64,000 bases of DNA, taken from positions 92,280 to 156,279 of the forward strand of contig PAVO01000030.1 of the NCBI GenBank assembly GCA_002713215.1, written 5' to 3'. The notes beneath the pieces were generated by a model, which saw only the letters and a list, made by a program, of their open reading frames with translations, did no database searches and was not told the DNA's origin. Below, piece by piece: positions 1-64,000 of this stretch (its first letter is position 1; every line of letters starts with the position of its first letter). This stretch comes from Crocinitomicaceae bacterium (lineage in GTDB: Bacteria > Bacteroidota > Bacteroidia > Flavobacteriales_G > Salibacteraceae). Position numbers and translations under genes: made by a program.

Positions 1-11
1 AGCTATCTGAA

Positions 12-443
12 ATGACATCTTTTCAAACATTTGACTTAGGTCCGGAAAAGAACCCACTGAAAACCTACAAGTGGCGGGTGGTCGGTGCAACCCCAATTTG
101 GCAGCCTCATAGTGATAGAAGAGCATCAACGTTTTTAGATAAGGAAAAGGCTACCTACTGGCGCGCTTATGAGGTGTTCACAGAAGTTGAAGGTGAGCCT
201 TATGTTATGGAACTTCCACTAAATGCGAGCTACTCAGTTCCTTACTACCAGCAAATGATTTCGAACATTATCATTGAGCATGGGGAAGTGATTGTGTCTT
301 ACCCTGAGCAAATAAAGCCCAATTTGACAGATAGTGAGGTAAGGCGTTCAACGAATGAATTGGTTGGCGCTATCATTAATAAAATTAATGATGACCGAAA
401 CACACGAATTGAAAAGGCGAAACTCGCTTCCAGAGAGCTCTAA
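12..443 (+). CDS. Hypothetical protein (143 aa)
   Basis: I do not recognise this soluble, hydrophilic protein. It has no signal peptide or membrane segment and ends in a charged helix rich in Lys, Arg and Glu. No ribosome-binding site is visible before the ATG and only 11 bases of upstream sequence exist in the window, so the true start may lie outside it. A rho-independent terminator follows about 30 bp after the stop, so it is the last gene of its transcript. Confidence 0.6.
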   Translation: MTSFQTFDLGPEKNPLKTYKWRVVGATPIWQPHSDRRASTFLDKEKATYWRAYEVFTEVEGEPYVMELPLNASYSVPYYQQMISNIIIEHGEVIVSYPEQIKPNLTDSEVRRSTNELVGAIINKINDDRNTRIEKAKLASREL

Positions 444-473
444 GGGCGCTCTTATTGTTATTAGTTAACCAAA

Positions 474-495
474 CCCCGTTATTGCGGGGTTTTTG
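474..495 (+). terminator. Rho-independent terminator
   Basis: CCCCG / CGGGG stem with a 6-base loop followed by a run of T, 30 bp after the stop of the preceding plus-strand gene. Confidence 0.85.
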
Positions 496-504
496 CATTC
501 TAGG

Positions 505-672
505 GCGAAATAGGGCTGTTTGTGCTTGTGTATGGGGCGTGAGAAGACAAAAGCGCCCGTATTAGCGCTATTGTAAATTGTTTTGTCACCATGATGAGAG
601 CGTGCCCAAATGGTGTTTAGCGGACTTTACATGCCTTTTTCCGGCGTGTTAGCGCAAACATCCCTATTTCGC
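505..672. repeat. Inverted-repeat-bounded intergenic segment (MITE-like)
   Basis: The 273-bp space between the two convergent genes has no credible ORF. It carries an imperfect 21-bp inverted repeat, left arm 505-525 and right arm 652-672. The outer 11 bases (GCGAAATAGGG) match perfectly and 19 of 21 match overall. The arms bound a 168-bp segment with further internal hairpins. No transposase and no clear target-site duplication were seen, so a miniature element is only one reading; a long folded RNA is another. Confidence 0.4.
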
Positions 673-716
673 GTTTGTTGACTTATGTGGTCTACAACAA
701 TGAGTGAACCAAAGAT

Positions 717-1289
717 TTACGCATTTGCTTTTCGAGAACGACCGGCAGCGAGGCCTAAAAGTCCAAGCATACCAATGCCCAATAATGGTGTTGGGACATC
801 TGAAAGGTTACTGTCGCCGAAGTTTATTTCCACAACACCAAATACAATACGTGATTCAGGATCATTGCCGATATCATTCCACTTGCCACTGCCAATCATT
901 TGTACGTAGTTTTCGCCAGAGCCAGCGTTGTTAGGTTCGCCTGGGCGGAAGTTTTCGTAGTCAAAGGTTTCACCACTAACCCAAGAAAATACGCCTTCTT
1001 CGTCTCGGTCAGTCAGTCCAAGCCAAAGGAAATCAGTTGCAAACGAGGATGTTCCACCCGTCAGCCATAGATCACGGATAAAGCTGTTTTCTTCAAAGCT
1101 ATTTATGGTGATTAAGTTGCCACCAAGTTCAATGGCCTTGGCTTGTGCGTCATCCCAGCTACTGGAAGTAAGAAGGTAATAGTTGCTGTCTTCAAAACTG
1201 GCTTCCTCAAGCACCATCACTTCAGCCTGAGTGGCAAAAGCAGCAGTGGAAAGTGTTGCAGCGAGAAGTGTTCCTGTAAGTAGTTTCAT
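717..1289 (-). CDS. PEP-CTERM protein with C-type lectin-like domain
   Basis: The 190-residue secreted protein has a Sec signal peptide (about residues 1-22) and a C-type lectin-like domain from about residue 35 to 155. Typical WLGL, EPNN and WNDI elements mark the calcium/sugar-binding side of that fold. It ends in a PEP-CTERM sorting tail: VPTP, a hydrophobic helix, then a basic cluster. Such tails are cleaved by exosortase and direct proteins to the envelope or extracellular polysaccharide. A carbohydrate-binding surface role is inferred. A sigma-54-type promoter lies about 35-50 bp upstream and AAGGAC gives the ribosome-binding site. It does not carry the shared palindromic operator. Confidence 0.85.
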   Translation of the reverse strand: MKLLTGTLLAATLSTAAFATQAEVMVLEEASFEDSNYYLLTSSSWDDAQAKAIELGGNLITINSFEENSFIRDLWLTGGTSSFATDFLWLGLTDRDEEGVFSWVSGETFDYENFRPGEPNNAGSGENYVQMIGSGKWNDIGNDPESRIVFGVVEINFGDSNLSDVPTPLLGIGMLGLLGLAAGRSRKANA

Positions 1290-1322
1290 AAGTAAGTCCT
1301 TTTACAAATATAGAACTTACTC

Positions 1323-1338
1323 AGCAAGTCATGTGCCA
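1323..1338 (-). promoter_or_regulatory. Sigma-54 (-24/-12) promoter of the lectin PEP-CTERM gene
   Basis: On the minus strand TGGCACATGACTTGCT has GG and GC separated by exactly 10 bases and matches the RpoN consensus TGGCAC-N5-TTGC. Two other PEP-CTERM genes in the window have equivalent sites. Confidence 0.75.
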
Positions 1339-1352
1339 AAAGTTGATGGCTT

Positions 1353-1371
1353 GGCCTGCACAAAGCAGGCC
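1353..1371 (-). terminator. Possible terminator hairpin
   Basis: Perfect 7-bp stem GGCCTGC / GCAGGCC directly after the stop of the 1381-1671 gene. There is no strong U tract, so termination is only probable. Confidence 0.45.
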
Positions 1372-1380
1372 GGAGTAGCG

Positions 1381-1671
1381 TTATAGGTTTTCGCGAGTCC
1401 AGTCGTACGCACCAGAAACAGTGCTCATACGCTTGAATTTTTCAGCAAGTTCTGTGAACCCCGCAGCTTCAAGCGCTTCAATCTGGTCTTCACCGGCATA
1501 GATAAGATCATTTGCGCCTTGAATGAAAAGGTCTTCAACAAGGGTATAATCGCCGTCGCTAACCTCTTCCCTACTGTCGTAGCCGAACTCATCAAGGATG
1601 AACTGTAGTCGTTCGTCCACTTCAGGTGTTTCAACTTCTTGGCTAGTTTGGTTTTCTTGAATATCTGACAT
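1381..1671 (-). CDS. Small acidic hypothetical protein (96 aa)
   Basis: Unrecognised. The protein is strongly acidic with predicted helices and a disordered Gln/Glu-rich N-terminus, and has no Cys or membrane segment. The start is supported by AGGGGAAATAAG before ATG, the ribosome-binding-site type shared by many genes here. It lies 15 bp after the gene at 1687-2151 and is probably the second gene of the operon driven by the palindromic promoter at 2216-2231. Confidence 0.65.
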   Translation of the reverse strand: MSDIQENQTSQEVETPEVDERLQFILDEFGYDSREEVSDGDYTLVEDLFIQGANDLIYAGEDQIEALEAAGFTELAEKFKRMSTVSGAYDWTRENL

Positions 1672-1686
1672 CTTATTTCCCCTGTG

Positions 1687-2151
1687 TTATGCCGGCATTG
1701 AGCCAGCATTTGGTTCATTGATGAAGGCGATGAAGTAGTCTTCGACTTCAATACCGTCAATTTCGTCTGTGGTCACGTTGAACTGAAATTGAAAGTCTTC
1801 AAGCGTTTGGATTAGAGCGTCGTCAAAATACTTGTTTACTTGATCTAATCTCATGTTTTCTTTTTCTACACGCTCTACATCTGCCATTGAGTAGTCAGAA
1901 GCCGGAAATTTAACTACATACGTCGTATGTGACATCGTTCTCGTGTTTGTCGCACGGTCGCGCAAGTCTAATGCGGCCTCAATCAGAGACATGTTGTAAT
2001 TGCCAAAGTTGAATTGTGCTTCGCCATCAACCAGACCAGCTTTGATGGTCATGTAGTCGTTCTCTGTGCGTTTAATAAGTAAGACGTTAGCCTGGGTTTC
2101 GATAACTTGACCGAACTTAGACTGAGCTGCTTGAATGATTGCTTGTTCCAT
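1687..2151 (-). CDS. Hypothetical protein (154 aa)
   Basis: Unrecognised soluble protein with a mixed alpha/beta appearance and an acidic C-terminal third. The start at 2151 is preferred over an in-frame ATG six codons upstream because CACAGGGGAAACAAC sits directly before it. It is the first gene of an operon controlled by the promoter/operator at 2216-2231. No domain or catalytic motif could be named. Confidence 0.65.
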   Translation of the reverse strand: MEQAIIQAAQSKFGQVIETQANVLLIKRTENDYMTIKAGLVDGEAQFNFGNYNMSLIEAALDLRDRATNTRTMSHTTYVVKFPASDYSMADVERVEKENMRLDQVNKYFDDALIQTLEDFQFQFNVTTDEIDGIEVEDYFIAFINEPNAGSMPA

Positions 2152-2215
2152 GTTGTTTCCCCTGTGCATGGTGTTTTTTAACTTGAGATAATCATACCAA
2201 ACACAGAGGGTAAAA

Positions 2216-2231
2216 ACAACACTTTTGTTGT
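2216..2231 (-). promoter_or_regulatory. Shared palindromic operator / promoter
   Basis: ACAACA-CTTT-TGTTGT. Read on the minus strand, the proximal arm gives -35 TTGTTT, then a 17-bp spacer and -10 TATGAT. It serves the operon beginning at 2151. Confidence 0.85.
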
Positions 2232-2244
2232 GATTGTTGTGAAA

Positions 2245-2688
2245 TTATTCCACTTGATTACGCAACTCCAGTAATTTGCTAATGTTGGGAGGGTGATCAA
2301 GTTCATACCCCACCATGATGCCAAGGAGTTCCTCCAGCGCCAGTGAGCAGAACAAGAAGTATCGTGAGTTTTTAAGTTCTGGCGACGAGTCAAAGTATTC
2401 ACCATCGCGCTCAAGCCAGCAATGCTCCACCACCTTTTCAATCTCGACAGTGTCCTGTTGTAAGCCAAGGCAAAACCTTAACCCTGGTGTAGTGCCGTGA
2501 TTCTTAACTAGTGTCTCAATAACATTGTCAAAGCATTGCAGTGGAACTTGTTCTGCTGCATCTATGCCGCTATCAGCGAGATCTTGAGGCGTCACCTCAA
2601 CCGTCAGCTCTTTTGCCAGCATCGACTGGTACGCTTTGCGATTTTGGTTATCACAGAACTGGTATGTGAATTGGTTGTTGGCTGCCAT
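2245..2688 (-). CDS. Hypothetical protein (147 aa)
   Basis: Unrecognised soluble protein with several cysteines but no clear zinc motif. Its ATG overlaps the stop of the upstream P-loop protein by one base (TAATG), which indicates translational coupling. It is therefore probably in the same operon and may act with that protein. Downstream the next element is the operator of the following operon. Confidence 0.6.
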   Translation of the reverse strand: MAANNQFTYQFCDNQNRKAYQSMLAKELTVEVTPQDLADSGIDAAEQVPLQCFDNVIETLVKNHGTTPGLRFCLGLQQDTVEIEKVVEHCWLERDGEYFDSSPELKNSRYFLFCSLALEELLGIMVGYELDHPPNISKLLELRNQVE

Positions 2689-3356
2689 TAAGCAGCCACC
2701 TTTGCATCGATAATTGCTTCGGCTTCCTTGATGTTGCGACCAACATCAATCAGCTTCGCGTGTTTGGCAATCAATACCTGATCACTATCATCAGGGATAA
2801 GCGTGTAACCCTTGTATACGCCGAACTTGGTGAAACCCATAGTTATCATAAATCGGTCAATACGACGAATGAAGTCTTCCTGAGTTGTACTGTTGTCTAA
2901 AATGACATCAGCCATGTCGCGCGTTACAGAGATTGAGCTTGAATCTTCGCCCTCAGTGCGGTCGCCAGCGTCTAACCAGATAGACAGATCAAACATATTT
3001 TTGGCTTTAACTGCACCGAACTCTTCTGCATGGCGAACGCCATCACAGGTATCATAGCGCTGGTAAATGCGACGAACCAAATTGGTTAATTCTGGTGTGT
3101 TGAACTCATAAATGCCTTCGTACCATTCCTGACGGTGGTTGCGACGGTCTGCGTGGCATTCTTTAGGCGTTTTGTAGCCATACTTATCTTTAAGTTTATC
3201 GTACATGAAAAGGGTAGATGCCATTAACGATGTCGACATAGACGAGATAGCGTAGTGCTGCTCAAGGTGTTCACAGAACGTGCCTTTTCCGCATTCTCCT
3301 TCACCCAATAGCATTAAGCGAAGTCTTGGTCGTTTGTGATAATGTTGTAATGACAT
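2688..3356 (-). CDS. P-loop NTPase, (deoxy)nucleotide-kinase-like
   Basis: The 222-aa protein has an N-terminal Walker A motif GEGECGKGT at about residues 18-26. That form is typical of adenylate-kinase/dNMP-kinase folds and not of AAA ATPases. Arg- and Asp-rich segments later in the chain could form the LID and NMP-binding regions. A role in nucleotide supply, as for phage dNMP kinases, is inferred and the substrate is unknown. The start at 3356 is chosen because ACAGGGGCTTTT precedes it; the longer in-frame TTG reading overlaps the -10 box. It heads an operon with the 147-aa gene. Confidence 0.5.
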   Translation of the reverse strand: MSLQHYHKRPRLRLMLLGEGECGKGTFCEHLEQHYAISSMSTSLMASTLFMYDKLKDKYGYKTPKECHADRRNHRQEWYEGIYEFNTPELTNLVRRIYQRYDTCDGVRHAEEFGAVKAKNMFDLSIWLDAGDRTEGEDSSSISVTRDMADVILDNSTTQEDFIRRIDRFMITMGFTKFGVYKGYTLIPDDSDQVLIAKHAKLIDVGRNIKEAEAIIDAKVAA

Positions 3357-3416
3357 AAAAGCCCCTGTTGCTAACTGTATTTTGTCTGTCCAGTATAACA
3401 ATTCAGAGGCTTAAAA

Positions 3417-3432
3417 ACAACACTTTTGTTGT
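3417..3432 (-). promoter_or_regulatory. Shared palindromic operator / promoter
   Basis: ACAACA-CTTT-TGTTGT; -35 TTGTTT, 17-bp spacer, -10 TATACT on the minus strand. It drives the kinase-like gene and abuts the stop codon of the next operon. Confidence 0.85.
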
Positions 3433-4113
3433 TTAACTTATCCAGCCGGGGAGGTCATCTATATCAATGAGCTCGATTGCTTCCTGATATTTGGGTAAGA
3501 GCTTGGCATGAACACCTTTAATGTAGCTATAAAGCTCTTCACGCTCGACTTCGTGCTCGCCTGCCATGTCGAACTCATAGTCTAACTTTTCGCTCCAGAT
3601 CTCTTGTGCCAACGTGTCGGCATGATTTTCAAGGTGCTTTTTGAACGCTTCAGCTTTACGGCGGCTGGTGAAAGCAAATGTTCTGTTGAACTGGCCACGA
3701 AGTAGATTCGCCCCTTTTAACATCCCTAAGCTAATAAACGAGCACCAGATGCGACCTGGTGTTGTACATGCATTGTAGCCGCTTACATGAACTTCACCCT
3801 TGGTTTCAAATCCTAATATGGGAGGGGTGATAGCGGCATCGCTTTGACGGAAGTATGCTTTGCTTAATACGAGGTGTGAAAACACTTCAACAAGCGGAAC
3901 ATTTTCATCATATAGGCCATTGCGGTTGGGTGATACAAAATAAAGGGTTTTCCCAGCGCGCAAGTTGCTAAAACGTGCTGGTACCGCATCAAGGTTTTCA
4001 TTGATTGATGTTGCTAAGGTATTATTCGTCCACGTGCTCATATTGCCCTTAGGCTCAGCAGGTAGAGAGTTGTGCATGCGCACAGCAGGGTAATGCATGT
4101 AACCGCGATTCAT
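3433..4113 (-). CDS. Hypothetical protein (226 aa)
   Basis: Unrecognised soluble protein. The first about 25 residues may be dispensable because a second in-frame ATG (MSTW) follows. The C-terminal half is helical and charged. Its ATG overlaps the stop of the upstream small gene by four bases (ATGA), so the four genes 4987 to 3433 form one coupled operon. Nothing in the sequence points to a biochemical activity. Confidence 0.6.
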   Translation of the reverse strand: MNRGYMHYPAVRMHNSLPAEPKGNMSTWTNNTLATSINENLDAVPARFSNLRAGKTLYFVSPNRNGLYDENVPLVEVFSHLVLSKAYFRQSDAAITPPILGFETKGEVHVSGYNACTTPGRIWCSFISLGMLKGANLLRGQFNRTFAFTSRRKAEAFKKHLENHADTLAQEIWSEKLDYEFDMAGEHEVEREELYSYIKGVHAKLLPKYQEAIELIDIDDLPGWIS

Positions 4114-4346
4114 GATTCAACCTCATCGTTTATTGCATACGCCGGAAGGCGAGGGAACTCACCGATATGAATATTTGTCCAGCGCTCAACTTCTGTTCGA
4201 GTTGGAAATGTGGCCTCAGCAGTTTGCGCTTCTTCATTAAACGAAAAAGAAACGCCTTCGCATAATTCTGAAACCGTACCAAGAGACCACTCAAGACCAA
4301 TTTGTTCGTATTGATTAATCTTGAAGAAATTAACTTTAACCGTCAT
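4110..4346 (-). CDS. Small hypothetical protein (78 aa)
   Basis: Unrecognised. The start at 4346 gives a four-base ATGA overlap with the upstream gene; an ATG four codons earlier is possible. The product is a compact soluble protein of the type common in phage and plasmid accessory operons. It is translationally coupled on both sides. Confidence 0.55.
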   Translation of the reverse strand: MTVKVNFFKINQYEQIGLEWSLGTVSELCEGVSFSFNEEAQTAEATFPTRTEVERWTNIHIGEFPRLPAYAINDEVES

Positions 4347-4786
4347 AGGATTTTCCATTCATAAAGACCGTACTCATCACAGTCGTATTCGTCTTCGTAT
4401 GTGTCACCGTCGTTCATGGCATATACAATACACTCAAGTAAAAAATCGAAACCCATGTCTGGCTCTTCCAGTTCGGTTTCATTAAGTTTTTCAGCTTCGC
4501 CATCTAACACAATAAAACCAGGGCGGCTGCCGTAGATAATGTCCGAATCGATACCGATTTTTGCAGTCGCCTTGTTGCCGTACGGATCAACAATGGCGAC
4601 TTCTAAGTGGCCTTCTGGGCACAAGAATTTGCACTTTGATTCATTCCATATGGCTGGAGCGCGTTGATCAGCGTGCAACGCCTGAAATGAGCATCTGTCG
4701 TCCGCTGTAACCCACATAAGCAATTGCTCATCAAAAATGAAAGGGATGGGGGCTTTCGCGTTTTCTGGTGTATGTAAGAACTGCAT
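4343..4786 (-). CDS. Hypothetical acidic protein (147 aa)
   Basis: Unrecognised. The C-terminus is extremely acidic (a stretch rich in Asp, Glu and Tyr) and two cysteines lie in the middle of the chain. It is third from the 3' end in a four-gene operon with overlapping stops and starts. The acidic tail could mimic DNA or bind a basic partner, which is speculation. Confidence 0.6.
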   Translation of the reverse strand: MQFLHTPENAKAPIPFIFDEQLLMWVTADDRCSFQALHADQRAPAIWNESKCKFLCPEGHLEVAIVDPYGNKATAKIGIDSDIIYGSRPGFIVLDGEAEKLNETELEEPDMGFDFLLECIVYAMNDGDTYEDEYDCDEYGLYEWKIL

Positions 4787-4789
4787 CGC

Positions 4790-4987
4790 TTATTGCTCTG
4801 GTGGTAATTGAGGGCCGACAAGATATTCGCCGTCACGCAACCATGATTGCATGCGTCCATTAAAGCCCTTTAGTTTTCCCGGGTGCTTTTCCGCATTCAA
4901 TTGAACAGGTTCAGGTTGTTCTTTGTCATTTTCGAAGTACCAGAACAGGCCTGTTTGGTCGTGTGGTATTTTGGTGAACTTTTTCAT
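4790..4987 (-). CDS. Small hypothetical protein (65 aa)
   Basis: Unrecognised 65-residue protein. The ATG at 4987 follows GAGTAACGAC. A longer frame to 5026 would run into the promoter spacer and is rejected. It is the first gene of the operon under the operator at 5042-5057. Confidence 0.55.
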   Translation of the reverse strand: MKKFTKIPHDQTGLFWYFENDKEQPEPVQLNAEKHPGKLKGFNGRMQSWLRDGEYLVGPQLPPEQ

Positions 4988-5041
4988 GTCGTTACTCAAC
5001 GTTATTCGATATGTAAATGATCTCACAATCGCACAACTAAA

Positions 5042-5057
5042 ACAACACTTTTGTTGT
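5042..5057 (-). promoter_or_regulatory. Shared palindromic operator / promoter
   Basis: ACAACA-CTTT-TGTTGT; -35 TTGTTT and a weaker -10 (GATCAT) 17 bp away on the minus strand. Its last base is the first base of the stop codon of the 5057-5701 gene. Confidence 0.75.
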
Positions 5058-5701
5058 TAGTATTGAATTTTATATTTCTGATTCCATTCCTGCGCTTTAC
5101 GAATATTGCTGAAAATGATTTCAAGCTTGTCGCCAAGGTCAATATTGAAATTGCCTTTGTCTACTAGCGCAGTGATTTTGTCTTCATCCAAAGGATCAAG
5201 GAAGTTATCAATTACGCCAAGTAAACAAGCCATGCGAAGAACGACACAGGTAAAAAGTGTTCGATGACTATCAACTGAGTAGAAGTAAGGATCGACCAGA
5301 ATTTCGTCATAACGAGGATTGCTCAACGAGGTGATAGCGTCTTCTATATCAGCTTTTACCATCTTAATTAGTTCGTTATGCGGCATAGTTCGCGTCGTAT
5401 GCTCGGTTTTGCGATTTTCAGGATCAATGGCGCCTCGCATATGTCGAATAAAGCTAAGTGGGACAGGGTAGCCAGATTGCTTTACAGCACTAACCATATC
5501 CGTCGACGCATACTTGGAAATGTTGCCAGTTTCTAAATCGACCAATTGAACTTCGAACTTACCATTGTTGTTATCGACTTCGTTAAAGTTGAATCCAAGC
5601 AATACCATGCATGGGTGTTCTTCTTGGGCGTTTTGGTTTGAAATGATGGTAACTGATTGGTCGTAGTTGTTTACGAATCCTGTATTATTTTGAATATGCA
5701 T
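5057..5701 (-). CDS. Hypothetical protein (214 aa)
   Basis: Unrecognised soluble protein, slightly acidic, with a helical C-terminal third. Two ATG codons five residues apart are possible starts; neither has a strong ribosome-binding site, and the internal one is chosen because GGAATCAC precedes it. It is the last gene of the operon from 6190. Confidence 0.55.
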   Translation of the reverse strand: MHIQNNTGFVNNYDQSVTIISNQNAQEEHPCMVLLGFNFNEVDNNNGKFEVQLVDLETGNISKYASTDMVSAVKQSGYPVPLSFIRHMRGAIDPENRKTEHTTRTMPHNELIKMVKADIEDAITSLSNPRYDEILVDPYFYSVDSHRTLFTCVVLRMACLLGVIDNFLDPLDEDKITALVDKGNFNIDLGDKLEIIFSNIRKAQEWNQKYKIQY

Positions 5702-5731
5702 TGTCAGTGATTCCATGGATGGGACGGGCGA

Positions 5732-5896
5732 TTAGCCGCGTCCATTTAAAATAGCGGAAAGCTCACGGCCTTCTTTTGCACTAACAGTGCGTATTGTGAC
5801 TCGCTGCGGAGCAGGTCTTTGAGGGACAAACCCGGGTTGGTTAACCTGGGTATGCCATGAACCAGTGCGTGGTGTGTCTACAGTTTGCTTTCTCAT
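5732..5896 (-). CDS. Small basic hypothetical protein (54 aa)
   Basis: A short gene with strong signals: AGGGGCTGCT precedes the ATG and it sits 9 bp after the stop of the 5906-6190 gene in the same operon. The product is basic and Pro/Gln/Arg-rich in the middle, so probably partly disordered, and ends in a short helix. No homologue is recognised. Confidence 0.6.
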   Translation of the reverse strand: MRKQTVDTPRTGSWHTQVNQPGFVPQRPAPQRVTIRTVSAKEGRELSAILNGRG

Positions 5897-5905
5897 AGCA
5901 GCCCC

Positions 5906-6190
5906 TTATACTTTCCAAGCGTCTTGAATAACCATGCGGATTTGCACTTCTACATCTCGTGCATAGCTGATCGGGTGGAAGTCTTTCTTCACATCTCTCA
6001 TGTGGACGTTAACACGAGTGATAGCGCGACTGGCAACACAGAAGTCATTTCCCCAATCAGGAAGACCTTTCTTATCTGTTTGCTTGCGGAACTGAGCGTT
6101 TATGAAGCGTTTTTGCTGTGCGGCAGTGCCAAGTTTTTTAGCTTGCGTACCAATGTCTTGGCCTGTCATTTTTGTGATAGTCGTTGTCAT
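5906..6190 (-). CDS. Small basic hypothetical protein (94 aa)
   Basis: Unrecognised basic protein, rich in Lys, Arg and Gln in its first half, which might bind nucleic acid. The start follows CACAGGGGAAACAC, the shared ribosome-binding-site cassette. It is the first gene of a three-gene operon under the operator at 6253-6268. Confidence 0.65.
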   Translation of the reverse strand: MTTTITKMTGQDIGTQAKKLGTAAQQKRFINAQFRKQTDKKGLPDWGNDFCVASRAITRVNVHMRDVKKDFHPISYARDVEVQIRMVIQDAWKV

Positions 6191-6252
6191 GTGTTTCCCC
6201 TGTGATTACGATGACTTTCAATATGTACATCATACCACAGAGAAAACTAAAA

Positions 6253-6268
6253 ACAACACTTTTGTTGT
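6253..6268 (-). promoter_or_regulatory. Shared palindromic operator / promoter
   Basis: ACAACA-CTTT-TGTTGT; minus-strand -35 TTGTTT, 16-bp spacer, -10 TATGAT. It serves the operon beginning at 6190. Confidence 0.85.
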
Positions 6269-6270
6269 TA

Positions 6271-6810
6271 TTAAAGTAAATTATTTTCCACTTTAACTCG
6301 GAAAAGTTCGATAAGTTTCTCTTTGCGAAAACTTTCAAAAAGTTCAACTAAATAGATATCACACAAATCATCCGTTGGGTGAACGGTAATGATATCCAGC
6401 TCTGGTGTTACGCCCACATAATAGTCTGTTGACGGTTCTTCTGGGTAGCAATCTGAAAAAGCCTGATGCGGCATTACACCTGTGTCTTTGAACTTGTTGC
6501 AATGGTTAAAAAGATCGCGTTTTATATCATCAAAGGCAGATATATTCGTGTCAAACTCGTCTGGTACATCAATTTCAATATTGCCGTTCTGATGACGATA
6601 TGCAGTGATGCCATCCGTGCCATTGGGTTTTACCGGATTAGGGCGAACGACGATAATATTACCTTCAAGAGCGGCAATCTGACCTTTTATGAGGCCAATC
6701 TTAAGTCCATCCTCGTACGTTAGTGAAGATGGGTTTTGCTTATGCGCAGATTCAAGTGTGTCACGCTCTGCTATGAGGGTAGATAATTTTGATTCTTGAC
6801 TGTCGGCCAT
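6271..6810 (-). CDS. Hypothetical protein (179 aa)
   Basis: Unrecognised. The N-terminal about 50 residues look like a helical hairpin or coiled coil (Leu/Glu/Lys periodicity), followed by an alpha/beta region. It is a single-gene transcript under the operator at 6866-6881 and ends immediately before the next operator. Confidence 0.6.
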   Translation of the reverse strand: MADSQESKLSTLIAERDTLESAHKQNPSSLTYEDGLKIGLIKGQIAALEGNIIVVRPNPVKPNGTDGITAYRHQNGNIEIDVPDEFDTNISAFDDIKRDLFNHCNKFKDTGVMPHQAFSDCYPEEPSTDYYVGVTPELDIITVHPTDDLCDIYLVELFESFRKEKLIELFRVKVENNLL

Positions 6811-6865
6811 GTTGCTTTCTCTGTCTTTGTTTGTTGATTAATGCTAACAAAACAAGACAAAGAAA

Positions 6866-6881
6866 ACAACACTTTTGTTGT
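6866..6881 (-). promoter_or_regulatory. Shared palindromic operator / promoter
   Basis: ACAACA-CTTT-TGTTGT; -35 TTGTTT, 17-bp spacer, -10 TAGCAT. Its outer base overlaps the stop codon of the 6881-7711 gene. Confidence 0.8.
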
Positions 6882-7711
6882 TAAGAGTTAACCAGTTCGT
6901 GACTTAGCTTGTTGAGAAAATCATGCTGCAATGACTTTGGTACATAGTCCAAATGCCAATCCATGTATGCATCAGTGCTCTTGATCACCTTGAGGGATTG
7001 ATTCACTCGCTCAACAAACCGACGTCCTGACGGCGTGTTTCTGCATGCTATACGACCTGAAGCTAGTGGCGGGAATCCTTCCATGCTTAATGCAACAGGT
7101 TGTTCTTGAGGTGATATGTTTGCCTGTTCGTTAAAAAAGGCCATAACAGCGGGGTATTCGACAACGATATCGACACGTCCTTTCATAAGCATGGAGTGCA
7201 TCTGACCTTCATCTTCTGGTCCATGCTTGGTATATATCGAGATCCCTTTAGGCGTATTTGCCAATACCTGGTCAACGTAATCACCATAAGAGCGCTCGTT
7301 TTCTACACCTAGCACTAGTTTTCTTTTGTGTGCAATAAGCCCTTCCAAAGTGATCTCTGACGCGATCTCGGAAGCAACCGGGGGTAGCGTGTAGACTTGA
7401 AGCCCAAGGAAATACGTCATTGGTTCTGAAAAGACGTAGTGCTTACTCCTTTCATGAGTCTTGATCAGGTTCCGAACACACAGTCCTTTTTTAGCAAGTA
7501 AATTGTGCGTTGCGCGTTCTATGCTGACTTTTTCGTCGCGAATGAGAAAGTCACTTTTCAAGTCTTGCTTAACACGCTTATAAACGAGGTCTTCCGTCTG
7601 TATCCCGCTGGTGGGGTTGTAATAAATCATTGCCAGTTCTTTGCTGGCATATGCATTGCTCATAACGAAAGACGTTGTCATGAACAATATTAGAGTTAGA
7701 TATTTTGCCAT
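6881..7711 (-). CDS. Periplasmic solute-binding-protein-like (SBP_bac_3 / TIGR02285-like)
   Basis: The 276-aa protein has a cleavable signal peptide (residues 1-22, ending near AYA-SK). Its layout resembles family-3 extracellular solute-binding proteins of the TIGR02285 type: an internal 'SEPMTYFLGLQVY' strand region, a GVENERSYGDY segment and a late GRVDIVVEYP segment. Such proteins bind small molecules in the periplasm. No permease genes are adjacent, so it may act as an orphan sensor or scavenger. It starts 3 bp after the gene at 7714-7929 and belongs to that operon. Confidence 0.6.
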   Translation of the reverse strand: MAKYLTLILFMTTSFVMSNAYASKELAMIYYNPTSGIQTEDLVYKRVKQDLKSDFLIRDEKVSIERATHNLLAKKGLCVRNLIKTHERSKHYVFSEPMTYFLGLQVYTLPPVASEIASEITLEGLIAHKRKLVLGVENERSYGDYVDQVLANTPKGISIYTKHGPEDEGQMHSMLMKGRVDIVVEYPAVMAFFNEQANISPQEQPVALSMEGFPPLASGRIACRNTPSGRRFVERVNQSLKVIKSTDAYMDWHLDYVPKSLQHDFLNKLSHELVNS

Positions 7712-7713
7712 TG

Positions 7714-7929
7714 TTACTCACGCTGCTCCAACGTCACCAAATGCTCCAATCGCTCATTAGCCACGTTGAATGATGGGTTGTATTTTCCGTCGTTGAACCG
7801 AACCAGTGTTTTTCCATAGGTATAAGAGTCGCCGACGGCCTCGCAGGGCTCGCCAAGCTTCTCTTTTAGGTGCGGGTTGCGAATGCCTTTGGCGTTAATG
7901 AACCGAAGTTTCTGGCCTTCTTTAAACAC
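7714..7929 (-). CDS. Small hypothetical protein (71 aa)
   Basis: Unrecognised. Its short beta-rich sequence could form an SH3-like barrel. It lies 3 bp upstream of the solute-binding-like gene and 9 bp downstream of the 195-aa gene, so it is within the operon from 9173. Confidence 0.55.
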   Translation of the reverse strand: MFKEGQKLRFINAKGIRNPHLKEKLGEPCEAVGDSYTYGKTLVRFNDGKYNPSFNVANERLEHLVTLEQRE

Positions 7930-7938
7930 ACGCGACTC

Positions 7939-8526
7939 CTATTGTGCCACTTGCGCTAGCGCAACTTGGCACGTTTTAGGGAAAAGGTGGGTGAACGGTG
8001 CAAGGTTTTCTTTACTTGCCCCATCCTTGATAACATCATCCAAGTCAAATGATGAACGTCGCATCTGACGAAGTGTCATTTCTTCGTTATTGACGTCAGT
8101 GTCCCGGCCTCCTGCGCGCTTCAGTCTGCGTATCCGGGCTTTAACCGTGTCAAAGTCATCTGACATAGCGTCATCAACTGGATTGGTCTCAGGCGCTTTG
8201 AGGCTCTCCAGAGTCGCTTCGCATCTGGCCAATGCGATGCTGGTCATTTGCTCAATCCATTTTTCTCGATCTGCAAAGAGAGATTCAATGTCAAACTGAA
8301 TGAAGTGTTCTGAGGTTTTAAAACCAAAATAGACTGTCCAACTGTTGTTGGCGTACGGGCCAACAACTACATTGTATATGTCACAGCATTTCGCTTTCAT
8401 TGTCTCGTATAGCTTATCCTGGATCGGCTTGATAACGCTAAATACGTCGACTTTCTTCACGCCGGCAGCACGAGCTGCTGATGAGAGAAGTTTGCTTACA
8501 TTGGCTTTTGTGCTTCGAATGCTCAT
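7939..8526 (-). CDS. Hypothetical protein (195 aa)
   Basis: Unrecognised. The N-terminus is basic and helical; the C-terminal half contains an Arg-rich helix (KARIRRLKRAGGR) that could contact nucleic acid. GAGAATACT precedes the ATG. It sits 7 bp after the stop of the next gene in the operon. Confidence 0.6.
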   Translation of the reverse strand: MSIRSTKANVSKLLSSAARAAGVKKVDVFSVIKPIQDKLYETMKAKCCDIYNVVVGPYANNSWTVYFGFKTSEHFIQFDIESLFADREKWIEQMTSIALARCEATLESLKAPETNPVDDAMSDDFDTVKARIRRLKRAGGRDTDVNNEEMTLRQMRRSSFDLDDVIKDGASKENLAPFTHLFPKTCQVALAQVAQ

Positions 8527-8533
8527 AGTATTC

Positions 8534-8944
8534 TCAATTAACTGTTACAGGTGATGATTCGCAGATGACGCCCTTGCTTGGTTGCGACTGGTAGTGAAGT
8601 AACGCTTCTTCCAGTGTGTCGAACCATGCGATAGGGTAGGATTCAAGTTCTACCATCCATTCCAACTTGTCATAGCGTGGTGCTTCGTTAGATAACTCGG
8701 CAATTCTTTCTGCACCAGAGGTGACTAGTTTACGAAGCTCGAAATAATATGGTGTGATCTTATCCATTGCTTCAGATGATTTTTCTAACAGTTTCACAGT
8801 GTAATCGTCGAGCGTGTACGCCAATTCACCATCTGATAGCAGCATCTGGCCTGGGTATTGGTAAACAGTATTTTTGACAGATGAGCTACTGAAATATTCG
8901 CGTGCGAACGGGGCGGTGAATACCCCTATTTTTAATTTACTCAT
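8534..8944 (-). CDS. Hypothetical protein (136 aa)
   Basis: Unrecognised acidic protein. The start at 8944 (MSKLKIG) is chosen because it overlaps the upstream stop by 8 bp and the product begins with a regular beta strand; the upstream extension of the frame is low-complexity. The C-terminal region has a repeated helical pattern. Confidence 0.6.
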   Translation of the reverse strand: MSKLKIGVFTAPFAREYFSSSSVKNTVYQYPGQMLLSDGELAYTLDDYTVKLLEKSSEAMDKITPYYFELRKLVTSGAERIAELSNEAPRYDKLEWMVELESYPIAWFDTLEEALLHYQSQPSKGVICESSPVTVN

Positions 8945-9173
8945 TTGGTGCCTCCAGCGCGCCGTTGTGAGAAGGGGTGATGTCGATGATTGTTGCATCT
9001 GTTGTGCGCGGACGATCGATACCGATAGATTCCATGTACAGCTCAAGCTTAACGCGAGCTAATTGGAGACCAGAAAGAATCTCCATGTTGCCATGTTCTT
9101 TGGCAGCCTGTTCCTCTTCTTTTATTTCATTTACCAGATTTCGTAATCCGATAGCAACAGAATGTTTTTCCAT
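8937..9173 (-). CDS. Small helical protein with IIDITPS tail motif (78 aa)
   Basis: Mostly one long helix (residues 1-50) followed by a tail containing IIDITPS. The same seven residues occur near the C-terminus of the 18394-18795 protein, encoded there by mostly different synonymous codons. The tail may therefore be a conserved binding peptide. GGGGAAACTC precedes the ATG. It is the first gene of the operon under the operator at 9227-9242. Confidence 0.6.
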   Translation of the reverse strand: MEKHSVAIGLRNLVNEIKEEEQAAKEHGNMEILSGLQLARVKLELYMESIGIDRPRTTDATIIDITPSHNGALEAPNE

Positions 9174-9226
9174 GAGTTTCCCCGTTCATAGATGATGATT
9201 AATATTAACCTAACTAAATGAATAAA

Positions 9227-9242
9227 ACAACACTTTTGTTGT
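9227..9242 (-). promoter_or_regulatory. Shared palindromic operator / promoter
   Basis: ACAACA-CTTT-TGTTGT; -35 TTGTTT, 17-bp spacer, -10 TAATAT on the minus strand, for the operon beginning at 9173. Confidence 0.85.
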
Positions 9243-9371
9243 GATTAATTAAGTAAATTCTATTGATGGGGGTTGAGTTGGCTTGCTTTCTAAATGCGCT
9301 TGAGGGATGCGTTAAATGTGATCGCAGAAAGCACGACGAATCCCTTTCAAAGAGCCGTTGTTGATAATGTT

Positions 9372-9396
9372 GGGCCTAAGTGAGTGCAATAGGCCC
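9372..9396 (-). terminator. Hairpin downstream of the 9416-9850 gene
   Basis: Perfect 7-bp stem GGGCCTA / TAGGCCC with an 11-base loop, 20 bp after the stop; no clear U tract. The rest of 9243-9371 shows no gene. Confidence 0.45.
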
Positions 9397-9415
9397 TGTT
9401 TGCGACTGTCTGAAT

Positions 9416-9850
9416 TTATTGCAAGGTGCCATAAGTCTCAATGACGTGGGCGATTTGCTGTGGCGTTAGGCCGAATGCCTCCACCAGCTTCTGGCGTGCT
9501 CCATAATAGTCGCGTTCCAGATCTGTCAGTCCATTTAGGTGGCGTTTGATGTCACGATAGCTCTCGCTATTCACGTCATGCGTTGTGAACTCTGGTGACT
9601 TGCCGCGAAGTACAGCAAAGAACGCGTAGTGGATGTGAGAAAGCTTGCCCGGGTACTTGGTACCATAGGTTGAGTCATACGTCGGATGGTTTGATTTGTC
9701 CGCCTGGTAGGTGCGGAATGTGCCAATGGCCTCATGGAATTGCTCGAACGAGATCACTTCTGGGTTATACGGGTAGTTTTTCATGTGATTATCCTTATCG
9801 GTATTTGAAAGAGTTTTGTTAGTTTCTGTATTCATTGCTGCGTTATTCAT
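9416..9850 (-). CDS. Hypothetical protein (144 aa)
   Basis: Unrecognised. The first ATG gives a four-base overlap (ATGA) with the upstream HD gene, but an internal ATG at 9784 has the better ribosome-binding site AAGGATAATCAC, so a 122-aa product is also possible. The segment after residue 23 is folded-looking with many Tyr and His. It is coupled to the HD hydrolase. Confidence 0.55.
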   Translation of the reverse strand: MNNAAMNTETNKTLSNTDKDNHMKNYPYNPEVISFEQFHEAIGTFRTYQADKSNHPTYDSTYGTKYPGKLSHIHYAFFAVLRGKSPEFTTHDVNSESYRDIKRHLNGLTDLERDYYGARQKLVEAFGLTPQQIAHVIETYGTLQ

Positions 9851-10455
9851 GCGGCTTCTCCTTGGATTGATGATTCGTTTAAAGCGCGCACAATGGCATT
9901 GCCTCGGCGCTTAAGGTGTTTGTGTTTAATTTTGAATGATGTGCTATCGATACCGCCGAACATGGCAGCATTGGCGTGCACTTCAGCAAGGCCTGTCAGT
10001 AACAACGTTGCGGCTTCAGGGCGTTTAGCGAACGAAAGAACGTCTTCCCCTTTCAAGAGATGAACATCCATGTCCATGGCCATTAGCCTGGCTACATCAG
10101 ATTCCCCGGTTAAGGTTTCCCATAACTCACCCGTAACACGAGCATGATCGGGAAAGTGAACGCGGCCCAGCTCATCTACTTCACGACAGAACGGCTTACC
10201 CGCATCGTGGAACCAATGGTAACGCCTAACCATCGCCAACGGGAGTAAGTTGCTCCAGAGTGTCTTGTCATAGGTCCATTCTGGCAGTTTCCATTCGTAC
10301 TTGAGTGGTTCGCCCATCAGAATGTGACGGCGAAGGTCTTCGAAGTAGCGTGCGACCTGAAGGCCATGTTCCAGCACTGACATGCCGGCAGTTTGTTCGG
10401 TGCTGCGCATACAGTGGCGCAGCCCAGCTAAAGTAGTTGGGATTGAAATAGTCAT
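9847..10455 (-). CDS. HD-domain metal-dependent phosphohydrolase
   Basis: The 202-aa protein carries an HD signature: His30, the His83-Asp84 pair in WFHDAGKP, a FPDHAR segment around 101-106, and later acidic/His residues (MDMDVH). HD domains bind one or two metal ions and hydrolyse phosphomonoesters, cyclic nucleotides or dNTPs. The arrangement is reminiscent of the HD half of tRNA nucleotidyltransferases, but no polymerase half is present. It lies between the Pth2 gene and the 9416-9850 gene next to the tRNA cluster, which suggests but does not prove an RNA-related substrate. Confidence 0.7.
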   Translation of the reverse strand: MTISIPTTLAGLRHCMRSTEQTAGMSVLEHGLQVARYFEDLRRHILMGEPLKYEWKLPEWTYDKTLWSNLLPLAMVRRYHWFHDAGKPFCREVDELGRVHFPDHARVTGELWETLTGESDVARLMAMDMDVHLLKGEDVLSFAKRPEAATLLLTGLAEVHANAAMFGGIDSTSFKIKHKHLKRRGNAIVRALNESSIQGEAA

Positions 10456-10466
10456 GAGAGCGCCTC

Positions 10467-10799
10467 TTATACACAGTTAAACCGTTTGGTGATGTGCTGA
10501 ACTTCAGCCTTGGTGCAAGGACCAATGCCAATAGCTGTGATAATCGGATTGCCATCGAATGGGGTACCCGGGATCACGTGATTGGCGTCAACGACGGGTA
10601 CAGCAGGGATACCTGCGGCACGAGCTTCGTTTAAGGCGCGGATCAGTTGGTTTTGGTTGCGGGCGTACAAAGAGACTTTGCTGCCGCCTGTGTTGAGGTC
10701 GCGATAACCTTCTACGCGTTCTGGCGCTGTATTACGGGCATGTTCAAGCACATCCGTATACGCATGACCGGTTTGGGCAGACAGTTTGCCTGGCTCCAT
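10467..10799 (-). CDS. Peptidyl-tRNA hydrolase, type 2 (Pth2), 5' end disrupted
   Basis: Residues match the Pth2 family: a PGKLSAQTGHA segment, a central KVSLYA strand, helix NQLIRALNEARAAGIPA, and a C-terminal IGIGPCTKAEVQHITKRF. Pth2 cleaves peptidyl-tRNA released by abortive translation. The ATG at 10799 omits the first beta strand of the fold. The same frame continues upstream for about 55 codons with family-like sequence (LYCYAIANRAL just before the ATG), but no ATG, GTG or TTG lies in that extension. A start codon with GGAG is in another frame at 10974. It lies beside tRNA genes, consistent with its role. Confidence 0.75.
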   Translation of the reverse strand: MEPGKLSAQTGHAYTDVLEHARNTAPERVEGYRDLNTGGSKVSLYARNQNQLIRALNEARAAGIPAVPVVDANHVIPGTPFDGNPIITAIGIGPCTKAEVQHITKRFNCV

Positions 10800-10974
10800 A
10801 CGTAGCGCACGGTTTGCAATCGCATAGCAATAAAGGTGTTCGTTTGGATCCTGTGGAGCAGGATTGGTAAAAGACGATAGAATGTCTTCCGCAGTAAGCG
10901 GTGGTAGGGGTTTTACACTTTCGTGTTGCGGTCTATTCCGTACGCAAGTGTTGTCGGAAGTCCAAGTTTTGCAT
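10800..10974 (-). other. Upstream coding extension of pth2 with apparent frameshift
   Basis: From ATG 10974 (GGAG 9 bp upstream) a frame runs 13 codons to a TAG at 10933-10935. The Pth2 frame is open from beyond that point down to 10799 and encodes plausible N-terminal sequence. A single frameshift before 10933 would fuse the two. Alternatives are a real mutation, a sequencing error, programmed frameshifting, or a start at a rare codon. Confidence 0.5.
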
Positions 10975-11018
10975 GGTGTATTTCTCCATGTAGGTTAGTG
11001 ATAGATCAAATTAAAAGT

Positions 11019-11093
<75 letters not shown>

Positions 11094-11404
11094 GCTTGGG
11101 TTCGCAATTTTACATTCAACCCTCTGATCATCAGATCAGCCCATGTAATGTGCCCTAGAACCTAGTTCCCGCTAAGATTTAAGCGAATTAAACCATACCA
11201 GCTACACCTATCAGCACCTGCCTTTGGGCCCTTCAAGTCACACTAGTCATTTTAACAGTACCCAGTCACGCATTGGATTATGACGCTTTAGGCTATCGTC
11301 TGCATCTCCACGCTCACTTGACCACTGAGAGGTCCACATTACGACCCACGATTTGTTTTGGTGTTAACCATTTTTAAATTCACTGAATGCAATGAACTTA
11401 AAGA
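11094..11404 (-). other. Spacer with degenerate tRNA-like segments
   Basis: No ORF of note. Two stretches (about 11150-11225 and 11270-11345) contain D-arm-like and anticodon-stem-like pieces, such as CGCT/AGCG and GACG/CGTC stems. They lack a complete T arm and CCA, so they read as decayed tRNA genes or a structured spacer and not as functional tRNAs. Confidence 0.3.
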
Positions 11405-11494
11405 TGGTGAGGAAGCCGGGAATCGAACCCAGATTACCAATATCAACACGAAGTTCTCAGGTTTATCACCTTACCCACTTGGTCTACAACCCCC
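11405..11494 (-). tRNA. tRNA-like gene, degenerate or expanded anticodon arm
   Basis: A good T arm (CTGGG-TTCGATT-CCCGG), an encoded ACCA and a D-arm-like ACCAAGTGGGTAAGGT are visible. The acceptor stem pairs imperfectly. The anticodon region folds only as a stem ATAAAC/GTTGAT around a 13-base loop starting CTGAGAA, in which GAG would be the anticodon. It may be a class-II-like tRNA, a tRNA with an enlarged loop, or a pseudogene. Confidence 0.4.
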
Positions 11495-11501
11495 AAAGTA
11501 A

Positions 11502-11595
11502 TGGTGCTTTCGTCGGGAGTCGAACCCAAGTCTCGCCGGATTAACATGGAGTATCCTCCAAAACCTGTGCAGCTCTGCCATTGAGCTACGAAAGC
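11502..11595 (-). tRNA. tRNA-like gene with insertion in the anticodon arm (Gln-like)
   Basis: The acceptor stem is perfect (GCTTTCG with CGAAAGC, discriminator A, CCA), with canonical D stem GCTC/GAGC and T arm TTGGG-TTCGACT-CCCGA. The anticodon arm starts like tRNA-Gln (ACAGG then TTTTGGA, anticodon TTG). The pairing strand (CC-A-TGT) follows only after seven extra bases, and the total length is 94 nt. Strong outer helices argue against simple decay. Confidence 0.55.
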
Positions 11596-11598
11596 ATT

Positions 11599-11672
11599 TG
11601 GCGCCCCGACCCAGAGTTGAACTGAGCATCACCGGGTCAACAGTCCAGTGAGAAATACCTCAAATCCGGGGC
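11599..11672 (-). tRNA. tRNA-Asn (GTT)
   Basis: 74 nt. Acceptor GCCCCGG pairs with TCGGGGC, the D stem is TGAG/CTCA, and the anticodon loop is CTGTTGA (anticodon GTT) on a CTGG/CCGG stem. The T arm is CTCAG-TTCAACT-CTGGG and CCA is encoded. It is the first gene of the tRNA transcript. Confidence 0.75.
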
Positions 11673-11680
11673 ATGTGAAT

Positions 11681-11709
11681 AATATACTAGCATCGAATTA
11701 GAATTTCAA
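11681..11709 (-). promoter_or_regulatory. Sigma-70 promoter of the tRNA cluster
   Basis: On the minus strand TTGAAA, a 17-bp spacer and TATATT place transcription start just before tRNA-Asn. Confidence 0.7.
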
Positions 11710-11717
11710 CCTTTTTA

Positions 11718-11733
11718 ACAACATATTTGTAGT
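11718..11733 (-). promoter_or_regulatory. Degenerate copy of the shared palindrome upstream of the tRNA promoter
   Basis: ACAACATATTTGTAGT matches the consensus ACAACA-N4-TGTTGT except for one arm base. It lies just upstream of the tRNA -35 box and not over it. Confidence 0.45.
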
Positions 11734-11763
11734 TATTTTTGCTTTGCGAATTGAATTTATAGC

Positions 11764-11792
11764 AAAAAAAAAGCCCCGATAAATATCGAGGC
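11764..11792 (-). terminator. Rho-independent terminator
   Basis: Minus-strand stem GCCTCGAT / ATCGGGGC followed by a run of nine T. It ends the operon containing 12094-12567 and 11876-12070. Confidence 0.8.
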
Positions 11793-11875
11793 TAAGTCCA
11801 GGGTATAACAATTAGGTTGGGCCTGAGTCACATATTAGGGGAAACATACGTCAGGCCCAAAAACTTGGTTCGCAA

Positions 11876-12070
11876 TCAAGTGAAAGCAGTCGCAATCGCG
11901 AGTAACACAGTTAAAACTGCAAACATAATCATGAACGATTTTGCGCTTTGGCTGTTGTTTTTACTTTTCATGTATTCGATCTCAGCATCCGCCGCTCCAT
12001 TAATACATGGTTCAAGCCTGTTACTTTCTGTTTCCACGCCAGAACAATCAGGGCAATCACATAGTTGCAT
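11876..12070 (-). CDS. Small tail-anchored membrane protein with N-terminal Cys motif (64 aa)
   Basis: The N-terminus has Cys4, Cys6 and Cys9 and a later Cys (C-D-C-P-D-C, then EPC), which could bind zinc or iron. The C-terminal 20 residues form one hydrophobic helix, so the protein is probably anchored with its Cys region in the cytoplasm. TAAGGCTTAAT precedes the ATG, 23 bp after the upstream stop. No family is recognised. Confidence 0.6.
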   Translation of the reverse strand: MQLCDCPDCSGVETESNRLEPCINGAADAEIEYMKSKNNSQSAKSFMIMFAVLTVLLAIATAFT

Positions 12071-12093
12071 ATTAAGCCTTATCTATAGAGCTA

Positions 12094-12567
12094 TTACATT
12101 GCGATCTTAACGCAGTCTTCAGACTGGATAGCCGCCTCAATGTTATTAAGCGATGTTACGATATCGTTCATTTGCGAAATAGGTTCGCTACGATAATCCA
12201 TTGCAACAATCTCATTTTGCAACGAATAAATACTATTCAACTCATTGTCTTCAGACAAAGGAGCAAACAGTCCCTTGTCAATTTTCGCTTTCCAACGTTT
12301 AACAAGTTGATCAAAACGTTGAGTGTACAAATCAAACGCATCATCATAGGCTTCCGTTAAATCATGGATGCGGCGCTTGTAACGCTGGGTGTATTTGACA
12401 GCCACGCCGGCCGCTTTAGCTTCTTTTACCAAAGCCTGATAACGACGAAGCAATGCAAAGCTATCAACACGCGTGAAGCGTTCTAAATCAACGAAAGACG
12501 TGTGCTCGCAATTAATTTTCAAGCGGTCTTTTTCAATAATGGTGTTTTCAAGTGTAATTTGAGTCAT
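12094..12567 (-). CDS. Helical hypothetical protein (157 aa)
   Basis: Almost entirely helical with coiled-coil-like Leu/Ala/Lys spacing between residues 40 and 150; unrecognised. TTAGGGTTTAACTT precedes the ATG. It is the first gene after the operator at 12657-12672, with a 5'UTR of about 50 bases. Confidence 0.6.
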   Translation of the reverse strand: MTQITLENTIIEKDRLKINCEHTSFVDLERFTRVDSFALLRRYQALVKEAKAAGVAVKYTQRYKRRIHDLTEAYDDAFDLYTQRFDQLVKRWKAKIDKGLFAPLSEDNELNSIYSLQNEIVAMDYRSEPISQMNDIVTSLNNIEAAIQSEDCVKIAM

Positions 12568-12656
12568 AAGTTAAACCCTAATGAGAACTGCACGGGGCTC
12601 TTTTTCCCGTCTCTCTAATCAACATATTGATATATTAACAAAACCAAAATAACAAT

Positions 12657-12672
12657 ACAACACTTTTGTTGT
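12657..12672 (-). promoter_or_regulatory. Shared palindromic operator / promoter
   Basis: ACAACA-CTTT-TGTTGT; -35 TTGTAT, 17-bp spacer, -10 TAATAT on the minus strand, for the operon at 12567. Confidence 0.85.
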
Positions 12673-12747
12673 TTATATTGTTATATTAAATTCAGGGATG
12701 TTGAATTCTGATACGATACTGGTTCAATAAGTAAATGGATTTATAAA

Positions 12748-13818
12748 ATGATACTTAAGAAAATTATAGCGGCACTCAAGGGTGGTCGCTTTATGGCAGA
12801 ACACGGACAGTATTGGAAAGGGATGACTTTGTTGTCTGGTTTTGATCAGTTTAAAACGTATGAACTGTTTTCTGCTTTACCTCTACGTCAGGCTCGCGAG
12901 TCTGGCGGGTTGAGCATTGTTCCTCAGTCAGCCTGGGCGACAATGGATAAATCGGAAAAGTCTATGTTTGTGGGGCATTACCCAATCTTCGTCAATGATG
13001 GGCGCAATAGAGTCAATAAATACCACGTCAAACGTGTATTAAATGGCTACCAATACTTGTGTGAATTGCGCAGTCAGGATGGTCGCTCTGCATCAATGTT
13101 GCAAGGTAAACATCAAACCCTTCTTACCCATTTGTTTGATAATTTACCGCATGAATTTGAAACCAAATCTGAAGTTCCCTTCTCAAGTGAGTGGTTTCTT
13201 GAGTTGTACAATGCCATGGAGGAAGGGCAGGTGAAGGATACCTTTCAAGATCTTGCCCGGGGGTGCGGTCTACATGCTGTGGTTAAAGAACGCGCTTTAA
13301 TGGAACCGCACACTGACTGGTCATGGTTAGAATACGATCTCAAAGGGTTGTCTCAAGCCTACCTTACATTAGCAATTGAACCAGAATACCTTAAGGATCT
13401 TGCGCTATCATCTCACCAAACGTTAATCATTCCTGAAATGCTCAGTGAGTGGGAACGCGCGGTTGTTTCTGACATGGTGTGCACGACAATTGATATGATT
13501 CAATCGGCATTGTATGAAGGTGAATCGATGCATCATGAGAACGTGACAAGAGAAAATTATCCGGTATTCATCCACTTGAACCGTTACGACGCGTTTAATG
13601 AGCTGGGAGTGGCTGCGCACAAAGCGAAATACTCGCATATGGCCATGTTCATGGTGGCGCCTGACTTGGATTTTCTTCGAAAAAATTATCATTCACAGAC
13701 GTTATTTGCGGCAGGGTTCAAGTTGTTTGACACTGATTTCTGTAAAAAGAAAGGTGCTTTTGGTTTTAAAGAGAACGGACTATACCCGGGCGAAATGGAA
13801 ACCGTGTATCTAAATTAA
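12748..13818 (+). CDS. Hypothetical protein, possibly degenerate TraD/VirD4-like C-terminal domain
   Basis: A 356-aa soluble-looking protein after a short amphipathic N-terminus. The C-terminal third (a PVFIHLN strand, an AHKAKYSHMAMFMV strand, then helix PDLDFLRKNY) has the order of strands seen around Walker B in coupling-protein ATPases. The acidic DE pair is absent, however, and no Walker A motif exists. If related, it is a non-hydrolysing relative. It is transcribed alone on the plus strand, opposite its neighbours. Confidence 0.35.
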   Translation: MILKKIIAALKGGRFMAEHGQYWKGMTLLSGFDQFKTYELFSALPLRQARESGGLSIVPQSAWATMDKSEKSMFVGHYPIFVNDGRNRVNKYHVKRVLNGYQYLCELRSQDGRSASMLQGKHQTLLTHLFDNLPHEFETKSEVPFSSEWFLELYNAMEEGQVKDTFQDLARGCGLHAVVKERALMEPHTDWSWLEYDLKGLSQAYLTLAIEPEYLKDLALSSHQTLIIPEMLSEWERAVVSDMVCTTIDMIQSALYEGESMHHENVTRENYPVFIHLNRYDAFNELGVAAHKAKYSHMAMFMVAPDLDFLRKNYHSQTLFAAGFKLFDTDFCKKKGAFGFKENGLYPGEMETVYLN

Positions 13819-13836
13819 CGCATAAGGTATGCAGGC

Positions 13837-14076
13837 TCAATTATGGGCCTGCAACTCACACGAACTGTCTTTACTGGTAAACACATCCAGAAGTTTGGAT
13901 GATATTAAGATCATGAATATGCATAACACGGCGTGAAGTCCACACATCGCAATGCTTTTGATTGAGAATCCACTGTAAGTCATGTTTTGTAGGGCTGATG
14001 CCAATACAGCGAAAGATGCGAGATAAAGCACTGCTGCTGTTATGCCTGAGATAATGGTTTTGGTGACTGGTTTCAT
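13837..14076 (-). CDS. Small membrane protein (79 aa)
   Basis: Two hydrophobic helices (about residues 8-28 and 40-60) separated by a short loop, with a polar C-terminal tail; unrecognised. The ATG at 14076 is preferred over 14151 because the longer frame would include a terminator-like GC hairpin (14093-14108) that follows the upstream gene. Confidence 0.5.
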   Translation of the reverse strand: MKPVTKTIISGITAAVLYLASFAVLASALQNMTYSGFSIKSIAMCGLHAVLCIFMILISSKLLDVFTSKDSSCELQAHN

Positions 14077-14116
14077 TTTTATCTTAAAAGTGGCGGGGCG
14101 AACCCCGCTGAAAAGG

Positions 14117-14878
14117 TTATGCAACTTTTTTGTATTTTTGACCCGGTTCAAAAAATACAGCGTTATCTGGTATTAATGAGTGCTTCTCAGCATATTTGGT
14201 TGGGTATATGGATAAGCTTTCACCCCGAGTTAACCAACGAGTAGTCCCATCTTTGGCTTCTAACTTCGCGCTGCAAAGTAGATCGTATGGATATATGTTT
14301 TCTGGGTTCGTATCCTCAGTGAACTGGAACATGAAGTTAACAAATTCTTCGTATGCTGGTGTGTCAGTTTGTTCGTACTGAAGGACATGAATTGCTTCCA
14401 TGTATCGGCCCATTTCTTCAATGATCAATTTTACATCAAAGCAATTCCAGCCCAGCTGGTAGTTTTTTGATGATGGCGATTGAATATCATTGATTTGTGC
14501 CAAGAACACGTCATTAGTGCTGTTTAGCAGGCTGAACAGGTGCATGAAGGGTTCATCCGTCTTGGCGTATGAGAAACGGCGCTTAGACTTTGGTACCGGC
14601 TTTTCAAGTTCGAGCGCATCAGCCGCAGATTCAATCTCATCGGCCGCAATGGCAAGTGCTTTGTCAAGCGGATTGAATTGTCTGGTTTGACGGTATTGTT
14701 GACAATACTCTGGATCATCGTTGACTGCATGTAGACGCTGAAACAAAATACGCTGCATCTTTTCGATAATGGCATCCGGAGTAGGTCGAACAAGATTTAG
14801 ATTCACAAGCAGCTTCGCAGTGCGCTTTTGACGAAATGCATTTGCTACCTGGTACATGAAAGTGGCTAATTCGGTCAT
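14117..14878 (-). CDS. Hypothetical protein (253 aa)
   Basis: Unrecognised soluble, helix-rich protein without catalytic motifs. The start at 14878 follows CACAGGGGAAACACC, the shared 5'UTR cassette; an in-frame codon further upstream lies in the leader. It is the first gene under the operator at 14940-14955. Confidence 0.65.
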   Translation of the reverse strand: MTELATFMYQVANAFRQKRTAKLLVNLNLVRPTPDAIIEKMQRILFQRLHAVNDDPEYCQQYRQTRQFNPLDKALAIAADEIESAADALELEKPVPKSKRRFSYAKTDEPFMHLFSLLNSTNDVFLAQINDIQSPSSKNYQLGWNCFDVKLIIEEMGRYMEAIHVLQYEQTDTPAYEEFVNFMFQFTEDTNPENIYPYDLLCSAKLEAKDGTTRWLTRGESLSIYPTKYAEKHSLIPDNAVFFEPGQKYKKVA

Positions 14879-14939
14879 GGTGTTTCCCCTGTGTGTTACC
14901 AATCAACAGGTAAATAATACCATAACCGAACCAAACAAA

Positions 14940-14955
14940 ACAACACTTTTGTTGT
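14940..14955 (-). promoter_or_regulatory. Shared palindromic operator / promoter
   Basis: ACAACA-CTTT-TGTTGT; -35 TTGTTT, 18-bp spacer, -10 TATTAT on the minus strand, for the gene at 14878. Confidence 0.85.
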
Positions 14956-15004
14956 TAATTAGCTGTAATTAATATGAAAGCCCGTTATTACCCGGGCGAT
15001 AGTG

Positions 15005-15916
15005 TTACCACGTTTTGGTGTAACCTGGCTCATCGTACTGTGCGAGAGCATCATCAATGAACCCCTCAACATGTTTGCTGCCAAGCATACGTATTTCCCA
15101 AGGGATGTATAGCTCGCTCGTTTCTTCCTTACCATCCTGGGTCCACCAAACATCAACTAGTCCATCTTTAATTTTGATGGGGGAGTGGTTTTGATAGAAG
15201 TGCAAGAGTGCGATATTGGCTTCCTGCTGAGTTGCGAAAGCAGATGACATAGCGATACGCAGTTCCTCGTCATAACCTATCGTATTTTGACCATGCTCTT
15301 CGTAGGCTGAAGGAATGTGTTCCACTTCGAATGCACCGTGCTCTTCAAAGTATATTTTCACTTCATTGCCGGATGGTAGCTGATAGGACCAAACTAACAT
15401 GGCATTGGTACCACCGTTTTCACGCCCACCTTCGGTTTCTGGGTGGTGCTCAACGCTGATCTCAGTGTCTTCAGGTATTGATACTTTATGAGATGGCTCA
15501 ATAGCCCAATCAATAAAGGCCTCTGGCTGTGATCCTTTGCAGGTGTTGTTTTTACGATCGCCAAGTGAGACCGCAATGGTTTGCGCGGCAAAGCTTTGTA
15601 CGCGAGCCTCTGCAAGCATTTCCTTTACGACTGCGATGTCTTCCATTAAATTGAATAAAACGCCTTCCAAATCGCTTTCTGAGAGGCTTTTAATGACATT
15701 GAAAGACTTACCTTCATGCCATAGCTTACCAACATTAGGCGTGGATGACATTTGGTACTCATATTGCCCCACTTGAATTTTATCCAGTGTAATTTCTTCG
15801 TTATCTGGCCAAGAGGCAGGGTTGCCAATACCCAATTCAATTTGGTGTTTGCAGAATAGTTGCCAGCCGGCGTCACTCATATTGTCTTGGCATTCACCTT
15901 TAGTCGTTACGATCAT
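15005..15916 (-). CDS. Hypothetical protein (303 aa)
   Basis: Unrecognised acidic soluble protein. AGGAGAATGCCGC precedes the ATG, which overlaps the upstream stop by four bases (ATGA). It is the last of four genes (16803 to 15005) with overlapping or nearly touching ends, so it is translationally coupled. No motif points to a function. Confidence 0.65.
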   Translation of the reverse strand: MIVTTKGECQDNMSDAGWQLFCKHQIELGIGNPASWPDNEEITLDKIQVGQYEYQMSSTPNVGKLWHEGKSFNVIKSLSESDLEGVLFNLMEDIAVVKEMLAEARVQSFAAQTIAVSLGDRKNNTCKGSQPEAFIDWAIEPSHKVSIPEDTEISVEHHPETEGGRENGGTNAMLVWSYQLPSGNEVKIYFEEHGAFEVEHIPSAYEEHGQNTIGYDEELRIAMSSAFATQQEANIALLHFYQNHSPIKIKDGLVDVWWTQDGKEETSELYIPWEIRMLGSKHVEGFIDDALAQYDEPGYTKTW

Positions 15917-16185
15917 GCGGCATTCTCCTGTAGAAACTGATTAACAACAGCAGGGTACTCAGTGATAAGCCCACCTTTTACAGCTTTATCGAAAATAGCC
16001 GTAATCGTTTCTGCATTGACTAAGTAGCCAGTATCACAACGCCACTTACCTTGATAAGAGGCAATTGCAATCGCCAATTTACCATCGACGATTTTGACAT
16101 CTTTAGGGTAAGGGAAGTAATGGACGCCGTCCTTTGATACTGACGGAACGTCAAAATGCGTTTTGTTTATACGGACGTTGCTCAC
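15913..16185 (-). CDS. Small hypothetical protein (90 aa)
   Basis: Unrecognised small alpha/beta protein. Four-base overlaps on both sides (ATGA) show tight coupling with the 126-aa and 303-aa genes. Confidence 0.6.
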   Translation of the reverse strand: MSNVRINKTHFDVPSVSKDGVHYFPYPKDVKIVDGKLAIAIASYQGKWRCDTGYLVNAETITAIFDKAVKGGLITEYPAVVNQFLQENAA

Positions 16186-16562
16186 ATGGCCTCCGAAACG
16201 AAAAGGTCTATCGTTTTTGGTGTCATTGCATCCCAGCTATCGAATGTTTCTTGACCCATGTCGCGAATAATGGCTTTTTTCAATGCAGGATCTTTGCGTG
16301 CTGCGTCAATAACGGCGTTAACTACCTGGGCGCCATCATGCATTTCAAAGCACGTGTCAAAATCGCGTTCACCAATGCCATAATCGTCGAACAATTCATA
16401 AGAGCGTACGTACTGGCACAAGTTGCTCTGGAATAGTGTAACGAGAAACTCAATGCGTTTGGCTAAGCCAGCTGCGTTGGTTTCTCCCCATGCTTTAGAG
16501 TTTTTGATGTTGCGAAGCTTTTTTGCTGCTTCGATTTCTTTTAAAAATAGTCGCAATGCCAT
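16182..16562 (-). CDS. Helical hypothetical protein (126 aa)
   Basis: Unrecognised, mostly helical. AGGGGAATAAC precedes the ATG, one base after the upstream stop. It is the second gene of the operon under the operator at 16866-16881. Confidence 0.6.
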   Translation of the reverse strand: MALRLFLKEIEAAKKLRNIKNSKAWGETNAAGLAKRIEFLVTLFQSNLCQYVRSYELFDDYGIGERDFDTCFEMHDGAQVVNAVIDAARKDPALKKAIIRDMGQETFDSWDAMTPKTIDLFVSEAM

Positions 16563-16563
16563 G

Positions 16564-16803
16564 TTATTCCCCTACTGATTGCTTAAATTGTGTATTGGTC
16601 TGTTTTGCCCAGCAAGGCACGATATCGCAATATGCTAAGAGTCCGGCAATGGCAGTCAGCACCACGCCCAATAAGATATAGACGGGTAGTGAAGACAGCG
16701 CTTCGTGAATCCCACGCTCTGCTGCACATTCAGCGAAGACGATAGATAACATCAGTACAACGAGAGATGTTAAGTAGGCAAAAGACCTAAGTTTCTGATT
16801 CAT
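16564..16803 (-). CDS. Small membrane protein (79 aa)
   Basis: Two transmembrane helices (about residues 8-25 and 40-60) with a short periplasmic loop, then a hydrophilic tail. Cysteines flank the helices. Unrecognised. The start is supported by CAGGGGAAACAG. It is the first gene of the four-gene operon. Confidence 0.6.
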   Translation of the reverse strand: MNQKLRSFAYLTSLVVLMLSIVFAECAAERGIHEALSSLPVYILLGVVLTAIAGLLAYCDIVPCWAKQTNTQFKQSVGE

Positions 16804-16865
16804 TCTGTTTCCCCTGAGAATGATTTATTTCAATAGGATAATGGTATCAAACTAACAAAATAAAA

Positions 16866-16881
16866 ACAACACTTTTGTTGT
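16866..16881 (-). promoter_or_regulatory. Shared palindromic operator / promoter
   Basis: ACAACA-CTTT-TGTTGT; -35 TTGTTT, 17-bp spacer, -10 TACCAT on the minus strand, for the operon at 16803. Confidence 0.85.
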
Positions 16882-16907
16882 TATTATTTGAGTATTAAGT
16901 AAACAAA

Positions 16908-16928
16908 ACCCCAGTTAAAATCTGGGGT
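16908..16928 (-). terminator. Rho-independent terminator
   Basis: ACCCCAG / CTGGGGT stem with T-rich flank on the minus strand, 40 bp after the lipoprotein gene. Confidence 0.75.
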
Positions 16929-16968
16929 TGTTAGGGGTGAGATTTCGCCTTGTTAGGCTATTTTAAAA

Positions 16969-17430
16969 TTAATCAGGGTAGGCTGGTTCACCATGAACAG
17001 GGATCGTTACCCATTCCGCGCGAGTGCGACGTTTTAATGGTAAGTCTTCAATCATCTTGCGCTGAGTTTCTGGGTGAATGTAGGTTACTTTTGCAATGTA
17101 GCCATCAGATTTACATACCAGCTTGCCTGTTTTTTTAGGTCGGTCTGTTGCCGCTGAAACACCAATGATAGCGCCAAGTCCAGTCATTACTTTACGACCA
17201 TTGCCGCTACCAAACTGATTACCAAGTAATCCGCCAATAACACCGCCAACCACTTTTTTGCTTGTTTTTGACTTGGTCTTTTTAATTTCTTCGGTGCATA
17301 CTTCTGGTGCTTTAGTGACAGACATAACTTTTGCATTAACCTGGTATACAGGCACTTTTGGCATAGTGGCACATGCGCCTAGAGATAAAGCAGCTACAGC
17401 AACGATGATAGATTTGATATGTGATTTCAT
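16969..17430 (-). CDS. Glycine-zipper 2TM lipoprotein
   Basis: The N-terminus is a lipoprotein signal with lipobox LGAC, so Cys20 would be lipidated and the protein anchored in the outer or inner membrane. Residues about 60-92 form a glycine-zipper pair (GGVIGGLLGNQFGSGNG, then GLGAIIGV) as in the SlyB / 17-kDa antigen family. These proteins insert or associate with membranes and are often envelope-stress proteins. It is a single-gene transcript under the operator at 17496-17511. Confidence 0.8.
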   Translation of the reverse strand: MKSHIKSIIVAVAALSLGACATMPKVPVYQVNAKVMSVTKAPEVCTEEIKKTKSKTSKKVVGGVIGGLLGNQFGSGNGRKVMTGLGAIIGVSAATDRPKKTGKLVCKSDGYIAKVTYIHPETQRKMIEDLPLKRRTRAEWVTIPVHGEPAYPD

Positions 17431-17495
17431 TATGTTTCCCCGTGAAATAATGAATTATTTAACATGGGTTTATAATAGCACACCAAACACAAAAA

Positions 17496-17511
17496 ACAAC
17501 ACTTTTGTTGT
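17496..17511 (-). promoter_or_regulatory. Shared palindromic operator / promoter
   Basis: ACAACA-CTTT-TGTTGT; -35 TTGTTT, 16-bp spacer, -10 TATTAT on the minus strand, for the lipoprotein gene. Confidence 0.85.
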
Positions 17512-17558
17512 GATTTATTGAAATTATTTGTTGGAACAAGCGGCGCGAGGCCGCTCAG

Positions 17559-17900
17559 TTAAATGCAATCTTCAATGTGTTCATGCAAACGGCGATAGGG
17601 AACGCCATCCTTATCAATTTCAGGAAGCACTTCTTTTGTGATCTCAAACGCATGTTGCTCAAGTTCAGGAAAGTGCTTTATGTTGCCATTTGTGTTTCGT
17701 GTAAGATCGGCTCGCTCTTTTGTTGTGAACGCATACTCTTCATCACACTGCAAAGGATCAGCGTTTGAAAAGCGGTCACCGACAACTTCATAGACGAATC
17801 CACGAGCGTAAGGCATACCTTCAACGGTTAATGGAACGCGATCATTGATAAGTTCGACAATTCGAGAAGCGTGTTTAACGCACAATTGGCCAGTATTCAT
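17559..17900 (-). CDS. Hypothetical protein (113 aa)
   Basis: Unrecognised. The N-terminal helix (residues 5-20) is followed by a beta-rich region. TAAGGGGGGTTA immediately before the ATG is a strong ribosome-binding site. It is the second gene after 17959-18318, with a small GC hairpin (GCCCGG/CCGGGC) in the 58-bp gap. Confidence 0.6.
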   Translation of the reverse strand: MNTGQLCVKHASRIVELINDRVPLTVEGMPYARGFVYEVVGDRFSNADPLQCDEEYAFTTKERADLTRNTNGNIKHFPELEQHAFEITKEVLPEIDKDGVPYRRLHEHIEDCI

Positions 17901-17958
17901 TAACCCCCCTTATTTGTGAAGTTGCCCGGTCACCCGGGCGTAGTAAAGTTGGGATGAA

Positions 17959-18318
17959 TTAGGCGAATTGAATGCGCTTGGCACGTTCAATGAATTGATC
18001 ACTTAACAACTCTGATAGTTCTGTCCACTGGTTAGAACCACCGCAAGAGTCTTTTCGACCATTGCAGCTTCGGTACATGACACGTTCATTATCAAGTCCA
18101 CCAATGGTGATATACAGTTTATCCGAGTGAAAATGGATTTCACCGGTTACCGCTGGGCCAGCTTTGTTTGAGCTAACATCAAAGTCAGACTTATCCAAAC
18201 CTAAACGCTTGCCGATTTCGCGCAAAACCTTTTTGGCATTGTCGTGGAATTGCTTTTTTAGGGCGCAATCGTATGTGTCAAATGCGCCCATATTTTGTAA
18301 GATCATTAATGCTTTCAT
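17959..18318 (-). CDS. Hypothetical protein (119 aa)
   Basis: Unrecognised. The middle of the chain has a beta hairpin (EIHFHSDKLYITIGG) followed by a Cys-containing loop (SCNGRKDSCGGSNQW). The ATG at 18318 follows ACGGGGAAACAAAC, so the longer frame is rejected. It is the first gene under the operator at 18376-18391. Confidence 0.6.
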   Translation of the reverse strand: MKALMILQNMGAFDTYDCALKKQFHDNAKKVLREIGKRLGLDKSDFDVSSNKAGPAVTGEIHFHSDKLYITIGGLDNERVMYRSCNGRKDSCGGSNQWTELSELLSDQFIERAKRIQFA

Positions 18319-18375
18319 GTTTGTTTCCCCGTTATTAATCAACTGGGATAAGTATAGCTAAAACCAACCTCAAAA

Positions 18376-18391
18376 ACAACACTTTTGTTGT
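18376..18391 (-). promoter_or_regulatory. Shared palindromic operator / promoter
   Basis: ACAACA-CTTT-TGTTGT; -35 TTGTTT, 17-bp spacer, -10 TATACT on the minus strand. It lies two bases from the stop of the 18394-18795 gene. Confidence 0.85.
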
Positions 18392-18393
18392 TT

Positions 18394-18795
18394 TTATTTC
18401 CGCTTAAACGGAAGGACTGTTGCGTTGTGCAGTGGGGCGTCTTTAACACTATCTTTCTCTATTGAAGAACATGAAGGTGTAATATCAATGATTGATGCAG
18501 GTTCTTCACGTTTGACCGTTTGGCGATAAAGTCCGTGTTCTTTCAGTAAGTCTATATAGCCAGCTATTTCGACAATGCTTACTGGGGCACGCACAGTGCC
18601 GTCACTGAATGTGAAACGATAATGATGAAGGACAGGATTTATAACTTCGTATTCATCAAGCTCGAATAAGCGGATCATATCTATCAGCTGCTGAACAGCG
18701 GGATCGGTTCTTTCGATTTTTCTTGGTGTGCGAGATTTAGCTGGTGGAATACTTTTGTAGCGATTTTTATACCATCTATAGAGTCGGAATATCAT
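18394..18795 (-). CDS. Basic hypothetical protein with IIDITPS tail motif (133 aa)
   Basis: The N-terminal about 30 residues are strongly basic (Arg, Lys, Tyr), a folded middle follows, and the C-terminus carries IIDITPS, shared with the 8937-9173 protein. The family is not recognised. No copy of the shared operator lies just upstream; the gene follows the weakly coding stretch at 18870-19079. Confidence 0.6.
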   Translation of the reverse strand: MIFRLYRWYKNRYKSIPPAKSRTPRKIERTDPAVQQLIDMIRLFELDEYEVINPVLHHYRFTFSDGTVRAPVSIVEIAGYIDLLKEHGLYRQTVKREEPASIIDITPSCSSIEKDSVKDAPLHNATVLPFKRK

Positions 18796-18869
18796 GTTAA
18801 GTGGCTCCCTGCCGGTGCATGATAGATGAGAGTTCTACCAAGGTTATAAGGGTGGGTGGTGCTCCTGGG

Positions 18870-19079
18870 TTAGTAAGGGCGAATGTTCTGTCTCTGGCAT
18901 GCCAGTCGGATAAGCTCCGATACGACGCTGGCCTCCCACTTCATCAGATTAAGCTGATTGCAAAGCGTCTGAAAACGCAGGTTTGCGATGCGTCTTTTTC
19001 CATGCTTCAAAGCAGATAGCACAGGTTGAATATCGGTATAAATGCGATGCGATGGATTTCGATAAGAAAAATGATTCAA
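18870..19079 (-). CDS. Possible small basic protein (69 aa, TTG start)
   Basis: Supported mainly by AAAGGGAGG seven bases before a TTG codon. The product is basic and ends in a helix. It fills the otherwise gene-free stretch between 18795 and 19138. No homologue is recognised and it could be a fortuitous frame. Confidence 0.4.
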   Translation of the reverse strand: MNHFSYRNPSHRIYTDIQPVLSALKHGKRRIANLRFQTLCNQLNLMKWEASVVSELIRLACQRQNIRPY

Positions 19080-19105
19080 GACACATCCTCCCTTTTAAAA
19101 TGAAA

Positions 19106-19130
19106 ATGCGGGGCGAGCTGCACCCCGCAT
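19106..19130 (-). terminator. Rho-independent terminator
   Basis: Minus-strand ATGCGGGG / CCCCGCAT stem followed by TTTCATTTT, just after the 19138-19524 gene. Confidence 0.7.
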
Positions 19131-19137
19131 GTCTAAG

Positions 19138-19524
19138 TTATGCCTCTACAGCGCACTCAGCGGCTTTCTCAAGAACTTTAAGCTGCTCTTCAATTCCAGC
19201 TAGCTCAAAAGCAAGTTCGCCCACTGAATTCCAGTCTCTGGCGTTATACGCTTTATGCATGTTGGCGCAAGTGACCGTATGGCTATTGGTTAAATTACTG
19301 CGGTACTTATTAACCATTTCGGTAGTTGGAATAACTTCGTTGATAGCATTATCGATATCTTCGTTAGATAATTCGCTCAACTTTCCACCTAGAAACTTTT
19401 GGCACTCCACCAACAGAAATGGGTAGTCCTTAATTACGATGTTGAAACCATGCTTAGTTCGCTTTACCGTTAAAAAAGGTGCGCGTTTCTGTAGTTGCGC
19501 TTCGATTGATTGAATAGTGGCCAT
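19138..19524 (-). CDS. Hypothetical protein (128 aa)
   Basis: Unrecognised. The N-terminal part is basic alpha/beta and the C-terminal 35 residues form a helix ending in an Ala/Glu-rich tail. CACAGGGGAATCACC precedes the ATG. It is a single-gene transcript from the operator at 19588-19603 to the terminator at 19106-19130. Confidence 0.65.
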   Translation of the reverse strand: MATIQSIEAQLQKRAPFLTVKRTKHGFNIVIKDYPFLLVECQKFLGGKLSELSNEDIDNAINEVIPTTEMVNKYRSNLTNSHTVTCANMHKAYNARDWNSVGELAFELAGIEEQLKVLEKAAECAVEA

Positions 19525-19587
19525 GGTGATTCCCCTGTGTATGGCTTGATTAACATGTAATAATCATACCAAAACACAACATAACAA

Positions 19588-19603
19588 ACAACATTTTTGT
19601 TGT
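19588..19603 (-). promoter_or_regulatory. Shared palindromic operator / promoter
   Basis: ACAACA-TTTT-TGTTGT; -35 TTGTTT, 17-bp spacer, -10 TATGAT on the minus strand, for the gene at 19524. Confidence 0.85.
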
Positions 19604-19620
19604 ATATCAGCGCTTTTAAT

Positions 19621-19974
19621 TCAGAAAGTTCGTGCATATTCGCCACCGACCATGAGTGACTTTCCGATGTAGTGCTTGAATTTATCGACTTGGTTGCCTT
19701 TTGCAACCGTTGCATGGGGAATAAACTCGTGGTCGTATCCATAACCAAGTTTTTTGTAATAGTTATGTCGACGATCGATTAGTCCACCTGGTGGATTGTC
19801 AAAGATCAACACGGTAATATCGTGATCTTTCCAGTGTTTAACATCAATAACTTTACATGAGGCCGTTGCTTCGTGCCCGGTTCTGAATCTTCCGAGTTTT
19901 TCAGCTTTACAAAAGCAAAGTGTGATGTGCCAATCAGTGTTGGCTACTTCTAATGCTGCGGTGAAATTTCCCAT
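19621..19974 (-). CDS. 2H phosphoesterase-like protein (LigT/CPDase type)
   Basis: Two H-x-T motifs, His16-Ile-Thr in WHITL and His87-Ala-Thr in PHATVAKG, at the spacing of the 2H superfamily (2'-5' RNA ligase-like cyclic phosphodiesterases). These enzymes open 2',3'-cyclic or 2'-5' phosphodiester bonds in RNA or cyclic oligonucleotides. The protein is short (117 aa) but keeps both catalytic motifs. A role in RNA end processing or in hydrolysing a nucleotide second messenger is inferred. It is probably co-transcribed with 20023-20310. Confidence 0.65.
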   Translation of the reverse strand: MGNFTAALEVANTDWHITLCFCKAEKLGRFRTGHEATASCKVIDVKHWKDHDITVLIFDNPPGGLIDRRHNYYKKLGYGYDHEFIPHATVAKGNQVDKFKHYIGKSLMVGGEYARTF

Positions 19975-20022
19975 TTTCAGTCGCTCATAGGGTAGGCGGT
20001 AATGACGCCAGTAACGACAGGT

Positions 20023-20310
20023 TCATCGTGCACCTCTTTTACCTGGAGGTATCTTAGAGAGCATTTGTTTGCGTGACCAGAATGCGGCAATGAAAACCAC
20101 GACGTTGATAAGAGAAAATATGGTGAATGTTGTCCAGAACTCTGCGGGCTGTTCTGCGAGGCTGATCTTGGTCGCGCTGTACTTATCTAGGTCGTTTATC
20201 TCGCCCGTCACTATTGCATACACAAGTAATGCTAGAATTACGAGCCCGAGCAAAAGTGAAAAAAGATAGTTAGCTTTATCAGTGCTGGCGCTGGTCATCA
20301 TGCCATCCAT
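20023..20310 (-). CDS. Small membrane protein (95 aa)
   Basis: Two transmembrane helices (about residues 16-36 and 60-80) and a basic C-terminal tail, so an N-in/C-in hairpin is likely. Unrecognised. It is the first gene under the operator at 20360-20375. Confidence 0.6.
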   Translation of the reverse strand: MDGMMTSASTDKANYLFSLLLGLVILALLVYAIVTGEINDLDKYSATKISLAEQPAEFWTTFTIFSLINVVVFIAAFWSRKQMLSKIPPGKRGAR

Positions 20311-20359
20311 ATCAATAGTTATTTAGATATAGAAACTATACCAGCACCCGATAAATAAA

Positions 20360-20375
20360 ACAACATTTGTGTTGT
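20360..20375 (-). promoter_or_regulatory. Shared palindromic operator / promoter
   Basis: ACAACA-TTTG-TGTTGT; -35 TTGTTT, 17-bp spacer, -10 TATAGT on the minus strand, for the gene at 20310. Confidence 0.85.
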
Positions 20376-20383
20376 TGTTCGGT

Positions 20384-21814
20384 TTATTTTTCTGACTTCT
20401 TCTTCATGTGTTTCTTGCACTCGGTGATCCAGCCTTCGCGCCTGGCAGCAAGGTAGGCACCGTTCTCAACCTTTTTCCATTCTTGAATATCGCTAACCTG
20501 CTTCGCAGATTCGATGCAAGCCTCTTTATTCCACTTATAAGGGCTTGATGCACGTTTCATGTGCTTTGTGCACTTCTTGAACCAGTTATTGCGTTTGGCA
20601 GCCGCATACGCCCCTCTGCTATGCTCCATCCATTCAGTGATCGTCTTAAACTTCTTGGCTGATTCGATACAAGCAGCTTCCGTCCAGCGAGAAGATATGC
20701 TGGGCATCAGTTTATCGAGCCACCCCTTTTGTTTGGCTCTAAAGTAAGTTGAACTGGCGCCTCGCATCCACTCGGTTCTGGTTTTGAAACGCTTGGAGTC
20801 TGCGACGCAGTCTTTTTTCAAAATTCGATTCCGCGTTTTGTTTTTCGCCGGCATGAGTTCATCTATCCAGCCATTTTGTAATGCTGCGCGGTAAGAACCG
20901 TGGTGTCCCTTAGTCCACTCAGTACGAGATTTGAACTTTTTGGCGTGCTTCTTACATTCAGCTTTAGTCCAGACTTTTTTGGATGATGCGCGCGCCGGCA
21001 TGTGCGCCGTGCAACTTTCCATCCACCCATATTGATAAGCGGCAGAGTAAGAACTCAGATTACCTTCTCGCCATGCCTTACGATCAGGGTACTTTTTGGC
21101 TATTTTAATGCACTCGTCTTCTGTCCACTGTTTTCGAGGTTTCGGTGTCGCCATATGAGCAACGCACTCATTAAACCACCCCATACGTCTGGCGAGTCGA
21201 TATGATTGAGTGTGACCCTGACTCCATTCCGTTCTTGTATTGAACGCTTTGGCATGCTTAAGGCACTCTTTTTTAGTCATGTCTAACTTGGTTGTTTCGT
21301 AGGGCTTGGGCATATGGGCAACACATTCATTGAACCAGCCCATTTTCTTCGAATAGTGGTAGGTTGCAGCGTGGCCGCGACTCCATGCGCTTCTGGTCTC
21401 GAATTCTTTAGCGTGCGAGAGACACTCTTCCTTCGTCCACTGGTTGTACTGGCGCACATTCATATGCTCAATGCATTGCTCGTAGATACCATGAGTCTTG
21501 GCATCTTTAAGCGACTGAGGATGTATATTTCGCCATTCAGTAATTGTTTTGCAGCGTTGTGCGAACTTAAGGCATTGCTTAGGGGAGTGGGTCGTCGTCT
21601 TTTTCTTAGGCTTAGAACGTGTGTTTTTGGTCTTTGGTAAACGTTTTGGTTTAAAGTGGAGGCGGAATTCAACTATCCAATGCGATTTAACTGCGACTTC
21701 ATGTGCAGCGGGACTTTTTTCCTGCCATTCATCTTCGCTAGTGTATTTCTTAGCATCCTTTAAACATGTTTGGTACGTCCATTGATTTACATCTGAACTA
21801 GTTTGTGGTGCCAC
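20384..21814 (-). CDS. Modular repeat protein, about nine 45-residue repeats
   Basis: The 476-aa protein consists almost wholly of repeats of the form W-T-x-x-x-C-x-x-x-A-K-x-F-x-T-R-x-E-W, then a Tyr-x-x-A helix, then G-W-x-x-x-C-x-x-H-M. Each repeat has conserved Trp, Cys, Ala-Lys, Trp, Tyr, Gly-Trp, Cys and His-Met, so each is likely a small three-helix unit. The chain is very basic. Similar repeats occur in phage and plasmid proteins, sometimes next to nuclease domains, which makes DNA binding a reasonable inference; no nuclease motif is present here. It is a tandem paralogue of the next gene. Confidence 0.7.
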   Translation of the reverse strand: MAPQTSSDVNQWTYQTCLKDAKKYTSEDEWQEKSPAAHEVAVKSHWIVEFRLHFKPKRLPKTKNTRSKPKKKTTTHSPKQCLKFAQRCKTITEWRNIHPQSLKDAKTHGIYEQCIEHMNVRQYNQWTKEECLSHAKEFETRSAWSRGHAATYHYSKKMGWFNECVAHMPKPYETTKLDMTKKECLKHAKAFNTRTEWSQGHTQSYRLARRMGWFNECVAHMATPKPRKQWTEDECIKIAKKYPDRKAWREGNLSSYSAAYQYGWMESCTAHMPARASSKKVWTKAECKKHAKKFKSRTEWTKGHHGSYRAALQNGWIDELMPAKNKTRNRILKKDCVADSKRFKTRTEWMRGASSTYFRAKQKGWLDKLMPSISSRWTEAACIESAKKFKTITEWMEHSRGAYAAAKRNNWFKKCTKHMKRASSPYKWNKEACIESAKQVSDIQEWKKVENGAYLAARREGWITECKKHMKKKSEK

Positions 21815-21896
21815 GGTTCATGCCCTGAATTAAAAAAATAATTGTTTTAATTAGGACATCATATGCGAAATTTTGGCAAATGCCAAAAGTGGATTC

Positions 21897-21917
21897 CCGG
21901 GCATAAAATACCCGGGG
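21897..21917 (-). terminator. Possible terminator hairpin
   Basis: CCCGGG / CCCGGG stem around a 9-base AT loop just after the 21924-23507 gene; no strong U tract. Confidence 0.45.
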
Positions 21918-21923
21918 ATTATT

Positions 21924-23507
21924 CTAGGCCTGCAAGTTAAGTCCCACGGCCGCTCTACACTCTTCTAGCCATCGATAATTACTGGCAGCGGAATAGGCAG
22001 CTGCGTGTTTTTCTCGGAACTGGCGAATGCTTTCACAGTTTGACGCGAGCTTTACACATGTTTCCAGTGTCCATTTTAACTTTCGAGACATATGAGCAAC
22101 ACACTTGTCAAAATACCCATACCGCTTAGCGGCCTTATAGGCGATGTATTCAGCGTCAAGCCACTCGCTTCGCGTTTGGTATTTTGCAGCGGACTCCATG
22201 CATTTTTCTTCTGTCCATTTACGAGCGCGAGGTTTCATCGTTCTAAGTGGCTTCATGTGCGAGCAACATTCATCCATCCAGCCTTCACGGCTAGCAGCTT
22301 GGTAAACGAGGTTGTCACCCTTAGCCCATTTGGTACGGGAACTAAAATTTGCAGCAGACGCTTTACATACTTCAAGGGTATAGGTGCGCTTGATTGGCTT
22401 CCTTTTCATGTGCGAGCAACATTCATCCATCCAGCCCTTGATCTGCGCTTGGCGATAGTACACAGGGTCACCTTTTTTCCACTCGTCACGAGTGTTGTAC
22501 TGCTCTGCGCTTTCTTTACACTCATCAAAAGTTAGTTTTACTTTTAAACGGTCAAACCCTGGGATCATGTGTTCACAGCATAGTTCATACCATCCGAATT
22601 TTATTGCTGCGTTTCTGGCACTCGGGTCGCCAATTCGCCAATCGAGTCGGGTTTCGTAATTCTCGGCGGATGCAATGCACTCCTGCTTTGAATATGATTT
22701 ATACGATCGCTTAGGGATGAGAGTCGTCATGTGCTCAGTACATTTTTTAAACCATCCATATTGCAATGCTGCTTTGTAGCTTTCAAAGTCAGACTCAAGC
22801 CAGATTTTTTGTGAAGTGTGTTGTTTTGCTGAAGCAAGACATATTTCTAGCGTCCATTTCGGCTCGAAACCATCACTTTGTAAAGTGCCTCCACGTTGCA
22901 TGTGTGCCGTACACTGTTCTATCCATTTGTGTCGGCATGCAGATTGGTATGCGCCGCGTCCATTTTTTCGCCAATCTTTAAGTACGCTGTACTTTTTTGC
23001 ATCTTCAATGCAGCGTTCAAGTGTCCAGTAAAGCTGCTTTCCTTCATGTGGCGTGAAGTGCTTCGAGCAGTCTTCAATCCAATCGTATTGCATGGCAGCA
23101 TAATAAGCTGAGTGTTCAGAGAGGCGCCAGTCCTTAAGTGATTCAAACCGACGGGCTGAGCGCAAACATCGCATTTTGTACCACGTTCGTTCAACCATGC
23201 TTTGATCAGCAAAATGAAATGTACATTCCTCGAACCACTCTTGCACTTGAGCATGAGAAAAAGCGTCCGGATTCCCGTGGCGCCATGCGTATATTGTTTT
23301 AAATTGCTTTGCGTCTTCAATGCAAGTGACTTTGTCCCAACACTCGGGAGTTTGAATGGCATCAATACAGGTATCAAGCCAACCTTCTCGTTTGGCTTTA
23401 CTGTGGATGTTTGGGTGGTTATGTTTCCATGCGGCTAGGGTGAAGTATGGTTTGGTGCTCTTCACGCATTCCGAAACCGTCATGTTATGCGTAGATAAAC
23501 GTCTCAT
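21924..23507 (-). CDS. Modular repeat protein, about ten 45-residue repeats
   Basis: The 527-aa protein is built from the same Trp/Cys/His-Met repeat as the 20384-21814 product, about ten copies, with the C-terminal repeats most regular (for example GWMDECCSHM twice). The repeats within each protein differ substantially, so the expansion is old. The Cys and His spacing could support metal binding, but this is not established. No shared operator is found upstream; the two paralogues are separated by about 110 bp including a hairpin. Confidence 0.7.
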   Translation of the reverse strand: MRRLSTHNMTVSECVKSTKPYFTLAAWKHNHPNIHSKAKREGWLDTCIDAIQTPECWDKVTCIEDAKQFKTIYAWRHGNPDAFSHAQVQEWFEECTFHFADQSMVERTWYKMRCLRSARRFESLKDWRLSEHSAYYAAMQYDWIEDCSKHFTPHEGKQLYWTLERCIEDAKKYSVLKDWRKNGRGAYQSACRHKWIEQCTAHMQRGGTLQSDGFEPKWTLEICLASAKQHTSQKIWLESDFESYKAALQYGWFKKCTEHMTTLIPKRSYKSYSKQECIASAENYETRLDWRIGDPSARNAAIKFGWYELCCEHMIPGFDRLKVKLTFDECKESAEQYNTRDEWKKGDPVYYRQAQIKGWMDECCSHMKRKPIKRTYTLEVCKASAANFSSRTKWAKGDNLVYQAASREGWMDECCSHMKPLRTMKPRARKWTEEKCMESAAKYQTRSEWLDAEYIAYKAAKRYGYFDKCVAHMSRKLKWTLETCVKLASNCESIRQFREKHAAAYSAASNYRWLEECRAAVGLNLQA

Positions 23508-23581
23508 TGTAATCCTTTACTTTAGTGGCCACAGTCCATGTGACATATGCGTTTATAATAACATGAGATTCTGAATAAAGT

Positions 23582-24109
23582 CTATGTATTACAGTAACAA
23601 CCTTTTGCGTCACTGACGATTGCAGCAACAGGAAATTGACGCGTAGCATGTCCGATAAAAGGCTCGACAATGCCTTCGTTTTGGCTGCAACTGATCCCGC
23701 TTGAGTAGGGGCCCAGGTATATGAGCTTCTCATCCTGGTCAAATACAGCAACGGCCGGCAGGGAGGGGATTTTACTCTGCATGCTTTTACTAATTTCGCC
23801 AACGACGATGTTACTCAACCCTTTGTTTTTAGCCAACGACTTAACCGACTCAATGTGAGGCTGAGCAACAATTTGACACCAACAACCTCTGTTTTCAAAG
23901 TGAACTACGGTAAGGGAAAGATCGCCCACTTCACGTTTGAGGCTATCTGTGAAAGAAGAGTCAAACCCCGTATTCATACTGAGGGTGTAAAGTGCGCCAT
24001 TCGGGTCAAACTCACTGAGTGAGTCTTGTCTAATGATGAAGAGAAAAAGGGCGCAAAGAGCAAACCACGAGGTTACCCCAACGCCCCACAATGTACGAGA
24101 ACTCATCAA
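23582..24109 (-). CDS. Membrane-anchored thioredoxin-like protein (DUF6436-like)
   Basis: One N-terminal transmembrane helix (about residues 8-28), then a periplasmic domain with GCWCQ near residue 75 and a later thioredoxin-fold strand PAVAVFD, then GISCSQ and GCYC. The pattern resembles DUF6436 thioredoxin-like proteins of marine gammaproteobacteria. A redox or copper-handling role is possible but not shown. Its ATG overlaps the stop of the chemoreceptor gene by four bases, so the two are co-translated. Confidence 0.6.
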
Positions 24110-25587
24110 CTCTTAAACTTAGTTAATTGCTGTTCCAGTGAGCTGACAATGGCTTTTAACTCCATCATTGCTTCATGGCTTTCGTTGACGTCCAATATTT
24201 GCTCTTTGGATGATTCGTTGAGCTGGTGGGCTGATTGAGCAATATCACTGGATACCGTGGTTTGCTCTTCAGCAGCAGTCGCGACAGAATCGATATTAGA
24301 GTTCAACAGATTGGTGTTATCGTATATCTGGCTCATTGCCTCTGACGCCACACCGGAGGCATCAGCACTCCCTTTAGCGTCAGATAAACACGTTGCCATC
24401 ATTCCGACAGACCTTTTAGAATCTTCAATCAGTGCGGTTGTGATTGCAGTGATATGTTCAGCTTGCTCACTGGTATTCCTAGCCAGAGTTCTCACTTCAT
24501 CTGCAACAACGGCAAATCCTCTGCCGTGTTCGCCCGCTCGGGCAGATTCAATGGCAGCATTTAGCGCCAATAGGTTTGTCTGATCAGATATGCCCATGAT
24601 AGCAGCCATGGTTTTATCAATTTCGGTGCACTTTGACGACAGGTCTTCAATTATTGACGATGCAGACTGTAAGCGATGATAAAGTTGGCCTATATCTTTG
24701 GTAGACTTGTCGATTGTGTCTTTTGCTGTCTGAGTGTTCGATTGATTATCACCAGATAACGAGTTTGCGTCAGCAGCACGATGAGCAACGTCACGAGAGG
24801 TAATGGACATTTGCTCAATGGCAGTGGCAATTCCTTCAATTTGAGAAACATTGCCTTGAACAGAGTGGATTAACTTTTCAGAGACGGTCTCGACTTTCCC
24901 CGATAATAATCCAGCCTGTTTGCTGGTCAGTTTAGCTTCATCGACAATCGACTTAAATGTGGAGATGAGGTTGCGGAAGTTATCCAGTTCCCGAATGCTT
25001 GAATCAATATCTACATTAAGATTAATCGCGCTTTTATCTTCAATGATGGTATCCACTGCATGAGCGAGCGCATAGGCGGACTTTGCTTCACGGTGACTGG
25101 TTGCAGAAACATACATGATCACAGCACCTTCAGCGATAGCGAAACAAGAGTGAATAACCAAAACACCCCAGCTGGCGTGGCCGTCTTCAAATATCCTTAA
25201 CTCAGAGCCGCCCATTTGCAAAATGAAGAATGAGAAATGGTGTATAGCGATCGTGATGACACTGGCCAATACCACTTTCCAATCTCGATAAAAGCCGAGG
25301 AAGGCAAGCGTGGCAAATACTTCGAAATGAAGTTCTGTCATGCCTGCCGTCATTTGGATATGCAATGCTGTGAAAAGCTGTGTGGCAATACCAACGGTAA
25401 TGCGGGTTAATTGTGAACCTGGTTTTATAAAGATCATGGCCATTGGAACACTCATGATGAGTAAGCTACCTACTATGGCCTGAATGTGTAATCCAGTGAA
25501 AAATGCAATAATGAGCGAAACAACAAACTGTGTTAGCAATACGCCAATAAACACTTTGTTCGCCTGGGATATCCATGGGTAATTCAT
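24106..25587 (-). CDS. Methyl-accepting chemotaxis protein
   Basis: The 493-aa protein has an N-terminal block of about six hydrophobic helices (residues 10-165, including [13 protein letters not shown] and YRDWK) in place of a periplasmic sensor. A HAMP-like/linker region follows, then a full cytoplasmic signalling domain with the conserved hairpin tip ([20 protein letters not shown] and DEVRTLA). It would feed a host CheA/CheW array, because no che genes are in the window. The ligand is unknown; membrane-embedded sensing is inferred. Its promoter carries the shared palindrome. Confidence 0.9.
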
Positions 25588-25708
25588 AACGTCTTAATTC
25601 AAAAGCTTTTATTATCTGTGCAGTATCAATGCATGATAATAGTGCCTGTGTGCCTCTTAATTTGATTGGTTGAATTTGGCGCGATATTACCAAACGGTCA
25701 AAAAACTT

Positions 25709-25724
25709 ACAACAATTATGTTGT
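25709..25724 (-). promoter_or_regulatory. Shared palindromic operator / promoter (chemoreceptor)
   Basis: ACAACA-ATTA-TGTTGT; -35 TTGTAA, 17-bp spacer, -10 TAATAT on the minus strand, about 95 bases before the chemoreceptor start. Confidence 0.8.
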
Positions 25725-25753
25725 TTTTGACATTGATGGGATAAGTAAAGAAA

Positions 25754-25806
25754 CCCTTACAGCTTGGAGAACGGAGTGATTGATGGATGTAAACCAAGAG
25801 TAAGGG
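25754..25806. other. Two-helix inverted repeat in the intergenic region
   Basis: CCCTTAC pairs with GTAAGGG and, nested inside with offsets of two and one bases, CTTGG pairs with CCAAG around a 26-base loop. It could be an RNA element or a protein/recombination site. It lacks the GTT-type core of integron attC sites. Confidence 0.4.
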
Positions 25807-25924
25807 CTTTAAGTGGTTTCATCGGTTATTCTAGCAGCTTTCGTTATGTTGGATTAAAAGCAGATATTAAAATTTTACGAATACAAAAAGTTGGCGGCAT
25901 GATACTATTTTGGAAAAGGACTTT

Positions 25925-26452
25925 GTGAATATAGCAATGGATGCAAGCAACACCCCCACATGGAAACACTACCTCTACAATGCATTTCTCTGTGTCGTAT
26001 TAGCAGGATTGATGACACTATTTATCATTGGTACTAATGCTGATATGGAAAATGAGTCCAGCGGACGAGTTGAGTTAATTGGCGAAGTTATGTTTGCTGA
26101 ATCCGTGGCTCAGGCAACGTATATGGCTATGCTTGAAAATGAACAATCAATCATCAATGCGGTGAATACCGGAATGGTACCCCTGGTACCCACGCTGGTA
26201 GAAGCGGGTTTCTTAAAAGACTCTGTTGGTGATACAGGGGCAAAAGTATCCATCAAGGTACAGGATGAAAGTACCGTTCTGATAAAGGTGGATGTTCTCT
26301 CTAATAACTTGTTCCAGTACGGCTTGTGTGAATGGCTCGAAGATCTGGAAAACGATCCTGCCTTCGAAAAAATATTTTCGCACGGCAAAATCGCTCAGTG
26401 TGGCAATGCAGCGTTTGTTTTTAGTAAGCGATATGGCTATGCAGCCGCTTAA
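25925..26452 (+). CDS. Membrane-anchored hypothetical protein (175 aa)
   Basis: One transmembrane helix near the N-terminus (about residues 17-36) and a periplasmic domain with a long amphipathic helix directly after it. The layout resembles type IV pilin-like proteins, but no prepilin peptidase motif is visible. AAGGACTTT before a GTG supports the start at 25925; an ATG four codons later is possible. It overlaps the convergent 26449-26901 gene by four bases. Confidence 0.5.
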   Translation: MNIAMDASNTPTWKHYLYNAFLCVVLAGLMTLFIIGTNADMENESSGRVELIGEVMFAESVAQATYMAMLENEQSIINAVNTGMVPLVPTLVEAGFLKDSVGDTGAKVSIKVQDESTVLIKVDVLSNNLFQYGLCEWLEDLENDPAFEKIFSHGKIAQCGNAAFVFSKRYGYAAA

Positions 26453-26901
26453 TTCAGCATAAAGTTTTCATTGCTATTGTCTTTATAACCGGTGATGGCT
26501 TTTAGTTCTTTGCTTAGCCATTTAATGCGAGCGGCGCCAGCAGTCATATCATCTGTATTTTCAGTCAAAAAGAATTGGTTAGCCAACTGATCATCGGTTA
26601 ACTCGCCTAGTGGCATAGAGGCACGAATTTCGTTATAACGCTCAATGTTAGCTCCTTCTTTCTCTGCGGCCATCTTGACCATGCGAGATAACCAGCGCAG
26701 TCGCTCTTTTGCGGCAGTGAGGAACATTGAGCCGCCAACACTGTGCCCTAGATTGGGCATTTCAAGCGCCAAAGATATGACATGATCGGGCATTTTTCCA
26801 TGCATAATGGCCAGTCGGCCACCAATGTAATAATCGCCGTGTGGATCGGGTTCGCCGTTAAGTGACCATGCATTAAATGGCGTGCTTGAAGTTTCAGACA
26901 T
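26449..26901 (-). CDS. Hypothetical protein with internal repeat (150 aa)
   Basis: Two related helical segments, TAAKERLRWLSRMVK and TAGAARIKWLSKELK, frame an acidic middle, so the protein seems to contain a duplicated unit. The family is not recognised. Its promoter/operator (26960-26975) lies inside the 3' end of the upstream surface-protein gene. Confidence 0.6.
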   Translation of the reverse strand: MSETSSTPFNAWSLNGEPDPHGDYYIGGRLAIMHGKMPDHVISLALEMPNLGHSVGGSMFLTAAKERLRWLSRMVKMAAEKEGANIERYNEIRASMPLGELTDDQLANQFFLTENTDDMTAGAARIKWLSKELKAITGYKDNSNENFMLN

Positions 26902-26932
26902 AATTCTTGCTTCGTATTGAGTTAATATGTGT

Positions 26933-27814
26933 TCATACTACCAAATCAACACCATTAAAACAACACTTTTGTTGTTTTCTGCGGTACAGCAAGGCCCCAG
27001 CTCCCATAAGTAACACTACCGCTGCACCATGAAGTGGGACATTTACGTAATCGCCATCTTCAAACTGAGGTGCGCCAACGTAATCAACATCCTGAACGTT
27101 AGCTATTATCGCGCCGTTAGTAACAAAGCGAGTGTCATCTAGCGTGGCTCCATCACCAAGAATGTAATCTCGGCCGCCAGAAAGAAATGTGCCATTAATA
27201 TCTACGCCACCAATATTGAATTCGCGATACGTCCAGCTTTGTGCAAAGTTAAATATAACGTTATTAGACGTGATCCCGCCCTCAAGCTTTATCGCAGCGC
27301 CAGAGCCCATTTTAGCCTGGCCATAAACATTCACCACCACCCAATCATTTGCTCCGCCAGAGATAGTTAAACTCTCCTGGGAATCAAGCAGTAAGCTATC
27401 GACATTATAAATGTTCTGACTTGCGTCAAAGGTGAGGCTCTCCGTCACATTAGTTCGTGACGCACCGTAATCCAATAGCGAATCACTGAGTTCGGCAATC
27501 ATGGCACCGATACTAGAATCGACACCACATCCCGCCGTCCCTTCCACATTGGCTGAAGGGCTTTGCGAAACATAACCAGAACAGGCATCTCCAGAAATGT
27601 TTACGCCGGCACCGAGTCCAAGGTAATGGGATGCGACTACTGATCCTGATATGTTGGCTTCAGACCCCAATACGATTTGCCCTAATCTTTGACCATGCGA
27701 ACCAGCGACAAATATATTGTCACCTACAAAATCAAAATTAAATGGCTCTGCGTTTGCTGCTTGAGAGAAAATGCCAACGGCAAGAAAGAATGAGGTAAAT
27801 ATACGTTTTTGCAT
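26933..27814 (-). CDS. Choice-of-anchor-A surface protein with PEP-CTERM-like tail
   Basis: The 293-aa secreted protein has a signal peptide (1-22) and a choice-of-anchor-A type beta-rich domain (SGGANDWVVVNVYG and IIFNFAQSW-like strands). It ends in a sorting tail beginning VPLHG with a hydrophobic helix and YRRKQQK. About 14 unusual residues follow the basic cluster because the gene runs through the operator of the next transcript. It probably sits on the cell surface or in the matrix. No sigma-54 site was found upstream, unlike the other three such genes. Confidence 0.75.
   Translation of the reverse strand: MQKRIFTSFFLAVGIFSQAANAEPFNFDFVGDNIFVAGSHGQRLGQIVLGSEANISGSVVASHYLGLGAGVNISGDACSGYVSQSPSANVEGTAGCGVDSSIGAMIAELSDSLLDYGASRTNVTESLTFDASQNIYNVDSLLLDSQESLTISGGANDWVVVNVYGQAKMGSGAAIKLEGGITSNNVIFNFAQSWTYREFNIGGVDINGTFLSGGRDYILGDGATLDDTRFVTNGAIIANVQDVDYVGAPQFEDGDYVNVPLHGAAVVLLMGAGALLYRRKQQKCCFNGVDLVV
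26960..26975 (-). promoter_or_regulatory. Shared palindromic operator / promoter embedded in a CDS end
   Basis: ACAACA-CTTT-TGTTGT; -35 TTGTTT, 17-bp spacer, -10 TAGTAT. It lies within the last 15 codons of the choice-of-anchor-A gene and drives 26449-26901. Confidence 0.8.
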
Positions 27815-28034
27815 ATCCTTATGCGCTCCGTAAATTGTTTAAAATACAGTCCTTTGTTCCGATGTGATGATAGCACAAAATTTGACTACAATAGGCAGTA
27901 AGGTCTAGGAAATGATACAAAGTGATACATCCGTATTATTGACTTATTCCGTTTTTTTGTAGTTTAGTCGAGAATGTTATTGAGTTTGCCAGTTTAATCA
28001 TGGTAAAAAGCGCCCGTAATTCGAGAGGTACAAA

Positions 28035-28490
28035 ATGAGCTCAGAGGTAAATAGGGTTGCCGAGCATTCAAAGCGAATTATGTTGTTGCGTTCCTATGAG
28101 CGGTTAACAGTTAACGAGGACGAGTTCTTAAGCGCTTTTGCTGAAGAGATGAAGTCCCGAGACAAAAAGATAAAAATTATACTAGACAGGATATCTGAAG
28201 AGCGTCAGCGCGCCGTAGTAAGACACAGCTTAGAGCAAGTTATGCTCCTAGCTACTAGCGGCGAAGCACCCGAATCTCTGAAGTCATTAGCACACTGGCA
28301 TGGTCAAGGTGCGATGAATATAACGGAAGACATGTTCATGAGATGGCGCGATGCGTTTTTATTTGTGTTTCGAGATTTTGACCCATATGCGTGCGACTCG
28401 TTAGCCACCCATTGGGGAGATGCTATGTTGAGAGTAATTGAATTCTTTGTAGAGTTCGGCGCATCGAAAGATGAAAGAAAACCCGCATAA
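28035..28490 (+). CDS. Globin-like protein (151 aa)
   Basis: An all-helical protein whose second half matches the F-to-H region of single-domain bacterial globins: LAHWHGQGAMN, where the His would be the proximal ligand, then an ITEDMFMRW helix and a TTHWGDAML-like final helix. The N-terminal helices are shorter than in classical globins. A heme-based gas or redox sensing role is inferred; co-occurrence with a chemoreceptor is suggestive only. GAGAGGTACAAA precedes the ATG. Confidence 0.5.
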   Translation: MSSEVNRVAEHSKRIMLLRSYERLTVNEDEFLSAFAEEMKSRDKKIKIILDRISEERQRAVVRHSLEQVMLLATSGEAPESLKSLAHWHGQGAMNITEDMFMRWRDAFLFVFRDFDPYACDSLATHWGDAMLRVIEFFVEFGASKDERKPA

Positions 28491-28494
28491 AAAA

Positions 28495-28517
28495 AGCCTG
28501 CACGCGCAGGCTTTTTT
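28495..28517 (+). terminator. Rho-independent terminator
   Basis: AGCCTGC / GCAGGCT stem with ACGC loop and a T6 tract, directly after the globin-like gene. Confidence 0.9.
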
Positions 28518-28564
28518 GTTTGTTATACCTGGTTGATACATTTTAGGAACCCTAAACGAAAAAA

Positions 28565-28584
28565 CCCACCTCCGAAGAGGTGGG
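28565..28584 (-). terminator. Rho-independent terminator of the tmRNA gene
   Basis: CCCACCTC / GAGGTGGG stem with a four-base loop followed by TTTTTT on the minus strand. Confidence 0.9.
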
Positions 28585-28635
28585 CTATCAGTCTTTCTGG
28601 TGCTAGGCACTGACGACCCCGCACAAAGCCGGTTA

Positions 28636-28674
28636 TTAAGCGGCTAGACGTGCACCGTAAACATTGTCGTTTGC
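28636..28674 (-). other. tmRNA proteolysis-tag reading frame
   Basis: The resume codon GCA follows AAAATAACT, as in other tmRNAs. The frame encodes ANDNVYGARLAA and ends TAA-TAA. With the charged alanine the tag is AANDNVYGARLAA, ending in the LAA degron recognised by ClpXP. Confidence 0.9.
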
Positions 28675-28761
28675 AGTTATTTTAGGTTTAGCTTTTTACG
28701 GGGCAACTCCCCCCACGTTGTCAGCGCCGCTTCATGATCCTGTCGAAGCCAGTACACCCCC

Positions 28762-28853
28762 ATCATAAAAGCTCTGATAGTTCATAAACAGGAATATTTA
28801 CGTAGATAAGTGTCTTACTGTTCACTTGCCTACAACCTGCTCCAGAACGCTTA
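28762..28853 (-). other. Intervening segment of the permuted tmRNA precursor
   Basis: 92 nt between the CCA end of the acceptor half and the 5' end of the coding half; it would be removed by tRNA-type processing enzymes. Confidence 0.75.
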
Positions 28854-28951
28854 TGGTGGAGGTGAGGGGAGTCGAACCCCTGTCCAAAAACAATTCACAT
28901 TGCGTCATACAACGATATTGAAGTGCTATAATAACACGGCGAAATTAAAAT

Positions 28952-28967
28952 ACAACCTATATGTTGT
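28952..28967 (-). promoter_or_regulatory. Shared palindromic operator over the tmRNA promoter
   Basis: ACAACCTATATGTTGT, one mismatch to the consensus; minus-strand -35 TTGTAT, 16-bp spacer, -10 TATTAT, which places the start near 28921. Confidence 0.75.
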
Positions 28968-29017
28968 AGATATTGTTATTAATTTTATTGATTAAAAATA
29001 AATTGAACACAATCACC

Positions 29018-29033
29018 ACAACATAATTGTTGT
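29018..29033 (+). promoter_or_regulatory. Shared palindromic operator / promoter
   Basis: ACAACA-TAAT-TGTTGT; plus-strand -35 TTGTTT, 17-bp spacer, -10 TATCAT, for the exonuclease gene at 29089. Confidence 0.85.
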
Positions 29034-29088
29034 TTTTATAGATAAAGTTAGGTATCATACAATAAAGATTAGATAACCTGGAAGACAC

Positions 29089-29949
29089 ATGACACAGCAA
29101 GAAAAACCGTTAATCGTACTAGTCGATACGCATAACATCATGTACCGGATGTTTCATACTCGTCCGCCGATGTTCTCAAAAGGCATGCAACAGCGTATTG
29201 AAACGGTAACCGCTGTGTTGTCCTCAATTAAGAGTCTCATCAATGTAACTCCATTGGGAAAAGCCGAGCGCGTTATAGCTGTAGCGGATTCAGGTAAAAA
29301 GAATCATCGTCACTTGCTGTCGCTTGAATACAAAGCGAACCGTGAACCAATGCCTGAAGAACTTGCAACACAGGCCCCGATACTTTACCGAGCACTCCAT
29401 GCATACGGCGTCCCCGTCCTTGTTAAGAAAGACGTAGAAGCTGATGATGGCATTGGTATGCTGGCTGAACACTACGTAAGAAAAGGCTACCGCGTCATGA
29501 TTTATACAACGGACAAAGACATGTTCCAGTTGGTTAATGACGACATCTGCCTGTTTAATCCGCGCCAGAAAAAGCTCTATAAGCATGAGGACGTTGTGGA
29601 GAAGCTGGGAGTCAAACCTGAACAGGTTATCGATTTCCTTGCATTGAAAGGGGATAGTACGGATGGTATTACCGGTATCGATAAGGTGGGTGATGTTAAG
29701 GCTGCTCAATTGCTCAGTGAATATGAAAGCATAGAGGGGCTTGTGCTTGGCGCTCATGAGATAAAAGGAAAACTGGGTGAGAATGTTAGAGCAGGACTGT
29801 CGCGTCTCTTCCTTAACAAGCAATTGACCCGTATCATCAATGATCCTGAACACCTGACGCCGAAAGAAATTCAGTATGTAGAGTGTCACGGCTATATACC
29901 TGAGATGTGTCAGCAGATGAAGAATGAATACGGCCTACCTCTAGGCTGA
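29089..29949 (+). CDS. 5'-3' exonuclease / flap endonuclease (PolA N-domain-like)
   Basis: The 286-aa stand-alone enzyme is of the FEN superfamily, as in phage T4 RNase H, T5 exonuclease and the N-terminal domain of DNA polymerase I. Metal-binding motifs are intact: LVDTHN at residue 11, the YKANR helix, VEADDG near residue 118, TTDKDMFQL, and a helix-hairpin-helix DNA-binding segment GDSTDGITGIDKVGDVKA. It would remove RNA primers and 5' flaps during replication. It is a single-gene transcript from the shared-type promoter to the terminator at 29979. Confidence 0.9.
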   Translation: MTQQEKPLIVLVDTHNIMYRMFHTRPPMFSKGMQQRIETVTAVLSSIKSLINVTPLGKAERVIAVADSGKKNHRHLLSLEYKANREPMPEELATQAPILYRALHAYGVPVLVKKDVEADDGIGMLAEHYVRKGYRVMIYTTDKDMFQLVNDDICLFNPRQKKLYKHEDVVEKLGVKPEQVIDFLALKGDSTDGITGIDKVGDVKAAQLLSEYESIEGLVLGAHEIKGKLGENVRAGLSRLFLNKQLTRIINDPEHLTPKEIQYVECHGYIPEMCQQMKNEYGLPLG

Positions 29950-29978
29950 TAATCGCCACAAGCAGCTAACTCTAAAAG

Positions 29979-29999
29979 CCCGATACCATCGGGTTTTTT
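29979..29999 (+). terminator. Rho-independent terminator
   Basis: CCCGAT / ATCGGG stem with ACC loop and T6 tract, 30 bp after the exonuclease gene. Confidence 0.9.
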
Positions 30000-30048
30000 A
30001 ATGTCTAAAATAAAATGTAAATCAGACAACTTAAAAACTCTTCGAACA

Positions 30049-30077
30049 TTGAAATATAACAACGCAACTGGTATGAT
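30049..30077 (+). promoter_or_regulatory. Sigma-70 promoter without the shared palindrome
   Basis: TTGAAA, a 17-bp spacer and TATGAT: one of the best consensus promoters in the window, placing a start near 30084. Confidence 0.75.
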
Positions 30078-30083
30078 ATCACT

Positions 30084-30275
30084 ATCTCATGGGTCATCGA
30101 CATAAGCGCGGTTGAGTTGTGAGCTGGGGAGTCTGTCCCCGCCGTCGTCCACCAGCAACGCTGGCATGGTGCATACAGGTATACCACTCAAACCGACAAA
30201 ATGCATGATACTTACTTATGCAGTCACCGAGTGTAACGGACGACCACTTAACTAACGACTGCTGGAGTAATTAGC
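30084..30275 (+). ncRNA. Long structured leader or small RNA
   Basis: About 190 nt between the promoter and the ATG of the next gene with no credible ORF. Several local hairpins are present, for example GGGG/CCCC around AGTCTGT, CCAGC/GCTGG around AAC, and TGCAT/ATGCA around a 10-base loop. It is a candidate riboswitch-like or autoregulatory leader; it matches no RNA class I can name. Confidence 0.45.
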
Positions 30276-31154
30276 ATGATCATAGATACTGAAAATCTAA
30301 CTGAAGAAAGTTTCACGAAATTAAAAACTATCGTTCGCGTAGCAGGTCAACATTACTGGGGATCGCCGGCGACAAAAGATAACAAACTGAACGAAGCTGT
30401 GGCGAAAGGTCTGGAGCTTGGCGGTTATAATGTACTGGCTGCCCAGTTATTGGCAAATACTCCCAAGCAAGAAGATGAACAGAGTGCACACTCTCAGCTC
30501 AATTCTACAGGTTTTGTTCGTAATGCTGTCAGAACGCACAAGTGCCCTCACTGCAATGTCAGTTTGGATGTTGAGCATATTGCATGCGCTACCAACAACT
30601 CTTGTAAAATGACATGTAGTGAATGTGAATTAACCCTGTTTGTTACGCATAAAGGTCGTAAGAGCCATGTTTTGGTTGCCTGGATGCCGAATGATATTGA
30701 GTTTGAAGACGAGCAAGCTTTCCTTTCGCGCAATTGCATAGAAGACAAAAAAGGTACGGTGTCTTGGGTACATGACCCTGCATCAACACACCCGTGGTTC
30801 GTTGATTTTACAAATAACCTTGTCTCTACAGGTAAACCAATATTCCTACCTAATGGCGAATTGAATCCAGATGAAATGGTCATGGAGGTTATTCAGCGTG
30901 AACAGGATATCGATACACCTGAGCAAATAGCTGAAGTTAAAGAGATGTATGAAGAGCAGGGTAGGCATTACGTATACCGCTGCCCTAAATCTGGTGTCAC
31001 AATGGACTCTGACAAAGCGCCAACAGAAAATGACGTCATTTTCAGTACCGTCGTTACCGTAGATGGGTTTTCATCTAAAAATGACCCTGCGCCAGTGGCT
31101 AAGCCATTGTTTGGATGGGCCATGACTGAGTGTGGGCTTTACGAACCGAAGTGA
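30276..31154 (+). CDS. Zinc-ribbon-containing hypothetical protein (292 aa)
   Basis: The N-terminal about 60 residues contain an L-x-E-A-V-A helical motif seen in many plasmid-borne proteins. A zinc ribbon follows, with CPHC at about residue 90 and CSEC about 30 residues later. The C-terminal half is acidic and includes a further CP segment. The function is unknown; nucleic-acid or protein binding through the ribbon is likely. GGAG lies before the ATG and the gene follows the long structured leader. Confidence 0.65.
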   Translation: MIIDTENLTEESFTKLKTIVRVAGQHYWGSPATKDNKLNEAVAKGLELGGYNVLAAQLLANTPKQEDEQSAHSQLNSTGFVRNAVRTHKCPHCNVSLDVEHIACATNNSCKMTCSECELTLFVTHKGRKSHVLVAWMPNDIEFEDEQAFLSRNCIEDKKGTVSWVHDPASTHPWFVDFTNNLVSTGKPIFLPNGELNPDEMVMEVIQREQDIDTPEQIAEVKEMYEEQGRHYVYRCPKSGVTMDSDKAPTENDVIFSTVVTVDGFSSKNDPAPVAKPLFGWAMTECGLYEPK

Positions 31155-31175
31155 TACAAGTTAAGCATTAAAGGG

Positions 31176-31199
31176 AAAGCCCGCTACTAAGCGGGCTTT
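31176..31199. terminator. Bidirectional terminator
   Basis: AAAGCCCGC / GCGGGCTTT stem between convergent genes, with A and T tracts on both sides; it overlaps the end of the 31187-31705 gene. Confidence 0.8.
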
Positions 31200-31705
31200 A
31201 TTCCAAAATAACCATAAAAATATTTGAGTGTATACGGATTATAGCTACAAGCTTTTGCGCATCCAGATGGATCTGAATTGAAATCACACCCACACACAAC
31301 AGAATTAGATTCAAAATGGATAATCATAGCAATAAACGTAAAGATGACTAGTGCAGCCCTCGTTATTTGTTTACGAGCATTGGGCCTGCATGTAGACCCT
31401 TGCAATACAATAGCAAAAGCCAACATCGAAAACGTAACGATTAGTGACAGAAGAAAGACATAAAACTGACCGCCAGCAACAATCACACCTATGGAAGTAA
31501 GGCTAAGAAGAGCGACCATCATGATTTTTTTGCCAACATTTGATTGATGGCTCTTCCATGGTAACTCAAGAGTGATCATCAGTGCGCTAGAAACGATAAT
31601 CCATAACAAGCTAAAAAAATAAGTCACTTGCTGAATCAGCCCTTCGGTATAAATGCGACATGAAATCGCGTCATGTAATGCGTCATGTAATTCAGTTCCA
31701 ACCAT
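31187..31705 (-). CDS. Multi-pass membrane protein with Cys-rich loop (172 aa)
   Basis: About four transmembrane helices (residues roughly 27-47, 60-78, 82-102 and 115-133), then a hydrophilic segment with four cysteines (CGCDFNSDPSGCAKAC). Unrecognised. AAGGGGTAGGCT precedes the ATG, 3 bp after the stop of the 31709-32005 gene, so the two form an operon. Confidence 0.6.
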   Translation of the reverse strand: MVGTELHDALHDAISCRIYTEGLIQQVTYFFSLLWIIVSSALMITLELPWKSHQSNVGKKIMMVALLSLTSIGVIVAGGQFYVFLLSLIVTFSMLAFAIVLQGSTCRPNARKQITRAALVIFTFIAMIIHFESNSVVCGCDFNSDPSGCAKACSYNPYTLKYFYGYFGIKPA

Positions 31706-31708
31706 AGC

Positions 31709-32005
31709 CTACCCCTTACTAACGCGAACGGTAACGCGGTTGTTGCGCTTGCTAAAGTGGATTGATGTTCCACGAGGCTTATTCTTCTTTTGGTAATACC
31801 GGTGCTTGTTGCTCTCATAACGCTCACGTAACGTCACCAAGTCCGGATCGTCATAGTCATGCCAATCGCAAACAGGGCGACCATTAGAAACGACAAATGC
31901 CCCGTTGTACCGAGACTGCACACGAATCTGCTTCTTACCAGAGGCTAAAACCCTTACGTCGCCTTCCCATGGCTCACAGTCGCTGTTTTTGTAAAAGATT
32001 TCCAT
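31709..32005 (-). CDS. Small basic hypothetical protein (98 aa)
   Basis: The C-terminal half is strongly basic (Lys, Arg, Asn) and ends in a beta strand pair, which would suit nucleic-acid binding. The ATG at 32005 is preferred because GGAGAAAGAT precedes it. It is the first gene of the operon under the operator at 32061-32076. Confidence 0.6.
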   Translation of the reverse strand: MEIFYKNSDCEPWEGDVRVLASGKKQIRVQSRYNGAFVVSNGRPVCDWHDYDDPDLVTLRERYESNKHRYYQKKNKPRGTSIHFSKRNNRVTVRVSKG

Positions 32006-32060
32006 ATCTTTCTCCATGTCTAATTTGCAAGCAATCATACCATAAAAAATTAAAATAAAT

Positions 32061-32076
32061 ACAACATTTATGTTGT
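32061..32076. promoter_or_regulatory. Shared palindromic operator between divergent genes
   Basis: ACAACA-TTTA-TGTTGT. For the minus gene -35 TTGTAT is followed by TATGAT at a long 19-bp spacing. It may also influence the plus-strand gene at 32144, whose promoter is unclear. Confidence 0.7.
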
Positions 32077-32143
32077 TATTGATGTTTCTTTGACTAGAAT
32101 TAAGATATGATCAATATAACGCAACCAGAAATGGGAAGTTGAT

Positions 32144-32494
32144 ATGCAATTCCAATATGTATGCACTCAAGCGGATGTGATGATTACTCAGGTAAAACGC
32201 ACAATGATGATTTCATCAGTTGTCATCGGTAGCGTTATGGCACTGCCATTTAAACACCTGACACTACCACTGATCATGATAGTGCTTGGCCTTGTTATGT
32301 ATAGCATTGGCAAAGAACTTATTGATTGGCAAAAAGAGCGTGATGCACTTAACGACGACGAAAAACAACGTGTTAAGTGGACACTGAGACGCAAGCACGT
32401 GGCCCGTTACGCCTTAATTGCGAGCGTCTTCTCGGCTGTTATCGCAATCATTATGTTTCATGCGACAAACTGGTTAGTTTGGAATATCAGCTAA
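32144..32494 (+). CDS. Small membrane protein (116 aa)
   Basis: Three hydrophobic helices (about residues 22-36, 40-58 and 90-110) with a charged cytoplasmic loop rich in Lys, Arg and Glu between the second and third. Unrecognised. AATGGGAAGTTGAT precedes the ATG. Confidence 0.6.
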   Translation: MQFQYVCTQADVMITQVKRTMMISSVVIGSVMALPFKHLTLPLIMIVLGLVMYSIGKELIDWQKERDALNDDEKQRVKWTLRRKHVARYALIASVFSAVIAIIMFHATNWLVWNIS

Positions 32495-32532
32495 ACAAAA
32501 GGCCGCAAATGGCGACCTTTGCTGAGTATGTG

Positions 32533-34173
32533 TTAAGGAAGCATATACTCAATGATTCTATTGACTTCTTCGACTAACTGATCGCGATGCTTGCGACTTA
32601 ACGTACTTTCGGCGTAAATTTTATAAACAGGCTCAGTCCCTGATGGCCTAAAGGCAAACCAACCGTTATCAAGCCGAACCTTCACGCCGCCAATGTGAGC
32701 GCCACGACGCCCTGGCGCCTCGGTGAACGCCTGTTCGACACGACCACCAGCAATCACCTTGCCTTTGAACATTTCGGGTGTAATGCCCTTTAGGGCGGCT
32801 ATTTTTTCAGGTGATATTGGGTAAGTCTTACGAACGTAGTGTGGTGCGCTTAAACCGATGCTTTCTCCGTACTCCAAAATCGTCATGCCGGTTTTAGCCA
32901 TAATTTCTGCGGCAAGCAGACACAATAGGATGCCATCTTTGTCAGTGGTCCAGCAATCACCATTCATGTCAGCAAATGTGGCACCAGAACTTTCCTCGCC
33001 AGCAAACATTAGCTCGCTGCTATGAAGACCGTTCACGAACCATTTAAAACCAACTGGTGTGTCATCAACAAAGTAGCTGTGCTGTTTGGCAACCTGGCTA
33101 ATAATGTCACTTGTCACCACTGTTTTCCCAATACCAGCGTTTCTAGTCCAATTGGCTCTATGGGTTATCAGGTAATTTGCAGCAATGGCCAAAAACAGGT
33201 TGGGACTAATAAGACCATGACCGGGTAACACAATGCCGTGACGGTCACCATCTGGATCATTAGCAACACCAATGTCTTGTTTGTGCTGTTTCATGTATTC
33301 AATAAGTGATGCCATTGAGAATGCAGACGAACAATCCATGCGCACAATACCGTCTTCATCCGGAGGGATAAAAGAAAAATGAGGATCGGTGACAGGATTG
33401 ACAATTTTGATGTTTAAGCCATAAATATTTTTGATCACCTGCCAATAATGCCCAGATGCGCCGCCCATCGGGTCAACAGCAAGACGAACACCGCTTTCCT
33501 TAATAGTTTGAATATCAATAACCTTGGATAAGTCCTCTACATACCCGACGCAAATATCTACAGCTTTAAGTAAAGGCGATGTATGGGGCTTATCTGCCAG
33601 CATGAATATTGATGGCTCTGCTTTGCTTTCCAATATCTCATTGGCACGTCGTTCGATAAATGCCGTTGCTTCAGTGCCCGCAGGGCCACCATGAGTCGGG
33701 TTGTACTTGATGCCACCGTCTTCGGGTGGATTGTGTGACGGTGTTATAATCAATCCGTCAGCCTGGTGCGAATGTTCGCGGTTGTGCCGAATAATCGCAC
33801 GCGATATTGCAGGGGTCGGCGTGTAGACTGCATACTTATCGATATGAACTTCACAACCAGCCCTGAGAAGAACCGACAATACAACCTGAAGTGACAGAAT
33901 AGAAAGAATGTGTGTATCGTTACCGACAAAAATAGGGCCAGTAATGCCAGCCATACGGCGGTATTCAACGACAGCCTGAGTGATAGCAACAACGTGACGC
34001 ATGGTAAATGATGCGTCTAATGAGATGCCACGGTGGCCAGATGTACCAAATTTAACGCGTTGTTCCAGAATCAGGGGGTCGGGTATTTTTGTAAAAAAGT
34101 CTTTGGTGATGACATCAATGTCAATCGTTTTCACTGGCTCAAGACGGATACCAGAATACAAAGGGAGTTGCAT
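32533..34173 (-). CDS. pgm: Phosphoglucomutase
   Basis: The 546-aa full-length alpha-D-phosphohexomutase interconverts glucose 1-phosphate and glucose 6-phosphate (EC 5.4.2.2) through a phosphoserine. The active-site TPSHNPP (Ser146), metal loop DPDGDRHG, sugar-specificity loop GEESSGA and phosphate-binding RPSGTEP are all intact. It would supply glucose 1-phosphate for glycogen or surface polysaccharide. AAAGGAATGAC precedes the ATG. A GAGCCG/CGGCTC inverted repeat overlaps the TATAAT box upstream, and no shared operator is present. Such a gene is unusual on a mobile element. Confidence 0.92.
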   Translation of the reverse strand: MQLPLYSGIRLEPVKTIDIDVITKDFFTKIPDPLILEQRVKFGTSGHRGISLDASFTMRHVVAITQAVVEYRRMAGITGPIFVGNDTHILSILSLQVVLSVLLRAGCEVHIDKYAVYTPTPAISRAIIRHNREHSHQADGLIITPSHNPPEDGGIKYNPTHGGPAGTEATAFIERRANEILESKAEPSIFMLADKPHTSPLLKAVDICVGYVEDLSKVIDIQTIKESGVRLAVDPMGGASGHYWQVIKNIYGLNIKIVNPVTDPHFSFIPPDEDGIVRMDCSSAFSMASLIEYMKQHKQDIGVANDPDGDRHGIVLPGHGLISPNLFLAIAANYLITHRANWTRNAGIGKTVVTSDIISQVAKQHSYFVDDTPVGFKWFVNGLHSSELMFAGEESSGATFADMNGDCWTTDKDGILLCLLAAEIMAKTGMTILEYGESIGLSAPHYVRKTYPISPEKIAALKGITPEMFKGKVIAGGRVEQAFTEAPGRRGAHIGGVKVRLDNGWFAFRPSGTEPVYKIYAESTLSRKHRDQLVEEVNRIIEYMLP

Positions 34174-34240
34174 GTCATTCCTTTACTTAAACAGTCCATT
34201 GTGAGCCGAAATTATATCACGGCTCGATGCTTTGGCGTTG

Positions 34241-35068
34241 TTAGCTAAGTTCGATACGGTGGGGCGAGATATAGCTTTGAGAGGCAACAGCCATATCAAT
34301 AAGCCAAGGAGCACCATCCTTATCAATGAGGAAGTCGACAGACCAATCCCCTCGAAGTGTTCGAGTTACCCGATCTGCGCCTTTAATCATCTCATCCATT
34401 TGTTGTTGAGTGGCTTCACTGATAGATTCCAGTTTCTGAGCCCAATCATTGGTGTCAGCGTCGAGAATTGAGTTAGCTGGCCAGTATGCCTGGTAAGCGT
34501 AGGTTTTCCCGTCTTTGGCAAAAAGCCTGAACTCCTGAACAATTGGTGTTCCGCCAAATGCATGGAATACCGGAGCGGTTTCAATTAATTCGCGAACCAC
34601 CATATGCGTCGCGTATACAGGGGAGCGCATAAGCCACTCATAGGTAATTTGCCCCAAGTGATTTCGGATGTTTGAGTCACGGGTAATGTGGCAGGTTCTG
34701 TTCCATGTATGCTTACCTGAATAAAGGCTGTTTTTCAGAAAAAGAGCATCTTTGCCGAAGGTGTCAAAAGCGCGTTTTACCGCTTGCTCAACCTCGTCCA
34801 GTTCTTTGCAACCAAAAAAGGCATCTTGATCTTCTTTCAAAATGGCAATGGTTGCTTCAATGGGGAAAGGGATTAGTTGGGTCTTCGGGTGGCGAATACC
34901 ATTCGCGATGACTGCGTGGAACCAGTTTTCGATATGGTTAGGGTCTTTCTTCGATTTCTCAAAGCGAGCGATTGTGCGCGCCAGTAGTTCATCCTCACTA
35001 GGGGCGTTTCGTTTTGCATGTTCAGCCATAGCGTCAAGCTTGGATGTCATGGATTGTTTACTGCTCAT
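34241..35068 (-). CDS. ATP-grasp-fold protein
   Basis: The 275-aa protein has elements of the ATP-grasp fold: a FLKNSLYSGKHTW lysine strand, an acidic RELIET strand, IVQEFRLFAKDGK, and a C-terminal DWSVDFLIDKDGAPWLIDM segment with the paired acidic metal ligands. ATP-grasp enzymes ligate a carboxylate to an amine or thiol through an acyl phosphate. The substrate cannot be read from sequence, although related plasmid and phage proteins are common. AAGGACAGTT precedes the ATG. Confidence 0.55.
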   Translation of the reverse strand: MSSKQSMTSKLDAMAEHAKRNAPSEDELLARTIARFEKSKKDPNHIENWFHAVIANGIRHPKTQLIPFPIEATIAILKEDQDAFFGCKELDEVEQAVKRAFDTFGKDALFLKNSLYSGKHTWNRTCHITRDSNIRNHLGQITYEWLMRSPVYATHMVVRELIETAPVFHAFGGTPIVQEFRLFAKDGKTYAYQAYWPANSILDADTNDWAQKLESISEATQQQMDEMIKGADRVTRTLRGDWSVDFLIDKDGAPWLIDMAVASQSYISPHRIELS

Positions 35069-35090
35069 AACTGTCCTTGTATTGCAGGTA

Positions 35091-35115
35091 CCAAAAAGCC
35101 CGCAGAGGCGGACTT
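35091..35115 (-). terminator. Rho-independent terminator
   Basis: Minus-strand AGTCCGC / GCGGGCT stem with a four-base loop and TTTTT, after the SpoT-like HD gene. Confidence 0.75.
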
Positions 35116-35136
35116 AATGGGTTGGGTATAGTGAAT

Positions 35137-35664
35137 TTACAGAGTGCGTTCGAAACGCTGTTTGTGCATTTCGTCGTTACGTTTCAAATCTTGGCGCTGC
35201 TTGGTGTACTTCTTAATAAGGCGTTCATTCCCGTCGGCAACACTTTGCTCATAGTTGAACTCTGTGTCTGCTTTTTTAACGGTTGTTACGCCAAAGTCAG
35301 CCAAAATACGCGTGATGTAAACATCTTTAGGCGTATCGTCATCACGACTGAGCAATCCGATGCCACCCACAACATAGGGATCAAAGCCTTCATCAAGAAG
35401 TTGTTTGTCAGTCACGTCAGTGTCTTCAATAAGATCGTGGCCAACCGCCATCAACATCATTGAATACTGCTCGTAAGGTGTCGCTTCTTTAAACTCCGGC
35501 AACGTAATGAGCTTGGCCAGAACACCGAGAATATGATAATCGAAGTAGTCGCCCTTATTGCCGTATTTCTGTCCGGCGTGTGCCACTTTGGCAATTGCCA
35601 TCATACGCATCAGTGCGACACTAGACATGTCAGTGTCGGCTGGCATTGGTATCTTAAATTCCAT
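35137..35664 (-). CDS. SpoT/MESH1-like HD hydrolase
   Basis: Matches the HD half of RelA/SpoT enzymes: KVAHAGQKYG (His29), DYHILGV (His44), AVGHDLIEDT (His76-Asp77 and Glu80-Asp81) and GIGLLSRDD. These domains hydrolyse (p)ppGpp or related pyrophosphates with manganese. No synthetase domain is attached, so it would be a small alarmone-hydrolase-like protein. Hydrolysis of (p)ppGpp is inferred from the motif set. It lies 1 bp after the YodL-like gene in one operon. Confidence 0.75.
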   Translation of the reverse strand: MEFKIPMPADTDMSSVALMRMMAIAKVAHAGQKYGNKGDYFDYHILGVLAKLITLPEFKEATPYEQYSMMLMAVGHDLIEDTDVTDKQLLDEGFDPYVVGGIGLLSRDDDTPKDVYITRILADFGVTTVKKADTEFNYEQSVADGNERLIKKYTKQRQDLKRNDEMHKQRFERTL

Positions 35665-35665
35665 C

Positions 35666-36085
35666 TTATTTCCCTAACAATAAAGGTTTGTTTGGCAGAG
35701 GGTACGATTGACCGTTTAGATCATCGATATTTAGGGGCGAATAGCCAGTGCTCTCTACCATGTAAAAGTTGCCGTCTCCAGCTTTGATAACATCGCCCAC
35801 AGAGGTAGATGACAAAACTGCGTTGTCGTCGAACATCAACACTTCGTCGTTCTCCACCCAAGGTGCGTCAATGTTGTTTGTTACACGGAACAGTTCGTCT
35901 GGATTGCAATCAACCGTAGCAGCCGGCTTTAGTACGCCAGATTTTAACTGTTCAATGGCCGCCTGATGGCGTGTGTTTGGGTCACCAAAAGGCATTGTGC
36001 GTTTGATGTGAAGTTCAGCGGCAGCGCCACCACCTTCAAGTTGTGAGATGAAATCCTGTGAATAGCGATATAGTACAAATAACAT
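35666..36085 (-). CDS. YodL-like protein (139 aa)
   Basis: The C-terminal region (LFRVTNNIDAPWVEND, then STSVGDVI and a FYMVESTGY strand) resembles the YodL-like family common on phages and plasmids. The function of that family is unknown. The start at 36085 follows ACGGGGAAGCAACT. It is the first gene of the operon under the operator at 36140-36155, followed by the HD hydrolase. Confidence 0.55.
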   Translation of the reverse strand: MLFVLYRYSQDFISQLEGGGAAAELHIKRTMPFGDPNTRHQAAIEQLKSGVLKPAATVDCNPDELFRVTNNIDAPWVENDEVLMFDDNAVLSSTSVGDVIKAGDGNFYMVESTGYSPLNIDDLNGQSYPLPNKPLLLGK

Positions 36086-36139
36086 AGTTGCTTCCCCGTT
36101 TAAATTCTGCAATCAGTGTAACAAAATAGAACAGGGAAT

Positions 36140-36155
36140 ACAACAATTATGTTGT
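36140..36155 (-). promoter_or_regulatory. Shared palindromic operator / promoter
   Basis: ACAACA-ATTA-TGTTGT; -35 TTGTAT, 17-bp spacer, -10 TACACT on the minus strand, for the operon at 36085. Confidence 0.8.
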
Positions 36156-36160
36156 TTTAA

Positions 36161-36655
36161 TTAACTCCATTCTTCGAGTTCTTTGAGTGTTTCTAACCAC
36201 TCTTTCTCAGTGAAGGTAAGGTCTGCGTATGCAGGTTTGTTTTGCTCGCCTAACCATTTAGCCAGAGATTCTAAAGAATCCATAACAGGACTGATTGGTG
36301 TACCCTCAGTGCTGGTTTCGTAAAGCTGGTAGTGCGTTCGCTTTTCATCAGGCCATAGCGGCATGTGAGCTTCATCTTCAGGGCGATTGCCCACCCAATC
36401 GCTATAACAACTGCTTTTCTGTTCGTCAGTGAGAGGTTTGGGTTTATCCCGGCCATACTCGCCTGCGTAGAAACCATCATCCCATAACTGCTGACCACGA
36501 TCCCAAATCTCCTGAGATCTCTTAAGTTCCAGATCCTGAAAAAGCGGTACCAGAGTGCCAGAGGCATTTTTAGGGTGGTCCCAATCGGCGGGTACGCGTC
36601 TTAATTGTCTGTGTGCGCCAACGTTTGTAGTGGCAGTTTTGCGATGAAAGCTCAC
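36161..36655 (-). CDS. Phage/plasmid-type hypothetical protein with RRVPADWDHP motif (164 aa)
   Basis: The N-terminus carries a basic LRRVPADWDHPK segment that recurs in small proteins of phages and large plasmids, followed by a Trp-rich acidic body. The biochemical role is unknown. AAGGAGAAAA precedes the ATG, and it follows 36670-37185 in the same operon. Confidence 0.6.
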   Translation of the reverse strand: MSFHRKTATTNVGAHRQLRRVPADWDHPKNASGTLVPLFQDLELKRSQEIWDRGQQLWDDGFYAGEYGRDKPKPLTDEQKSSCYSDWVGNRPEDEAHMPLWPDEKRTHYQLYETSTEGTPISPVMDSLESLAKWLGEQNKPAYADLTFTEKEWLETLKELEEWS

Positions 36656-36669
36656 ATTTTTCTCCTTGT

Positions 36670-37185
36670 TTAAGCTCGGTAATACTGGTGTTCAAACGCA
36701 ATATACAGCTCAGCTTCACCGTAAGGATCAGGAACGTCCGCATTGATAGTGTCATCATTGGCACTTTCAACAAAAGCCGACAGTTCTACGAACTTAGGGG
36801 AAACGAAGCGCATGAACTCTTCAGGTTGGTTTACAACCGATGTGTGCGCAGACTCACCGTTTAACAAGTCACCGAGAGTGATTGTGACGACTGTTTGCTT
36901 AACAGTCAAAGTCGGGGTGGCGAGGAAGTGATCGTCAGATGACCAGACGACTTCAGGATGAACAACCTGACCATCGACAGGGCCAAACACAACCCGGCCC
37001 TTTGGCAATGCCTTAACGGTAACAGAAAACTCCTGGTACCCATCTTCCACCTCACCACGCTTAGCAAGGTAGAATGCTTCAGCAAAAGCCAATGCTTCAT
37101 CGAGATCGTCTTCTACGGTCACAGGAGTAGAGTGAACGTACTCATATGGCCAACAAATGTGCTGCTCAATAAGGTAAGTAAGCAT
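36670..37185 (-). CDS. Hypothetical protein (171 aa)
   Basis: Unrecognised, beta-rich and acidic, with no membrane segment. AGGAGTATGAAAA precedes the ATG. It is the first gene of the operon under the operator at 37266-37281. Confidence 0.6.
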   Translation of the reverse strand: MLTYLIEQHICWPYEYVHSTPVTVEDDLDEALAFAEAFYLAKRGEVEDGYQEFSVTVKALPKGRVVFGPVDGQVVHPEVVWSSDDHFLATPTLTVKQTVVTITLGDLLNGESAHTSVVNQPEEFMRFVSPKFVELSAFVESANDDTINADVPDPYGEAELYIAFEHQYYRA

Positions 37186-37265
37186 TTTTCATACTCCTGT
37201 AAAAAATCACGCATCAAAAATTAATTTATTTCAATTCTTAAATATTACCATAATAATTTTTTAAA

Positions 37266-37281
37266 ACAACACTTTTGTTGT
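37266..37281 (-). promoter_or_regulatory. Shared palindromic operator / promoter
   Basis: ACAACA-CTTT-TGTTGT; -35 TTGTTT, 16-bp spacer, -10 TAATAT on the minus strand, for the operon at 37185. Confidence 0.85.
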
Positions 37282-37308
37282 ATTTGAAGAATTTTATTTT
37301 CATAAATA

Positions 37309-37332
37309 AAATGAGCGCCGTAGCGCCCATTT
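37309..37332 (-). terminator. Rho-independent terminator
   Basis: Minus-strand ATGGGCGC / GCGCTCAT stem followed by TTTTATTT, directly after the 37333-38217 gene. Confidence 0.7.
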
Positions 37333-38217
37333 TTAATGCTCCAGATTTGCTAGGTATTCTGCAACAGGAAGCAACTTTTGGTTGTGCCTTAAAGTAACGT
37401 CGACAAAATCACTATCCAATTCGGATTGGACGAATTCTTTTGTGTAAATATCCTCCATGAACGCCTCAAAACCTTCGCTTCTGAATGCGCCAGTTTCATC
37501 AATGCCTGGCAGGTAATCATCGATATCGATACCGTTCAGGTAGACCGTAATGCCCACGCAATCGGTCTCGTATTCACTTTCCTTCCACTCAAAGTGCATG
37601 GATAAGATATTCTTATCGAACGCGACCATGATGTGTCGGTCGTACTCACAGACGCCAAGGTTAGTTAACCTGTGAGACGTCATACCGTTGGTTTCTACAT
37701 GGCAAACTTTCTCATGCTGGAACATGTGGAGGATGAATGCGATAACGTCTTTTGATGTGTTCGACAACCCGTTCTCTAACGGCATTACGCTACGAGGCTC
37801 AACCCCTCGATTCGCCGCTTCTGTTTCAAATGCTGCCTTGATGTCATTGACGAAAGTGTCTTGATTTTCAAGGGTGAATGCGAGTGCTTTTAAGTGTTCC
37901 GCATGGGCCTGGATCCGACGGGTCATTTCTTTGTCTGGGGTCGCACCTAAAGATTTGTGCTTTTTAACCTTGCTGGAAGTGACATTTTGGTCTTCGCCAG
38001 AGAGTGATTGAGCAAGCAGTTCATTGGCTTGTGGGAGCCCCATACGCGAATCCAGAGGCTGCCCCTCCAAGGCAAGGCTGAGTGAATCCGCCAGTGCGCC
38101 GGATTTGTTTTCATTTAGCGCGCGGGTAACCATGGTTAGCGCTGTTTTGAGAGTAAAGGCATTTGCTAAACGGCGAGCCGCTTCTGAAAATTGTTTGCGG
38201 GTTGTGATAATAAACAT
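37333..38217 (-). CDS. Hypothetical protein (294 aa)
   Basis: Unrecognised. The N-terminal about 120 residues are helical and basic with many Leu and Ala; the C-terminal half is acidic and beta-rich. TTAAGGAATATGT precedes the ATG. A possible 32-codon leader frame ends inside that ribosome-binding region (38227-38325). The operator is at 38387-38402. Confidence 0.6.
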   Translation of the reverse strand: MFIITTRKQFSEAARRLANAFTLKTALTMVTRALNENKSGALADSLSLALEGQPLDSRMGLPQANELLAQSLSGEDQNVTSSKVKKHKSLGATPDKEMTRRIQAHAEHLKALAFTLENQDTFVNDIKAAFETEAANRGVEPRSVMPLENGLSNTSKDVIAFILHMFQHEKVCHVETNGMTSHRLTNLGVCEYDRHIMVAFDKNILSMHFEWKESEYETDCVGITVYLNGIDIDDYLPGIDETGAFRSEGFEAFMEDIYTKEFVQSELDSDFVDVTLRHNQKLLPVAEYLANLEH

Positions 38218-38226
38218 ACATATTCC

Positions 38227-38325
38227 TTAAGGTTCAGCATCAAGGGTGCTCTTGTTGCCCTTAACGCGGATAAAGAAAATATGTGCGTTAAGGTTTTCTC
38301 TGTTATTCATACTGACGTTAACCAT
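38227..38325 (-). CDS. Possible leader peptide (32 aa)
   Basis: A short frame in the long 5'UTR whose TAA lies inside the TTAAGG ribosome-binding site of the next gene, which would couple their translation. The ATG has no strong ribosome-binding site, so it may be fortuitous. Confidence 0.3.
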   Translation of the reverse strand: MVNVSMNNRENLNAHIFFIRVKGNKSTLDAEP

Positions 38326-38386
38326 CGAGAAGAGCGGCGTCGCTGTCAGTGGCGAAGTGGATATATTATCACAGTGACAACCTAAT

Positions 38387-38402
38387 ACAACATTTATGTT
38401 GT
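38387..38402 (-). promoter_or_regulatory. Shared palindromic operator / promoter
   Basis: ACAACA-TTTA-TGTTGT; -35 TTGTAT, 16-bp spacer, -10 TAATAT on the minus strand, for 37333-38217. Confidence 0.8.
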
Positions 38403-38467
38403 TTAATTGGGGTTTAATAGACGTTCGTCAAGTTCAAGTTTGGAGGAAAATAATACCCACACTTTTT

Positions 38468-38483
38468 ACAACAAATATGTTGT
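38468..38483 (+). promoter_or_regulatory. Shared palindromic operator / promoter
   Basis: ACAACA-AATA-TGTTGT; plus-strand -35 TTGTTT, 17-bp spacer, -10 TAAGAT. With the site at 38387 it forms a back-to-back pair serving divergent genes. Confidence 0.85.
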
Positions 38484-38540
38484 TTTTATTTTTCAATATG
38501 TATAAGATGAAGATGTGTTCACAACAATATGAGAAGGAAA

Positions 38541-38933
38541 ATGGAAAACACAACTTTAACCAACGCTACTATTCCAGCTTTGACATTTTCGGCGCAGGGT
38601 CTTGTGCCAATGGATGACAACGACGTTATCTTTAGTCCGGAGTCGGCAGTGGCGAAGATCACCAATCGTTTCCCTGGTCAGCAGTTCGTACAGATCGACA
38701 AAGAAGAGTTTAATGCGATCGATGACAAGTACATGGGTGAAAAGGGCATGTCATTTTTGACATATGATGGTGAGTCTGGTGAGTATCTTCGTTCAAAGAA
38801 AGCGCCTAGCAACATTGAAATTAGCGCACTCAAAAAGCGCAAGCGCGTGATCCTGATTCGTTTCAATACGGTTGTGGCCTCAACAGGACAAATTACCAAC
38901 GTGCTGTATTTTAAGGCAGTACAAGCTCATTAA
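38541..38933 (+). CDS. Hypothetical protein (130 aa)
   Basis: Unrecognised alpha/beta protein with a basic segment (LKKRKRVILIRF) before its last strands. GAGAAGGAAA lies before the ATG at 38541. It is a single-gene transcript; a GC hairpin (GCCGG/CCGGC) follows the stop. Confidence 0.6.
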   Translation: MENTTLTNATIPALTFSAQGLVPMDDNDVIFSPESAVAKITNRFPGQQFVQIDKEEFNAIDDKYMGEKGMSFLTYDGESGEYLRSKKAPSNIEISALKKRKRVILIRFNTVVASTGQITNVLYFKAVQAH

Positions 38934-38994
38934 GCTTCTTTGCCGGTAGCGTTCGACTGCCGGCTAACTCACTTTACACCTTTAGTCCTGCTTT

Positions 38995-39008
38995 CTGTCA
39001 GGTGACAG
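38995..39008. promoter_or_regulatory. Palindrome upstream of a sigma-54 promoter
   Basis: CTGTCA-GG-TGACAG is a perfect inverted repeat about 50 bp upstream of the -24 element at 39057. It is a candidate activator-binding site; no equivalent was seen at the other two sigma-54 promoters. Confidence 0.4.
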
Positions 39009-39056
39009 GATTTTTAACACATGCCACCTCAACCCCTTCCAAATTAGCATTTTATT

Positions 39057-39072
39057 TGGCATTTAGTTTGCA
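39057..39072 (+). promoter_or_regulatory. Sigma-54 (-24/-12) promoter of a PEP-CTERM gene
   Basis: TGGCATTTAGTTTGCA with GG-N10-GC spacing, 49 bp before the ATG at 39121. Confidence 0.75.
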
Positions 39073-39120
39073 TCCTCTAGGGCGTATTTGAAGTTCACGG
39101 ACGAATAAAGGGATTTGTAA

Positions 39121-39786
39121 ATGAGTATGTTGAAGTATGCAGCTGTGGCTGCAATGATCATGGCAGGAAGCGCTAATGCAGAGCTGGTTGAAACCGATTG
39201 GTTGGCAGATTCAGATGGTCTGGCGACCTTAGATACTAATAGCGGCCTGGAATGGTTGGATTTAACATTGACTGATGGCATGTCAATCAATCAAGTATCA
39301 TTGGAGTTAGGTGATGGTGGACAGTATGAGGGGTGGCGTTTAGCAACCGCCTCTGAAGTACATGACCTGATGCGCAATTACTTCGGTGTTGAGTACATTG
39401 AGGGCGAAGGGCAAAAGACGTATAGTCGATACGCCAGCGGTGAACAAATTGATGACTGGCAGTATCATTTCGGCATTACCGGCGCTGAAGGCCGATCAAT
39501 GGGTCGCTATGACAACGGTGAAGGTCAAAGTGTTATGGCCGGTACACGAAACTCTGGTACAACCTATATCGACTATAGTCGCGGAACGCTAGATAACGAT
39601 AGCGGATACGATGGTGTGTTCTTGGTGTCAGAGGGTGGGTTGACCTTGTCGTCTCAGCTGGATCCAACTCTTGGCGGGCTACGCGAAATTAATGATGCGT
39701 CAGATGTTCCAGCTCCAATTGGATTTGCAGCAGCAGGGCTTCTGCTAACGGTAGCTGGTTATCGCCGCAAAGGGAAGTCTTCCTAA
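39121..39786 (+). CDS. PEP-CTERM protein (221 aa)
   Basis: Signal peptide (1-20), a soluble domain beginning with a GLEWLDLTLTDGMS-type motif and GGQYEGWRLAT, and a VPAPIG-initiated PEP-CTERM tail with hydrophobic helix and YRRKGK. It shares the domain and motif order with the 57368-58066 protein (GLEWLKLDATDGMS, GGQFEGWRFPT), so the two are paralogues. Export and exosortase processing are inferred. A sigma-54 promoter lies upstream and a terminator follows. Confidence 0.85.
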   Translation: MSMLKYAAVAAMIMAGSANAELVETDWLADSDGLATLDTNSGLEWLDLTLTDGMSINQVSLELGDGGQYEGWRLATASEVHDLMRNYFGVEYIEGEGQKTYSRYASGEQIDDWQYHFGITGAEGRSMGRYDNGEGQSVMAGTRNSGTTYIDYSRGTLDNDSGYDGVFLVSEGGLTLSSQLDPTLGGLREINDASDVPAPIGFAAAGLLLTVAGYRRKGKSS

Positions 39787-39839
39787 ACGTTTCAAGGAGC
39801 AAAATCATGAACGATAAGTCAATTTAATGCAAAACAAGA

Positions 39840-39863
39840 AAGCGGCCTCTAAGCCGCTTTTTT
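39840..39863 (+). terminator. Rho-independent terminator
   Basis: AAGCGGC / GCCGCTT stem with a six-base loop and T tract, after the PEP-CTERM gene. Confidence 0.85.
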
Positions 39864-40293
39864 ATTTATCTAAGTTGATAAAATGAAAGCTGGAAACGCC
39901 AGCTAAGACATAGCTATGAAATCGGTGCCACCCATCCACCAACGCCTCTTCGCATGAAGGCATAGCCAATACTGGCCAGCTGCTGTCGGGGTGTTCTGGA
40001 ATGTCTCCCCCTGCCACATACGATGAATGATATTCCTCGAATGAGTCATACTCGTCGTGAAGATCAGGTGTATTTTCCCACACAAAAGCTTTTGCATCTT
40101 CCGCATTCAATGTTTGCAGCTCATAGTTATCGTGGCACCAAAGTTCATGAGCGCGGTTCAGCAGCTTGCTCCATTGTTCCTGAGTAGGAGGGTCATCACG
40201 CTGGATATCCTCGAACGCCAACGCATCACCCTCAATCACATAGTATTGAATAAGTGCTTTCTTTGCAGGGAGAGGCAGTAACGTAAAGTACAT
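39862..40293 (-). CDS. Hypothetical protein with DGWHR motif (143 aa)
   Basis: Acidic protein whose C-terminal part contains a LVDGWHRFHSYVLAGV segment, reminiscent of the D-G-x-H-R motif of ParB/sulfiredoxin-like folds, but the rest of such a domain is not evident. The start at 40293 (MYFTLLPL) is preferred; the upstream frame lacks support. It follows the HAD gene in the same direction. Confidence 0.5.
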   Translation of the reverse strand: MYFTLLPLPAKKALIQYYVIEGDALAFEDIQRDDPPTQEQWSKLLNRAHELWCHDNYELQTLNAEDAKAFVWENTPDLHDEYDSFEEYHSSYVAGGDIPEHPDSSWPVLAMPSCEEALVDGWHRFHSYVLAGVSSFHFINLDK

Positions 40294-40328
40294 AGTGGTT
40301 CCATGGGCGGCGACGCCGCCAGTAAGTG

Positions 40329-40940
40329 TTAAACCTGAGAGATGCAATTGATGCGATGAATGTTGAACGACTGCATTTCGTTAGGGCATGCATCTTGGTT
40401 GTAATTGCGATCAAACAGAAAGCCTTTGTGACCAGCCTCAACAACAGGGCGCAGTACACGCATTTGGTCATCAATAAACGCCCCTTTAGGGAGCTTAGAC
40501 ATCACTTCTTTTTTGCATCCGCCCAGCGGCAAGAAGATCACATCATCAAATTGACCATCCAGACCAGCTTCGTATGACTTTAGACGGGACTTTTGCACGT
40601 GAGGGTCATCACCGCATGAAGTGACCACGATAATCTTCTGGAAACGCTCACGCTGAGCCTTAATGGCCTCAATGGCGCCAGCATATGGTTTCATTTCTTG
40701 AAAATGTGTTGAATCGATAAACGCAGAAATAAACTGGTGCGGTCTGTCGATGTCAGGGAATACGTCTGCATAATCAAATCGAGATGGTTCAACATTAATT
40801 GCCACAATACCATGCTCTTCTTTCATGTAACGATAGAATGAGCTGGAAAAATCCATGAACACGCCATCACTATCTAGGTAAAGAGGGATCTCGCTTTCTT
40901 GAATACCAATTTGGCTCCATTGATTTTTATCCCATTTCAT
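40329..40940 (-). CDS. HAD-superfamily phosphatase (5'-nucleotidase-like)
   Basis: Motif I DSDG at Asp23/Asp25, motif II in a VVTSCGDD strand, a conserved Lys in LPKGAFIDDQ, and the acidic motif IV there. The set fits HAD phosphatases such as 5'(3')-deoxyribonucleotidases. It would dephosphorylate a small phosphate ester; a nucleotide substrate is plausible given the nucleotide-handling neighbours, but unproven. AACAGGTGGTGTTTAT precedes the ATG; operator at 41006-41021. Confidence 0.65.
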   Translation of the reverse strand: MKWDKNQWSQIGIQESEIPLYLDSDGVFMDFSSSFYRYMKEEHGIVAINVEPSRFDYADVFPDIDRPHQFISAFIDSTHFQEMKPYAGAIEAIKAQRERFQKIIVVTSCGDDPHVQKSRLKSYEAGLDGQFDDVIFLPLGGCKKEVMSKLPKGAFIDDQMRVLRPVVEAGHKGFLFDRNYNQDACPNEMQSFNIHRINCISQV

Positions 40941-41005
40941 ATAAACACCACCTGTTTAATTAATATATTTCAATTATAAAATGATACTACAATCACGCTT
41001 ACTAC

Positions 41006-41021
41006 ACAACATATATGTTGT
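41006..41021 (-). promoter_or_regulatory. Shared palindromic operator / promoter
   Basis: ACAACA-TATA-TGTTGT; -35 TTGTGT, 17-bp spacer, -10 TATCAT on the minus strand, for the HAD gene. It may also affect the plus gene at 41099. Confidence 0.8.
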
Positions 41022-41098
41022 TTTTAAAAAATCCATACATTTATTCAATGATGGGAAGTATGATAGAATAGCGGCAACAAAGTCCATGGAACGAGAGA

Positions 41099-41377
41099 AT
41101 GACGCAAAACACCCCATTACCCCTTCAAGAACAGTTAGCTCGACTAGAAAAGCAGATGGATGAGGCTAAAGCGTGCGGTCATCGTGGCGAGCAAATGGCC
41201 CAGCGAATAGAAGGCGACTTACGGCGTCTTATAAGCTCAGCCTGGCTGAACTTGTATGAACTTGTTGATGATCACAAGAAACTGTCGTGCCCGGATAATG
41301 AATCCACCAAAGAGTTGGGAGCCGAGACGGCATCCGGGCTCAAGAGTGATAAGTATCTCGATGTGCATTCCGTTTAG
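41099..41377 (+). CDS. Hypothetical helical protein (92 aa)
   Basis: The first 60 residues form a probable coiled coil with Cys36; the tail is polar. Unrecognised. GAACGAGAG lies before the ATG. Its 3' end overlaps the convergent small membrane gene by 38 bp. Confidence 0.55.
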   Translation: MTQNTPLPLQEQLARLEKQMDEAKACGHRGEQMAQRIEGDLRRLISSAWLNLYELVDDHKKLSCPDNESTKELGAETASGLKSDKYLDVHSV

Positions 41378-41492
41378 CGGCCATTTGCTGCTCTCGTCCG
41401 AGCAGCATTCCTGTTGCGCCTAGCATTACAAAGAAAGACCCAATCAGGGCCAAGGCGAGTAGGGTTGCTTCTGAATTGGTAAGATTTTCCAT
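41340..41492 (-). CDS. Small membrane protein (50 aa)
   Basis: One hydrophobic helix (about residues 8-31) and a basic tail. AGGACGTGAAC precedes the ATG at 41492. A TTGGAT-17-TACAAT promoter lies upstream, with the palindrome at 41573 just beyond its -35 box. Confidence 0.55.
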   Translation of the reverse strand: MENLTNSEATLLALALIGSFFVMLGATGMLLGREQQMAAKRNAHRDTYHS

Positions 41493-41572
41493 GTTCACGT
41501 CCTGTGCTTGATAACTTGCTTCCTGCAATGAGTGTATTGTACCCAAATAAGGTGAGATATCCAACATTGAAT

Positions 41573-41588
41573 ACAACATTTATGTTGT
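41573..41588. promoter_or_regulatory. Shared palindromic operator between divergent genes
   Basis: ACAACA-TTTA-TGTTGT; plus-strand -35 TTGTTT, 17-bp spacer, -10 TACCAT for the gene at 41648. For the minus gene it lies upstream of a TTGGAT-type -35. Confidence 0.75.
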
Positions 41589-41647
41589 TTTTATCTTAAG
41601 TAGCTGATACCATGAAGTTAGTTATTTTTAGTAAGGAGTATTCACCC

Positions 41648-41983
41648 ATGAGCTTTGATGCCAATATGCGTTATTTCCCCAGAGGGTGCCGTTTTAGAGC
41701 TGAGGCGTATGGTCTTAGTCGTGATAGCGAACTGTTTGCGCGCGGGGTGCGTAAGGGCCAGTTAATTGAATGCCGTCTCCCAGTGGAGCAACCTCAAACT
41801 GACGAGCACGATGCGTCTGTGATTGCAGAGGTGTTCCTTCCGGATGGGAATACAGTGTTGGTTAGTGATAAAACTGACGTTTCCACTGAATGGCTTGTAT
41901 ACGAACATGCAATCCAGATCCCGGGCATGAACGCAATGACAACTGCATATCTCGATTCTGTTGGCGTTCGATATGACCAGTAA
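41648..41983 (+). CDS. Hypothetical protein (111 aa)
   Basis: Unrecognised beta-rich protein. AAGGAG nine bases before the ATG at 41648 decides the start; an earlier ATG lies only about a dozen bases after the -10 box. It overlaps the next gene by 11 bp. Confidence 0.6.
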   Translation: MSFDANMRYFPRGCRFRAEAYGLSRDSELFARGVRKGQLIECRLPVEQPQTDEHDASVIAEVFLPDGNTVLVSDKTDVSTEWLVYEHAIQIPGMNAMTTAYLDSVGVRYDQ

Positions 41984-42482
41984 ACAGAGCAGGAGAGGGG
42001 CGGAACGTCCTGGTACTACAATTGCGCTAAATGGAAAACATTATGCGCTGGAATATCTCCATTTATCACGCGGCGCACACACCCATCCACGGGTCCTTGC
42101 CGGAGAAAAAGAGTTTCCTATCATCTCATTAGAGCACATCCACGGCCAGCCAGTGGAGAAAGAACTTCGCCGAGCAGAGCGTGCTGTTGCATCATTTGAG
42201 GCATCTGGAGAGAAATACAGCGCCATTCCTGATGGTGAGGTTTTTAGAGGTGACACCCCGATGAATGTGGATAAGGTCGTTCAAGATGTTCTGGCCGGCA
42301 GATGCTCCTGTGATTTGTGGGAGTATTTTGGCATTTATCACATTCACGTCAGTCGTAAGACATATGATGCGGACTATTACAGCTTCAACATTTGGGATAA
42401 AGAAATCTGCGCCAGAGTTTTAGAAGCGAAACCACGTCGACATGAGATTGAGGAACGCGCACTACAGAACGTGTTCTCCTGA
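41973..42482 (+). CDS. Hypothetical protein (169 aa)
   Basis: Unrecognised. The N-terminus is basic, followed by an alpha/beta region with a late pair of cysteines (RCSCDLW). The ATG overlaps the upstream stop, so it is coupled to 41648-41983. It meets the convergent membrane gene end to end. Confidence 0.6.
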   Translation: MTSKQSRRGAERPGTTIALNGKHYALEYLHLSRGAHTHPRVLAGEKEFPIISLEHIHGQPVEKELRRAERAVASFEASGEKYSAIPDGEVFRGDTPMNVDKVVQDVLAGRCSCDLWEYFGIYHIHVSRKTYDADYYSFNIWDKEICARVLEAKPRRHEIEERALQNVFS

Positions 42483-42767
42483 TTAAGTTTCTGGGTGCGG
42501 CAGTATAGGCAGTACCCACCTTTCAGCTCCAAGCGCAATAATCATAATCGTTGCGCAGCTCCCCATGATAACACCCAGTTGGTAAAGAAAATCTAAATTC
42601 ACACTGTTCGATCCTGGAACAACGAGCTCCACCTGGTAACTTAACAAAGTGAACAGCTCAACAACCCCCAATAATGCAATAATACTACCGACAGTAGCTG
42701 ACCCACCTGCCAAAACACAGGTGATCTCACGAATAAAGTAGGTCCAGTGTCGCCACGCGATATGCAT
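42483..42767 (-). CDS. Small membrane protein (94 aa)
   Basis: Two or three hydrophobic helices (about residues 12-45 and 62-88); unrecognised. GTAGGAGTTTGC precedes the ATG, 8 bp after the upstream stop. Confidence 0.6.
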   Translation of the reverse strand: MHIAWRHWTYFIREITCVLAGGSATVGSIIALLGVVELFTLLSYQVELVVPGSNSVNLDFLYQLGVIMGSCATIMIIALGAERWVLPILPHPET

Positions 42768-42775
42768 GCAAACTC

Positions 42776-43072
42776 CTACAGGAAACTGTGTGTTTTGATG
42801 TAAGTGTCTGCTGGGTTAAAAGGCTCTTCAGGAGGTTGTGTAAACCAGTAACGAAGTGGTACGAGGCACACGGCAGACATGGCAAATGAAATCATTAGTG
42901 CGATACTCATTGCCAGAATGTGAAGAGAAGATAAAAGCATATCAAATGGATTATCTGGTGAGGGCGGCGAGGCCATCGTTGTCAGCAGGATGTCTGCCCC
43001 CGCAAACGTTATGGCCAAGAATGGCAATGATGTCATCGCCAATATGAGTAGCTTTATTTTTCTTCCGTCCAT
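42776..43072 (-). CDS. Small membrane protein (98 aa)
   Basis: Two hydrophobic helices (about residues 7-32 and 45-72), polar C-terminus. It pairs with 42483-42767 as a two-gene membrane operon. No recognisable family. Confidence 0.6.
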   Translation of the reverse strand: MDGRKIKLLILAMTSLPFLAITFAGADILLTTMASPPSPDNPFDMLLSSLHILAMSIALMISFAMSAVCLVPLRYWFTQPPEEPFNPADTYIKTHSFL

Positions 43073-43152
43073 GGTTGTGTACCTAAATTCCGTTTTCTGA
43101 ATTGTATCACAGAACCTAGACCCGAGTATAAGCCCACCCGGGTCAACCAGCT

Positions 43153-43398
43153 TTACCCCACCAATCGTGTTGCAAACGCTTCATATTGCAAATCAATTTG
43201 ATGGAGGCGCCCCTGAAGAGAGCGTTCGAGTTGAAGCAGTTCCCACGTTCTGTCGTATAGACGGTTACAGAAGCGCTCATTTAGCCTCTCGGATAAAATA
43301 GCATGATGCTCTCTCACTTTTTTTAATAAATGAAGAATACGAATCTGGCGAGATGCGATTTCAGGGTGGACATTGGAAAAATAATCAAAAGCCGTCAT
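43153..43398 (-). CDS. Small helical protein (81 aa)
   Basis: Wholly helical with heptad-like spacing and many Arg, Leu and Gln, so a coiled coil is likely. CAGGAGTACCGCT precedes the ATG at 43398; the longer frame lacks support. Operator at 43500-43515. Confidence 0.6.
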   Translation of the reverse strand: MTAFDYFSNVHPEIASRQIRILHLLKKVREHHAILSERLNERFCNRLYDRTWELLQLERSLQGRLHQIDLQYEAFATRLVG

Positions 43399-43499
43399 AG
43401 CGGTACTCCTGTAGAGTTGATACGTAAGCTTTTGATTGAGGTGCGCAGGCTTTCCTGTGCGATTTGATATAGAGAAGATATCACGACAAAAAAACAAAT

Positions 43500-43515
43500 A
43501 CAACATTTTCGTTGT
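43500..43515. promoter_or_regulatory. Shared palindromic operator between divergent genes
   Basis: ACAACATTTTCGTTGT, one mismatch; minus-strand -35 TTGTAT, 17-bp spacer, -10 TATCTT for 43153-43398. The plus-strand gene at 43591 may share it. Confidence 0.7.
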
Positions 43516-43590
43516 TGCGAGTCCGAAAGCTCCGTTTCTGCTACGATTACCCGCACAACAAGAAACGTAAGTAATACACAGGAAGTTCTG

Positions 43591-43878
43591 ATGAAAGTAG
43601 CAGTTGGTGGACGGGTTGTCGCCGTCTTGGATTCAGATGACAAGAAAGTCGAAATTATTGGTCGTGGCGTCTATTTGGGGGACGTTATCCCACCGAGTGG
43701 CCAGTATAAATCCATGGGCCTACCTAGCCCCAAAATTATGATTGATGATACACGTGATATCGTATGGGGCTATGAATGCATGTGGATGTGCGAGCAGCGG
43801 TTTGAAAGTCGATACCTCAAAGAACGTGAGGTCATTGTCGTTGGTGTAGAGGGGATGAAGGCGCGCTTAAGTCAATAA
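43591..43878 (+). CDS. Hypothetical protein (95 aa)
   Basis: Beta-rich small protein with a CMWMC pair; unrecognised. ACAGGAAGTTCTG precedes the ATG. Confidence 0.6.
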   Translation: MKVAVGGRVVAVLDSDDKKVEIIGRGVYLGDVIPPSGQYKSMGLPSPKIMIDDTRDIVWGYECMWMCEQRFESRYLKEREVIVVGVEGMKARLSQ

Positions 43879-43893
43879 GGCGCCTTATGATGA

Positions 43894-44223
43894 TTACAGT
43901 GCAGTCACTAAGGCTTCTGAAGAATAAAGCCAAGCCGCAGGGTGACTGCCTGGCGTCAGTTTGACAAGAGTAACAAAGTTGGCAAGATCTGGCGCTCCAC
44001 CTTCGCCTTGACTAAGCTTCCCATGGAGTTTTTCGAAAAGTTCTTTGTCCGCAGAGGGGTGACGTTCCCATTTGTACTCGTTAAATTTAGCGATGCAGTC
44101 ACTGGTGATTTTATCGATATCGATGGCTGGACTTTCGATGATTGCAGATAAGTGCTCTCGCAGAGCTTGATTCTGCTGCAACAAGATTTGATTCTGTTCC
44201 CTTTCGGTTGCAATTGAAGGCAT
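43894..44223 (-). CDS. Hypothetical protein (109 aa)
   Basis: The N-terminus is a Gln/Leu-rich coiled coil, followed by a small helical domain; unrecognised. GGAAGAAGT precedes the ATG. The promoter has a consensus -10 TATAAT under a weak palindrome. Confidence 0.6.
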   Translation of the reverse strand: MPSIATEREQNQILLQQNQALREHLSAIIESPAIDIDKITSDCIAKFNEYKWERHPSADKELFEKLHGKLSQGEGGAPDLANFVTLVKLTPGSHPAAWLYSSEALVTAL

Positions 44224-44277
44224 ACTTCTTCCTTGATTAAATTCGGAGGCAGATTATATCAACATGCCGCATATTCA

Positions 44278-44293
44278 ACAACAATTAAGATGT
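44278..44293 (-). promoter_or_regulatory. Degenerate shared operator / promoter
   Basis: ACAACAATTAAGATGT, two mismatches; minus-strand -35 TTGTTG, 17-bp spacer, -10 TATAAT, for 43894-44223. Confidence 0.6.
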
Positions 44294-44468
44294 TTTAAAT
44301 GTGTTATTTGACGGTAAATCAGAGACCACGGATTCATAGTGTGCAGGGGTTCGATTAAAAATTACTCGAAAATTTCAAAAAACGCTTTGTCTTGAGATCT
44401 GGTAGTGATAATGTACATGACATGACACCAAGTTGGTGCCAATTTGTAGAGTGTAGAGGAATACTAAA

Positions 44469-44744
44469 ATGAATAAATCTGAGTTAATCGAACGTATTGC
44501 AGAGGACACTGGCCTAAGTAAGAAAGATGCTGATGCCGCAGTAAAATCATTTCAAGAAAACGTAATGAAAGGTCTGGCGGACGGAGAATCACTTACTCTG
44601 GTAGGTTTCGGAACATTTTCAACTAAAGTTCGCCCAGAGCGCGAAGGTCGAAATCCACAGACGGGTGCTTCGATGACCATCAAAGCGGCAACCATCCCGC
44701 AGTTCAAACCTGGCAAAACGTTCAAAGAGCGCGTTGACGCTTAA
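44469..44744 (+). CDS. HU-family nucleoid protein
   Basis: The 91-aa protein matches HU along its whole length: N-terminal helices MNKSELIERIAEDTGLSKKD, GFGTFS, GRNPQTG in the DNA-embracing arm, and a C-terminal FKPGKTFKERV. HU dimers bend and compact DNA and help replication and recombination complexes. This copy is probably the element's own architectural protein. A TTGTCT-16-TAATGT promoter lies upstream; no clear shared operator. Confidence 0.92.
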   Translation: MNKSELIERIAEDTGLSKKDADAAVKSFQENVMKGLADGESLTLVGFGTFSTKVRPEREGRNPQTGASMTIKAATIPQFKPGKTFKERVDA

Positions 44745-44767
44745 TTAGAACTCACCGGTCCAAAAAG

Positions 44768-44790
44768 AGCTCGCATATGCGGGCTTTTTT
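44768..44790 (+). terminator. Rho-independent terminator
   Basis: AGCTCGCA / TGCGGGCT stem with T6 tract after the HU gene. Confidence 0.85.
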
Positions 44791-44833
44791 ATACCTGATG
44801 AGTTAAGTGGCTACGGGAGGTGAGTTGCGGGCA

Positions 44834-44859
44834 CAAAAAAGCCCGACACGAGGTCGGGC
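44834..44859 (-). terminator. Rho-independent terminator
   Basis: GCCCGAC / GTCGGGC stem with T6 tract on the minus strand, after the double-HTH gene. Confidence 0.85.
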
Positions 44860-44886
44860 AATGTGTTTTACCACAGGAATTCTGTG

Positions 44887-45684
44887 TTAAGCAGTCGCTG
44901 TCTCAGCGTTAATGAACGCGTCTTCCAGCATCTCCATAAGAAGGGCGTCTACATCCGCAAGTGCTTCATTAACTTCGTCTACATCTGCTTTAGCAGGTGA
45001 GCTGGCCATCAAGGTCTTCATCTGACCCAAGTGGAATTCAATGTGAGCTGCGAAATAAGGGAAGCTTCGCTCCAGCTGCACGCCATCAATCAGAGACAAC
45101 TGACCTGGTTTAAGTCCAAATGCAACTTCAACATCATCAGCGAACTTATCACCGAAGCTTGCTGGCTTATTCTTGCGCAGTGAATTCGCACACTGTCGAT
45201 CAGATTTACCAACACGGTCAGCAAATTCACGAACGACCCCACCACAATGGTTATCAACAAGCTTTCGCGCGTTTGTGCGTCGCACCTGGTGAAGATCAAT
45301 GTCGACACCTCGGTTCTGGATGAGATTATCCACCAGCGATTTCAGAGACTTGCTCTTGTATACCCGAGTCATACGCGTCAGGTACTTGGCCAGCGCATTT
45401 GCGTGCGCTTGAGGGAGCATCTCCGGAGATTTGTTGTTGATCAGTGACAAAGAGCCTGGTGACAACTTGAAAGCTTTTTCAATGTCTTCGGTTACTTTAG
45501 GTCCAATTGCAACAGGGTGCGATTCACGCAGGATGCTGTTGCACTGCTCGCGGCTACGGCCGACGGTTTCAGCGAACTTGTCGATGTTACCATCGCACTT
45601 CTGCGAAAGAAGGATAGTCGCATTGATGTGACGTGCAGATTTGATTTGTTCTTCAGTAAAGCGGTTGTTGATAGCTTCGTTCAT
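44887..45684 (-). CDS. DNA-binding protein with two Cro/CI-like HTH repeats
   Basis: Residues about 19-82 and 136-199 are two copies of one domain. Each has an N-terminal helix, a FAETVGRS / FADRVGKS turn with RQC and a helix, then IGPKVTEDIEKAF / FGDKFADDVEVAF, and ends in LSPGSLSLI / LKPGQLSLI. This is the layout of lambda-Cro/CI-type phage regulators with the I-G-x-K-x-A-x-x-I-E signature. A tandem pair in one chain could bind a palindrome as a pseudo-dimer. The C-terminal 60 residues form acidic helices. It lies downstream of a shared operator, so autoregulation is possible. Confidence 0.6.
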   Translation of the reverse strand: MNEAINNRFTEEQIKSARHINATILLSQKCDGNIDKFAETVGRSREQCNSILRESHPVAIGPKVTEDIEKAFKLSPGSLSLINNKSPEMLPQAHANALAKYLTRMTRVYKSKSLKSLVDNLIQNRGVDIDLHQVRRTNARKLVDNHCGGVVREFADRVGKSDRQCANSLRKNKPASFGDKFADDVEVAFGLKPGQLSLIDGVQLERSFPYFAAHIEFHLGQMKTLMASSPAKADVDEVNEALADVDALLMEMLEDAFINAETATA

Positions 45685-45691
45685 AGTTTCA

Positions 45692-45840
45692 TCCTCCAGT
45701 TACCACTGGTTGTATAAATTCGGTCCATGTCGCCATTGTAATGGCGCGTAATCTTGTTTATTCCGGCTTCACCGGCGTCGAGAGTAATCTCGGTTCAAAT
45801 TGTATTTGGCATAGCCAGGGTGCTGTGTAACTCATCTTCT
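45692..45840 (-). promoter_or_regulatory. Structured leader of the double-HTH gene
   Basis: Contains hairpins CGCCATT/AATGGCG and CCAGT/ACTGG, the latter touching the GGAGGATG ribosome-binding site, and a 25-codon frame upstream of both. This layout would suit translational control. Confidence 0.4.
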
Positions 45841-45850
45841 TATTTTTGAG

Positions 45851-46045
45851 CTAGCACGCTCCGACCCAGTCGGGATACCTGGCTTTTGAACTCAGAGATG
45901 ACGAAGTGCGACTATTCTGATTCTGGGGAACGTCTTCCGCGAGCGGATCCGTAAAAAAAGCATCTCCAGTCATTCGGGGCTCGTGCTCATCACGTCCCAA
46001 TTTAGTGGTGATATCCAGAAATTTGCGCATTAAACTCTTCATCAT
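45851..46045 (-). CDS. Small hypothetical protein (64 aa)
   Basis: Basic N-terminus, Ser-rich disordered tail; unrecognised. It is the first frame after the operator at 46096-46111 and precedes the double-HTH gene on the same strand. The ribosome-binding site is weak. Confidence 0.45.
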   Translation of the reverse strand: MMKSLMRKFLDITTKLGRDEHEPRMTGDAFFTDPLAEDVPQNQNSRTSSSLSSKARYPDWVGAC

Positions 46046-46095
46046 GTCTTTGCCAAAGTTCTCAGTATTAATCCTACCAAACTAAAACAAACATT

Positions 46096-46111
46096 ACAAC
46101 ACTTATGTTGT
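46096..46111 (-). promoter_or_regulatory. Shared palindromic operator / promoter
   Basis: ACAACA-CTTA-TGTTGT; -35 TTGTAA, 17-bp spacer, -10 TAGGAT on the minus strand. It would transcribe 45851-46045 and the double-HTH gene. Confidence 0.8.
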
Positions 46112-46136
46112 TTTATTGGCGTTATTTTTCAAAATT

Positions 46137-46499
46137 TTATTGCAGGCCCGGTAAAACGTTAACGGCGCCATGAAATTCTTCAGGTAGCGAAGCTAGGAAC
46201 GCTTCTTTGATTTCCTGAAAATTTTCCATTACCAGTGCTTCATCCGACTCACTGAGTGTGTGCTCAATATAATCACCTGACTCGGTATCCTGGTATCGAG
46301 CCGTTAGGCTGATGACCCCATCTTTAAATAGGATCCGGAACTCAATGTAGAGCTCATCAATTTCCATCACTTTACCGGTGCGCTCAGCAGCGATGTGCCC
46401 AACGATATCCAGTAGCTCTTCATCAGGTGAAGCATCAGCGAAATGAAGTGATGGGTTACTTGCTACATACTGTTGTAGTGGGGTAAATAATGACATCAT
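46137..46499 (-). CDS. Hypothetical protein (120 aa)
   Basis: Acidic alpha/beta protein; unrecognised. AGGAGTTC lies before the ATG pair. It is third in the operon 47361 to 46137. Confidence 0.6.
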   Translation of the reverse strand: MMSLFTPLQQYVASNPSLHFADASPDEELLDIVGHIAAERTGKVMEIDELYIEFRILFKDGVISLTARYQDTESGDYIEHTLSESDEALVMENFQEIKEAFLASLPEEFHGAVNVLPGLQ

Positions 46500-46505
46500 G
46501 AACTC

Positions 46506-46712
46506 CTAGTGTTCTGGGCATAGATCGCATACGACCCGTTTAGGGTGATCTTCTTCTTTCGCACTTGGCGGAGCGTATCGCTCCACCTCGTGCCCACATT
46601 CCAGTGTAAGTTCGAACCAGCGAGAGCGAGTACCTCGGGTAAACCCGGTGCAGCCTTCTGATAGCACCGAGTCAACAACCTTTGTGAACGTCTTTGATTT
46701 CTTAGTCTTCAC
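46506..46712 (-). CDS. Zinc-ribbon-like small protein (68 aa, GTG start)
   Basis: Cys39-Gly-His41 followed about 20 residues later by Cys62-x-x-Cys65, a C-G-H ... C-x-x-C arrangement common in small phage proteins. The start GTG follows AAGGTG and overlaps the upstream gene by 11 bp. A nucleic-acid or protein-binding ribbon is likely; its target is unknown. Confidence 0.65.
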   Translation of the reverse strand: MKTKKSKTFTKVVDSVLSEGCTGFTRGTRSRWFELTLECGHEVERYAPPSAKEEDHPKRVVCDLCPEH

Positions 46713-47361
46713 GTTTTGACACCTTCATGAAGTTGCATCCGCCATTCGCAAAGCGACATGGCACTTTGATGTAATCAGGGTGGTCGCTCTTTACTGGGAT
46801 CCCGTAGTCAGCTTCTTTTACCGAATTGTCGATGGTGATATCGACAACCTGCTGGGTGGCGGCGTCAACGTAAGCGTAACCTGATGACATGTTGCAAATT
46901 TTCTCACCGGCCACAGTACCTAATGGGCAAGGGAGGTAGATGTACTTGATGTCGAAGTGCTCGTTGACATAACCTTTGATGCTGTCCGGATCGCTCCAGC
47001 TTTGACTCATTGGTAATAGGTTCAAGAAGGCATATTCACCATTAGGCATGCCTACACCTGGCACCATTGCAAACTTGCTGCCGTCACCGAAACAAAGCAG
47101 TGCGTCAAACGTCACCGAATCTTCGCCGAACATTGGGTTTTTCCCTGTGTCAGCATAAGCAACAGTGCGATCAGTGATGCGCTCAATTTCCACGATATTG
47201 GCGTCGCCGGCCATCGTTACGCGAACTGGCACAGCTGACTCACTTTGGATCGGCGTGTCGTCTTTTTTGGCGGCTTCCCAATCACTGTCGGTTAAGATGG
47301 CATTAGCCATTTCCATAGTAATAAGTGCTGCGCTTGGAATTGTGTAAAAGGTTGAAGCCAT
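46702..47361 (-). CDS. Hypothetical protein (219 aa)
   Basis: Unrecognised, beta-rich, acidic; the C-terminus has a Cys pair (PCRFANGGCNF) that may bind metal. ACAGGGGAAACGAC precedes the ATG at 47361, so the longer frame is rejected. It is the first gene under the operator at 47429-47444. Confidence 0.65.
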   Translation of the reverse strand: MASTFYTIPSAALITMEMANAILTDSDWEAAKKDDTPIQSESAVPVRVTMAGDANIVEIERITDRTVAYADTGKNPMFGEDSVTFDALLCFGDGSKFAMVPGVGMPNGEYAFLNLLPMSQSWSDPDSIKGYVNEHFDIKYIYLPCPLGTVAGEKICNMSSGYAYVDAATQQVVDITIDNSVKEADYGIPVKSDHPDYIKVPCRFANGGCNFMKVSKRED

Positions 47362-47428
47362 GTCGTTTCCCCTGTTGTTTAGCTGTCTCTTCAGTATGTA
47401 AATATAGTACCAAACCAGAACAATAAAA

Positions 47429-47444
47429 ACAACGTTTTTGTTGT
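47429..47444 (-). promoter_or_regulatory. Shared palindromic operator / promoter
   Basis: ACAACGTTTTTGTTGT, one mismatch; -35 TTGTTT, 17-bp spacer, -10 TACTAT on the minus strand. It overlaps the stop codon of 47444-47854. Confidence 0.8.
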
Positions 47445-47854
47445 TATTGTTCACTGATATTTTCAGCGGGGACGATATCTTTGCAGCGAACACAAGTGGT
47501 CACTTCAAGCGCGACAGATACGTCATCATCATTAGCAGGGGTAGGGATAGAGCCGTCTTCCATGCCCTCTGACCATTCTTCGTCAGAATCCACCCACTCA
47601 TTTCGGAATATTGAGATCGGCTCTTCAAATGCAGGCCAGTCGACCTTGAGTTGCTCCTGGGGAAGTGACACAACTAAGATAACGTCATTATCGCGTTCGC
47701 CATGTTCGTCTTGATGCACATCATTGGCACATTCAGCAAAATACTCTGCCAGAGACTCATCAGTGGTAAAACACGTATTTGGGCGAAACCCCTCCTTCAA
47801 TATTTTTTCTGCGTGGGTCTGGGTAGTGCCATGAAACAGCGAAATAGTAGCCAT
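47444..47854 (-). CDS. ADP-ribosyltransferase-fold-like protein (136 aa)
   Basis: The N-terminus reads LFHGTT, then HAEKILKEGFRP and CFTTDESLAEYFAE. This H-G-T, 'I-x-x-x-G-x-x-P' and 'A-x-x-Y/F-A' order is seen in small ADP-ribosyltransferase/RES-like folds. A catalytic Glu cannot be assigned with confidence, and the C-terminal CVRC could bind metal. TAGAGGTGATT precedes the ATG at 47854. Confidence 0.45.
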   Translation of the reverse strand: MATISLFHGTTQTHAEKILKEGFRPNTCFTTDESLAEYFAECANDVHQDEHGERDNDVILVVSLPQEQLKVDWPAFEEPISIFRNEWVDSDEEWSEGMEDGSIPTPANDDDVSVALEVTTCVRCKDIVPAENISEQ

Positions 47855-47876
47855 AATCACCTCTAAACTGGACAAT

Positions 47877-47899
47877 AAAAAGGCTCACAATGTGAGCCT
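47877..47899 (-). terminator. Rho-independent terminator of dnaN
   Basis: AGGCTCACA / TGTGAGCCT stem followed by TTTTT on the minus strand, 27 bp after the dnaN stop. Confidence 0.85.
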
Positions 47900-47925
47900 A
47901 GTTGCATGGGAAGTCTATGTAGCGA

Positions 47926-49047
47926 CTACAGGCGCATTGGCATCAATACGGCAATGTGGTCGTTGGCAGCTTCGGTGCGAATAAGTGCAGAGCTGTTGCC
48001 GTCTTGAAGTTCGATAAGTACATTTTCGTCAGTGTACATTTGCAGGGCGTCAATCACGTATTTTACGTTAAAGCCGATTTCAACATTACCTTGGGTTACC
48101 GATTCGATATCAACCACTTCATTCGCCGCATCTTGCTCAGGATTGTTGGCTTCGATGCTTAATTCATTACCAGTGAAGTTCATGCGGATGCCTTTGAACT
48201 TTTCGTTTGCCAAAATAGCAGCGCGAGTCAGTGAGCCGATTAACAGGCTACGATTGGCGCGGTACACCACTTGGTTTTTACGAGGGATTACACGCTCTGC
48301 ATCAGGGAACTTGCCGTCAATCAGCTTAGAAATATAAGTGTTGCTACCAAGTGTCAAAACAATGTGGTTCGCGGTGGTTGCGATTTGGATGGTTTCATCA
48401 CCCGATTTCAGCATTTTGATAATATCCAATACTGCTTTGCGAGGAATGATTACGTCAAATGGCGCATCAGCACTGTTGCTTTCAAGGGCAACGCGAGATT
48501 GCGATAAGCGGTGGCCATCTGTTGCTGTCAGCTTCACAGATTGTGCATCTGCGACTAACTGAACACCATTTAAGTAATAGCGCACGTCTTGGTCAGCCAT
48601 GAACTTAGACATCGCATCCAATGCACGCACAAACTGTACTCGGTCTACTGATAACGTCTTTTGATTGCCGTCCATGTCAATGCTTGGGAACATGGTTGCA
48701 TCTTTGCCGCGCAGTGTAAAACGAGAGCGAGTGCCCGAGAACGTCATGGTAAATGCGTCTGGCTCTTTAGGGTTGCTCTTGAATGTTACTACAGAATCGT
48801 TTGGTGCAGATTTGACAAGATCTTTTAGCTTCTTGCCACTCACAAGGGCAATGCCGTCTTCGCTTTCTTGATCTAGCGTTACGCACGTTTTAGATTCGCG
48901 TTCCATGTCCGTACCAATCACTGTTAGTACGCCATCTTTTACCGTCAATAGAATAAAGTCGGCAACGTGTTCAATCTTTTTGTCAGCTACACTTGCAGCG
49001 GTTTCGATTGCTTGTGCGAATAGTGGTTGAGATAAAATAAGTTTCAT
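47926..49047 (-). CDS. dnaN: DNA polymerase III beta subunit (sliding clamp)
   Basis: The 373-aa protein is the normal length of a bacterial beta clamp with three repeated clamp domains. Typical segments include MKLILSQPLF, AVDGHRLS-like TATDGHRLSQS, FPDAERVIPR and the C-terminal VLMPMRL. It encircles DNA and tethers polymerases. Carriage of a complete clamp by an accessory element suggests it replicates with its own processivity factor. TGGGGAAACAAC precedes the ATG. It is the first and only gene of a transcript between the operator at 49112-49127 and the terminator at 47877-47899. Confidence 0.95.
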   Translation of the reverse strand: MKLILSQPLFAQAIETAASVADKKIEHVADFILLTVKDGVLTVIGTDMERESKTCVTLDQESEDGIALVSGKKLKDLVKSAPNDSVVTFKSNPKEPDAFTMTFSGTRSRFTLRGKDATMFPSIDMDGNQKTLSVDRVQFVRALDAMSKFMADQDVRYYLNGVQLVADAQSVKLTATDGHRLSQSRVALESNSADAPFDVIIPRKAVLDIIKMLKSGDETIQIATTANHIVLTLGSNTYISKLIDGKFPDAERVIPRKNQVVYRANRSLLIGSLTRAAILANEKFKGIRMNFTGNELSIEANNPEQDAANEVVDIESVTQGNVEIGFNVKYVIDALQMYTDENVLIELQDGNSSALIRTEAANDHIAVLMPMRL

Positions 49048-49111
49048 GTTGTTTCCCCAGATGGTGTCTCAATCTTCAATATGGTTATAGTAGCAAAGAC
49101 CAAACATTAAA

Positions 49112-49127
49112 ACAACACTTTTGTTGT
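49112..49127 (-). promoter_or_regulatory. Shared palindromic operator / promoter of dnaN
   Basis: ACAACA-CTTT-TGTTGT; -35 TTGTTT, 17-bp spacer, -10 TACTAT on the minus strand. Confidence 0.85.
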
Positions 49128-49146
49128 TATTTGTGTAAAATAATTT

Positions 49147-49371
49147 TCAGTTGCTACCCGTATGCTTGTCGATATGTCTTTTGCCCAGTTTGAACCCAGC
49201 CCACATCGAATAGGCAATGCCGATAACAGCGATTACGGGAAACAATGCTTGGACAACGGGGTCGATGCGTTCACCTTCCCCTAATCCGATCAATGCAGCG
49301 TTAGCAAAGGTGTTCAAAATGCTTGATGTACCTATGATGTTGATGAATACGAATGTTGCGATCTCTTTCAT
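49147..49371 (-). CDS. Small membrane protein (74 aa)
   Basis: Two hydrophobic helices (about residues 5-28 and 42-62) with a basic C-terminus; unrecognised. ACAGGAGCTTCAA precedes the ATG. It follows the PAPS-reductase-like gene by about 60 bp. Confidence 0.6.
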   Translation of the reverse strand: MKEIATFVFINIIGTSSILNTFANAALIGLGEGERIDPVVQALFPVIAVIGIAYSMWAGFKLGKRHIDKHTGSN

Positions 49372-49434
49372 TTGAAGCTCCTGTGGAGGTGCTGGAGCCC
49401 ATCTCCCGATGAACCCCAGTAAGTTGCTTTGTTA

Positions 49435-50538
49435 TTAGCTTGGGCCACATACAGACTCGTTAAATGCGCCAGCTGGCATCACCCACTTGTGTTCGGCGTT
49501 TGCGACCACTGGCAGGATGTAGTCTTCACGCATAGCCTGATCAAGTGCTACAAGGTCAGAGATTTCCATCGGTTTCGCCTTGTTCGATACGTCCAGCACG
49601 TTGATGCGGTCGCGTGAGATGGTTGTGCCAAATCGGTCTTCTAAACTCGCAATCGGCATAATCTTCTCTGGGAAGTATTCGCGTATCGTTGCCCAGATAG
49701 TTGGACTGTTGAAAATACACGTCATACAGCTTGAGCGACCCCAGCCAAGACGGTACGGCACAGGTGCCAATACGCCATGACGCTGTAGCGCATCCCATAC
49801 GCGATCTTCTTGCCAGTGCAATACTGGACGCCATACGTCAACGTGACGGCCTTTCTTGCCAGCACGACAGTCAACCATGTGTGGTTCGAACTGGTTGTAC
49901 TTGGCGCGGTTAGAGCTCTCCTGGCGGCGCTCACCAGTGATAAACAAGACTTTCTTTTGATCAAAGCGAGTCTGGTTCGTTAATTGGCGACGACCAACGT
50001 CAATCTTAAGTGCGCTAGAGCACCAGCGCGTCTGAAGGTTGGCACCCACTTGAGGGAACTTGAGTCGCGTGCTCGGTTTAGAGCGTTTCGTATCGCGAGG
50101 CAACTCAAGCAAGCCATCAGGTGTCTCAATCATGTGAGGCTGACTGTACTCATTCTCCTTCAACATCTCACGCTCCATGCCGCCTTTCAGCCAGCTGAAG
50201 TAAAGAGGGTGATTGAAGTGCTCTGCCAGCTTACGGTTGTAGTCTGCCATGAATGCCCAGTCCATCAATGTGCTGCCTTCGCGGCCATCTACGTCATGGT
50301 GCCACAGCTCAATTTTACTGCGGTCTACACCAATATCGTAAAGGTGAAGTAGGGTTGCCCATGAGTCTTTACCACCAGACATGCAGATGATGATCTTGTC
50401 ATAGATAGTGATATCAATCTCTTCAGCAGAGAAGTAAACACCAGTGTCTGGCGTTATAATTTCTTCGCCACCCAGTGCAAGGCCCATTTGCTCTTGCAGT
50501 GAAGGAATGATGATTTTGTCGTCAAATGTATGTGACAT
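49435..50538 (-). CDS. PAPS-reductase / DndC-like PP-loop protein
   Basis: The 367-aa adenine-nucleotide alpha-hydrolase has the PP-loop SGGKDS at about residue 54, a RWCSSALK motif at about 172 as in PAPS reductases, and a late SSCMTC that could bind an iron-sulfur cluster. Such proteins on phages and plasmids are annotated as PAPS reductase family and include the phosphorothioation enzyme DndC; no other dnd genes are present. A thiolation or sulfur-activation reaction is inferred. AGGAGACAAGAGC precedes the ATG; operon with 50551-50844. Confidence 0.75.
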   Translation of the reverse strand: MSHTFDDKIIIPSLQEQMGLALGGEEIITPDTGVYFSAEEIDITIYDKIIICMSGGKDSWATLLHLYDIGVDRSKIELWHHDVDGREGSTLMDWAFMADYNRKLAEHFNHPLYFSWLKGGMEREMLKENEYSQPHMIETPDGLLELPRDTKRSKPSTRLKFPQVGANLQTRWCSSALKIDVGRRQLTNQTRFDQKKVLFITGERRQESSNRAKYNQFEPHMVDCRAGKKGRHVDVWRPVLHWQEDRVWDALQRHGVLAPVPYRLGWGRSSCMTCIFNSPTIWATIREYFPEKIMPIASLEDRFGTTISRDRINVLDVSNKAKPMEISDLVALDQAMREDYILPVVANAEHKWVMPAGAFNESVCGPS

Positions 50539-50550
50539 GCTCTTGTCTCC

Positions 50551-50844
50551 TTAGGCCAGTAAATCGCGAAGTAACGCTTCAGCGTCAGCGGTACAACCAG
50601 ACTCACCTAAGTAAGCCAGCTGGGCGTCTAACCCCTGGTTGTTGATGTTGGTTGCTTGCATAGAGAACTGGTCATGATATTCATCATGGCCGGCAGGATT
50701 TTCATCCGGACAGATGTCGCATGTATTAGACGCGTCAGCGCTCTTACATTCATGCACCATGTTGTCTAATGCTTCGACAGCTTCGCTTTCTTTGTTTTGG
50801 TCTTGGATGGCCTGTACAAGAGCAGACCCGGTTAGTATCGACAT
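50551..50844 (-). CDS. Small acidic Cys-containing protein (97 aa)
   Basis: Acidic, with Cys residues in a C-(x10)-C-x-x-C cluster (ECKSADASNTCDICP) in the middle; possibly metal binding. Unrecognised. CAGGGGAAACAC precedes the ATG. It is the first gene under the operator at 50900-50915 and directly upstream of the PP-loop protein, so it may be an accessory partner. Confidence 0.55.
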   Translation of the reverse strand: MSILTGSALVQAIQDQNKESEAVEALDNMVHECKSADASNTCDICPDENPAGHDEYHDQFSMQATNINNQGLDAQLAYLGESGCTADAEALLRDLLA

Positions 50845-50899
50845 GTGTTTCCCCTGTCATGTTTCAGTAGGTATATATTACCAAAACACGACAAAGAAA

Positions 50900-50915
50900 A
50901 CAACACTTTTGTTGT
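50900..50915 (-). promoter_or_regulatory. Shared palindromic operator / promoter
   Basis: ACAACA-CTTT-TGTTGT; -35 TTGTTT, 17-bp spacer, -10 TAATAT on the minus strand, for the operon at 50844. Confidence 0.85.
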
Positions 50916-50916
50916 T

Positions 50917-51186
50917 TTAGGTGTTTACGTTTTCACGGGTATCTAGGATGGCTTTGATATCATCAAAGTATTGCTGGAACTGCTGGTGGGCATTGGTGCC
51001 AAACTCGCCGTTGTACGCCTGGTCGTTCTCATGGACCATATGCGCTGGGTATCCGTTCTTGAAGCGGTCTTTCTTACCAAGATGCTTACGGTAGTAAGCA
51101 AGCAATCGTGGCGTAGGCAGCTTCTCAAGCACCATCAGGTCCAAGTGTGTTGGCCAGTGACGATGGAGGTACATACTCGTATTCAT
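50917..51186 (-). CDS. Hypothetical protein (89 aa)
   Basis: His- and Tyr-rich small protein; unrecognised. AACTGGAAGATATTTT precedes the ATG. It follows the DnaE-like gene after a hairpin and may be co-transcribed with it. Confidence 0.55.
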   Translation of the reverse strand: MNTSMYLHRHWPTHLDLMVLEKLPTPRLLAYYRKHLGKKDRFKNGYPAHMVHENDQAYNGEFGTNAHQQFQQYFDDIKAILDTRENVNT

Positions 51187-51206
51187 AAAATATCTTCCAG
51201 TTAAGA

Positions 51207-51235
51207 TGGTGCCCGCTGTAACTCGTAGGCACCAA
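51207..51235 (-). terminator. Hairpin after the dnaE-like gene
   Basis: TGGTGCC / GGCACCA stem with a 15-base loop and no strong U tract; termination or attenuation is possible. Confidence 0.4.
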
Positions 51236-51240
51236 TCAAA

Positions 51241-53709
51241 TTAGAGCCGGTTAGAGTAGCGGTATTCGAGTTCCAACGATTTGATGTCTCTGAGGGTGAG
51301 TGAGCGTGTTGTTCTCAGAGGTACCCATCCCTCATTGGTTACAGTAAAGCGCTTGATTGATTTTGCGTTATCCCCATCCACCCCATAAATAACAACACCC
51401 AGTTCCAGTAAAGATTTAAGCAAATCAAGCTTATTTTTATGGTGGGTTATTGAGTCATTTACAGGGATGTGAAACCACGCATTCAAATAATGGTGACGTA
51501 GCCATGCGGTATAATACCCAATCGTCGCGTAGGCAAGCGCATGTCCCTTCGAGAACGCGTACTGCATAGGCGTTTCAATGAAATCAATGATGGCATTGGC
51601 GTCACTTCGAGAAAGCCCCATCTCCTTCAATTCGTTATAGAGTTCCTCCGCACCAGACTCAGTTTGCACAGCCGACGGGGTTCTTACCCAGTGGACAGCG
51701 CGTTCTGGTGACAGTCCGCCAATCTTGGTTAAGATGTCAAAGAACTGCTCTTGGAACACAGGTACCCCTCGTGTTTCTTCGAGAATACCAGATAGAGTTT
51801 GGTTTTCTTCCAGCCCTGATGGGATAGGGCAGCCTCGTTGCTGTATGAAGCTTTCTAGCAGCCCTATTTCGAGAGGCCCCGGACGGTGTAGTGACAACAA
51901 GGCGGCCATGTCTTCAATACTGGTGATGTTTGCACTTTTGACTGATTCATTTATCAATTCGCTTTCAAAATGAAAGATCCCAAGGCCGTTGATGCGCATT
52001 GACTCGAATACTTGTTCTTCATTCAATCGAATGTCATCAATTGATGCAATATCGATTTTGGGGTCCTTAATGGCCGCTTCAATCCAATTAAACGCTTTTA
52101 ACCCAAGTAGATTAAATTGAAATGAAGGAACCTGATCAAGCTCTTCTTTTGACATCCCAATGATATTAATGGGGGTCTGCGGATCCGTCATCGAGAAGAA
52201 AACGCCAGATTGTGATGATGGTGCAGACACCATAGAATCACTATCAAAAATGGTACGTAACCCCGTAAGTAAGCTGATGTTGCAATTTTGATTCAGTAAG
52301 TGCTCAAGGATTTTCTTTACTTCAGGTTCGCTTTCTAACAAACGTGCAGCCACTGGGTAGTTATCAGCCAGTTCCTGTACTGACATGTCCTTGTGCTGAA
52401 ACGGGATAGTATCGGCGATTTGGTCGAGCTCTCGCTTAATCAGACGGTCAGTCTTGTATTTGGGATGTTTAGCAACTGAGCGAAGGGCGGTTTTTATCAC
52501 CATTTTATGAACGTAAATGCCACCAACGTATTTCCCCTTGTGCACCTTCATCATTTCGGCATCCACGTTACTTCGCGCGTTCTCAGAAGAATCGAAGTCG
52601 ATTCTCAATAAAGGAGATGGGCTCGCTTTTAACTTGGAAAAATATAGGTACTCTGACAAGTTATGTGCGACAGGATCTACGTTGGTCATGCCAAATAAAT
52701 GGAAAATAAGGCAGTTTACCTGAGGTCCTCGCATTAGCATGAGCCCGTCACCACGGGCGCTGAAGACCTCCAGTGTACGAAGAAACTTGGCGGAAAGCCC
52801 TTTACTTTCTATAAGGCTCAATTCGTTAGTTAGGCGACTCTGGTAAGTGTCAGCAACATCCTTGCCTAACTCGTTACGTTGAATAAATTCAATTAATGCT
52901 CTGCCGGCCTTGCTTTTTAATGTGCCGGCAGATGATTCGTCTGCTAGCCATTCAGGTATCGTCATTTCATGATGAAGATTTACTGGAGTTGTTTCGCATT
53001 CATTAAAAATTGATTCCAGATTTCGCCCAGAAACAGGTAGGGAAGCGATGACGTTGCCAAAGTTTTTTAGGTATTCTTCGTCAGAATAGAAGCATCCGCC
53101 AGCCTGGATATGCATTCCTGGCTGCAAGGTTTCTTTTGCTCGGATAGCGCTTCGAAGAGAGTCAAATGCCTCTTTGTATTCATCTGAAGCGTAGTGAATA
53201 GGCAAAGACGGGATAATGTCCCAGCGAGCCAGTTCTTCCTTAGGTTGGTTTACCGGCGTTCTCACGTCCCAAAGTAATACAGCATCACAATCTGAGCGTA
53301 AGCGCTTGGCGAAGACGCCCATCTCCTTGTCATTTAACCATGTGTTAGGAATGAATACAGTGATGTCATCATGGTTCGTCGATAAAATGTTGTCTTCCAG
53401 TTGGCGCAGTGAGTCGTAGTTAATTGGCTGGCGGTTTAGCCATACCCGGGCACCATTGTTCTTCGCCAGTATGACAACAGTCTCTTCTCGTTTATTGAAA
53501 CCTAACGTGCGTGCATATACCGGAGTCAATCCAAATTGCTCAGCTGCTTTATCTTGATCGGAGATGTCGCTAAATGGACCGGCATTCGCCAATGGTAAAA
53601 ACTTTGAATTGGTATGTAATTTGATTTGCTCGGCAATCTCAAAGGCACTGTTATAGCCCATACCAAGCGATGCAGATGTGAAGATCTGCACAGGGTTCTG
53701 TGAATTCAT
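51241..53709 (-). CDS. DnaE-like DNA polymerase III alpha homologue with lost catalytic residues
   Basis: The 822-aa C-family polymerase homologue aligns with DnaE through the palm, thumb and fingers: GMTNVDPVAHNL (340-351), LLGLK (534-538), HRPGP (608-612), VPVFQEQ and AFSKGHALAYA (718-728). The palm motif P-D-x-D-x-D-F reads PLLRIDF (366-372) and the third-Asp motif K-F-D-x-L-G-L reads QFNLLGL (531-537). All three metal-binding aspartates are therefore replaced. The N-terminal region occupies the PHP position but lacks its His ligands. The C-terminal OB and tau-binding parts are missing. A structural or inhibitory role is inferred. Confidence 0.8.
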   Translation of the reverse strand: MNSQNPVQIFTSASLGMGYNSAFEIAEQIKLHTNSKFLPLANAGPFSDISDQDKAAEQFGLTPVYARTLGFNKREETVVILAKNNGARVWLNRQPINYDSLRQLEDNILSTNHDDITVFIPNTWLNDKEMGVFAKRLRSDCDAVLLWDVRTPVNQPKEELARWDIIPSLPIHYASDEYKEAFDSLRSAIRAKETLQPGMHIQAGGCFYSDEEYLKNFGNVIASLPVSGRNLESIFNECETTPVNLHHEMTIPEWLADESSAGTLKSKAGRALIEFIQRNELGKDVADTYQSRLTNELSLIESKGLSAKFLRTLEVFSARGDGLMLMRGPQVNCLIFHLFGMTNVDPVAHNLSEYLYFSKLKASPSPLLRIDFDSSENARSNVDAEMMKVHKGKYVGGIYVHKMVIKTALRSVAKHPKYKTDRLIKRELDQIADTIPFQHKDMSVQELADNYPVAARLLESEPEVKKILEHLLNQNCNISLLTGLRTIFDSDSMVSAPSSQSGVFFSMTDPQTPINIIGMSKEELDQVPSFQFNLLGLKAFNWIEAAIKDPKIDIASIDDIRLNEEQVFESMRINGLGIFHFESELINESVKSANITSIEDMAALLSLHRPGPLEIGLLESFIQQRGCPIPSGLEENQTLSGILEETRGVPVFQEQFFDILTKIGGLSPERAVHWVRTPSAVQTESGAEELYNELKEMGLSRSDANAIIDFIETPMQYAFSKGHALAYATIGYYTAWLRHHYLNAWFHIPVNDSITHHKNKLDLLKSLLELGVVIYGVDGDNAKSIKRFTVTNEGWVPLRTTRSLTLRDIKSLELEYRYSNRL

Positions 53710-53795
53710 ATTTTTCTCGCAATTAGTCTTTAGCGTCTTGTGTTGCAGGTAATCGTTAGCAACATTTAAAACAATAACAATTTGACGGGGTAAAT

Positions 53796-53811
53796 ACAAC
53801 ATTTTTGTTGT
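53796..53811 (-). promoter_or_regulatory. Shared palindromic operator / promoter of the dnaE-like gene
   Basis: ACAACA-TTTT-TGTTGT; -35 TTGTAT, 17-bp spacer, -10 TATTGT on the minus strand. Confidence 0.75.
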
Positions 53812-53835
53812 ATTTAGTGGTGTTTTTAGCGCTTA

Positions 53836-54486
53836 TTAGGTGTCTTTAGGTTTTGAATACTTCTCTACAAGTCGGCGAGTATTATCATCAGGTGTTATTT
53901 CTGGCGCGGTATTAACAACCTGGGTTCCTACTTTTTTGACAGGGGAGTGTCCGATAGCAGTGCGTTTCTGCTTCATGTTGTAAGTAAACTTCTGCGTCCA
54001 TTGATAGCTGCTGTACACCGCTTCAGGGCGTCCCATCCAGTACGCTATAAACTCTCCCAGTTCCGATCCGGTGTAATCCGTATCAATGATCCCAAGAAGC
54101 GAGCACAGTTCATTGTATAAATCTGGGTTTGGTTGCCACGACTTGCTCATAGGGGAGTGTTGTTTGTGTAACTGGACGAAATCATTACTGGGCAACATCA
54201 AAGGCAACAATACCACCTTTCCATTTAGGGACTGCGCTGCATCAACATCTGAAGGCAGTGCGATGAGCCCTATATCCAAGAGCTCGGAGATCAGCTGGTT
54301 TATTTCCCTCCCCAGCGTTAATAGGCCCTTGCTGCCGTTTACCAATGACAGCAATTGCTTATAACTAATTGGTGAGCTGGCGCCAGTTGACTGATTGGCA
54401 TAAGGTCTCAATCCTATTGCATACAAAACACGGGCTTCATTCGAAAGGGGGTGGTTTAGTATTGTGAGTTCAGCATCAGTGAACAT
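53836..54486 (-). CDS. DnaT-like replication protein
   Basis: The N-terminal part (NHPLSNEARVLYAIGLRPYA) resembles the winged-helix-like start of DnaT and phage replication proteins. The C-terminal part has a DnaT-like core: WQPNPDLYNELCSLLGI, LGEFIAYWMGRPE and W-x-x-KF-x-x-N-M. DnaT-type proteins bind single-stranded DNA and help load the replicative helicase. The start at 54486 (GGGAACTCG before ATG) is preferred to an upstream TTG. It immediately precedes the DnaE-like gene's operator. Confidence 0.65.
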   Translation of the reverse strand: MFTDAELTILNHPLSNEARVLYAIGLRPYANQSTGASSPISYKQLLSLVNGSKGLLTLGREINQLISELLDIGLIALPSDVDAAQSLNGKVVLLPLMLPSNDFVQLHKQHSPMSKSWQPNPDLYNELCSLLGIIDTDYTGSELGEFIAYWMGRPEAVYSSYQWTQKFTYNMKQKRTAIGHSPVKKVGTQVVNTAPEITPDDNTRRLVEKYSKPKDT

Positions 54487-54606
54487 CGAGTTCCCGGGTA
54501 ATAAAGTTATGGTGCACAAATTGATACCACGGGATTGTAACAATGGGAAGCGAGAAGGGAGGGATATCGTTTTCGAATATCCCCAGAGTGTTTAAATGGG
54601 CCGCAG

Positions 54607-54879
54607 TTAGCGGGTAGTAAAACCACCACAGGACTCGAAAAACTCGGCATACATATCCGCATCGGCTCGCCAGCGCTTCAGTTCTGTGAGTTTATTTTCC
54701 TTGATGTAAGCGGCAAGGGCCAGAGACTGCGCTTCTGTCACATCCATTGGGTCATTACTTAACGGAACGTCGCCAAGAATTTGCTTAACCCGCTCTTTTT
54801 TGAGTAAGTCAAAGACGTGGTCGTTAGGGGCGCCAAAACAAAAGCAGCCCTCTTTCTTTGGTTCAAATTCAACGGTCAC
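54607..54879 (-). CDS. Small hypothetical protein (90 aa)
   Basis: Helical, with a CFCFG stretch near the N-terminus; unrecognised. AAAGGAGGTCC is the strongest ribosome-binding site in the area. It follows the GNAT gene by 11 bp. Confidence 0.6.
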   Translation of the reverse strand: MTVEFEPKKEGCFCFGAPNDHVFDLLKKERVKQILGDVPLSNDPMDVTEAQSLALAAYIKENKLTELKRWRADADMYAEFFESCGGFTTR

Positions 54880-54890
54880 ATGGACCTCCT

Positions 54891-55493
54891 TTAACGTTGT
54901 TGATGTTTACTGTTCATGGTGTAGATGTTGTCAGCGTAATGAGAAAACCCCATCGCATTTAGGAATAGGCGATTGTTCTTTATCTGGACATCATAAGCTG
55001 GGTGGTCTACACCTATTGCTATTGCGTTAAATGGTGCAAATTGCGGCGGGTACTGGTTGTATCGATTATCGCTTGTAGGTTCTGCACTTATAGCAAAGTA
55101 CGGTGATGGCATCGTTTCATTGAAGTAGCGCAATGCACGCTCAAGGAGAACTTTGCCAACCCCTTGGCGCTGGAAGTTGGCATCTACCACCAGCGATTCA
55201 ACGAGCACAATATCTGCCTCACATTCGCATAATTCATCAATGCGGAGAGCCTCACAAATACTTCTGATCTTGCTTTGCTCATGATTGAGAAAGTCATCCA
55301 GTACGGCACAAGAGAAATCTTGGGAGCTGGTCTTGTTCAGGGCCTTGGTTTTTAACTGCCCAAGTAGGAATGTTTCGTTGGGGGCATCGTGATAGATACC
55401 GAAGATGTCAAATGATACCGCGTCAAAACGAGGATCATCTTCATCAAGGTTCTCGGCATGTTTTATCTCAATCCCTTGTATGGAAATAGTCAT
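54891..55493 (-). CDS. GNAT-family N-acetyltransferase
   Basis: The 200-aa protein has the acetyl-CoA-binding signature: strand LVESLVV, then NFQRQGVGKVLLERALRYF (R-x-x-G-x-G/A type pyrophosphate loop). The C-terminal region has the later GNAT strands (FLNAMGF and YTMNS). It transfers an acetyl group to an unknown amine. AAAAGGATTTGCAT precedes the ATG at 55493. Confidence 0.75.
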   Translation of the reverse strand: MTISIQGIEIKHAENLDEDDPRFDAVSFDIFGIYHDAPNETFLLGQLKTKALNKTSSQDFSCAVLDDFLNHEQSKIRSICEALRIDELCECEADIVLVESLVVDANFQRQGVGKVLLERALRYFNETMPSPYFAISAEPTSDNRYNQYPPQFAPFNAIAIGVDHPAYDVQIKNNRLFLNAMGFSHYADNIYTMNSKHQQR

Positions 55494-55538
55494 ATGCAAA
55501 TCCTTTTGCTTATTGGCCCTCGTTGATAGAGGACGTCA

Positions 55539-55778
55539 TTACTGTTTGGCTTTTCCAGCAAGCCCTTTGATGTGTTCAACCAACTCTGATTGCATCATTT
55601 TTCCGTTGTCGCCAACAGCTTCTCGAATTTCAGATAAGACCATGATCTCAGCCATTTCTTTTCTGTCGCCGGCTTCGAGTAACTCGAACAAGAAATCAAC
55701 TTCGTCATAAGAAAGTCCGTCTCCGTTCTCGTGATCAGCCTTCAGCTGTTTTATGTCATATCGCGGTTCTGTTGCCAT
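55539..55778 (-). CDS. Small acidic hypothetical protein (79 aa)
   Basis: Helical, acidic; unrecognised. AAGGAATCTCTA precedes the ATG at 55778. It is in an operon with the radical SAM gene upstream and the GNAT gene downstream. Confidence 0.55.
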   Translation of the reverse strand: MATEPRYDIKQLKADHENGDGLSYDEVDFLFELLEAGDRKEMAEIMVLSEIREAVGDNGKMMQSELVEHIKGLAGKAKQ

Positions 55779-55788
55779 TAGAGATTCC

Positions 55789-56568
55789 TTAAGCAATTCT
55801 GTTGTTTTGAGCGTGCGTTAAATGACCGTAAAGCCCATTGCTTAGCTTTGAGCCAACCGCATTGAATGCAATGGCGTTTTGGCCCGCTTTAGCTAGGGAG
55901 TTAACGAATTCGTCAGTACGTTCGCTCGGTTTATATGGTCCATCATCCAGCAACGGATTAAACTTTACGACCCAACGCGGATCAATGGCCTGGGTTAGTG
56001 CGTCTATATCATCATCTGAGTCGTTTACTTCACTCATTAGGACATAGTTGATGGCCACTTCATTAAAATGGCTTGTAGTAGCTCTGAGGGATTCTAAGAT
56101 GACCTCAACAGGCTTGGTTTTCGGTATTAATCGAAAGCGAACCTCATCATTAAGGGAGTGTAGGGATAACTGAATGTTTACTGGTTTGCTGTATTTGGCA
56201 ACTTTCCCGAATAAGTTCGGTCGTATCCCTGATGTGCATAGACGAAAATGACTGATCGCATCATTGTCATGAAGCAGCGACATCGCCTGGTTGATGTTCT
56301 TCAAATTAAGGAACGGCTCGCCCTCACCGGTAAAAGACACCAGCGCGTCGTCGTGTTTAATGTGCTGGAGTCCAAATTCAACCAGTTCAACCAACTCATC
56401 TGCGGTTAAGCTACGTTGAAATTCATTGTCAGCTGATATACAGAATGTACACCCGATAGCGCAGCCAATCTGAGTTGGTAGACTGATGATACTGCGATGC
56501 TTAAGATTGATAAGCATCACAGGTAGCTCATGCTCACCAATCGTGTGATTAAGAACTTTTACTGACAC
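55789..56568 (-). CDS. RlmN/Cfr-like radical SAM protein, reduced form
   Basis: The 259-aa protein carries the radical SAM motif C-x3-C-x2-C at Cys36, Cys40 and Cys43 (IGCAIGCTFC), GEGEP (81-85), and RlmN-like segments LCTSGIRP, LSLHSLNDEVR and an NYVLM strand. RlmN and Cfr methylate RNA adenosines using a C-terminal Cys that carries the methyl group. No Cys exists after residue 109 here, and the N-terminal accessory domain is missing. It is therefore homologous, but the usual methyl-transfer chemistry is doubtful. It overlaps the Orn gene by 10 bp. Confidence 0.8.
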   Translation of the reverse strand: MSVKVLNHTIGEHELPVMLINLKHRSIISLPTQIGCAIGCTFCISADNEFQRSLTADELVELVEFGLQHIKHDDALVSFTGEGEPFLNLKNINQAMSLLHDNDAISHFRLCTSGIRPNLFGKVAKYSKPVNIQLSLHSLNDEVRFRLIPKTKPVEVILESLRATTSHFNEVAINYVLMSEVNDSDDDIDALTQAIDPRWVVKFNPLLDDGPYKPSERTDEFVNSLAKAGQNAIAFNAVGSKLSNGLYGHLTHAQNNRIA

Positions 56569-57203
56569 GGGTTCACCACTGGTAATCTTCCGCCAAATAA
56601 GTGGTCACGATAGATTCGCATTTCATCAATGCACTCTTGGATATCCACAAGAGCGAGATGCGTCCCTTTCTTGACGGACATTGCTAAATCTTCCAATTCC
56701 GGCGCCCATGCGCGGCAAGATATTGCGAATGCCGATACGTCCAATTGGCGATAATGCATGTAGCCATGCAGAGTAGGCATTTGGGCCATGAAGTAATCAC
56801 GATCAAGCATCAATGAATTGCCCGCAAAGATGGCACCAGTGCGTTGCTTGTGATCGTACTTATCAACACCAAGCGCCTTCATGTGCGCAATAATCATGTC
56901 TTGCGCCTCAGATAGCGTGATGGTTGACTTACGAACTTCATCCAATAGCCCTGATTTTGTGTGTTGCTCAAGTGCCCAAGGGTGTGATTTGGCAATCTCT
57001 TCTTCGGTCTGGTGAATGACGATTCGGATCGGTTCACCAATTTGGTTTAAGTCACGATCAGTGATGATGAAGGCAATCTCAAAAATAGGGTAATATTCCA
57101 TCCCCAACTGACCATTATCTAAGCGCTCATTAAGCCCACCGGTCTCGATATCTCCAAAAGCAAATCGCATTCCAGCGTTCTTATCTGTGGTAATTGATTT
57201 CAT
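56559..57203 (-). CDS. orn: Oligoribonuclease-like DEDDh 3'-5' exonuclease
   Basis: The 214-aa protein is collinear with Orn: DIETGG (Asp18, Glu20), FEIAFIITDRDLN, a SHPWALEQHTKSGL helix, GNSLMLDRDYF (Asp135), HYRQLDVS and THLALVDIQECIDE (His182, Asp187). All DEDDh residues are present. Orn degrades RNA di- to pentanucleotides, including pGpG from cyclic di-GMP. It is transcribed first in an operon with the RlmN-like gene from the operator at 57271-57286. A DNA 3'-5' exonuclease role is a less likely alternative. Confidence 0.85.
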   Translation of the reverse strand: MKSITTDKNAGMRFAFGDIETGGLNERLDNGQLGMEYYPIFEIAFIITDRDLNQIGEPIRIVIHQTEEEIAKSHPWALEQHTKSGLLDEVRKSTITLSEAQDMIIAHMKALGVDKYDHKQRTGAIFAGNSLMLDRDYFMAQMPTLHGYMHYRQLDVSAFAISCRAWAPELEDLAMSVKKGTHLALVDIQECIDEMRIYRDHLFGGRLPVVNPCQ

Positions 57204-57270
57204 GTTGTTTCCCGTGTCGAAACATTAAGTCATTTCATGCTAAACATATTACCATTCAATTGATTTTAAA

Positions 57271-57286
57271 ACAACATTTGTGTTGT
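57271..57286 (-). promoter_or_regulatory. Shared palindromic operator / promoter
   Basis: ACAACA-TTTG-TGTTGT; -35 TTGTTT, 17-bp spacer, -10 TAATAT on the minus strand, for the orn operon. Confidence 0.85.
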
Positions 57287-57302
57287 ATTTGTTGTTTTAA
57301 AT

Positions 57303-57318
57303 TGGCATGGCTGTTGCA
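57303..57318 (+). promoter_or_regulatory. Sigma-54 (-24/-12) promoter of a PEP-CTERM gene
   Basis: TGGCATGGCTGTTGCA with GG-N10-GC spacing, 50 bp before the ATG at 57368 and 17 bp from the divergent shared operator. Confidence 0.75.
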
Positions 57319-57367
57319 GAGGGATTTGTTCTATTTTTCTTACGTCGTATTTTTAAGGAATGATTTG

Positions 57368-58066
57368 ATGAAGTTGTTAACGATCGCCGCTGTTGTAATG
57401 TCTGTCGCCTCAATGGGGGTGCAAGCTAAGTTAGTCGATTCTTCACTTTTTACTGAAGGGGATGATAAGGTTACTCTGCATGAGGAAACTGGGCTTGAAT
57501 GGTTAAAACTTGACGCTACTGATGGTATGAGTTTTAACGAAATTGCGGAAGAAATGGTATCTGGAGGCCAGTTTGAAGGTTGGCGATTCCCGACCTATAG
57601 CGAGGTTCTGGTTTACACAGAAGAGGCGCTTAAACATGTTGACGATTTGATGTTTGGTGACCGCACAGACTCAGTGACGAATGCTTATGTCAACGACAGC
57701 AGAAACGTCATGAAAGCATTGGGTGTTACCGACGGCAGCATCTACTCCAGAAATGGTGCCACTGTTAACGGACTGTATTACGATGATGATGGCGAGTTAC
57801 GTTATACTGCGGCATATACAAATGGCACTCACACTTATAGCGGTTACATTCGATATAACGCCAGAAAAATGCAAGACAAAGACGTTGCAAACGCATACAA
57901 CGGGTTCTTCTTAGTAAGCGACGGTGGGGTTACATGGAGTTCGCTAAATGATCCAACGTTAAACATTAACAACCCAGACGCACCAATAAATGATGTGCCG
58001 GCCCCCTTGATGGGCGCATTTATCGGGCTCGCGATGATGGGGATGAGAAGAAAGCTAAAACCTTAA
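57368..58066 (+). CDS. PEP-CTERM protein (232 aa)
   Basis: Signal peptide (MKLLTIAAVV to VQA), then the same domain as the 39121-39786 protein (GLEWLKLDATDGMS, GGQFEGWRFPT, a late NGFFLVSDGG), and a VPAPLMG sorting tail with hydrophobic helix and MRRKLK. The ATG at 57368 (AAGGAATGATTTG upstream) is chosen; the upstream frame has no signal-peptide character. Export to the surface or matrix is inferred. A sigma-54 promoter precedes it. Confidence 0.85.
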   Translation: MKLLTIAAVVMSVASMGVQAKLVDSSLFTEGDDKVTLHEETGLEWLKLDATDGMSFNEIAEEMVSGGQFEGWRFPTYSEVLVYTEEALKHVDDLMFGDRTDSVTNAYVNDSRNVMKALGVTDGSIYSRNGATVNGLYYDDDGELRYTAAYTNGTHTYSGYIRYNARKMQDKDVANAYNGFFLVSDGGVTWSSLNDPTLNINNPDAPINDVPAPLMGAFIGLAMMGMRRKLKP

Positions 58067-58090
58067 GCAAAAGGTGTAAAGCAAAGTGAC

Positions 58091-58113
58091 AGGCGGGGTG
58101 CTCCCGCCTTTTT
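58091..58113 (+). terminator. Rho-independent terminator
   Basis: AGGCGGG / CCCGCCT stem with TTTTT, 24 bp after the PEP-CTERM gene. Confidence 0.85.
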
Positions 58114-58140
58114 AGTGTCAAAATATTATTCAGCCAAGGT

Positions 58141-58728
58141 CTACGATGCCATTTCTTGCGAGGTAGGAAGCATTGAGTAGAAGGCTCCCAGTTTATTATG
58201 GCACTCTGAAGACAAAGTTAATCGTTTTATCACCTGGTCAAGCTGGTTGTTCCGTTTTTCGATATTACGTAACCCTTGGACGATATCAACCAAGCGCTTG
58301 GCACCAGACAGATCACCTTCTAAAATAAAATTCGCGATGTGATAACCTGCATTGTCACCAACAACCTCAAGATGTACGTTGCAGACGTTATAAAGCCCGC
58401 TATAGCACTTCTCAAGCTTCTTAATGACATCTTCATTTGATTTTTTGACGGGGTCGAGCAAGAACGGGAAAAAGGTCACGACTTCATTGTGGGAAAGCTT
58501 AATGTTGCCGCTAGAAAGTTCACGAATAAAAAAAGATGGATCAACCTTTGTTTCAGCATTCAATGTGACTGGTAGAGCATACTGAAGACTTTCTATACGC
58601 CTGTGACCAAGGCATTTGGCAAATAAGTCCTGGGCCTGTCGAGTGGTAATGAAGCCGAAGTTTTGTTGCAAGAGCAATTTGAAACGTTCGGTCTCTGCGT
58701 TCAATTCCGTTTTGTTGGTGATTTCCAT
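58141..58728 (-). CDS. Hypothetical helical protein (195 aa)
   Basis: The N-terminal 60 residues contain a QAQDLFAKCLGHRRIESLQ helix motif like those at the start of many plasmid-borne proteins; the rest is helical. The function is unknown. It is under the operator at 58786-58801, which it shares closely with the end of the recombinase gene. Confidence 0.6.
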   Translation of the reverse strand: MEITNKTELNAETERFKLLLQQNFGFITTRQAQDLFAKCLGHRRIESLQYALPVTLNAETKVDPSFFIRELSSGNIKLSHNEVVTFFPFLLDPVKKSNEDVIKKLEKCYSGLYNVCNVHLEVVGDNAGYHIANFILEGDLSGAKRLVDIVQGLRNIEKRNNQLDQVIKRLTLSSECHNKLGAFYSMLPTSQEMAS

Positions 58729-58785
58729 AATACATCCATGTATTCGCGCAAATTGTCACTATGATAACAATTTAGACACCAACCA

Positions 58786-58801
58786 ACAACTTAATTGTTG
58801 T
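58786..58801 (-). promoter_or_regulatory. Shared palindromic operator / promoter
   Basis: ACAACTTAATTGTTGT, one mismatch; -35 TTGTTG, 17-bp spacer, -10 TATCAT on the minus strand, for 58141-58728. Confidence 0.8.
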
Positions 58802-58805
58802 TTAT

Positions 58806-59867
58806 TCAGAACTCATCAAGACTTGATAATACCGCGTTTTCCGCTTGCTCGTAGTCAGTTTGTACGTATATCTCAGTTGTTGTTATTGAACTGTGACCCA
58901 GCATCTCTTTAATGTCTTTTAAGCTCACACCGTCACGATGTAACCATGTTGCGTAAGAACGACGAAGGGAATGAGGGGCTATTTTCGATGTTTGGGATAT
59001 CAGACCGTACTGTTTGCACAATTGGTATATGGTGGACGTATCCATCGGCGACTCTTGTTTATCAGCAGAGAGCACCTTGCCGGATTTATTGACCGGCAAA
59101 AATAGGTAACCTGGTTCATGACCTCTATAACCCAACCAGAGAACGAGAGAATCAAAAGCGAGCCTTGGTATAGGTACAATCCGAACTTTGCCACCTTTAC
59201 CCACTACAGTGAGTCTGCGTGCACCCATGTCCAGCTGCTCTAACGTCAAACCGGTTAACTCAGAGCGGCGCAATCCTGAGAATATAAGGGTAAGTAACAT
59301 CGTTTTGTTACGTATCGCGGTGGTTTTGTGGCGGCACGTCGATTCAATGTTCTCTATAAGCCCAGGAACTTTGTCTTTTTCTAATATTTGGTGTTTTTTA
59401 CGGCGAGGTGAGGCGGATATGCTGACTGCACGAATGCGCTCGTATTGTTTGGTCGTGATCTGATCAAGGAAATACGCCTCTCTCAACACCCCTTTTACAA
59501 CCGACAGGTATAAGCGCAAGGTATCAGGCGTCAATCCTTTATCTTGGAGAAGCCCAAGTAAACTGTTAATGCCGTTGCGGTCAAAGTTTCCCCAGCGAAT
59601 AGCATATATGCTCTCTTGCCCTAGATGCTTGGCAAGTGCCGATAATGTGCGTCTTGCTGTCGTCTTTGAAGTTTCTCGCTTCAGGTTATTGATATAAGCG
59701 TAAACAGGACATTCATTATCAACGACAATTACAGAGGCTTGGGTGCGAGTCGTTCGACTCGTTAAAGCAGTGGGTTCAAAATTGTGATTAATAATATGTT
59801 CTAAACGCAAGGTACTAAAAATCCACCTGTAAAATACGATGTCAGAGTAACTAAAAATCCACCTCAT
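58806..59867 (-). CDS. Tyrosine recombinase / integrase
   Basis: The 353-aa protein has a SAM-like N-terminal core-binding domain (about 45-150) and a complete catalytic domain: Arg200 in SGLRRSEL, Lys in GKGGKVR, His299-x-x-Arg302 in PHSLRRSY, His325 in MLGHSS and nucleophile Tyr334 in EIYVQ. It would perform site-specific recombination, such as integration, dimer resolution or inversion. The first 20 residues encode a duplicated RWIFS from a DNA direct repeat and the true start may be downstream, since no ribosome-binding site precedes the ATG. Confidence 0.9.
   Translation of the reverse strand: MRWIFSYSDIVFYRWIFSTLRLEHIINHNFEPTALTSRTTRTQASVIVVDNECPVYAYINNLKRETSKTTARRTLSALAKHLGQESIYAIRWGNFDRNGINSLLGLLQDKGLTPDTLRLYLSVVKGVLREAYFLDQITTKQYERIRAVSISASPRRKKHQILEKDKVPGLIENIESTCRHKTTAIRNKTMLLTLIFSGLRRSELTGLTLEQLDMGARRLTVVGKGGKVRIVPIPRLAFDSLVLWLGYRGHEPGYLFLPVNKSGKVLSADKQESPMDTSTIYQLCKQYGLISQTSKIAPHSLRRSYATWLHRDGVSLKDIKEMLGHSSITTTEIYVQTDYEQAENAVLSSLDEF
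59814..59864. repeat. Direct repeat at the 5' end of the recombinase gene
   Basis: ACTAAAAATCCACCT occurs at 59814-59828 and 59850-59864, a perfect 15-bp match with 36-bp periodicity. The spacing suits binding sites for the recombinase or its regulator. Confidence 0.65.
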
Positions 59868-60067
59868 TTCTATAGTTACACCTGACAGAAATAAGACATG
59901 AACGTTACGTTACATCAATTGTGATGTTTATTATTAAGTTGAAATGTCAGGTAACCACCTGATTAAATGATATTAAATTCAACTGTCGCATCGACGTCGT
60001 GTGGCAATCAATTTAATCATGCTATCATTTTATGCATCAGGGAGATATTACGAGCAAAGGAGTGCAG
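59868..60067. promoter_or_regulatory. Divergent intergenic region with inverted repeats
   Basis: 200 bp between the recombinase and XRE genes with no ORF. ACCTGACA near 59879 and TGTCAGGT near 59945 form an inverted repeat, and ACATCAATTGTGATGT near 59910 is nearly palindromic. These are candidate operator or attachment-site elements. No copy of the shared palindrome was seen. Confidence 0.45.
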
Positions 60068-61411
60068 ATGAGCACATATACGTTAGATAAACTTAAAGAT
60101 ATGCGACTCGATCGCGGGTGGAGCCAAAGTGCGTTATCAGAAATGTCAGGCTTATCATCACGAACCATTCAGCGCATTGAAGCAGGTAAGCCAGCATCGA
60201 TTGAAACGGCAAAGGCAATTGCAGCAACCTTTGATGTTGAGAGCATCGAGGTGTTAGGGACGCGAATTAAAACAGAGTCATGCACTTCAGACCCGAAGAA
60301 CTATCGGCAACCGGTTGTGTTTGAGTCGTCTTACTCGCCTAAAGTAGCAGAGTTTTACCATGGTTTTTTATCGTTAATTTTCATCCTGGCTTTGTTTTAT
60401 TGGACGAAATCTACTCAGGATGCGGGAAGTGTAGAATTAAAAATATTCAATGTTTCGGTCCTGTTGATATTCATGTTGACTTCAGGATGGTCATTATTCT
60501 CTCTATTCCACAATAAAAAGGGTCCAAAAGCCCGTTTTGAAATGAAGCCCATAAACCCACTGTTTGTACATTTTGGAGGGGGTTCTGAAATAGGTATGGA
60601 AAGGTACACCCGTAAGTATCCGCTTAAGAAGATGTGTGCAGTAACCGGTGTTAATAGGGAAAATGATCATCTCGTTTATCACTCTTCTTCGTCAAGCACT
60701 CTCATTGTGGGAGAAGAGGGAAGTGGGTTGTCCGTCGCAGCCATTTTCCAATGCTTTCCTCTATTCTGTGAACAGAGAGGTGGACTGATGCTCGTTGATA
60801 GTGAAGACGATCCAGCGTTCCAGTACGTTAAGCAGACCATGAAGAGTGTAGGTAGAGAGGATGACCTGTACTTTGCAGAATTCAATGATGTCAGCAAGAA
60901 AGACTCTCAGTGGTGGTTGAGCGCGCTGGATGAAAGGAAAGTGTTATTTGTGCGCGTTGGAAAGGATGATGATAGTGAAACGGTAACAGATGCCTTTTTT
61001 AGTGCGATATCGAGTAGACGATGGCTTGAGCACACTGAAAACAATCCGAATGGCTCGTTTTTATACCTGAAAGACTCTCACGTAAAAGACCCAGTGAGAC
61101 TTAAGGAACAGCTCATTGATGCGCGAAAACTATCAGGGCTTCGTTCAGTGTTGGCTGTGTATAGGCCGGAAACATTCATGACAGAACAAACACCGACCCT
61201 TGTGAATTACTTCCAGCATAAGCACATTATGAAGATTAATGATCCGAAGGTTGCTGCTCGTTTGCTGGAGCAAATGTCAGTCGAAAGTTACTCTGACCTG
61301 AAGGTGTCAGATATCATTTCTCATGGACCTGGCGAATCATCTTATATGCATTCTGGCCTGGTTTGGAAAAAAGTATCAATGACGTATCTTCACTTCCCGT
61401 ATGCGGAGTAA
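60068..61411 (+). CDS. XRE-HTH protein with membrane helices and degenerate TraD-like ATPase domain
   Basis: The 447-aa protein has an N-terminal XRE/HTH_3 domain (1-64: WSQSALSEMSGLSSRTIQRI), two transmembrane helices (about 97-113 and 124-146), and a C-terminal domain with the strand order of VirD4/TraD coupling proteins. The Walker A position reads GEEGSGLS (215-222), with Leu in place of the catalytic Lys. The Walker B strand FLYLKDS lacks the Glu. ATP hydrolysis is therefore unlikely. AAAGGAGTGCAG decides the start at 60068. A membrane-tethered DNA-binding regulator or partition factor is inferred. Confidence 0.6.
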   Translation: MSTYTLDKLKDMRLDRGWSQSALSEMSGLSSRTIQRIEAGKPASIETAKAIAATFDVESIEVLGTRIKTESCTSDPKNYRQPVVFESSYSPKVAEFYHGFLSLIFILALFYWTKSTQDAGSVELKIFNVSVLLIFMLTSGWSLFSLFHNKKGPKARFEMKPINPLFVHFGGGSEIGMERYTRKYPLKKMCAVTGVNRENDHLVYHSSSSSTLIVGEEGSGLSVAAIFQCFPLFCEQRGGLMLVDSEDDPAFQYVKQTMKSVGREDDLYFAEFNDVSKKDSQWWLSALDERKVLFVRVGKDDDSETVTDAFFSAISSRRWLEHTENNPNGSFLYLKDSHVKDPVRLKEQLIDARKLSGLRSVLAVYRPETFMTEQTPTLVNYFQHKHIMKINDPKVAARLLEQMSVESYSDLKVSDIISHGPGESSYMHSGLVWKKVSMTYLHFPYAE

Positions 61412-61453
61412 TGAATGCCTCTCGTTGTTTAGATAGCATGCAGTAACGATAAA

Positions 61454-61469
61454 ACAACATATATATTGT
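61454..61469 (+). promoter_or_regulatory. Shared palindromic operator (variant)
   Basis: ACAACATATATATTGT, one mismatch, upstream of 61534-61818. The spacing to a clear -10 (TAATAT) is about 21 bp, so the promoter geometry is atypical here. Confidence 0.55.
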
Positions 61470-61533
61470 TATAAGAGTTGGATTTATTGTGATAATATTG
61501 TTTGTGATTTAAACAAGATAAATGGAGTTTTCG

Positions 61534-61818
61534 ATGTTTTTTAAATTCACAGAGACCAGCCCTATGGGGCAGATAAAGGAATTTGGCTCGGGAGATTGGG
61601 TTAAACAGAACAAGGCCAAGCTGATCATACAGGCATGTTTGTTGTTTGCGCTGGGGCTGTATACTGGGTTTACATTTTTGTTGGCAGTAGGTGCTCTGCC
61701 ATTAATCTTTATGCCACTTACATCATCTACATCACCGTTCTCAAGAGAGGCTTTCATCATTCAGTCGCTTTGGTATGCACCTGTGCTCTTCTGGAAAGCG
61801 AGAAACGAGAAAATCTAA
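61534..61818 (+). CDS. Small membrane protein (94 aa)
   Basis: Two hydrophobic helices (about residues 30-62) in the middle and a terminal amphipathic helix; unrecognised. GGAGTTTTCG precedes the ATG at 61534; an earlier ATG four codons upstream is less well placed. Confidence 0.55.
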   Translation: MFFKFTETSPMGQIKEFGSGDWVKQNKAKLIIQACLLFALGLYTGFTFLLAVGALPLIFMPLTSSTSPFSREAFIIQSLWYAPVLFWKARNEKI

Positions 61819-61856
61819 TTGTTGGGCGTGAGTGAAAAGTCACGCCCAGTATCTCT

Positions 61857-62084
61857 TTAAGACGCAGGGTTCGACGCAAGGTAGTCTTTTCCCTGCTGCG
61901 TGATAGTGTATTGCTTGCCATCAAACTCAACCATACCGCGATTAACCAGTGAGGCAAACACGCGCATCGTCTGCCCGTGAGAAGACCGGCACCAGCCGTT
62001 ACGGAACGAGACAGTATGGAAAAAGCCCTTTTTGTTCAGGCTGTCTAGGCAGCTGTGTTGTATATGTCCAAGTTTTCGTTTCAT
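61857..62084 (-). CDS. Small winged-helix-like protein (75 aa)
   Basis: The sequence (a TMRVFASLVNRGMVEFDG helix-wing and YTITQQGKDYL) fits a compact winged helix as in small transcription regulators. AAGGATTGACTTC precedes the ATG at 62084. It lies 5 bp after the stop of the 349-aa gene, so it is co-transcribed from the operator at 63200. Confidence 0.55.
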   Translation of the reverse strand: MKRKLGHIQHSCLDSLNKKGFFHTVSFRNGWCRSSHGQTMRVFASLVNRGMVEFDGKQYTITQQGKDYLASNPAS

Positions 62085-62089
62085 TGAAG

Positions 62090-63139
62090 TCAATCCTTAA
62101 GCGGTACGTTTTGCCCGCAACACTCACAAAGCTTGGTTGATGAATTGTGAGATAACTTCAACTTCTTCAGTAAAGCTCTTGCCTCAACAAACGTAAGGCC
62201 ATCGGAGATGTCGTCAAAGAAGTTTTGCAGCTGCTTATCGCTATAATGCTTCTTCAACTCATTAGCAATCGTTTGATGATGACCTACCCCTTTTAGTCTA
62301 ATCATGTAATCAATTGGGTTGAATCCATCAATGCGAGCAATGGCATCTCTAACCAAAGAAATGCAATACTTACCTTCGCTTACCCACTTAAGCACAAGTT
62401 CAAATGGGATTACGTTCTCGCCAAGTTTTTTGTATGCATCACCGAATTTATAGCCGCTGCCATGCTGCATCCCATTGATAATTTCATCAGTTGTTAAATG
62501 TTCTGAATCATAGAGTAAATCAAGGTAGTTTTCTTGGCTCGTGATGACCGTTTCCACCTGTTCTCTGCTAAGTATTGTTGAAATACGTTTTATGGCAGAA
62601 GGTTTTTTCGAGAGCAAGAAATTAAAGTCATCGTCAGTAAAAGGGAAGTCTTTGTGTTTGTATGCGAGCGCGAACGAGTCATCCTGGGGTATCGCAAGTC
62701 TTAAAGTCTCGGTGTCTAAAGCGCATGGCACTAATCCATGCATTTCATTGTAACCACCATGCTTGCTTTTATCCCCTAGCATTATGTTTTTGAAAAACAA
62801 TTTCAACTTGTCAGTTTTAACAAAATCGGGAAGGTAGCTAAAGGAACAATTCGCTTCCTCGTACAATTCAATGATGAAATCATCACTAAGAAGATGCGCA
62901 ACTTCTTTTATGTTTACTTTGCAAAGCTCAGTGTCCTCAAGATAGATTAAAGCGCGTGCTTTTGTTCTTAATTCGACTGGGAGAATCTCAAAAATCCTTT
63001 CCTCTATAGCCATTAGTTTATCGGCTTGCTCTTCAGAACAAGAGCCCGAAGGGATAAGTCCGACATCCTTTTTGAAGTCACATAAGTAACCGTTTTGGTT
63101 AATCTTTATGAGCAAGGTATTAATTATATCGTGAAACAA
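62090..63139 (-). CDS. Hypothetical protein with C-terminal CxxC motif (349 aa)
   Basis: A large, mostly helical protein, unrecognised, ending in CECCGQNVPLKD, a compact possible metal site. The start is a TTG after AAGAGTAGAAA; the next ATG is about 40 codons later. It is the first gene of an operon with the winged-helix-like protein. Confidence 0.6.
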   Translation of the reverse strand: MFHDIINTLLIKINQNGYLCDFKKDVGLIPSGSCSEEQADKLMAIEERIFEILPVELRTKARALIYLEDTELCKVNIKEVAHLLSDDFIIELYEEANCSFSYLPDFVKTDKLKLFFKNIMLGDKSKHGGYNEMHGLVPCALDTETLRLAIPQDDSFALAYKHKDFPFTDDDFNFLLSKKPSAIKRISTILSREQVETVITSQENYLDLLYDSEHLTTDEIINGMQHGSGYKFGDAYKKLGENVIPFELVLKWVSEGKYCISLVRDAIARIDGFNPIDYMIRLKGVGHHQTIANELKKHYSDKQLQNFFDDISDGLTFVEARALLKKLKLSHNSSTKLCECCGQNVPLKD

Positions 63140-63199
63140 TTTCTACTCTTAAATTATTTATTGAACATACAGTCATAATACCGAAAATTCATAACCAAA

Positions 63200-63215
63200 A
63201 CAACATAAATGATGT
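63200..63215 (-). promoter_or_regulatory. Shared palindromic operator / promoter
   Basis: ACAACATAAATGATGT, one mismatch; -35 TTGTTT, 17-bp spacer, -10 TATTAT on the minus strand, for 62090-63139. Confidence 0.75.
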
Positions 63216-63225
63216 TTTTATAATT

Positions 63226-63750
63226 TTAGGTGATTATTTTTCCGGATGAAGTTAGATATGCCCACATGTGCTTAGCGTCATCGAGGTCCAATTCAGGACA
63301 TGCCTGGAAAACCTGATCTTCGGGGATCCAACCCTTGCTATTCGCCGTTAGTTGCTTGTGAGCGTCGATCATGTTTTGTCCATAGCCTGAACCAAATTGT
63401 TTCTCAAAACTGCTGATAAGTACCTCTGAGGGGATACCACGGCAAGCAATCCACCCTGATGGGATGTAATCAAGTGAAAACGCGTTTTCTTCCCACTTTA
63501 AGAACTCGCGTTGAATTGTCGCAGCCGAATCGTAGCAGAACCGGTAATTGAAATGACCGTTAGGATCTAAGTCATAAGCAATCGCCAAGGTGAAGGCCAA
63601 TTGTATTACCGCACAATATTTTCCTGACTGCTCGTTGTAAAACACGACTAAGTATTCCAGCTTCTGATATTCAGCTATTTTTGCCTGAACTTCTTCCGGG
63701 TAGCTGGATAGCCGATTTGAAAACTCGACCAGTAAATTATTTTGTCGCAC
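63226..63750 (-). CDS. Hypothetical protein (174 aa), 5' end next to an insertion element
   Basis: Unrecognised soluble protein. TGAGGAATTT five bases before a GTG at 63750 supports this start; the frame is also open to a TTG at 63795, only about 15 bp from the insertion-sequence hairpin. The gene may have lost its native promoter to the element. Confidence 0.55.
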   Translation of the reverse strand: MRQNNLLVEFSNRLSSYPEEVQAKIAEYQKLEYLVVFYNEQSGKYCAVIQLAFTLAIAYDLDPNGHFNYRFCYDSAATIQREFLKWEENAFSLDYIPSGWIACRGIPSEVLISSFEKQFGSGYGQNMIDAHKQLTANSKGWIPEDQVFQACPELDLDDAKHMWAYLTSSGKIIT

Positions 63751-63810
63751 AAATTCCTCACTTAAAATGGATAGCAATATCAGTGGTTTTATCAATTAAA
63801 CCGTAAAACT

Positions 63811-63826
63811 CCTACATTCATGTAGG
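63811..63826. repeat. Terminal hairpin of an IS200/IS605-type element
   Basis: CCTACA-TTCA-TGTAGG, a perfect 6-bp imperfect-loop hairpin, 32 bp downstream of the transposase stop, where these elements carry a subterminal hairpin recognised as single-stranded DNA. Confidence 0.65.
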
Positions 63827-63857
63827 GGATGTAAGGTATTACCGCAAAGCGGTAACG

Positions 63858-64000
63858 TTACGATGGTCTATTCTGTTGCTCAATGTATTTTGTGAGCACA
63901 TCCAAAGAAGCACCGCCACAAGAACCCGCAAAATAGCTAGGCGACCAAAGAGCACCATTCCATAGATAACGGTGTATCACTGGATATTCTTTTCTCATTA
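63858..64000 (-). CDS. tnpA: IS200/IS605-type Y1 transposase, C-terminal part (cut by window end)
   Basis: The last 46 or so residues are visible on the minus strand: a VIHRYLWNGALWSPSYF-type segment, then GSCGGASLDVLTKYIEQQ. They match the C-terminal region of IS200-family TnpA, the HUH-type single-strand transposase that uses one tyrosine. The catalytic residues lie beyond the window edge. The stop is TAA at 63858-63860, followed by the element's hairpin. Confidence 0.8.
   Translation of the reverse strand, partial: MRKEYPVIHRYLWNGALWSPSYFAGSCGGASLDVLTKYIEQQNRPS

Follow-up and report, generated by a model that had tools for sequence, protein, structure and literature searches.

The window analysed here is a stretch of 64,000 nt from a Crocinitomicaceae bacterium (GCA_002713215.1, contig PAVO01000030.1, positions 92,280-156,279, forward strand). 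In total it contains 28 exact copies of the palindrome ACAACA-N4-TGTTGT and seven with one arm mismatch, as well as genes for two candidate regulators (Table 1). Fifteen of the 28 exact sites are the identical 16-mer with CTTT in the centre, and 200 first-order Markov simulations of the window yielded no palindrome at all. The 35 sites agree well with the sequence-only reading, which had counted about 36 palindromes, among them 15 identical CTTT 16-mers.

Table 1. Palindromes, with their predicted roles, and candidate regulator genes in the window.
Coordinates	Strand	Feature	Context
2216-2231	-	operator/-35 palindrome, exact, with ACAGGGGA leader	47 bp before start (2169) of ORF 1687-2169
3417-3432	-	operator/-35 palindrome, exact	
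5042-5057	-	operator/-35 palindrome, exact	
6253-6268	-	operator/-35 palindrome, exact, with ACAGGGGA leader	
6866-6881	-	operator/-35 palindrome, exact	
9227-9242	-	operator/-35 palindrome, exact	
11718-11733	.	one-mismatch palindrome	
12657-12672	+	operator palindrome, exact	divergent gap
14940-14955	-	operator/-35 palindrome, exact, with ACAGGGGA leader	
16866-16881	-	operator/-35 palindrome, exact	
17496-17511	-	operator/-35 palindrome, exact	
18376-18391	-	operator/-35 palindrome, exact	
19588-19603	-	operator/-35 palindrome, exact (TTTT spacer), with ACAGGGGA leader	
20360-20375	-	operator/-35 palindrome, exact	
25709-25724	+	operator palindrome, exact	
26960-26975	-	operator/-35 palindrome, exact	
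28952-28967	+	one-mismatch palindrome	66 bp before 29018 site
29018-29033	+	operator palindrome, exact	upstream of 5'-3' exonuclease-like gene 29089-29949
32061-32076	-	operator palindrome, exact	divergent gap
36140-36155	-	operator/-35 palindrome, exact	
37266-37281	-	operator/-35 palindrome, exact	
38387-38402	+	operator palindrome, exact	first of pair
38468-38483	+	operator palindrome, exact	second of pair
41006-41021	-	operator palindrome, exact	flanked by ORF starts
41573-41588	-	operator palindrome, exact	lies across an ORF start
43500-43515	.	one-mismatch palindrome	
44887-45684	-	tandem helix-turn-helix protein, candidate repressor	built of a duplicated domain
46096-46111	-	operator/-35 palindrome, exact	51 bp upstream of ORF 45851-46045, itself preceding tandem-HTH gene
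47429-47444	.	one-mismatch palindrome	
49112-49127	-	operator/-35 palindrome, exact	before DNA polymerase III beta gene 47926-49047
50900-50915	-	operator/-35 palindrome, exact, with ACAGGGGA leader	
53796-53811	-	operator palindrome, exact	at called start of DnaE-like gene 51241-53802
57271-57286	-	operator palindrome, exact	
58786-58801	-	one-mismatch palindrome	upstream of ORF 58141-58728
59912-59927	+	symmetrically altered palindrome ACATCA-N4-TGATGT	upstream of XRE gene 60068-61411
60068-61411	+	XRE-type HTH protein, 447 aa, second candidate regulator	HTH_3 8.7e-12 (scanned from 60032)
61454-61469	.	one-mismatch palindrome	
63200-63215	-	one-mismatch palindrome	upstream of ORF 62090-63139

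A scan of the assembly and of related genomes, along the lines proposed in the sequence-only reading, finds the motif concentrated on one element. The whole 5.03-Mb assembly contains 162 copies (reversed-pattern control: 1), and 159 of these are held by five contigs of together about 793 kb, while 59 related genomes other than its own have 0-6 palindromes each, with at least one in 38 of them. The tetranucleotide profile sets these five contigs apart from the 49 other contigs sampled (together 54 of the 56 contigs of the assembly). They are likely a giant plasmid of about 0.8 million bases, represented by five unclosed contigs whose assignment to this host is tentative, and this plasmid is likely conjugative; conjugation and housekeeping proteins of the DotB, DotM, TrbC, ParC, ParE and LigA families were found among selected ORFs of contig C7. 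A prophage was rejected because the genome contains no Terminase_6N and a 19-mer has no match in IMG/VR, each of these arguments being weak alone. Searches for near DNA matches to phages and plasmids, and for relatives of the beta clamp in IMG/VR, led to nothing.

Within the element the palindromes are restricted almost entirely to the accessory part, with 157 sites over about 435 kb against one site in the 324 kb of the core, where 1 of 168 gaps is occupied. The proposal of one switch for the whole element thus reaches too far, the core being almost devoid of sites. In line with the earlier claim that the sites mostly precede first genes, 140 of the 159 stand 0-110 bp upstream of an ORF (at least 60 aa, own greedy caller), most commonly at 55-69 bp, compared to 14.6% of random accessory positions. 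The 128 accessory intergenic gaps with a palindrome comprise 96 of 264 codirectional, 29 of 66 divergent and 3 of 68 convergent gaps.

At these sites the proximal arm supplies a weak predicted -35 (TTGTTT, a poor match to the consensus), followed at 16-17 bp by a predicted extended -10. In a set of 150 sites, which excludes the nine of contig C9, the best -10 begins 18-20 bp past the palindrome in 121 cases, in a scan that favoured TGn and is hence biased. The fixed pattern of the palindrome, 14-18 bp and TGnTAnnnT has 123 matches in this genome and none in the reversed control, and occurs in 5 of 394 other genomes with a maximum of two each. This supports the reading of a shared operator-like palindrome that overlaps many predicted -35 boxes and is followed, at the usual spacing, by a -10. 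New relative to the earlier reading are the extended -10, a leader with a hairpin and the fixed orientation of the spacer, which follows the next gene (AAAG 53 versus CTTT 6 in the 150 sites). Since the arms are constant while spacers and flanks vary, a single promoter block copied around was rejected as sole cause.

The five contigs are distantly related to the Alteromonas chromid pAMCP48-600 (NZ_CP018025): among the matches listed, 298 of 1034 element ORFs are matched there, and C7 is largely collinear with it from about 50 to 360 kb. The earlier suggestion that both motif and element may be undescribed thus does not fully hold for the element (PMC5217437). The two plasmids share a largely collinear core, CsrA, a related sigma factor and the possession of a plasmid-wide palindrome, but their palindromes are unlike in sequence and sit at different points of the promoter; in the main text of the pAMCP48-600 paper the word "promoter" occurs 0 times and "palindrom" once (PMC5217437). 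ACAACA-N4-TGTTGT is absent from pAMCP48-600, which has 69 copies of AATCA-N3-TGATT where 1.6 are expected, 58 of them intergenic. TTGA or TTGC starts 11 bp before this palindrome in 31 of the 69 cases and TAnTAT lies on its end, which places it between predicted -35 and -10. The occupied gaps at 60-245 kb are 34 of 112 codirectional, 19 of 36 divergent and 0 of 30 convergent. From this comparison the sequence of the likely operator seems to have been rewritten as related giant plasmids diverged.

The same site recurs in many promoters of one element, as in an element-wide repressor regulon, and we consider it reasonably probable that the palindrome is the operator of one plasmid-encoded repressor, predicted to lie over the -35 of the accessory promoters. 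No activator is required where a promoter has an extended -10 or a good -35, and a protein that binds between the two boxes sits where repressors act. A repressor is favoured because the operators are found in two positions on promoters which would need no activator.

Activators of class II bind around -40, and the strongest competitor, which we nevertheless regard as unlikely, is that the palindrome is the site of such a plasmid-encoded activator, recruiting RNA polymerase to a poor -35 and turning the accessory part on. The palindrome centre near -40, the poor consensus match of TTGTTT and the fixed spacer orientation speak for it, but the extended -10 lowers the dependence on the -35, and the pAMCP48-600 palindrome between -35-like and -10-like sequences is not in a class II place, so that a repressor fits better.

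Less likely still, a plasmid sigma factor could itself recognise the palindromic -35, which would make the repeat a promoter class instead of an operator. The element does encode a divergent sigma-70 factor (519 aa, C7:82384-83943), a relative of which is encoded on pAMCP48-600. However, both plasmids keep this sigma factor yet differ in palindrome and promoter position, a dyad suits a dimer, and the gene lies in the core, which in both plasmids has its own promoter-like motif TGATAnnATCA and here almost no palindromes. Relatives of the sigma factor were sought in GTDB contigs and in IMG/VR, and this led to nothing.

There is only a slight chance that packing or partition of the DNA, or KorB-like silencing over long distances, is the main role of the sites, with the promoter position being secondary. 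The 157 sites over about 435 kb would suit this, and RK2 KorB unites clamp and repressor roles (PMC11790492), but the tightly set spacing from the -10 and the start codon does not, nor does the avoidance of convergent gaps. An intrinsic terminator, suggested by a short inverted repeat with TTTT behind it, is highly improbable and was rejected, because 3 of 68 convergent gaps are occupied as opposed to 125 of 330 codirectional or divergent ones and placement is set by the start of the next gene.

If a repressor acts at the palindrome, the tandem helix-turn-helix protein (44887-45684) may be the best candidate. It has no Pfam match and matches a PHROG transcriptional regulator (E 1e-6); its structure model is of low overall quality (mean pLDDT 59) and matches phage SPC32H Rep (PDB 5d50) at 16% identity and a Foldseek E of 0.11, while nothing in the PDB reaches E 0.001. 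The second candidate consists of an XRE domain and a long remainder and has two close homologues of 447 aa; a search for its relatives in GTDB contigs led to nothing. Relatives of either candidate were not found on pAMCP48-600 among the matches listed.

Many operator cassettes continue into a conserved leader with the ACAGGGGA Shine-Dalgarno region, whose flanks are complementary, start codon included, and covarying. ACAGGGG is present in the leaders of 50 of 164 operator-led genes, 8 of 459 other accessory genes and 1 of 282 core genes; the exact leader is thus absent from 114 of the 164. An identical 19-mer is common to 14 leaders. For 42 non-redundant leaders the helix score is 5.62 versus 4.35 after permutation, a value reached by 0 of 500 permutations, and core genes without operator show a smaller hairpin excess (4.74 versus 4.35, 0 of 500). 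In pAMCP48-600 the same test is weak, being reached by 31 and 14 of 500 permutations. Folding energy did not differ between 130 leaders and 120 core genes (z -0.29 versus -0.23), and a column-wise alignment of 30 leaders was uninformative, because the stems float and pairs miss common columns. The covarying start-codon hairpin together with the ACAGGGGA leader suggests a possible translational control, and the CsrA-like protein of the element (C4:90768-90974) is perhaps the binder of the leaders.

In such a system one plasmid-encoded repressor bound to the palindrome would keep RNA polymerase from the -35. Upon entry of the plasmid into a cell without the repressor, repression would be lifted and a burst of accessory gene expression would follow. 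The hairpin in the leader would provide a further, translational layer, perhaps via the CsrA-like protein.

Among known systems, RK2 likewise has plasmid-encoded repressors, KorA and KorB, with operators in several plasmid promoters. RK2 is a smaller plasmid with fewer operators than the element described here. The SPBRE of the SPbeta prophage, a 15-bp motif in nine or ten promoters bound by the repressor MrpR, which keeps genes off, is also a short element repeated in the promoters of one mobile element (PMC10516654). The difference lies in the 159 sites on a megaplasmid-like element, the palindrome over the -35 and the leader hairpin; moreover MrpR is recombinase-like (PMC10516654), whereas our candidates are HTH proteins. 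The stoperators of Cluster A mycobacteriophages resemble our sites in their number per genome (up to 30) and in shifting sequence between related elements, but they are asymmetric and mostly off promoters (PMC6550527), whereas here the arms are symmetric and 140 of 159 sites stand just before ORFs. RsmQ of pQBR103, a plasmid CsrA/RsmA homologue, binds GGA, best where this is open in a hairpin loop, and is described as acting on host behaviour (PMC9928087), whereas the putative targets here are the plasmid's own leaders.

More tentatively, giant conjugative chromids in general might place more than 100 cargo operons under one lineage-specific operator and start-codon hairpins as a two-layer regulon, the operator code changing from lineage to lineage as it does among phage immunity groups, so that related megaplasmids would be mutually "heteroimmune" and release a burst of cargo expression in a naive cell. 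A single lineage-specific operator on many accessory promoters, possibly joined by a second control on the leader, would directly explain how plasmids of 0.6-0.8 Mb limit the cost of their cargo. Operator turnover between related plasmids, if true, extends the idea of immunity groups from phages to megaplasmids. As pAMCP48-600 resides in cultured marine Alteromonas strains, the idea is testable there.

Three control megaplasmids, Photobacterium damselae p1_508, the 882-kb plasmid of Vibrio parahaemolyticus and that of Pseudomonas FeN3W, contain no ACAACA-N4-TGTTGT in their whole records, and samples of 160, 120 and 120 kb from them, in which a local regulon could be missed, showed no dyad as prominent as those of the two plasmids. 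The best Vibrio dyad belongs to units of about 97 bp repeated in tandem, and the best Photobacterium dyad consists of six CTGCC-N5-GGCAG.

The palindrome ACAACA-N4-TGTTGT, a putative repressor operator over the predicted -35 region, is a real feature of this DNA. In the window 28 exact and seven one-mismatch copies were counted, and fifteen of the palindromes carry the CTTT spacer, just as the sequence-only reading had claimed; 200 first-order simulations of the window contained none. The scan beyond the window that this reading had proposed gave 162 palindromes in the assembly (5,030,346 bases) versus one match of the reversed pattern, and 0 to 6 in each of 59 related genomes. The promoter pattern (palindrome, 14-18 bp, TGnTAnnnT) matches 123 times in this genome, with none for the reversed control, and among 394 other genomes it matches in five, at most twice in each. 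Among the matches listed from open-licence PMC text, no title or beginning of an abstract mentions these palindromes or an operator repeated throughout a chromid.

The window is the terminal stretch of contig C30. Five contigs carry 159 of the 162 sites: C30 (156 kb, 73 sites), C4 (197 kb, 47), C7 (372 kb, 29), C9 (34 kb, 9) and C1 (33 kb, 1), about 793 kb in sum. Their GC content is near 0.44 and their tetranucleotide profiles are alike (0.70-0.99 when correlated with C30, C1 being lowest), whereas pieces of 49 other contigs, all but C54 and C56, correlate with C30 at 0.17-0.47 and mostly have a GC content around 0.40. We infer that the five contigs form one plasmid. For C7, two sets of selected ORFs (47 and 36) were searched, and the 25 top families of each set include those of a Dot/Icm-like conjugation system, pilus ATPases, topoisomerase III, ParC, ParE and LigA; C7 also encodes a TraG/D protein.

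The idea that the operator spreads over the whole element applies to its accessory part (C30, C4, C9 and the first 48 kb of C7, about 435 kb), which harbours 157 sites, and fails for the core: the remaining 324 kb of C7 has one site. C1 likewise has one. Among intergenic gaps of at least 30 bp a site occurs in 128 of 398 accessory gaps (codirectional 96/264, divergent 29/66, convergent 3/68) and in one of 168 core gaps. The placement before genes is borne out as well, as 140 of 159 sites lie 0-110 bp upstream of an ORF compared with 14.6% of random positions (ORFs of at least 60 aa from our own greedy caller, start positions approximate). Because the palindrome is placed before ORFs and nearly confined to the accessory part, it belongs to the promoters of that part, not of the element at large.

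Along the gene strand the cassette consists of an A/T-rich flank, ACAACA-AAAG-TGTTGT, TTT, about 12 bp and a TGGTATGAT-like extended -10, and often continues into a leader which ends CACAGGGGAAACA-N-ATG. The flank tends to lengthen the dyad (TAAAACAACA/TGTTGTTTTA). TTGT plus two bases forms a weak predicted -35, 16-17 bp from the -10, so that the palindrome arm can indeed be read as the -35 element. In 112 of 150 cases the -10 begins 18 or 19 bp past the palindrome, and relative to the gene the spacer reads AAAG in 53 and CTTT in 6 of 150. In the first 48 kb of C7, several operators are preceded, at a distance of about 17-30 bp, by a TTGAAATATTTCAA dyad.

ACAGGGG is found within 30 nt upstream of the start in 50 of 164 operator-led genes, 8 of 459 other accessory genes and 1 of 282 core genes. 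Scanning both sides of the 159 sites yielded 61 leaders with a ACAGGGGA-like sequence, the flanks of which pair with each other, start codon included. The stems vary yet match (GCATAA/TTATGC, TTAGCCA/TGGCTAA, GATTTCA/TGAAATC). The mean helix score is 5.48 versus 4.36 with partners re-dealt (reached in 0/500), 5.62 versus 4.35 for 42 non-redundant leaders (0/500) and 4.14 versus 3.61 for 29 leaders cut at the ATG (0/500). Operator genes with other Shine-Dalgarno forms also show an excess (4.92 versus 4.18, 0/500). The first 100 operator-free accessory genes show none (4.06 versus 4.07; 272/500 reach the observed value). The excess is smaller in the first 80 core genes with AGGA (4.74 versus 4.35, 0/500) or with A[AG]GA (4.61 versus 4.31, 2/500) and in the core of the related Alteromonas mediterranea plasmid pAMCP48-600 (4.47 versus 4.27, 20/500). 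Therefore hairpins at the start codon seem more frequent ahead of leading genes generally in our element, and strongest in the cassette. Folding energies did not differ between leaders and core genes. In pAMCP48-600, 20 of 69 sites of its own dyad have CACACA leaders (background 0.7%) with a weak pairing signal (31/500; 14/500 without repeats). The element encodes a CsrA-like protein that shares 85% identity with the CsrA of pAMCP48-600 across 55 residues; that it binds the leader loops is our guess.

The plasmid pAMCP48-600 (603,655 bp) is the nearest annotated relative found. It is matched by 298 of 1034 element ORFs (BLASTP, 1e-4), and among the matches listed about 50-360 kb of C7 is largely collinear with it. 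PMC5217437 classes it as a chromid built of a plasmid module and a chromosome module; the conserved C4 block likely corresponds to the type IV CRISPR genes mentioned there.

Counting dyads with arms of 5-7, spacers of 0-12 and at least six copies, the top dyad of our element is ACAACA-N4-TGTTGT (159 versus 0.13 expected), which is absent from pAMCP48-600. There it is AATCA-N3-TGATT (69 versus 1.6 expected), with 58 of 69 copies intergenic and 64 of 69 within 69-241 kb. At 60-245 kb it occupies 34/112 codirectional, 19/36 divergent and 0/30 convergent gaps, outside this region 4/222 gaps. TTGA/TTGC begins 11 bp upstream of it in 31 of 69 copies and TAnTAT starts on its final base, giving a 17-bp spacer. 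Thus, judged from sequence, both plasmids seem to follow one logic, but with a different dyad at a different promoter place: between -35-like and -10-like elements in pAMCP48-600, over the predicted -35 in our element. A protein bound between -35 and -10 hinders the polymerase. This position, together with the extended -10 or good -35 elements, favours a repressor as the binder of the dyads.

A second motif, TGAT-N3-ATCA (mostly TGATAnnATCA), often lies about 30 bp upstream of core genes on both plasmids, at 16 of 132 operon heads on C7 (about 48-360 kb) and 19 of 209 on pAMCP48-600. Counted on both strands, TGATAnnATCA has a density of 6-7 copies per 100 kb on either plasmid, also in the accessory part, versus 1.7 on chromosome pieces, and may be an extended -10 for the plasmid's own sigma factor. 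The divergent sigma-70 factor of C7 has 17 database matches, the last five being weak ones to ordinary sigma factors; the pAMCP48-600 factor is 31.6% identical to it.

Coordinates of further features of the element
Location	Position	Feature	Remark
Window	11019-11093, 11505-11595	tRNA genes	
Window	20384-21814, 21924-23507, 24106-25587	Proteins of PHROG families 20046 and 8572	
Window	28545-28946	tmRNA	Fits Rfam permuted and betaproteobacterial families
Window	39121-39786, 57194-58066	Members of 14-protein family	12 further places on C30, C4, C7
Window	60068-61411	XRE protein	C-terminal part by eye resembles degenerate TraD-type ATPase behind membrane helices
C30, just upstream of window	82049-90014	C-C bond lyase, StiP/PELOTA, PRTase, TerD, TerC family genes	Tellurite/stress type
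C4	2414-7814	Five genes, order kept	52-77% identical to pAMCP48-600 block with Cas6-annotated gene and helicase
C4	90768-90974	CsrA-like protein	
C7	82384-83943 (-) (L026:2384-3943)	Divergent sigma-70 factor, 519 aa	Conjugation region
C7 (L042, L043)	352-372 kb	37 predicted tRNA genes within about 19 kb	One is tRNA-SeC
C9	4810-6021	Another sigma factor	

The proteins of the 14-member family begin with a signal-like segment and end in a sorting-like C-terminal tail, which by eye resembles PEP-CTERM; relatives are present on pAMCP48-600. The protein at 21924-23507 has relatives in 247-kb Vibrio phages, and that at 24106-25587 contains a chemotaxis-receptor signalling domain. For the XRE protein two near and three distant relatives were found in 5.8 billion proteins.
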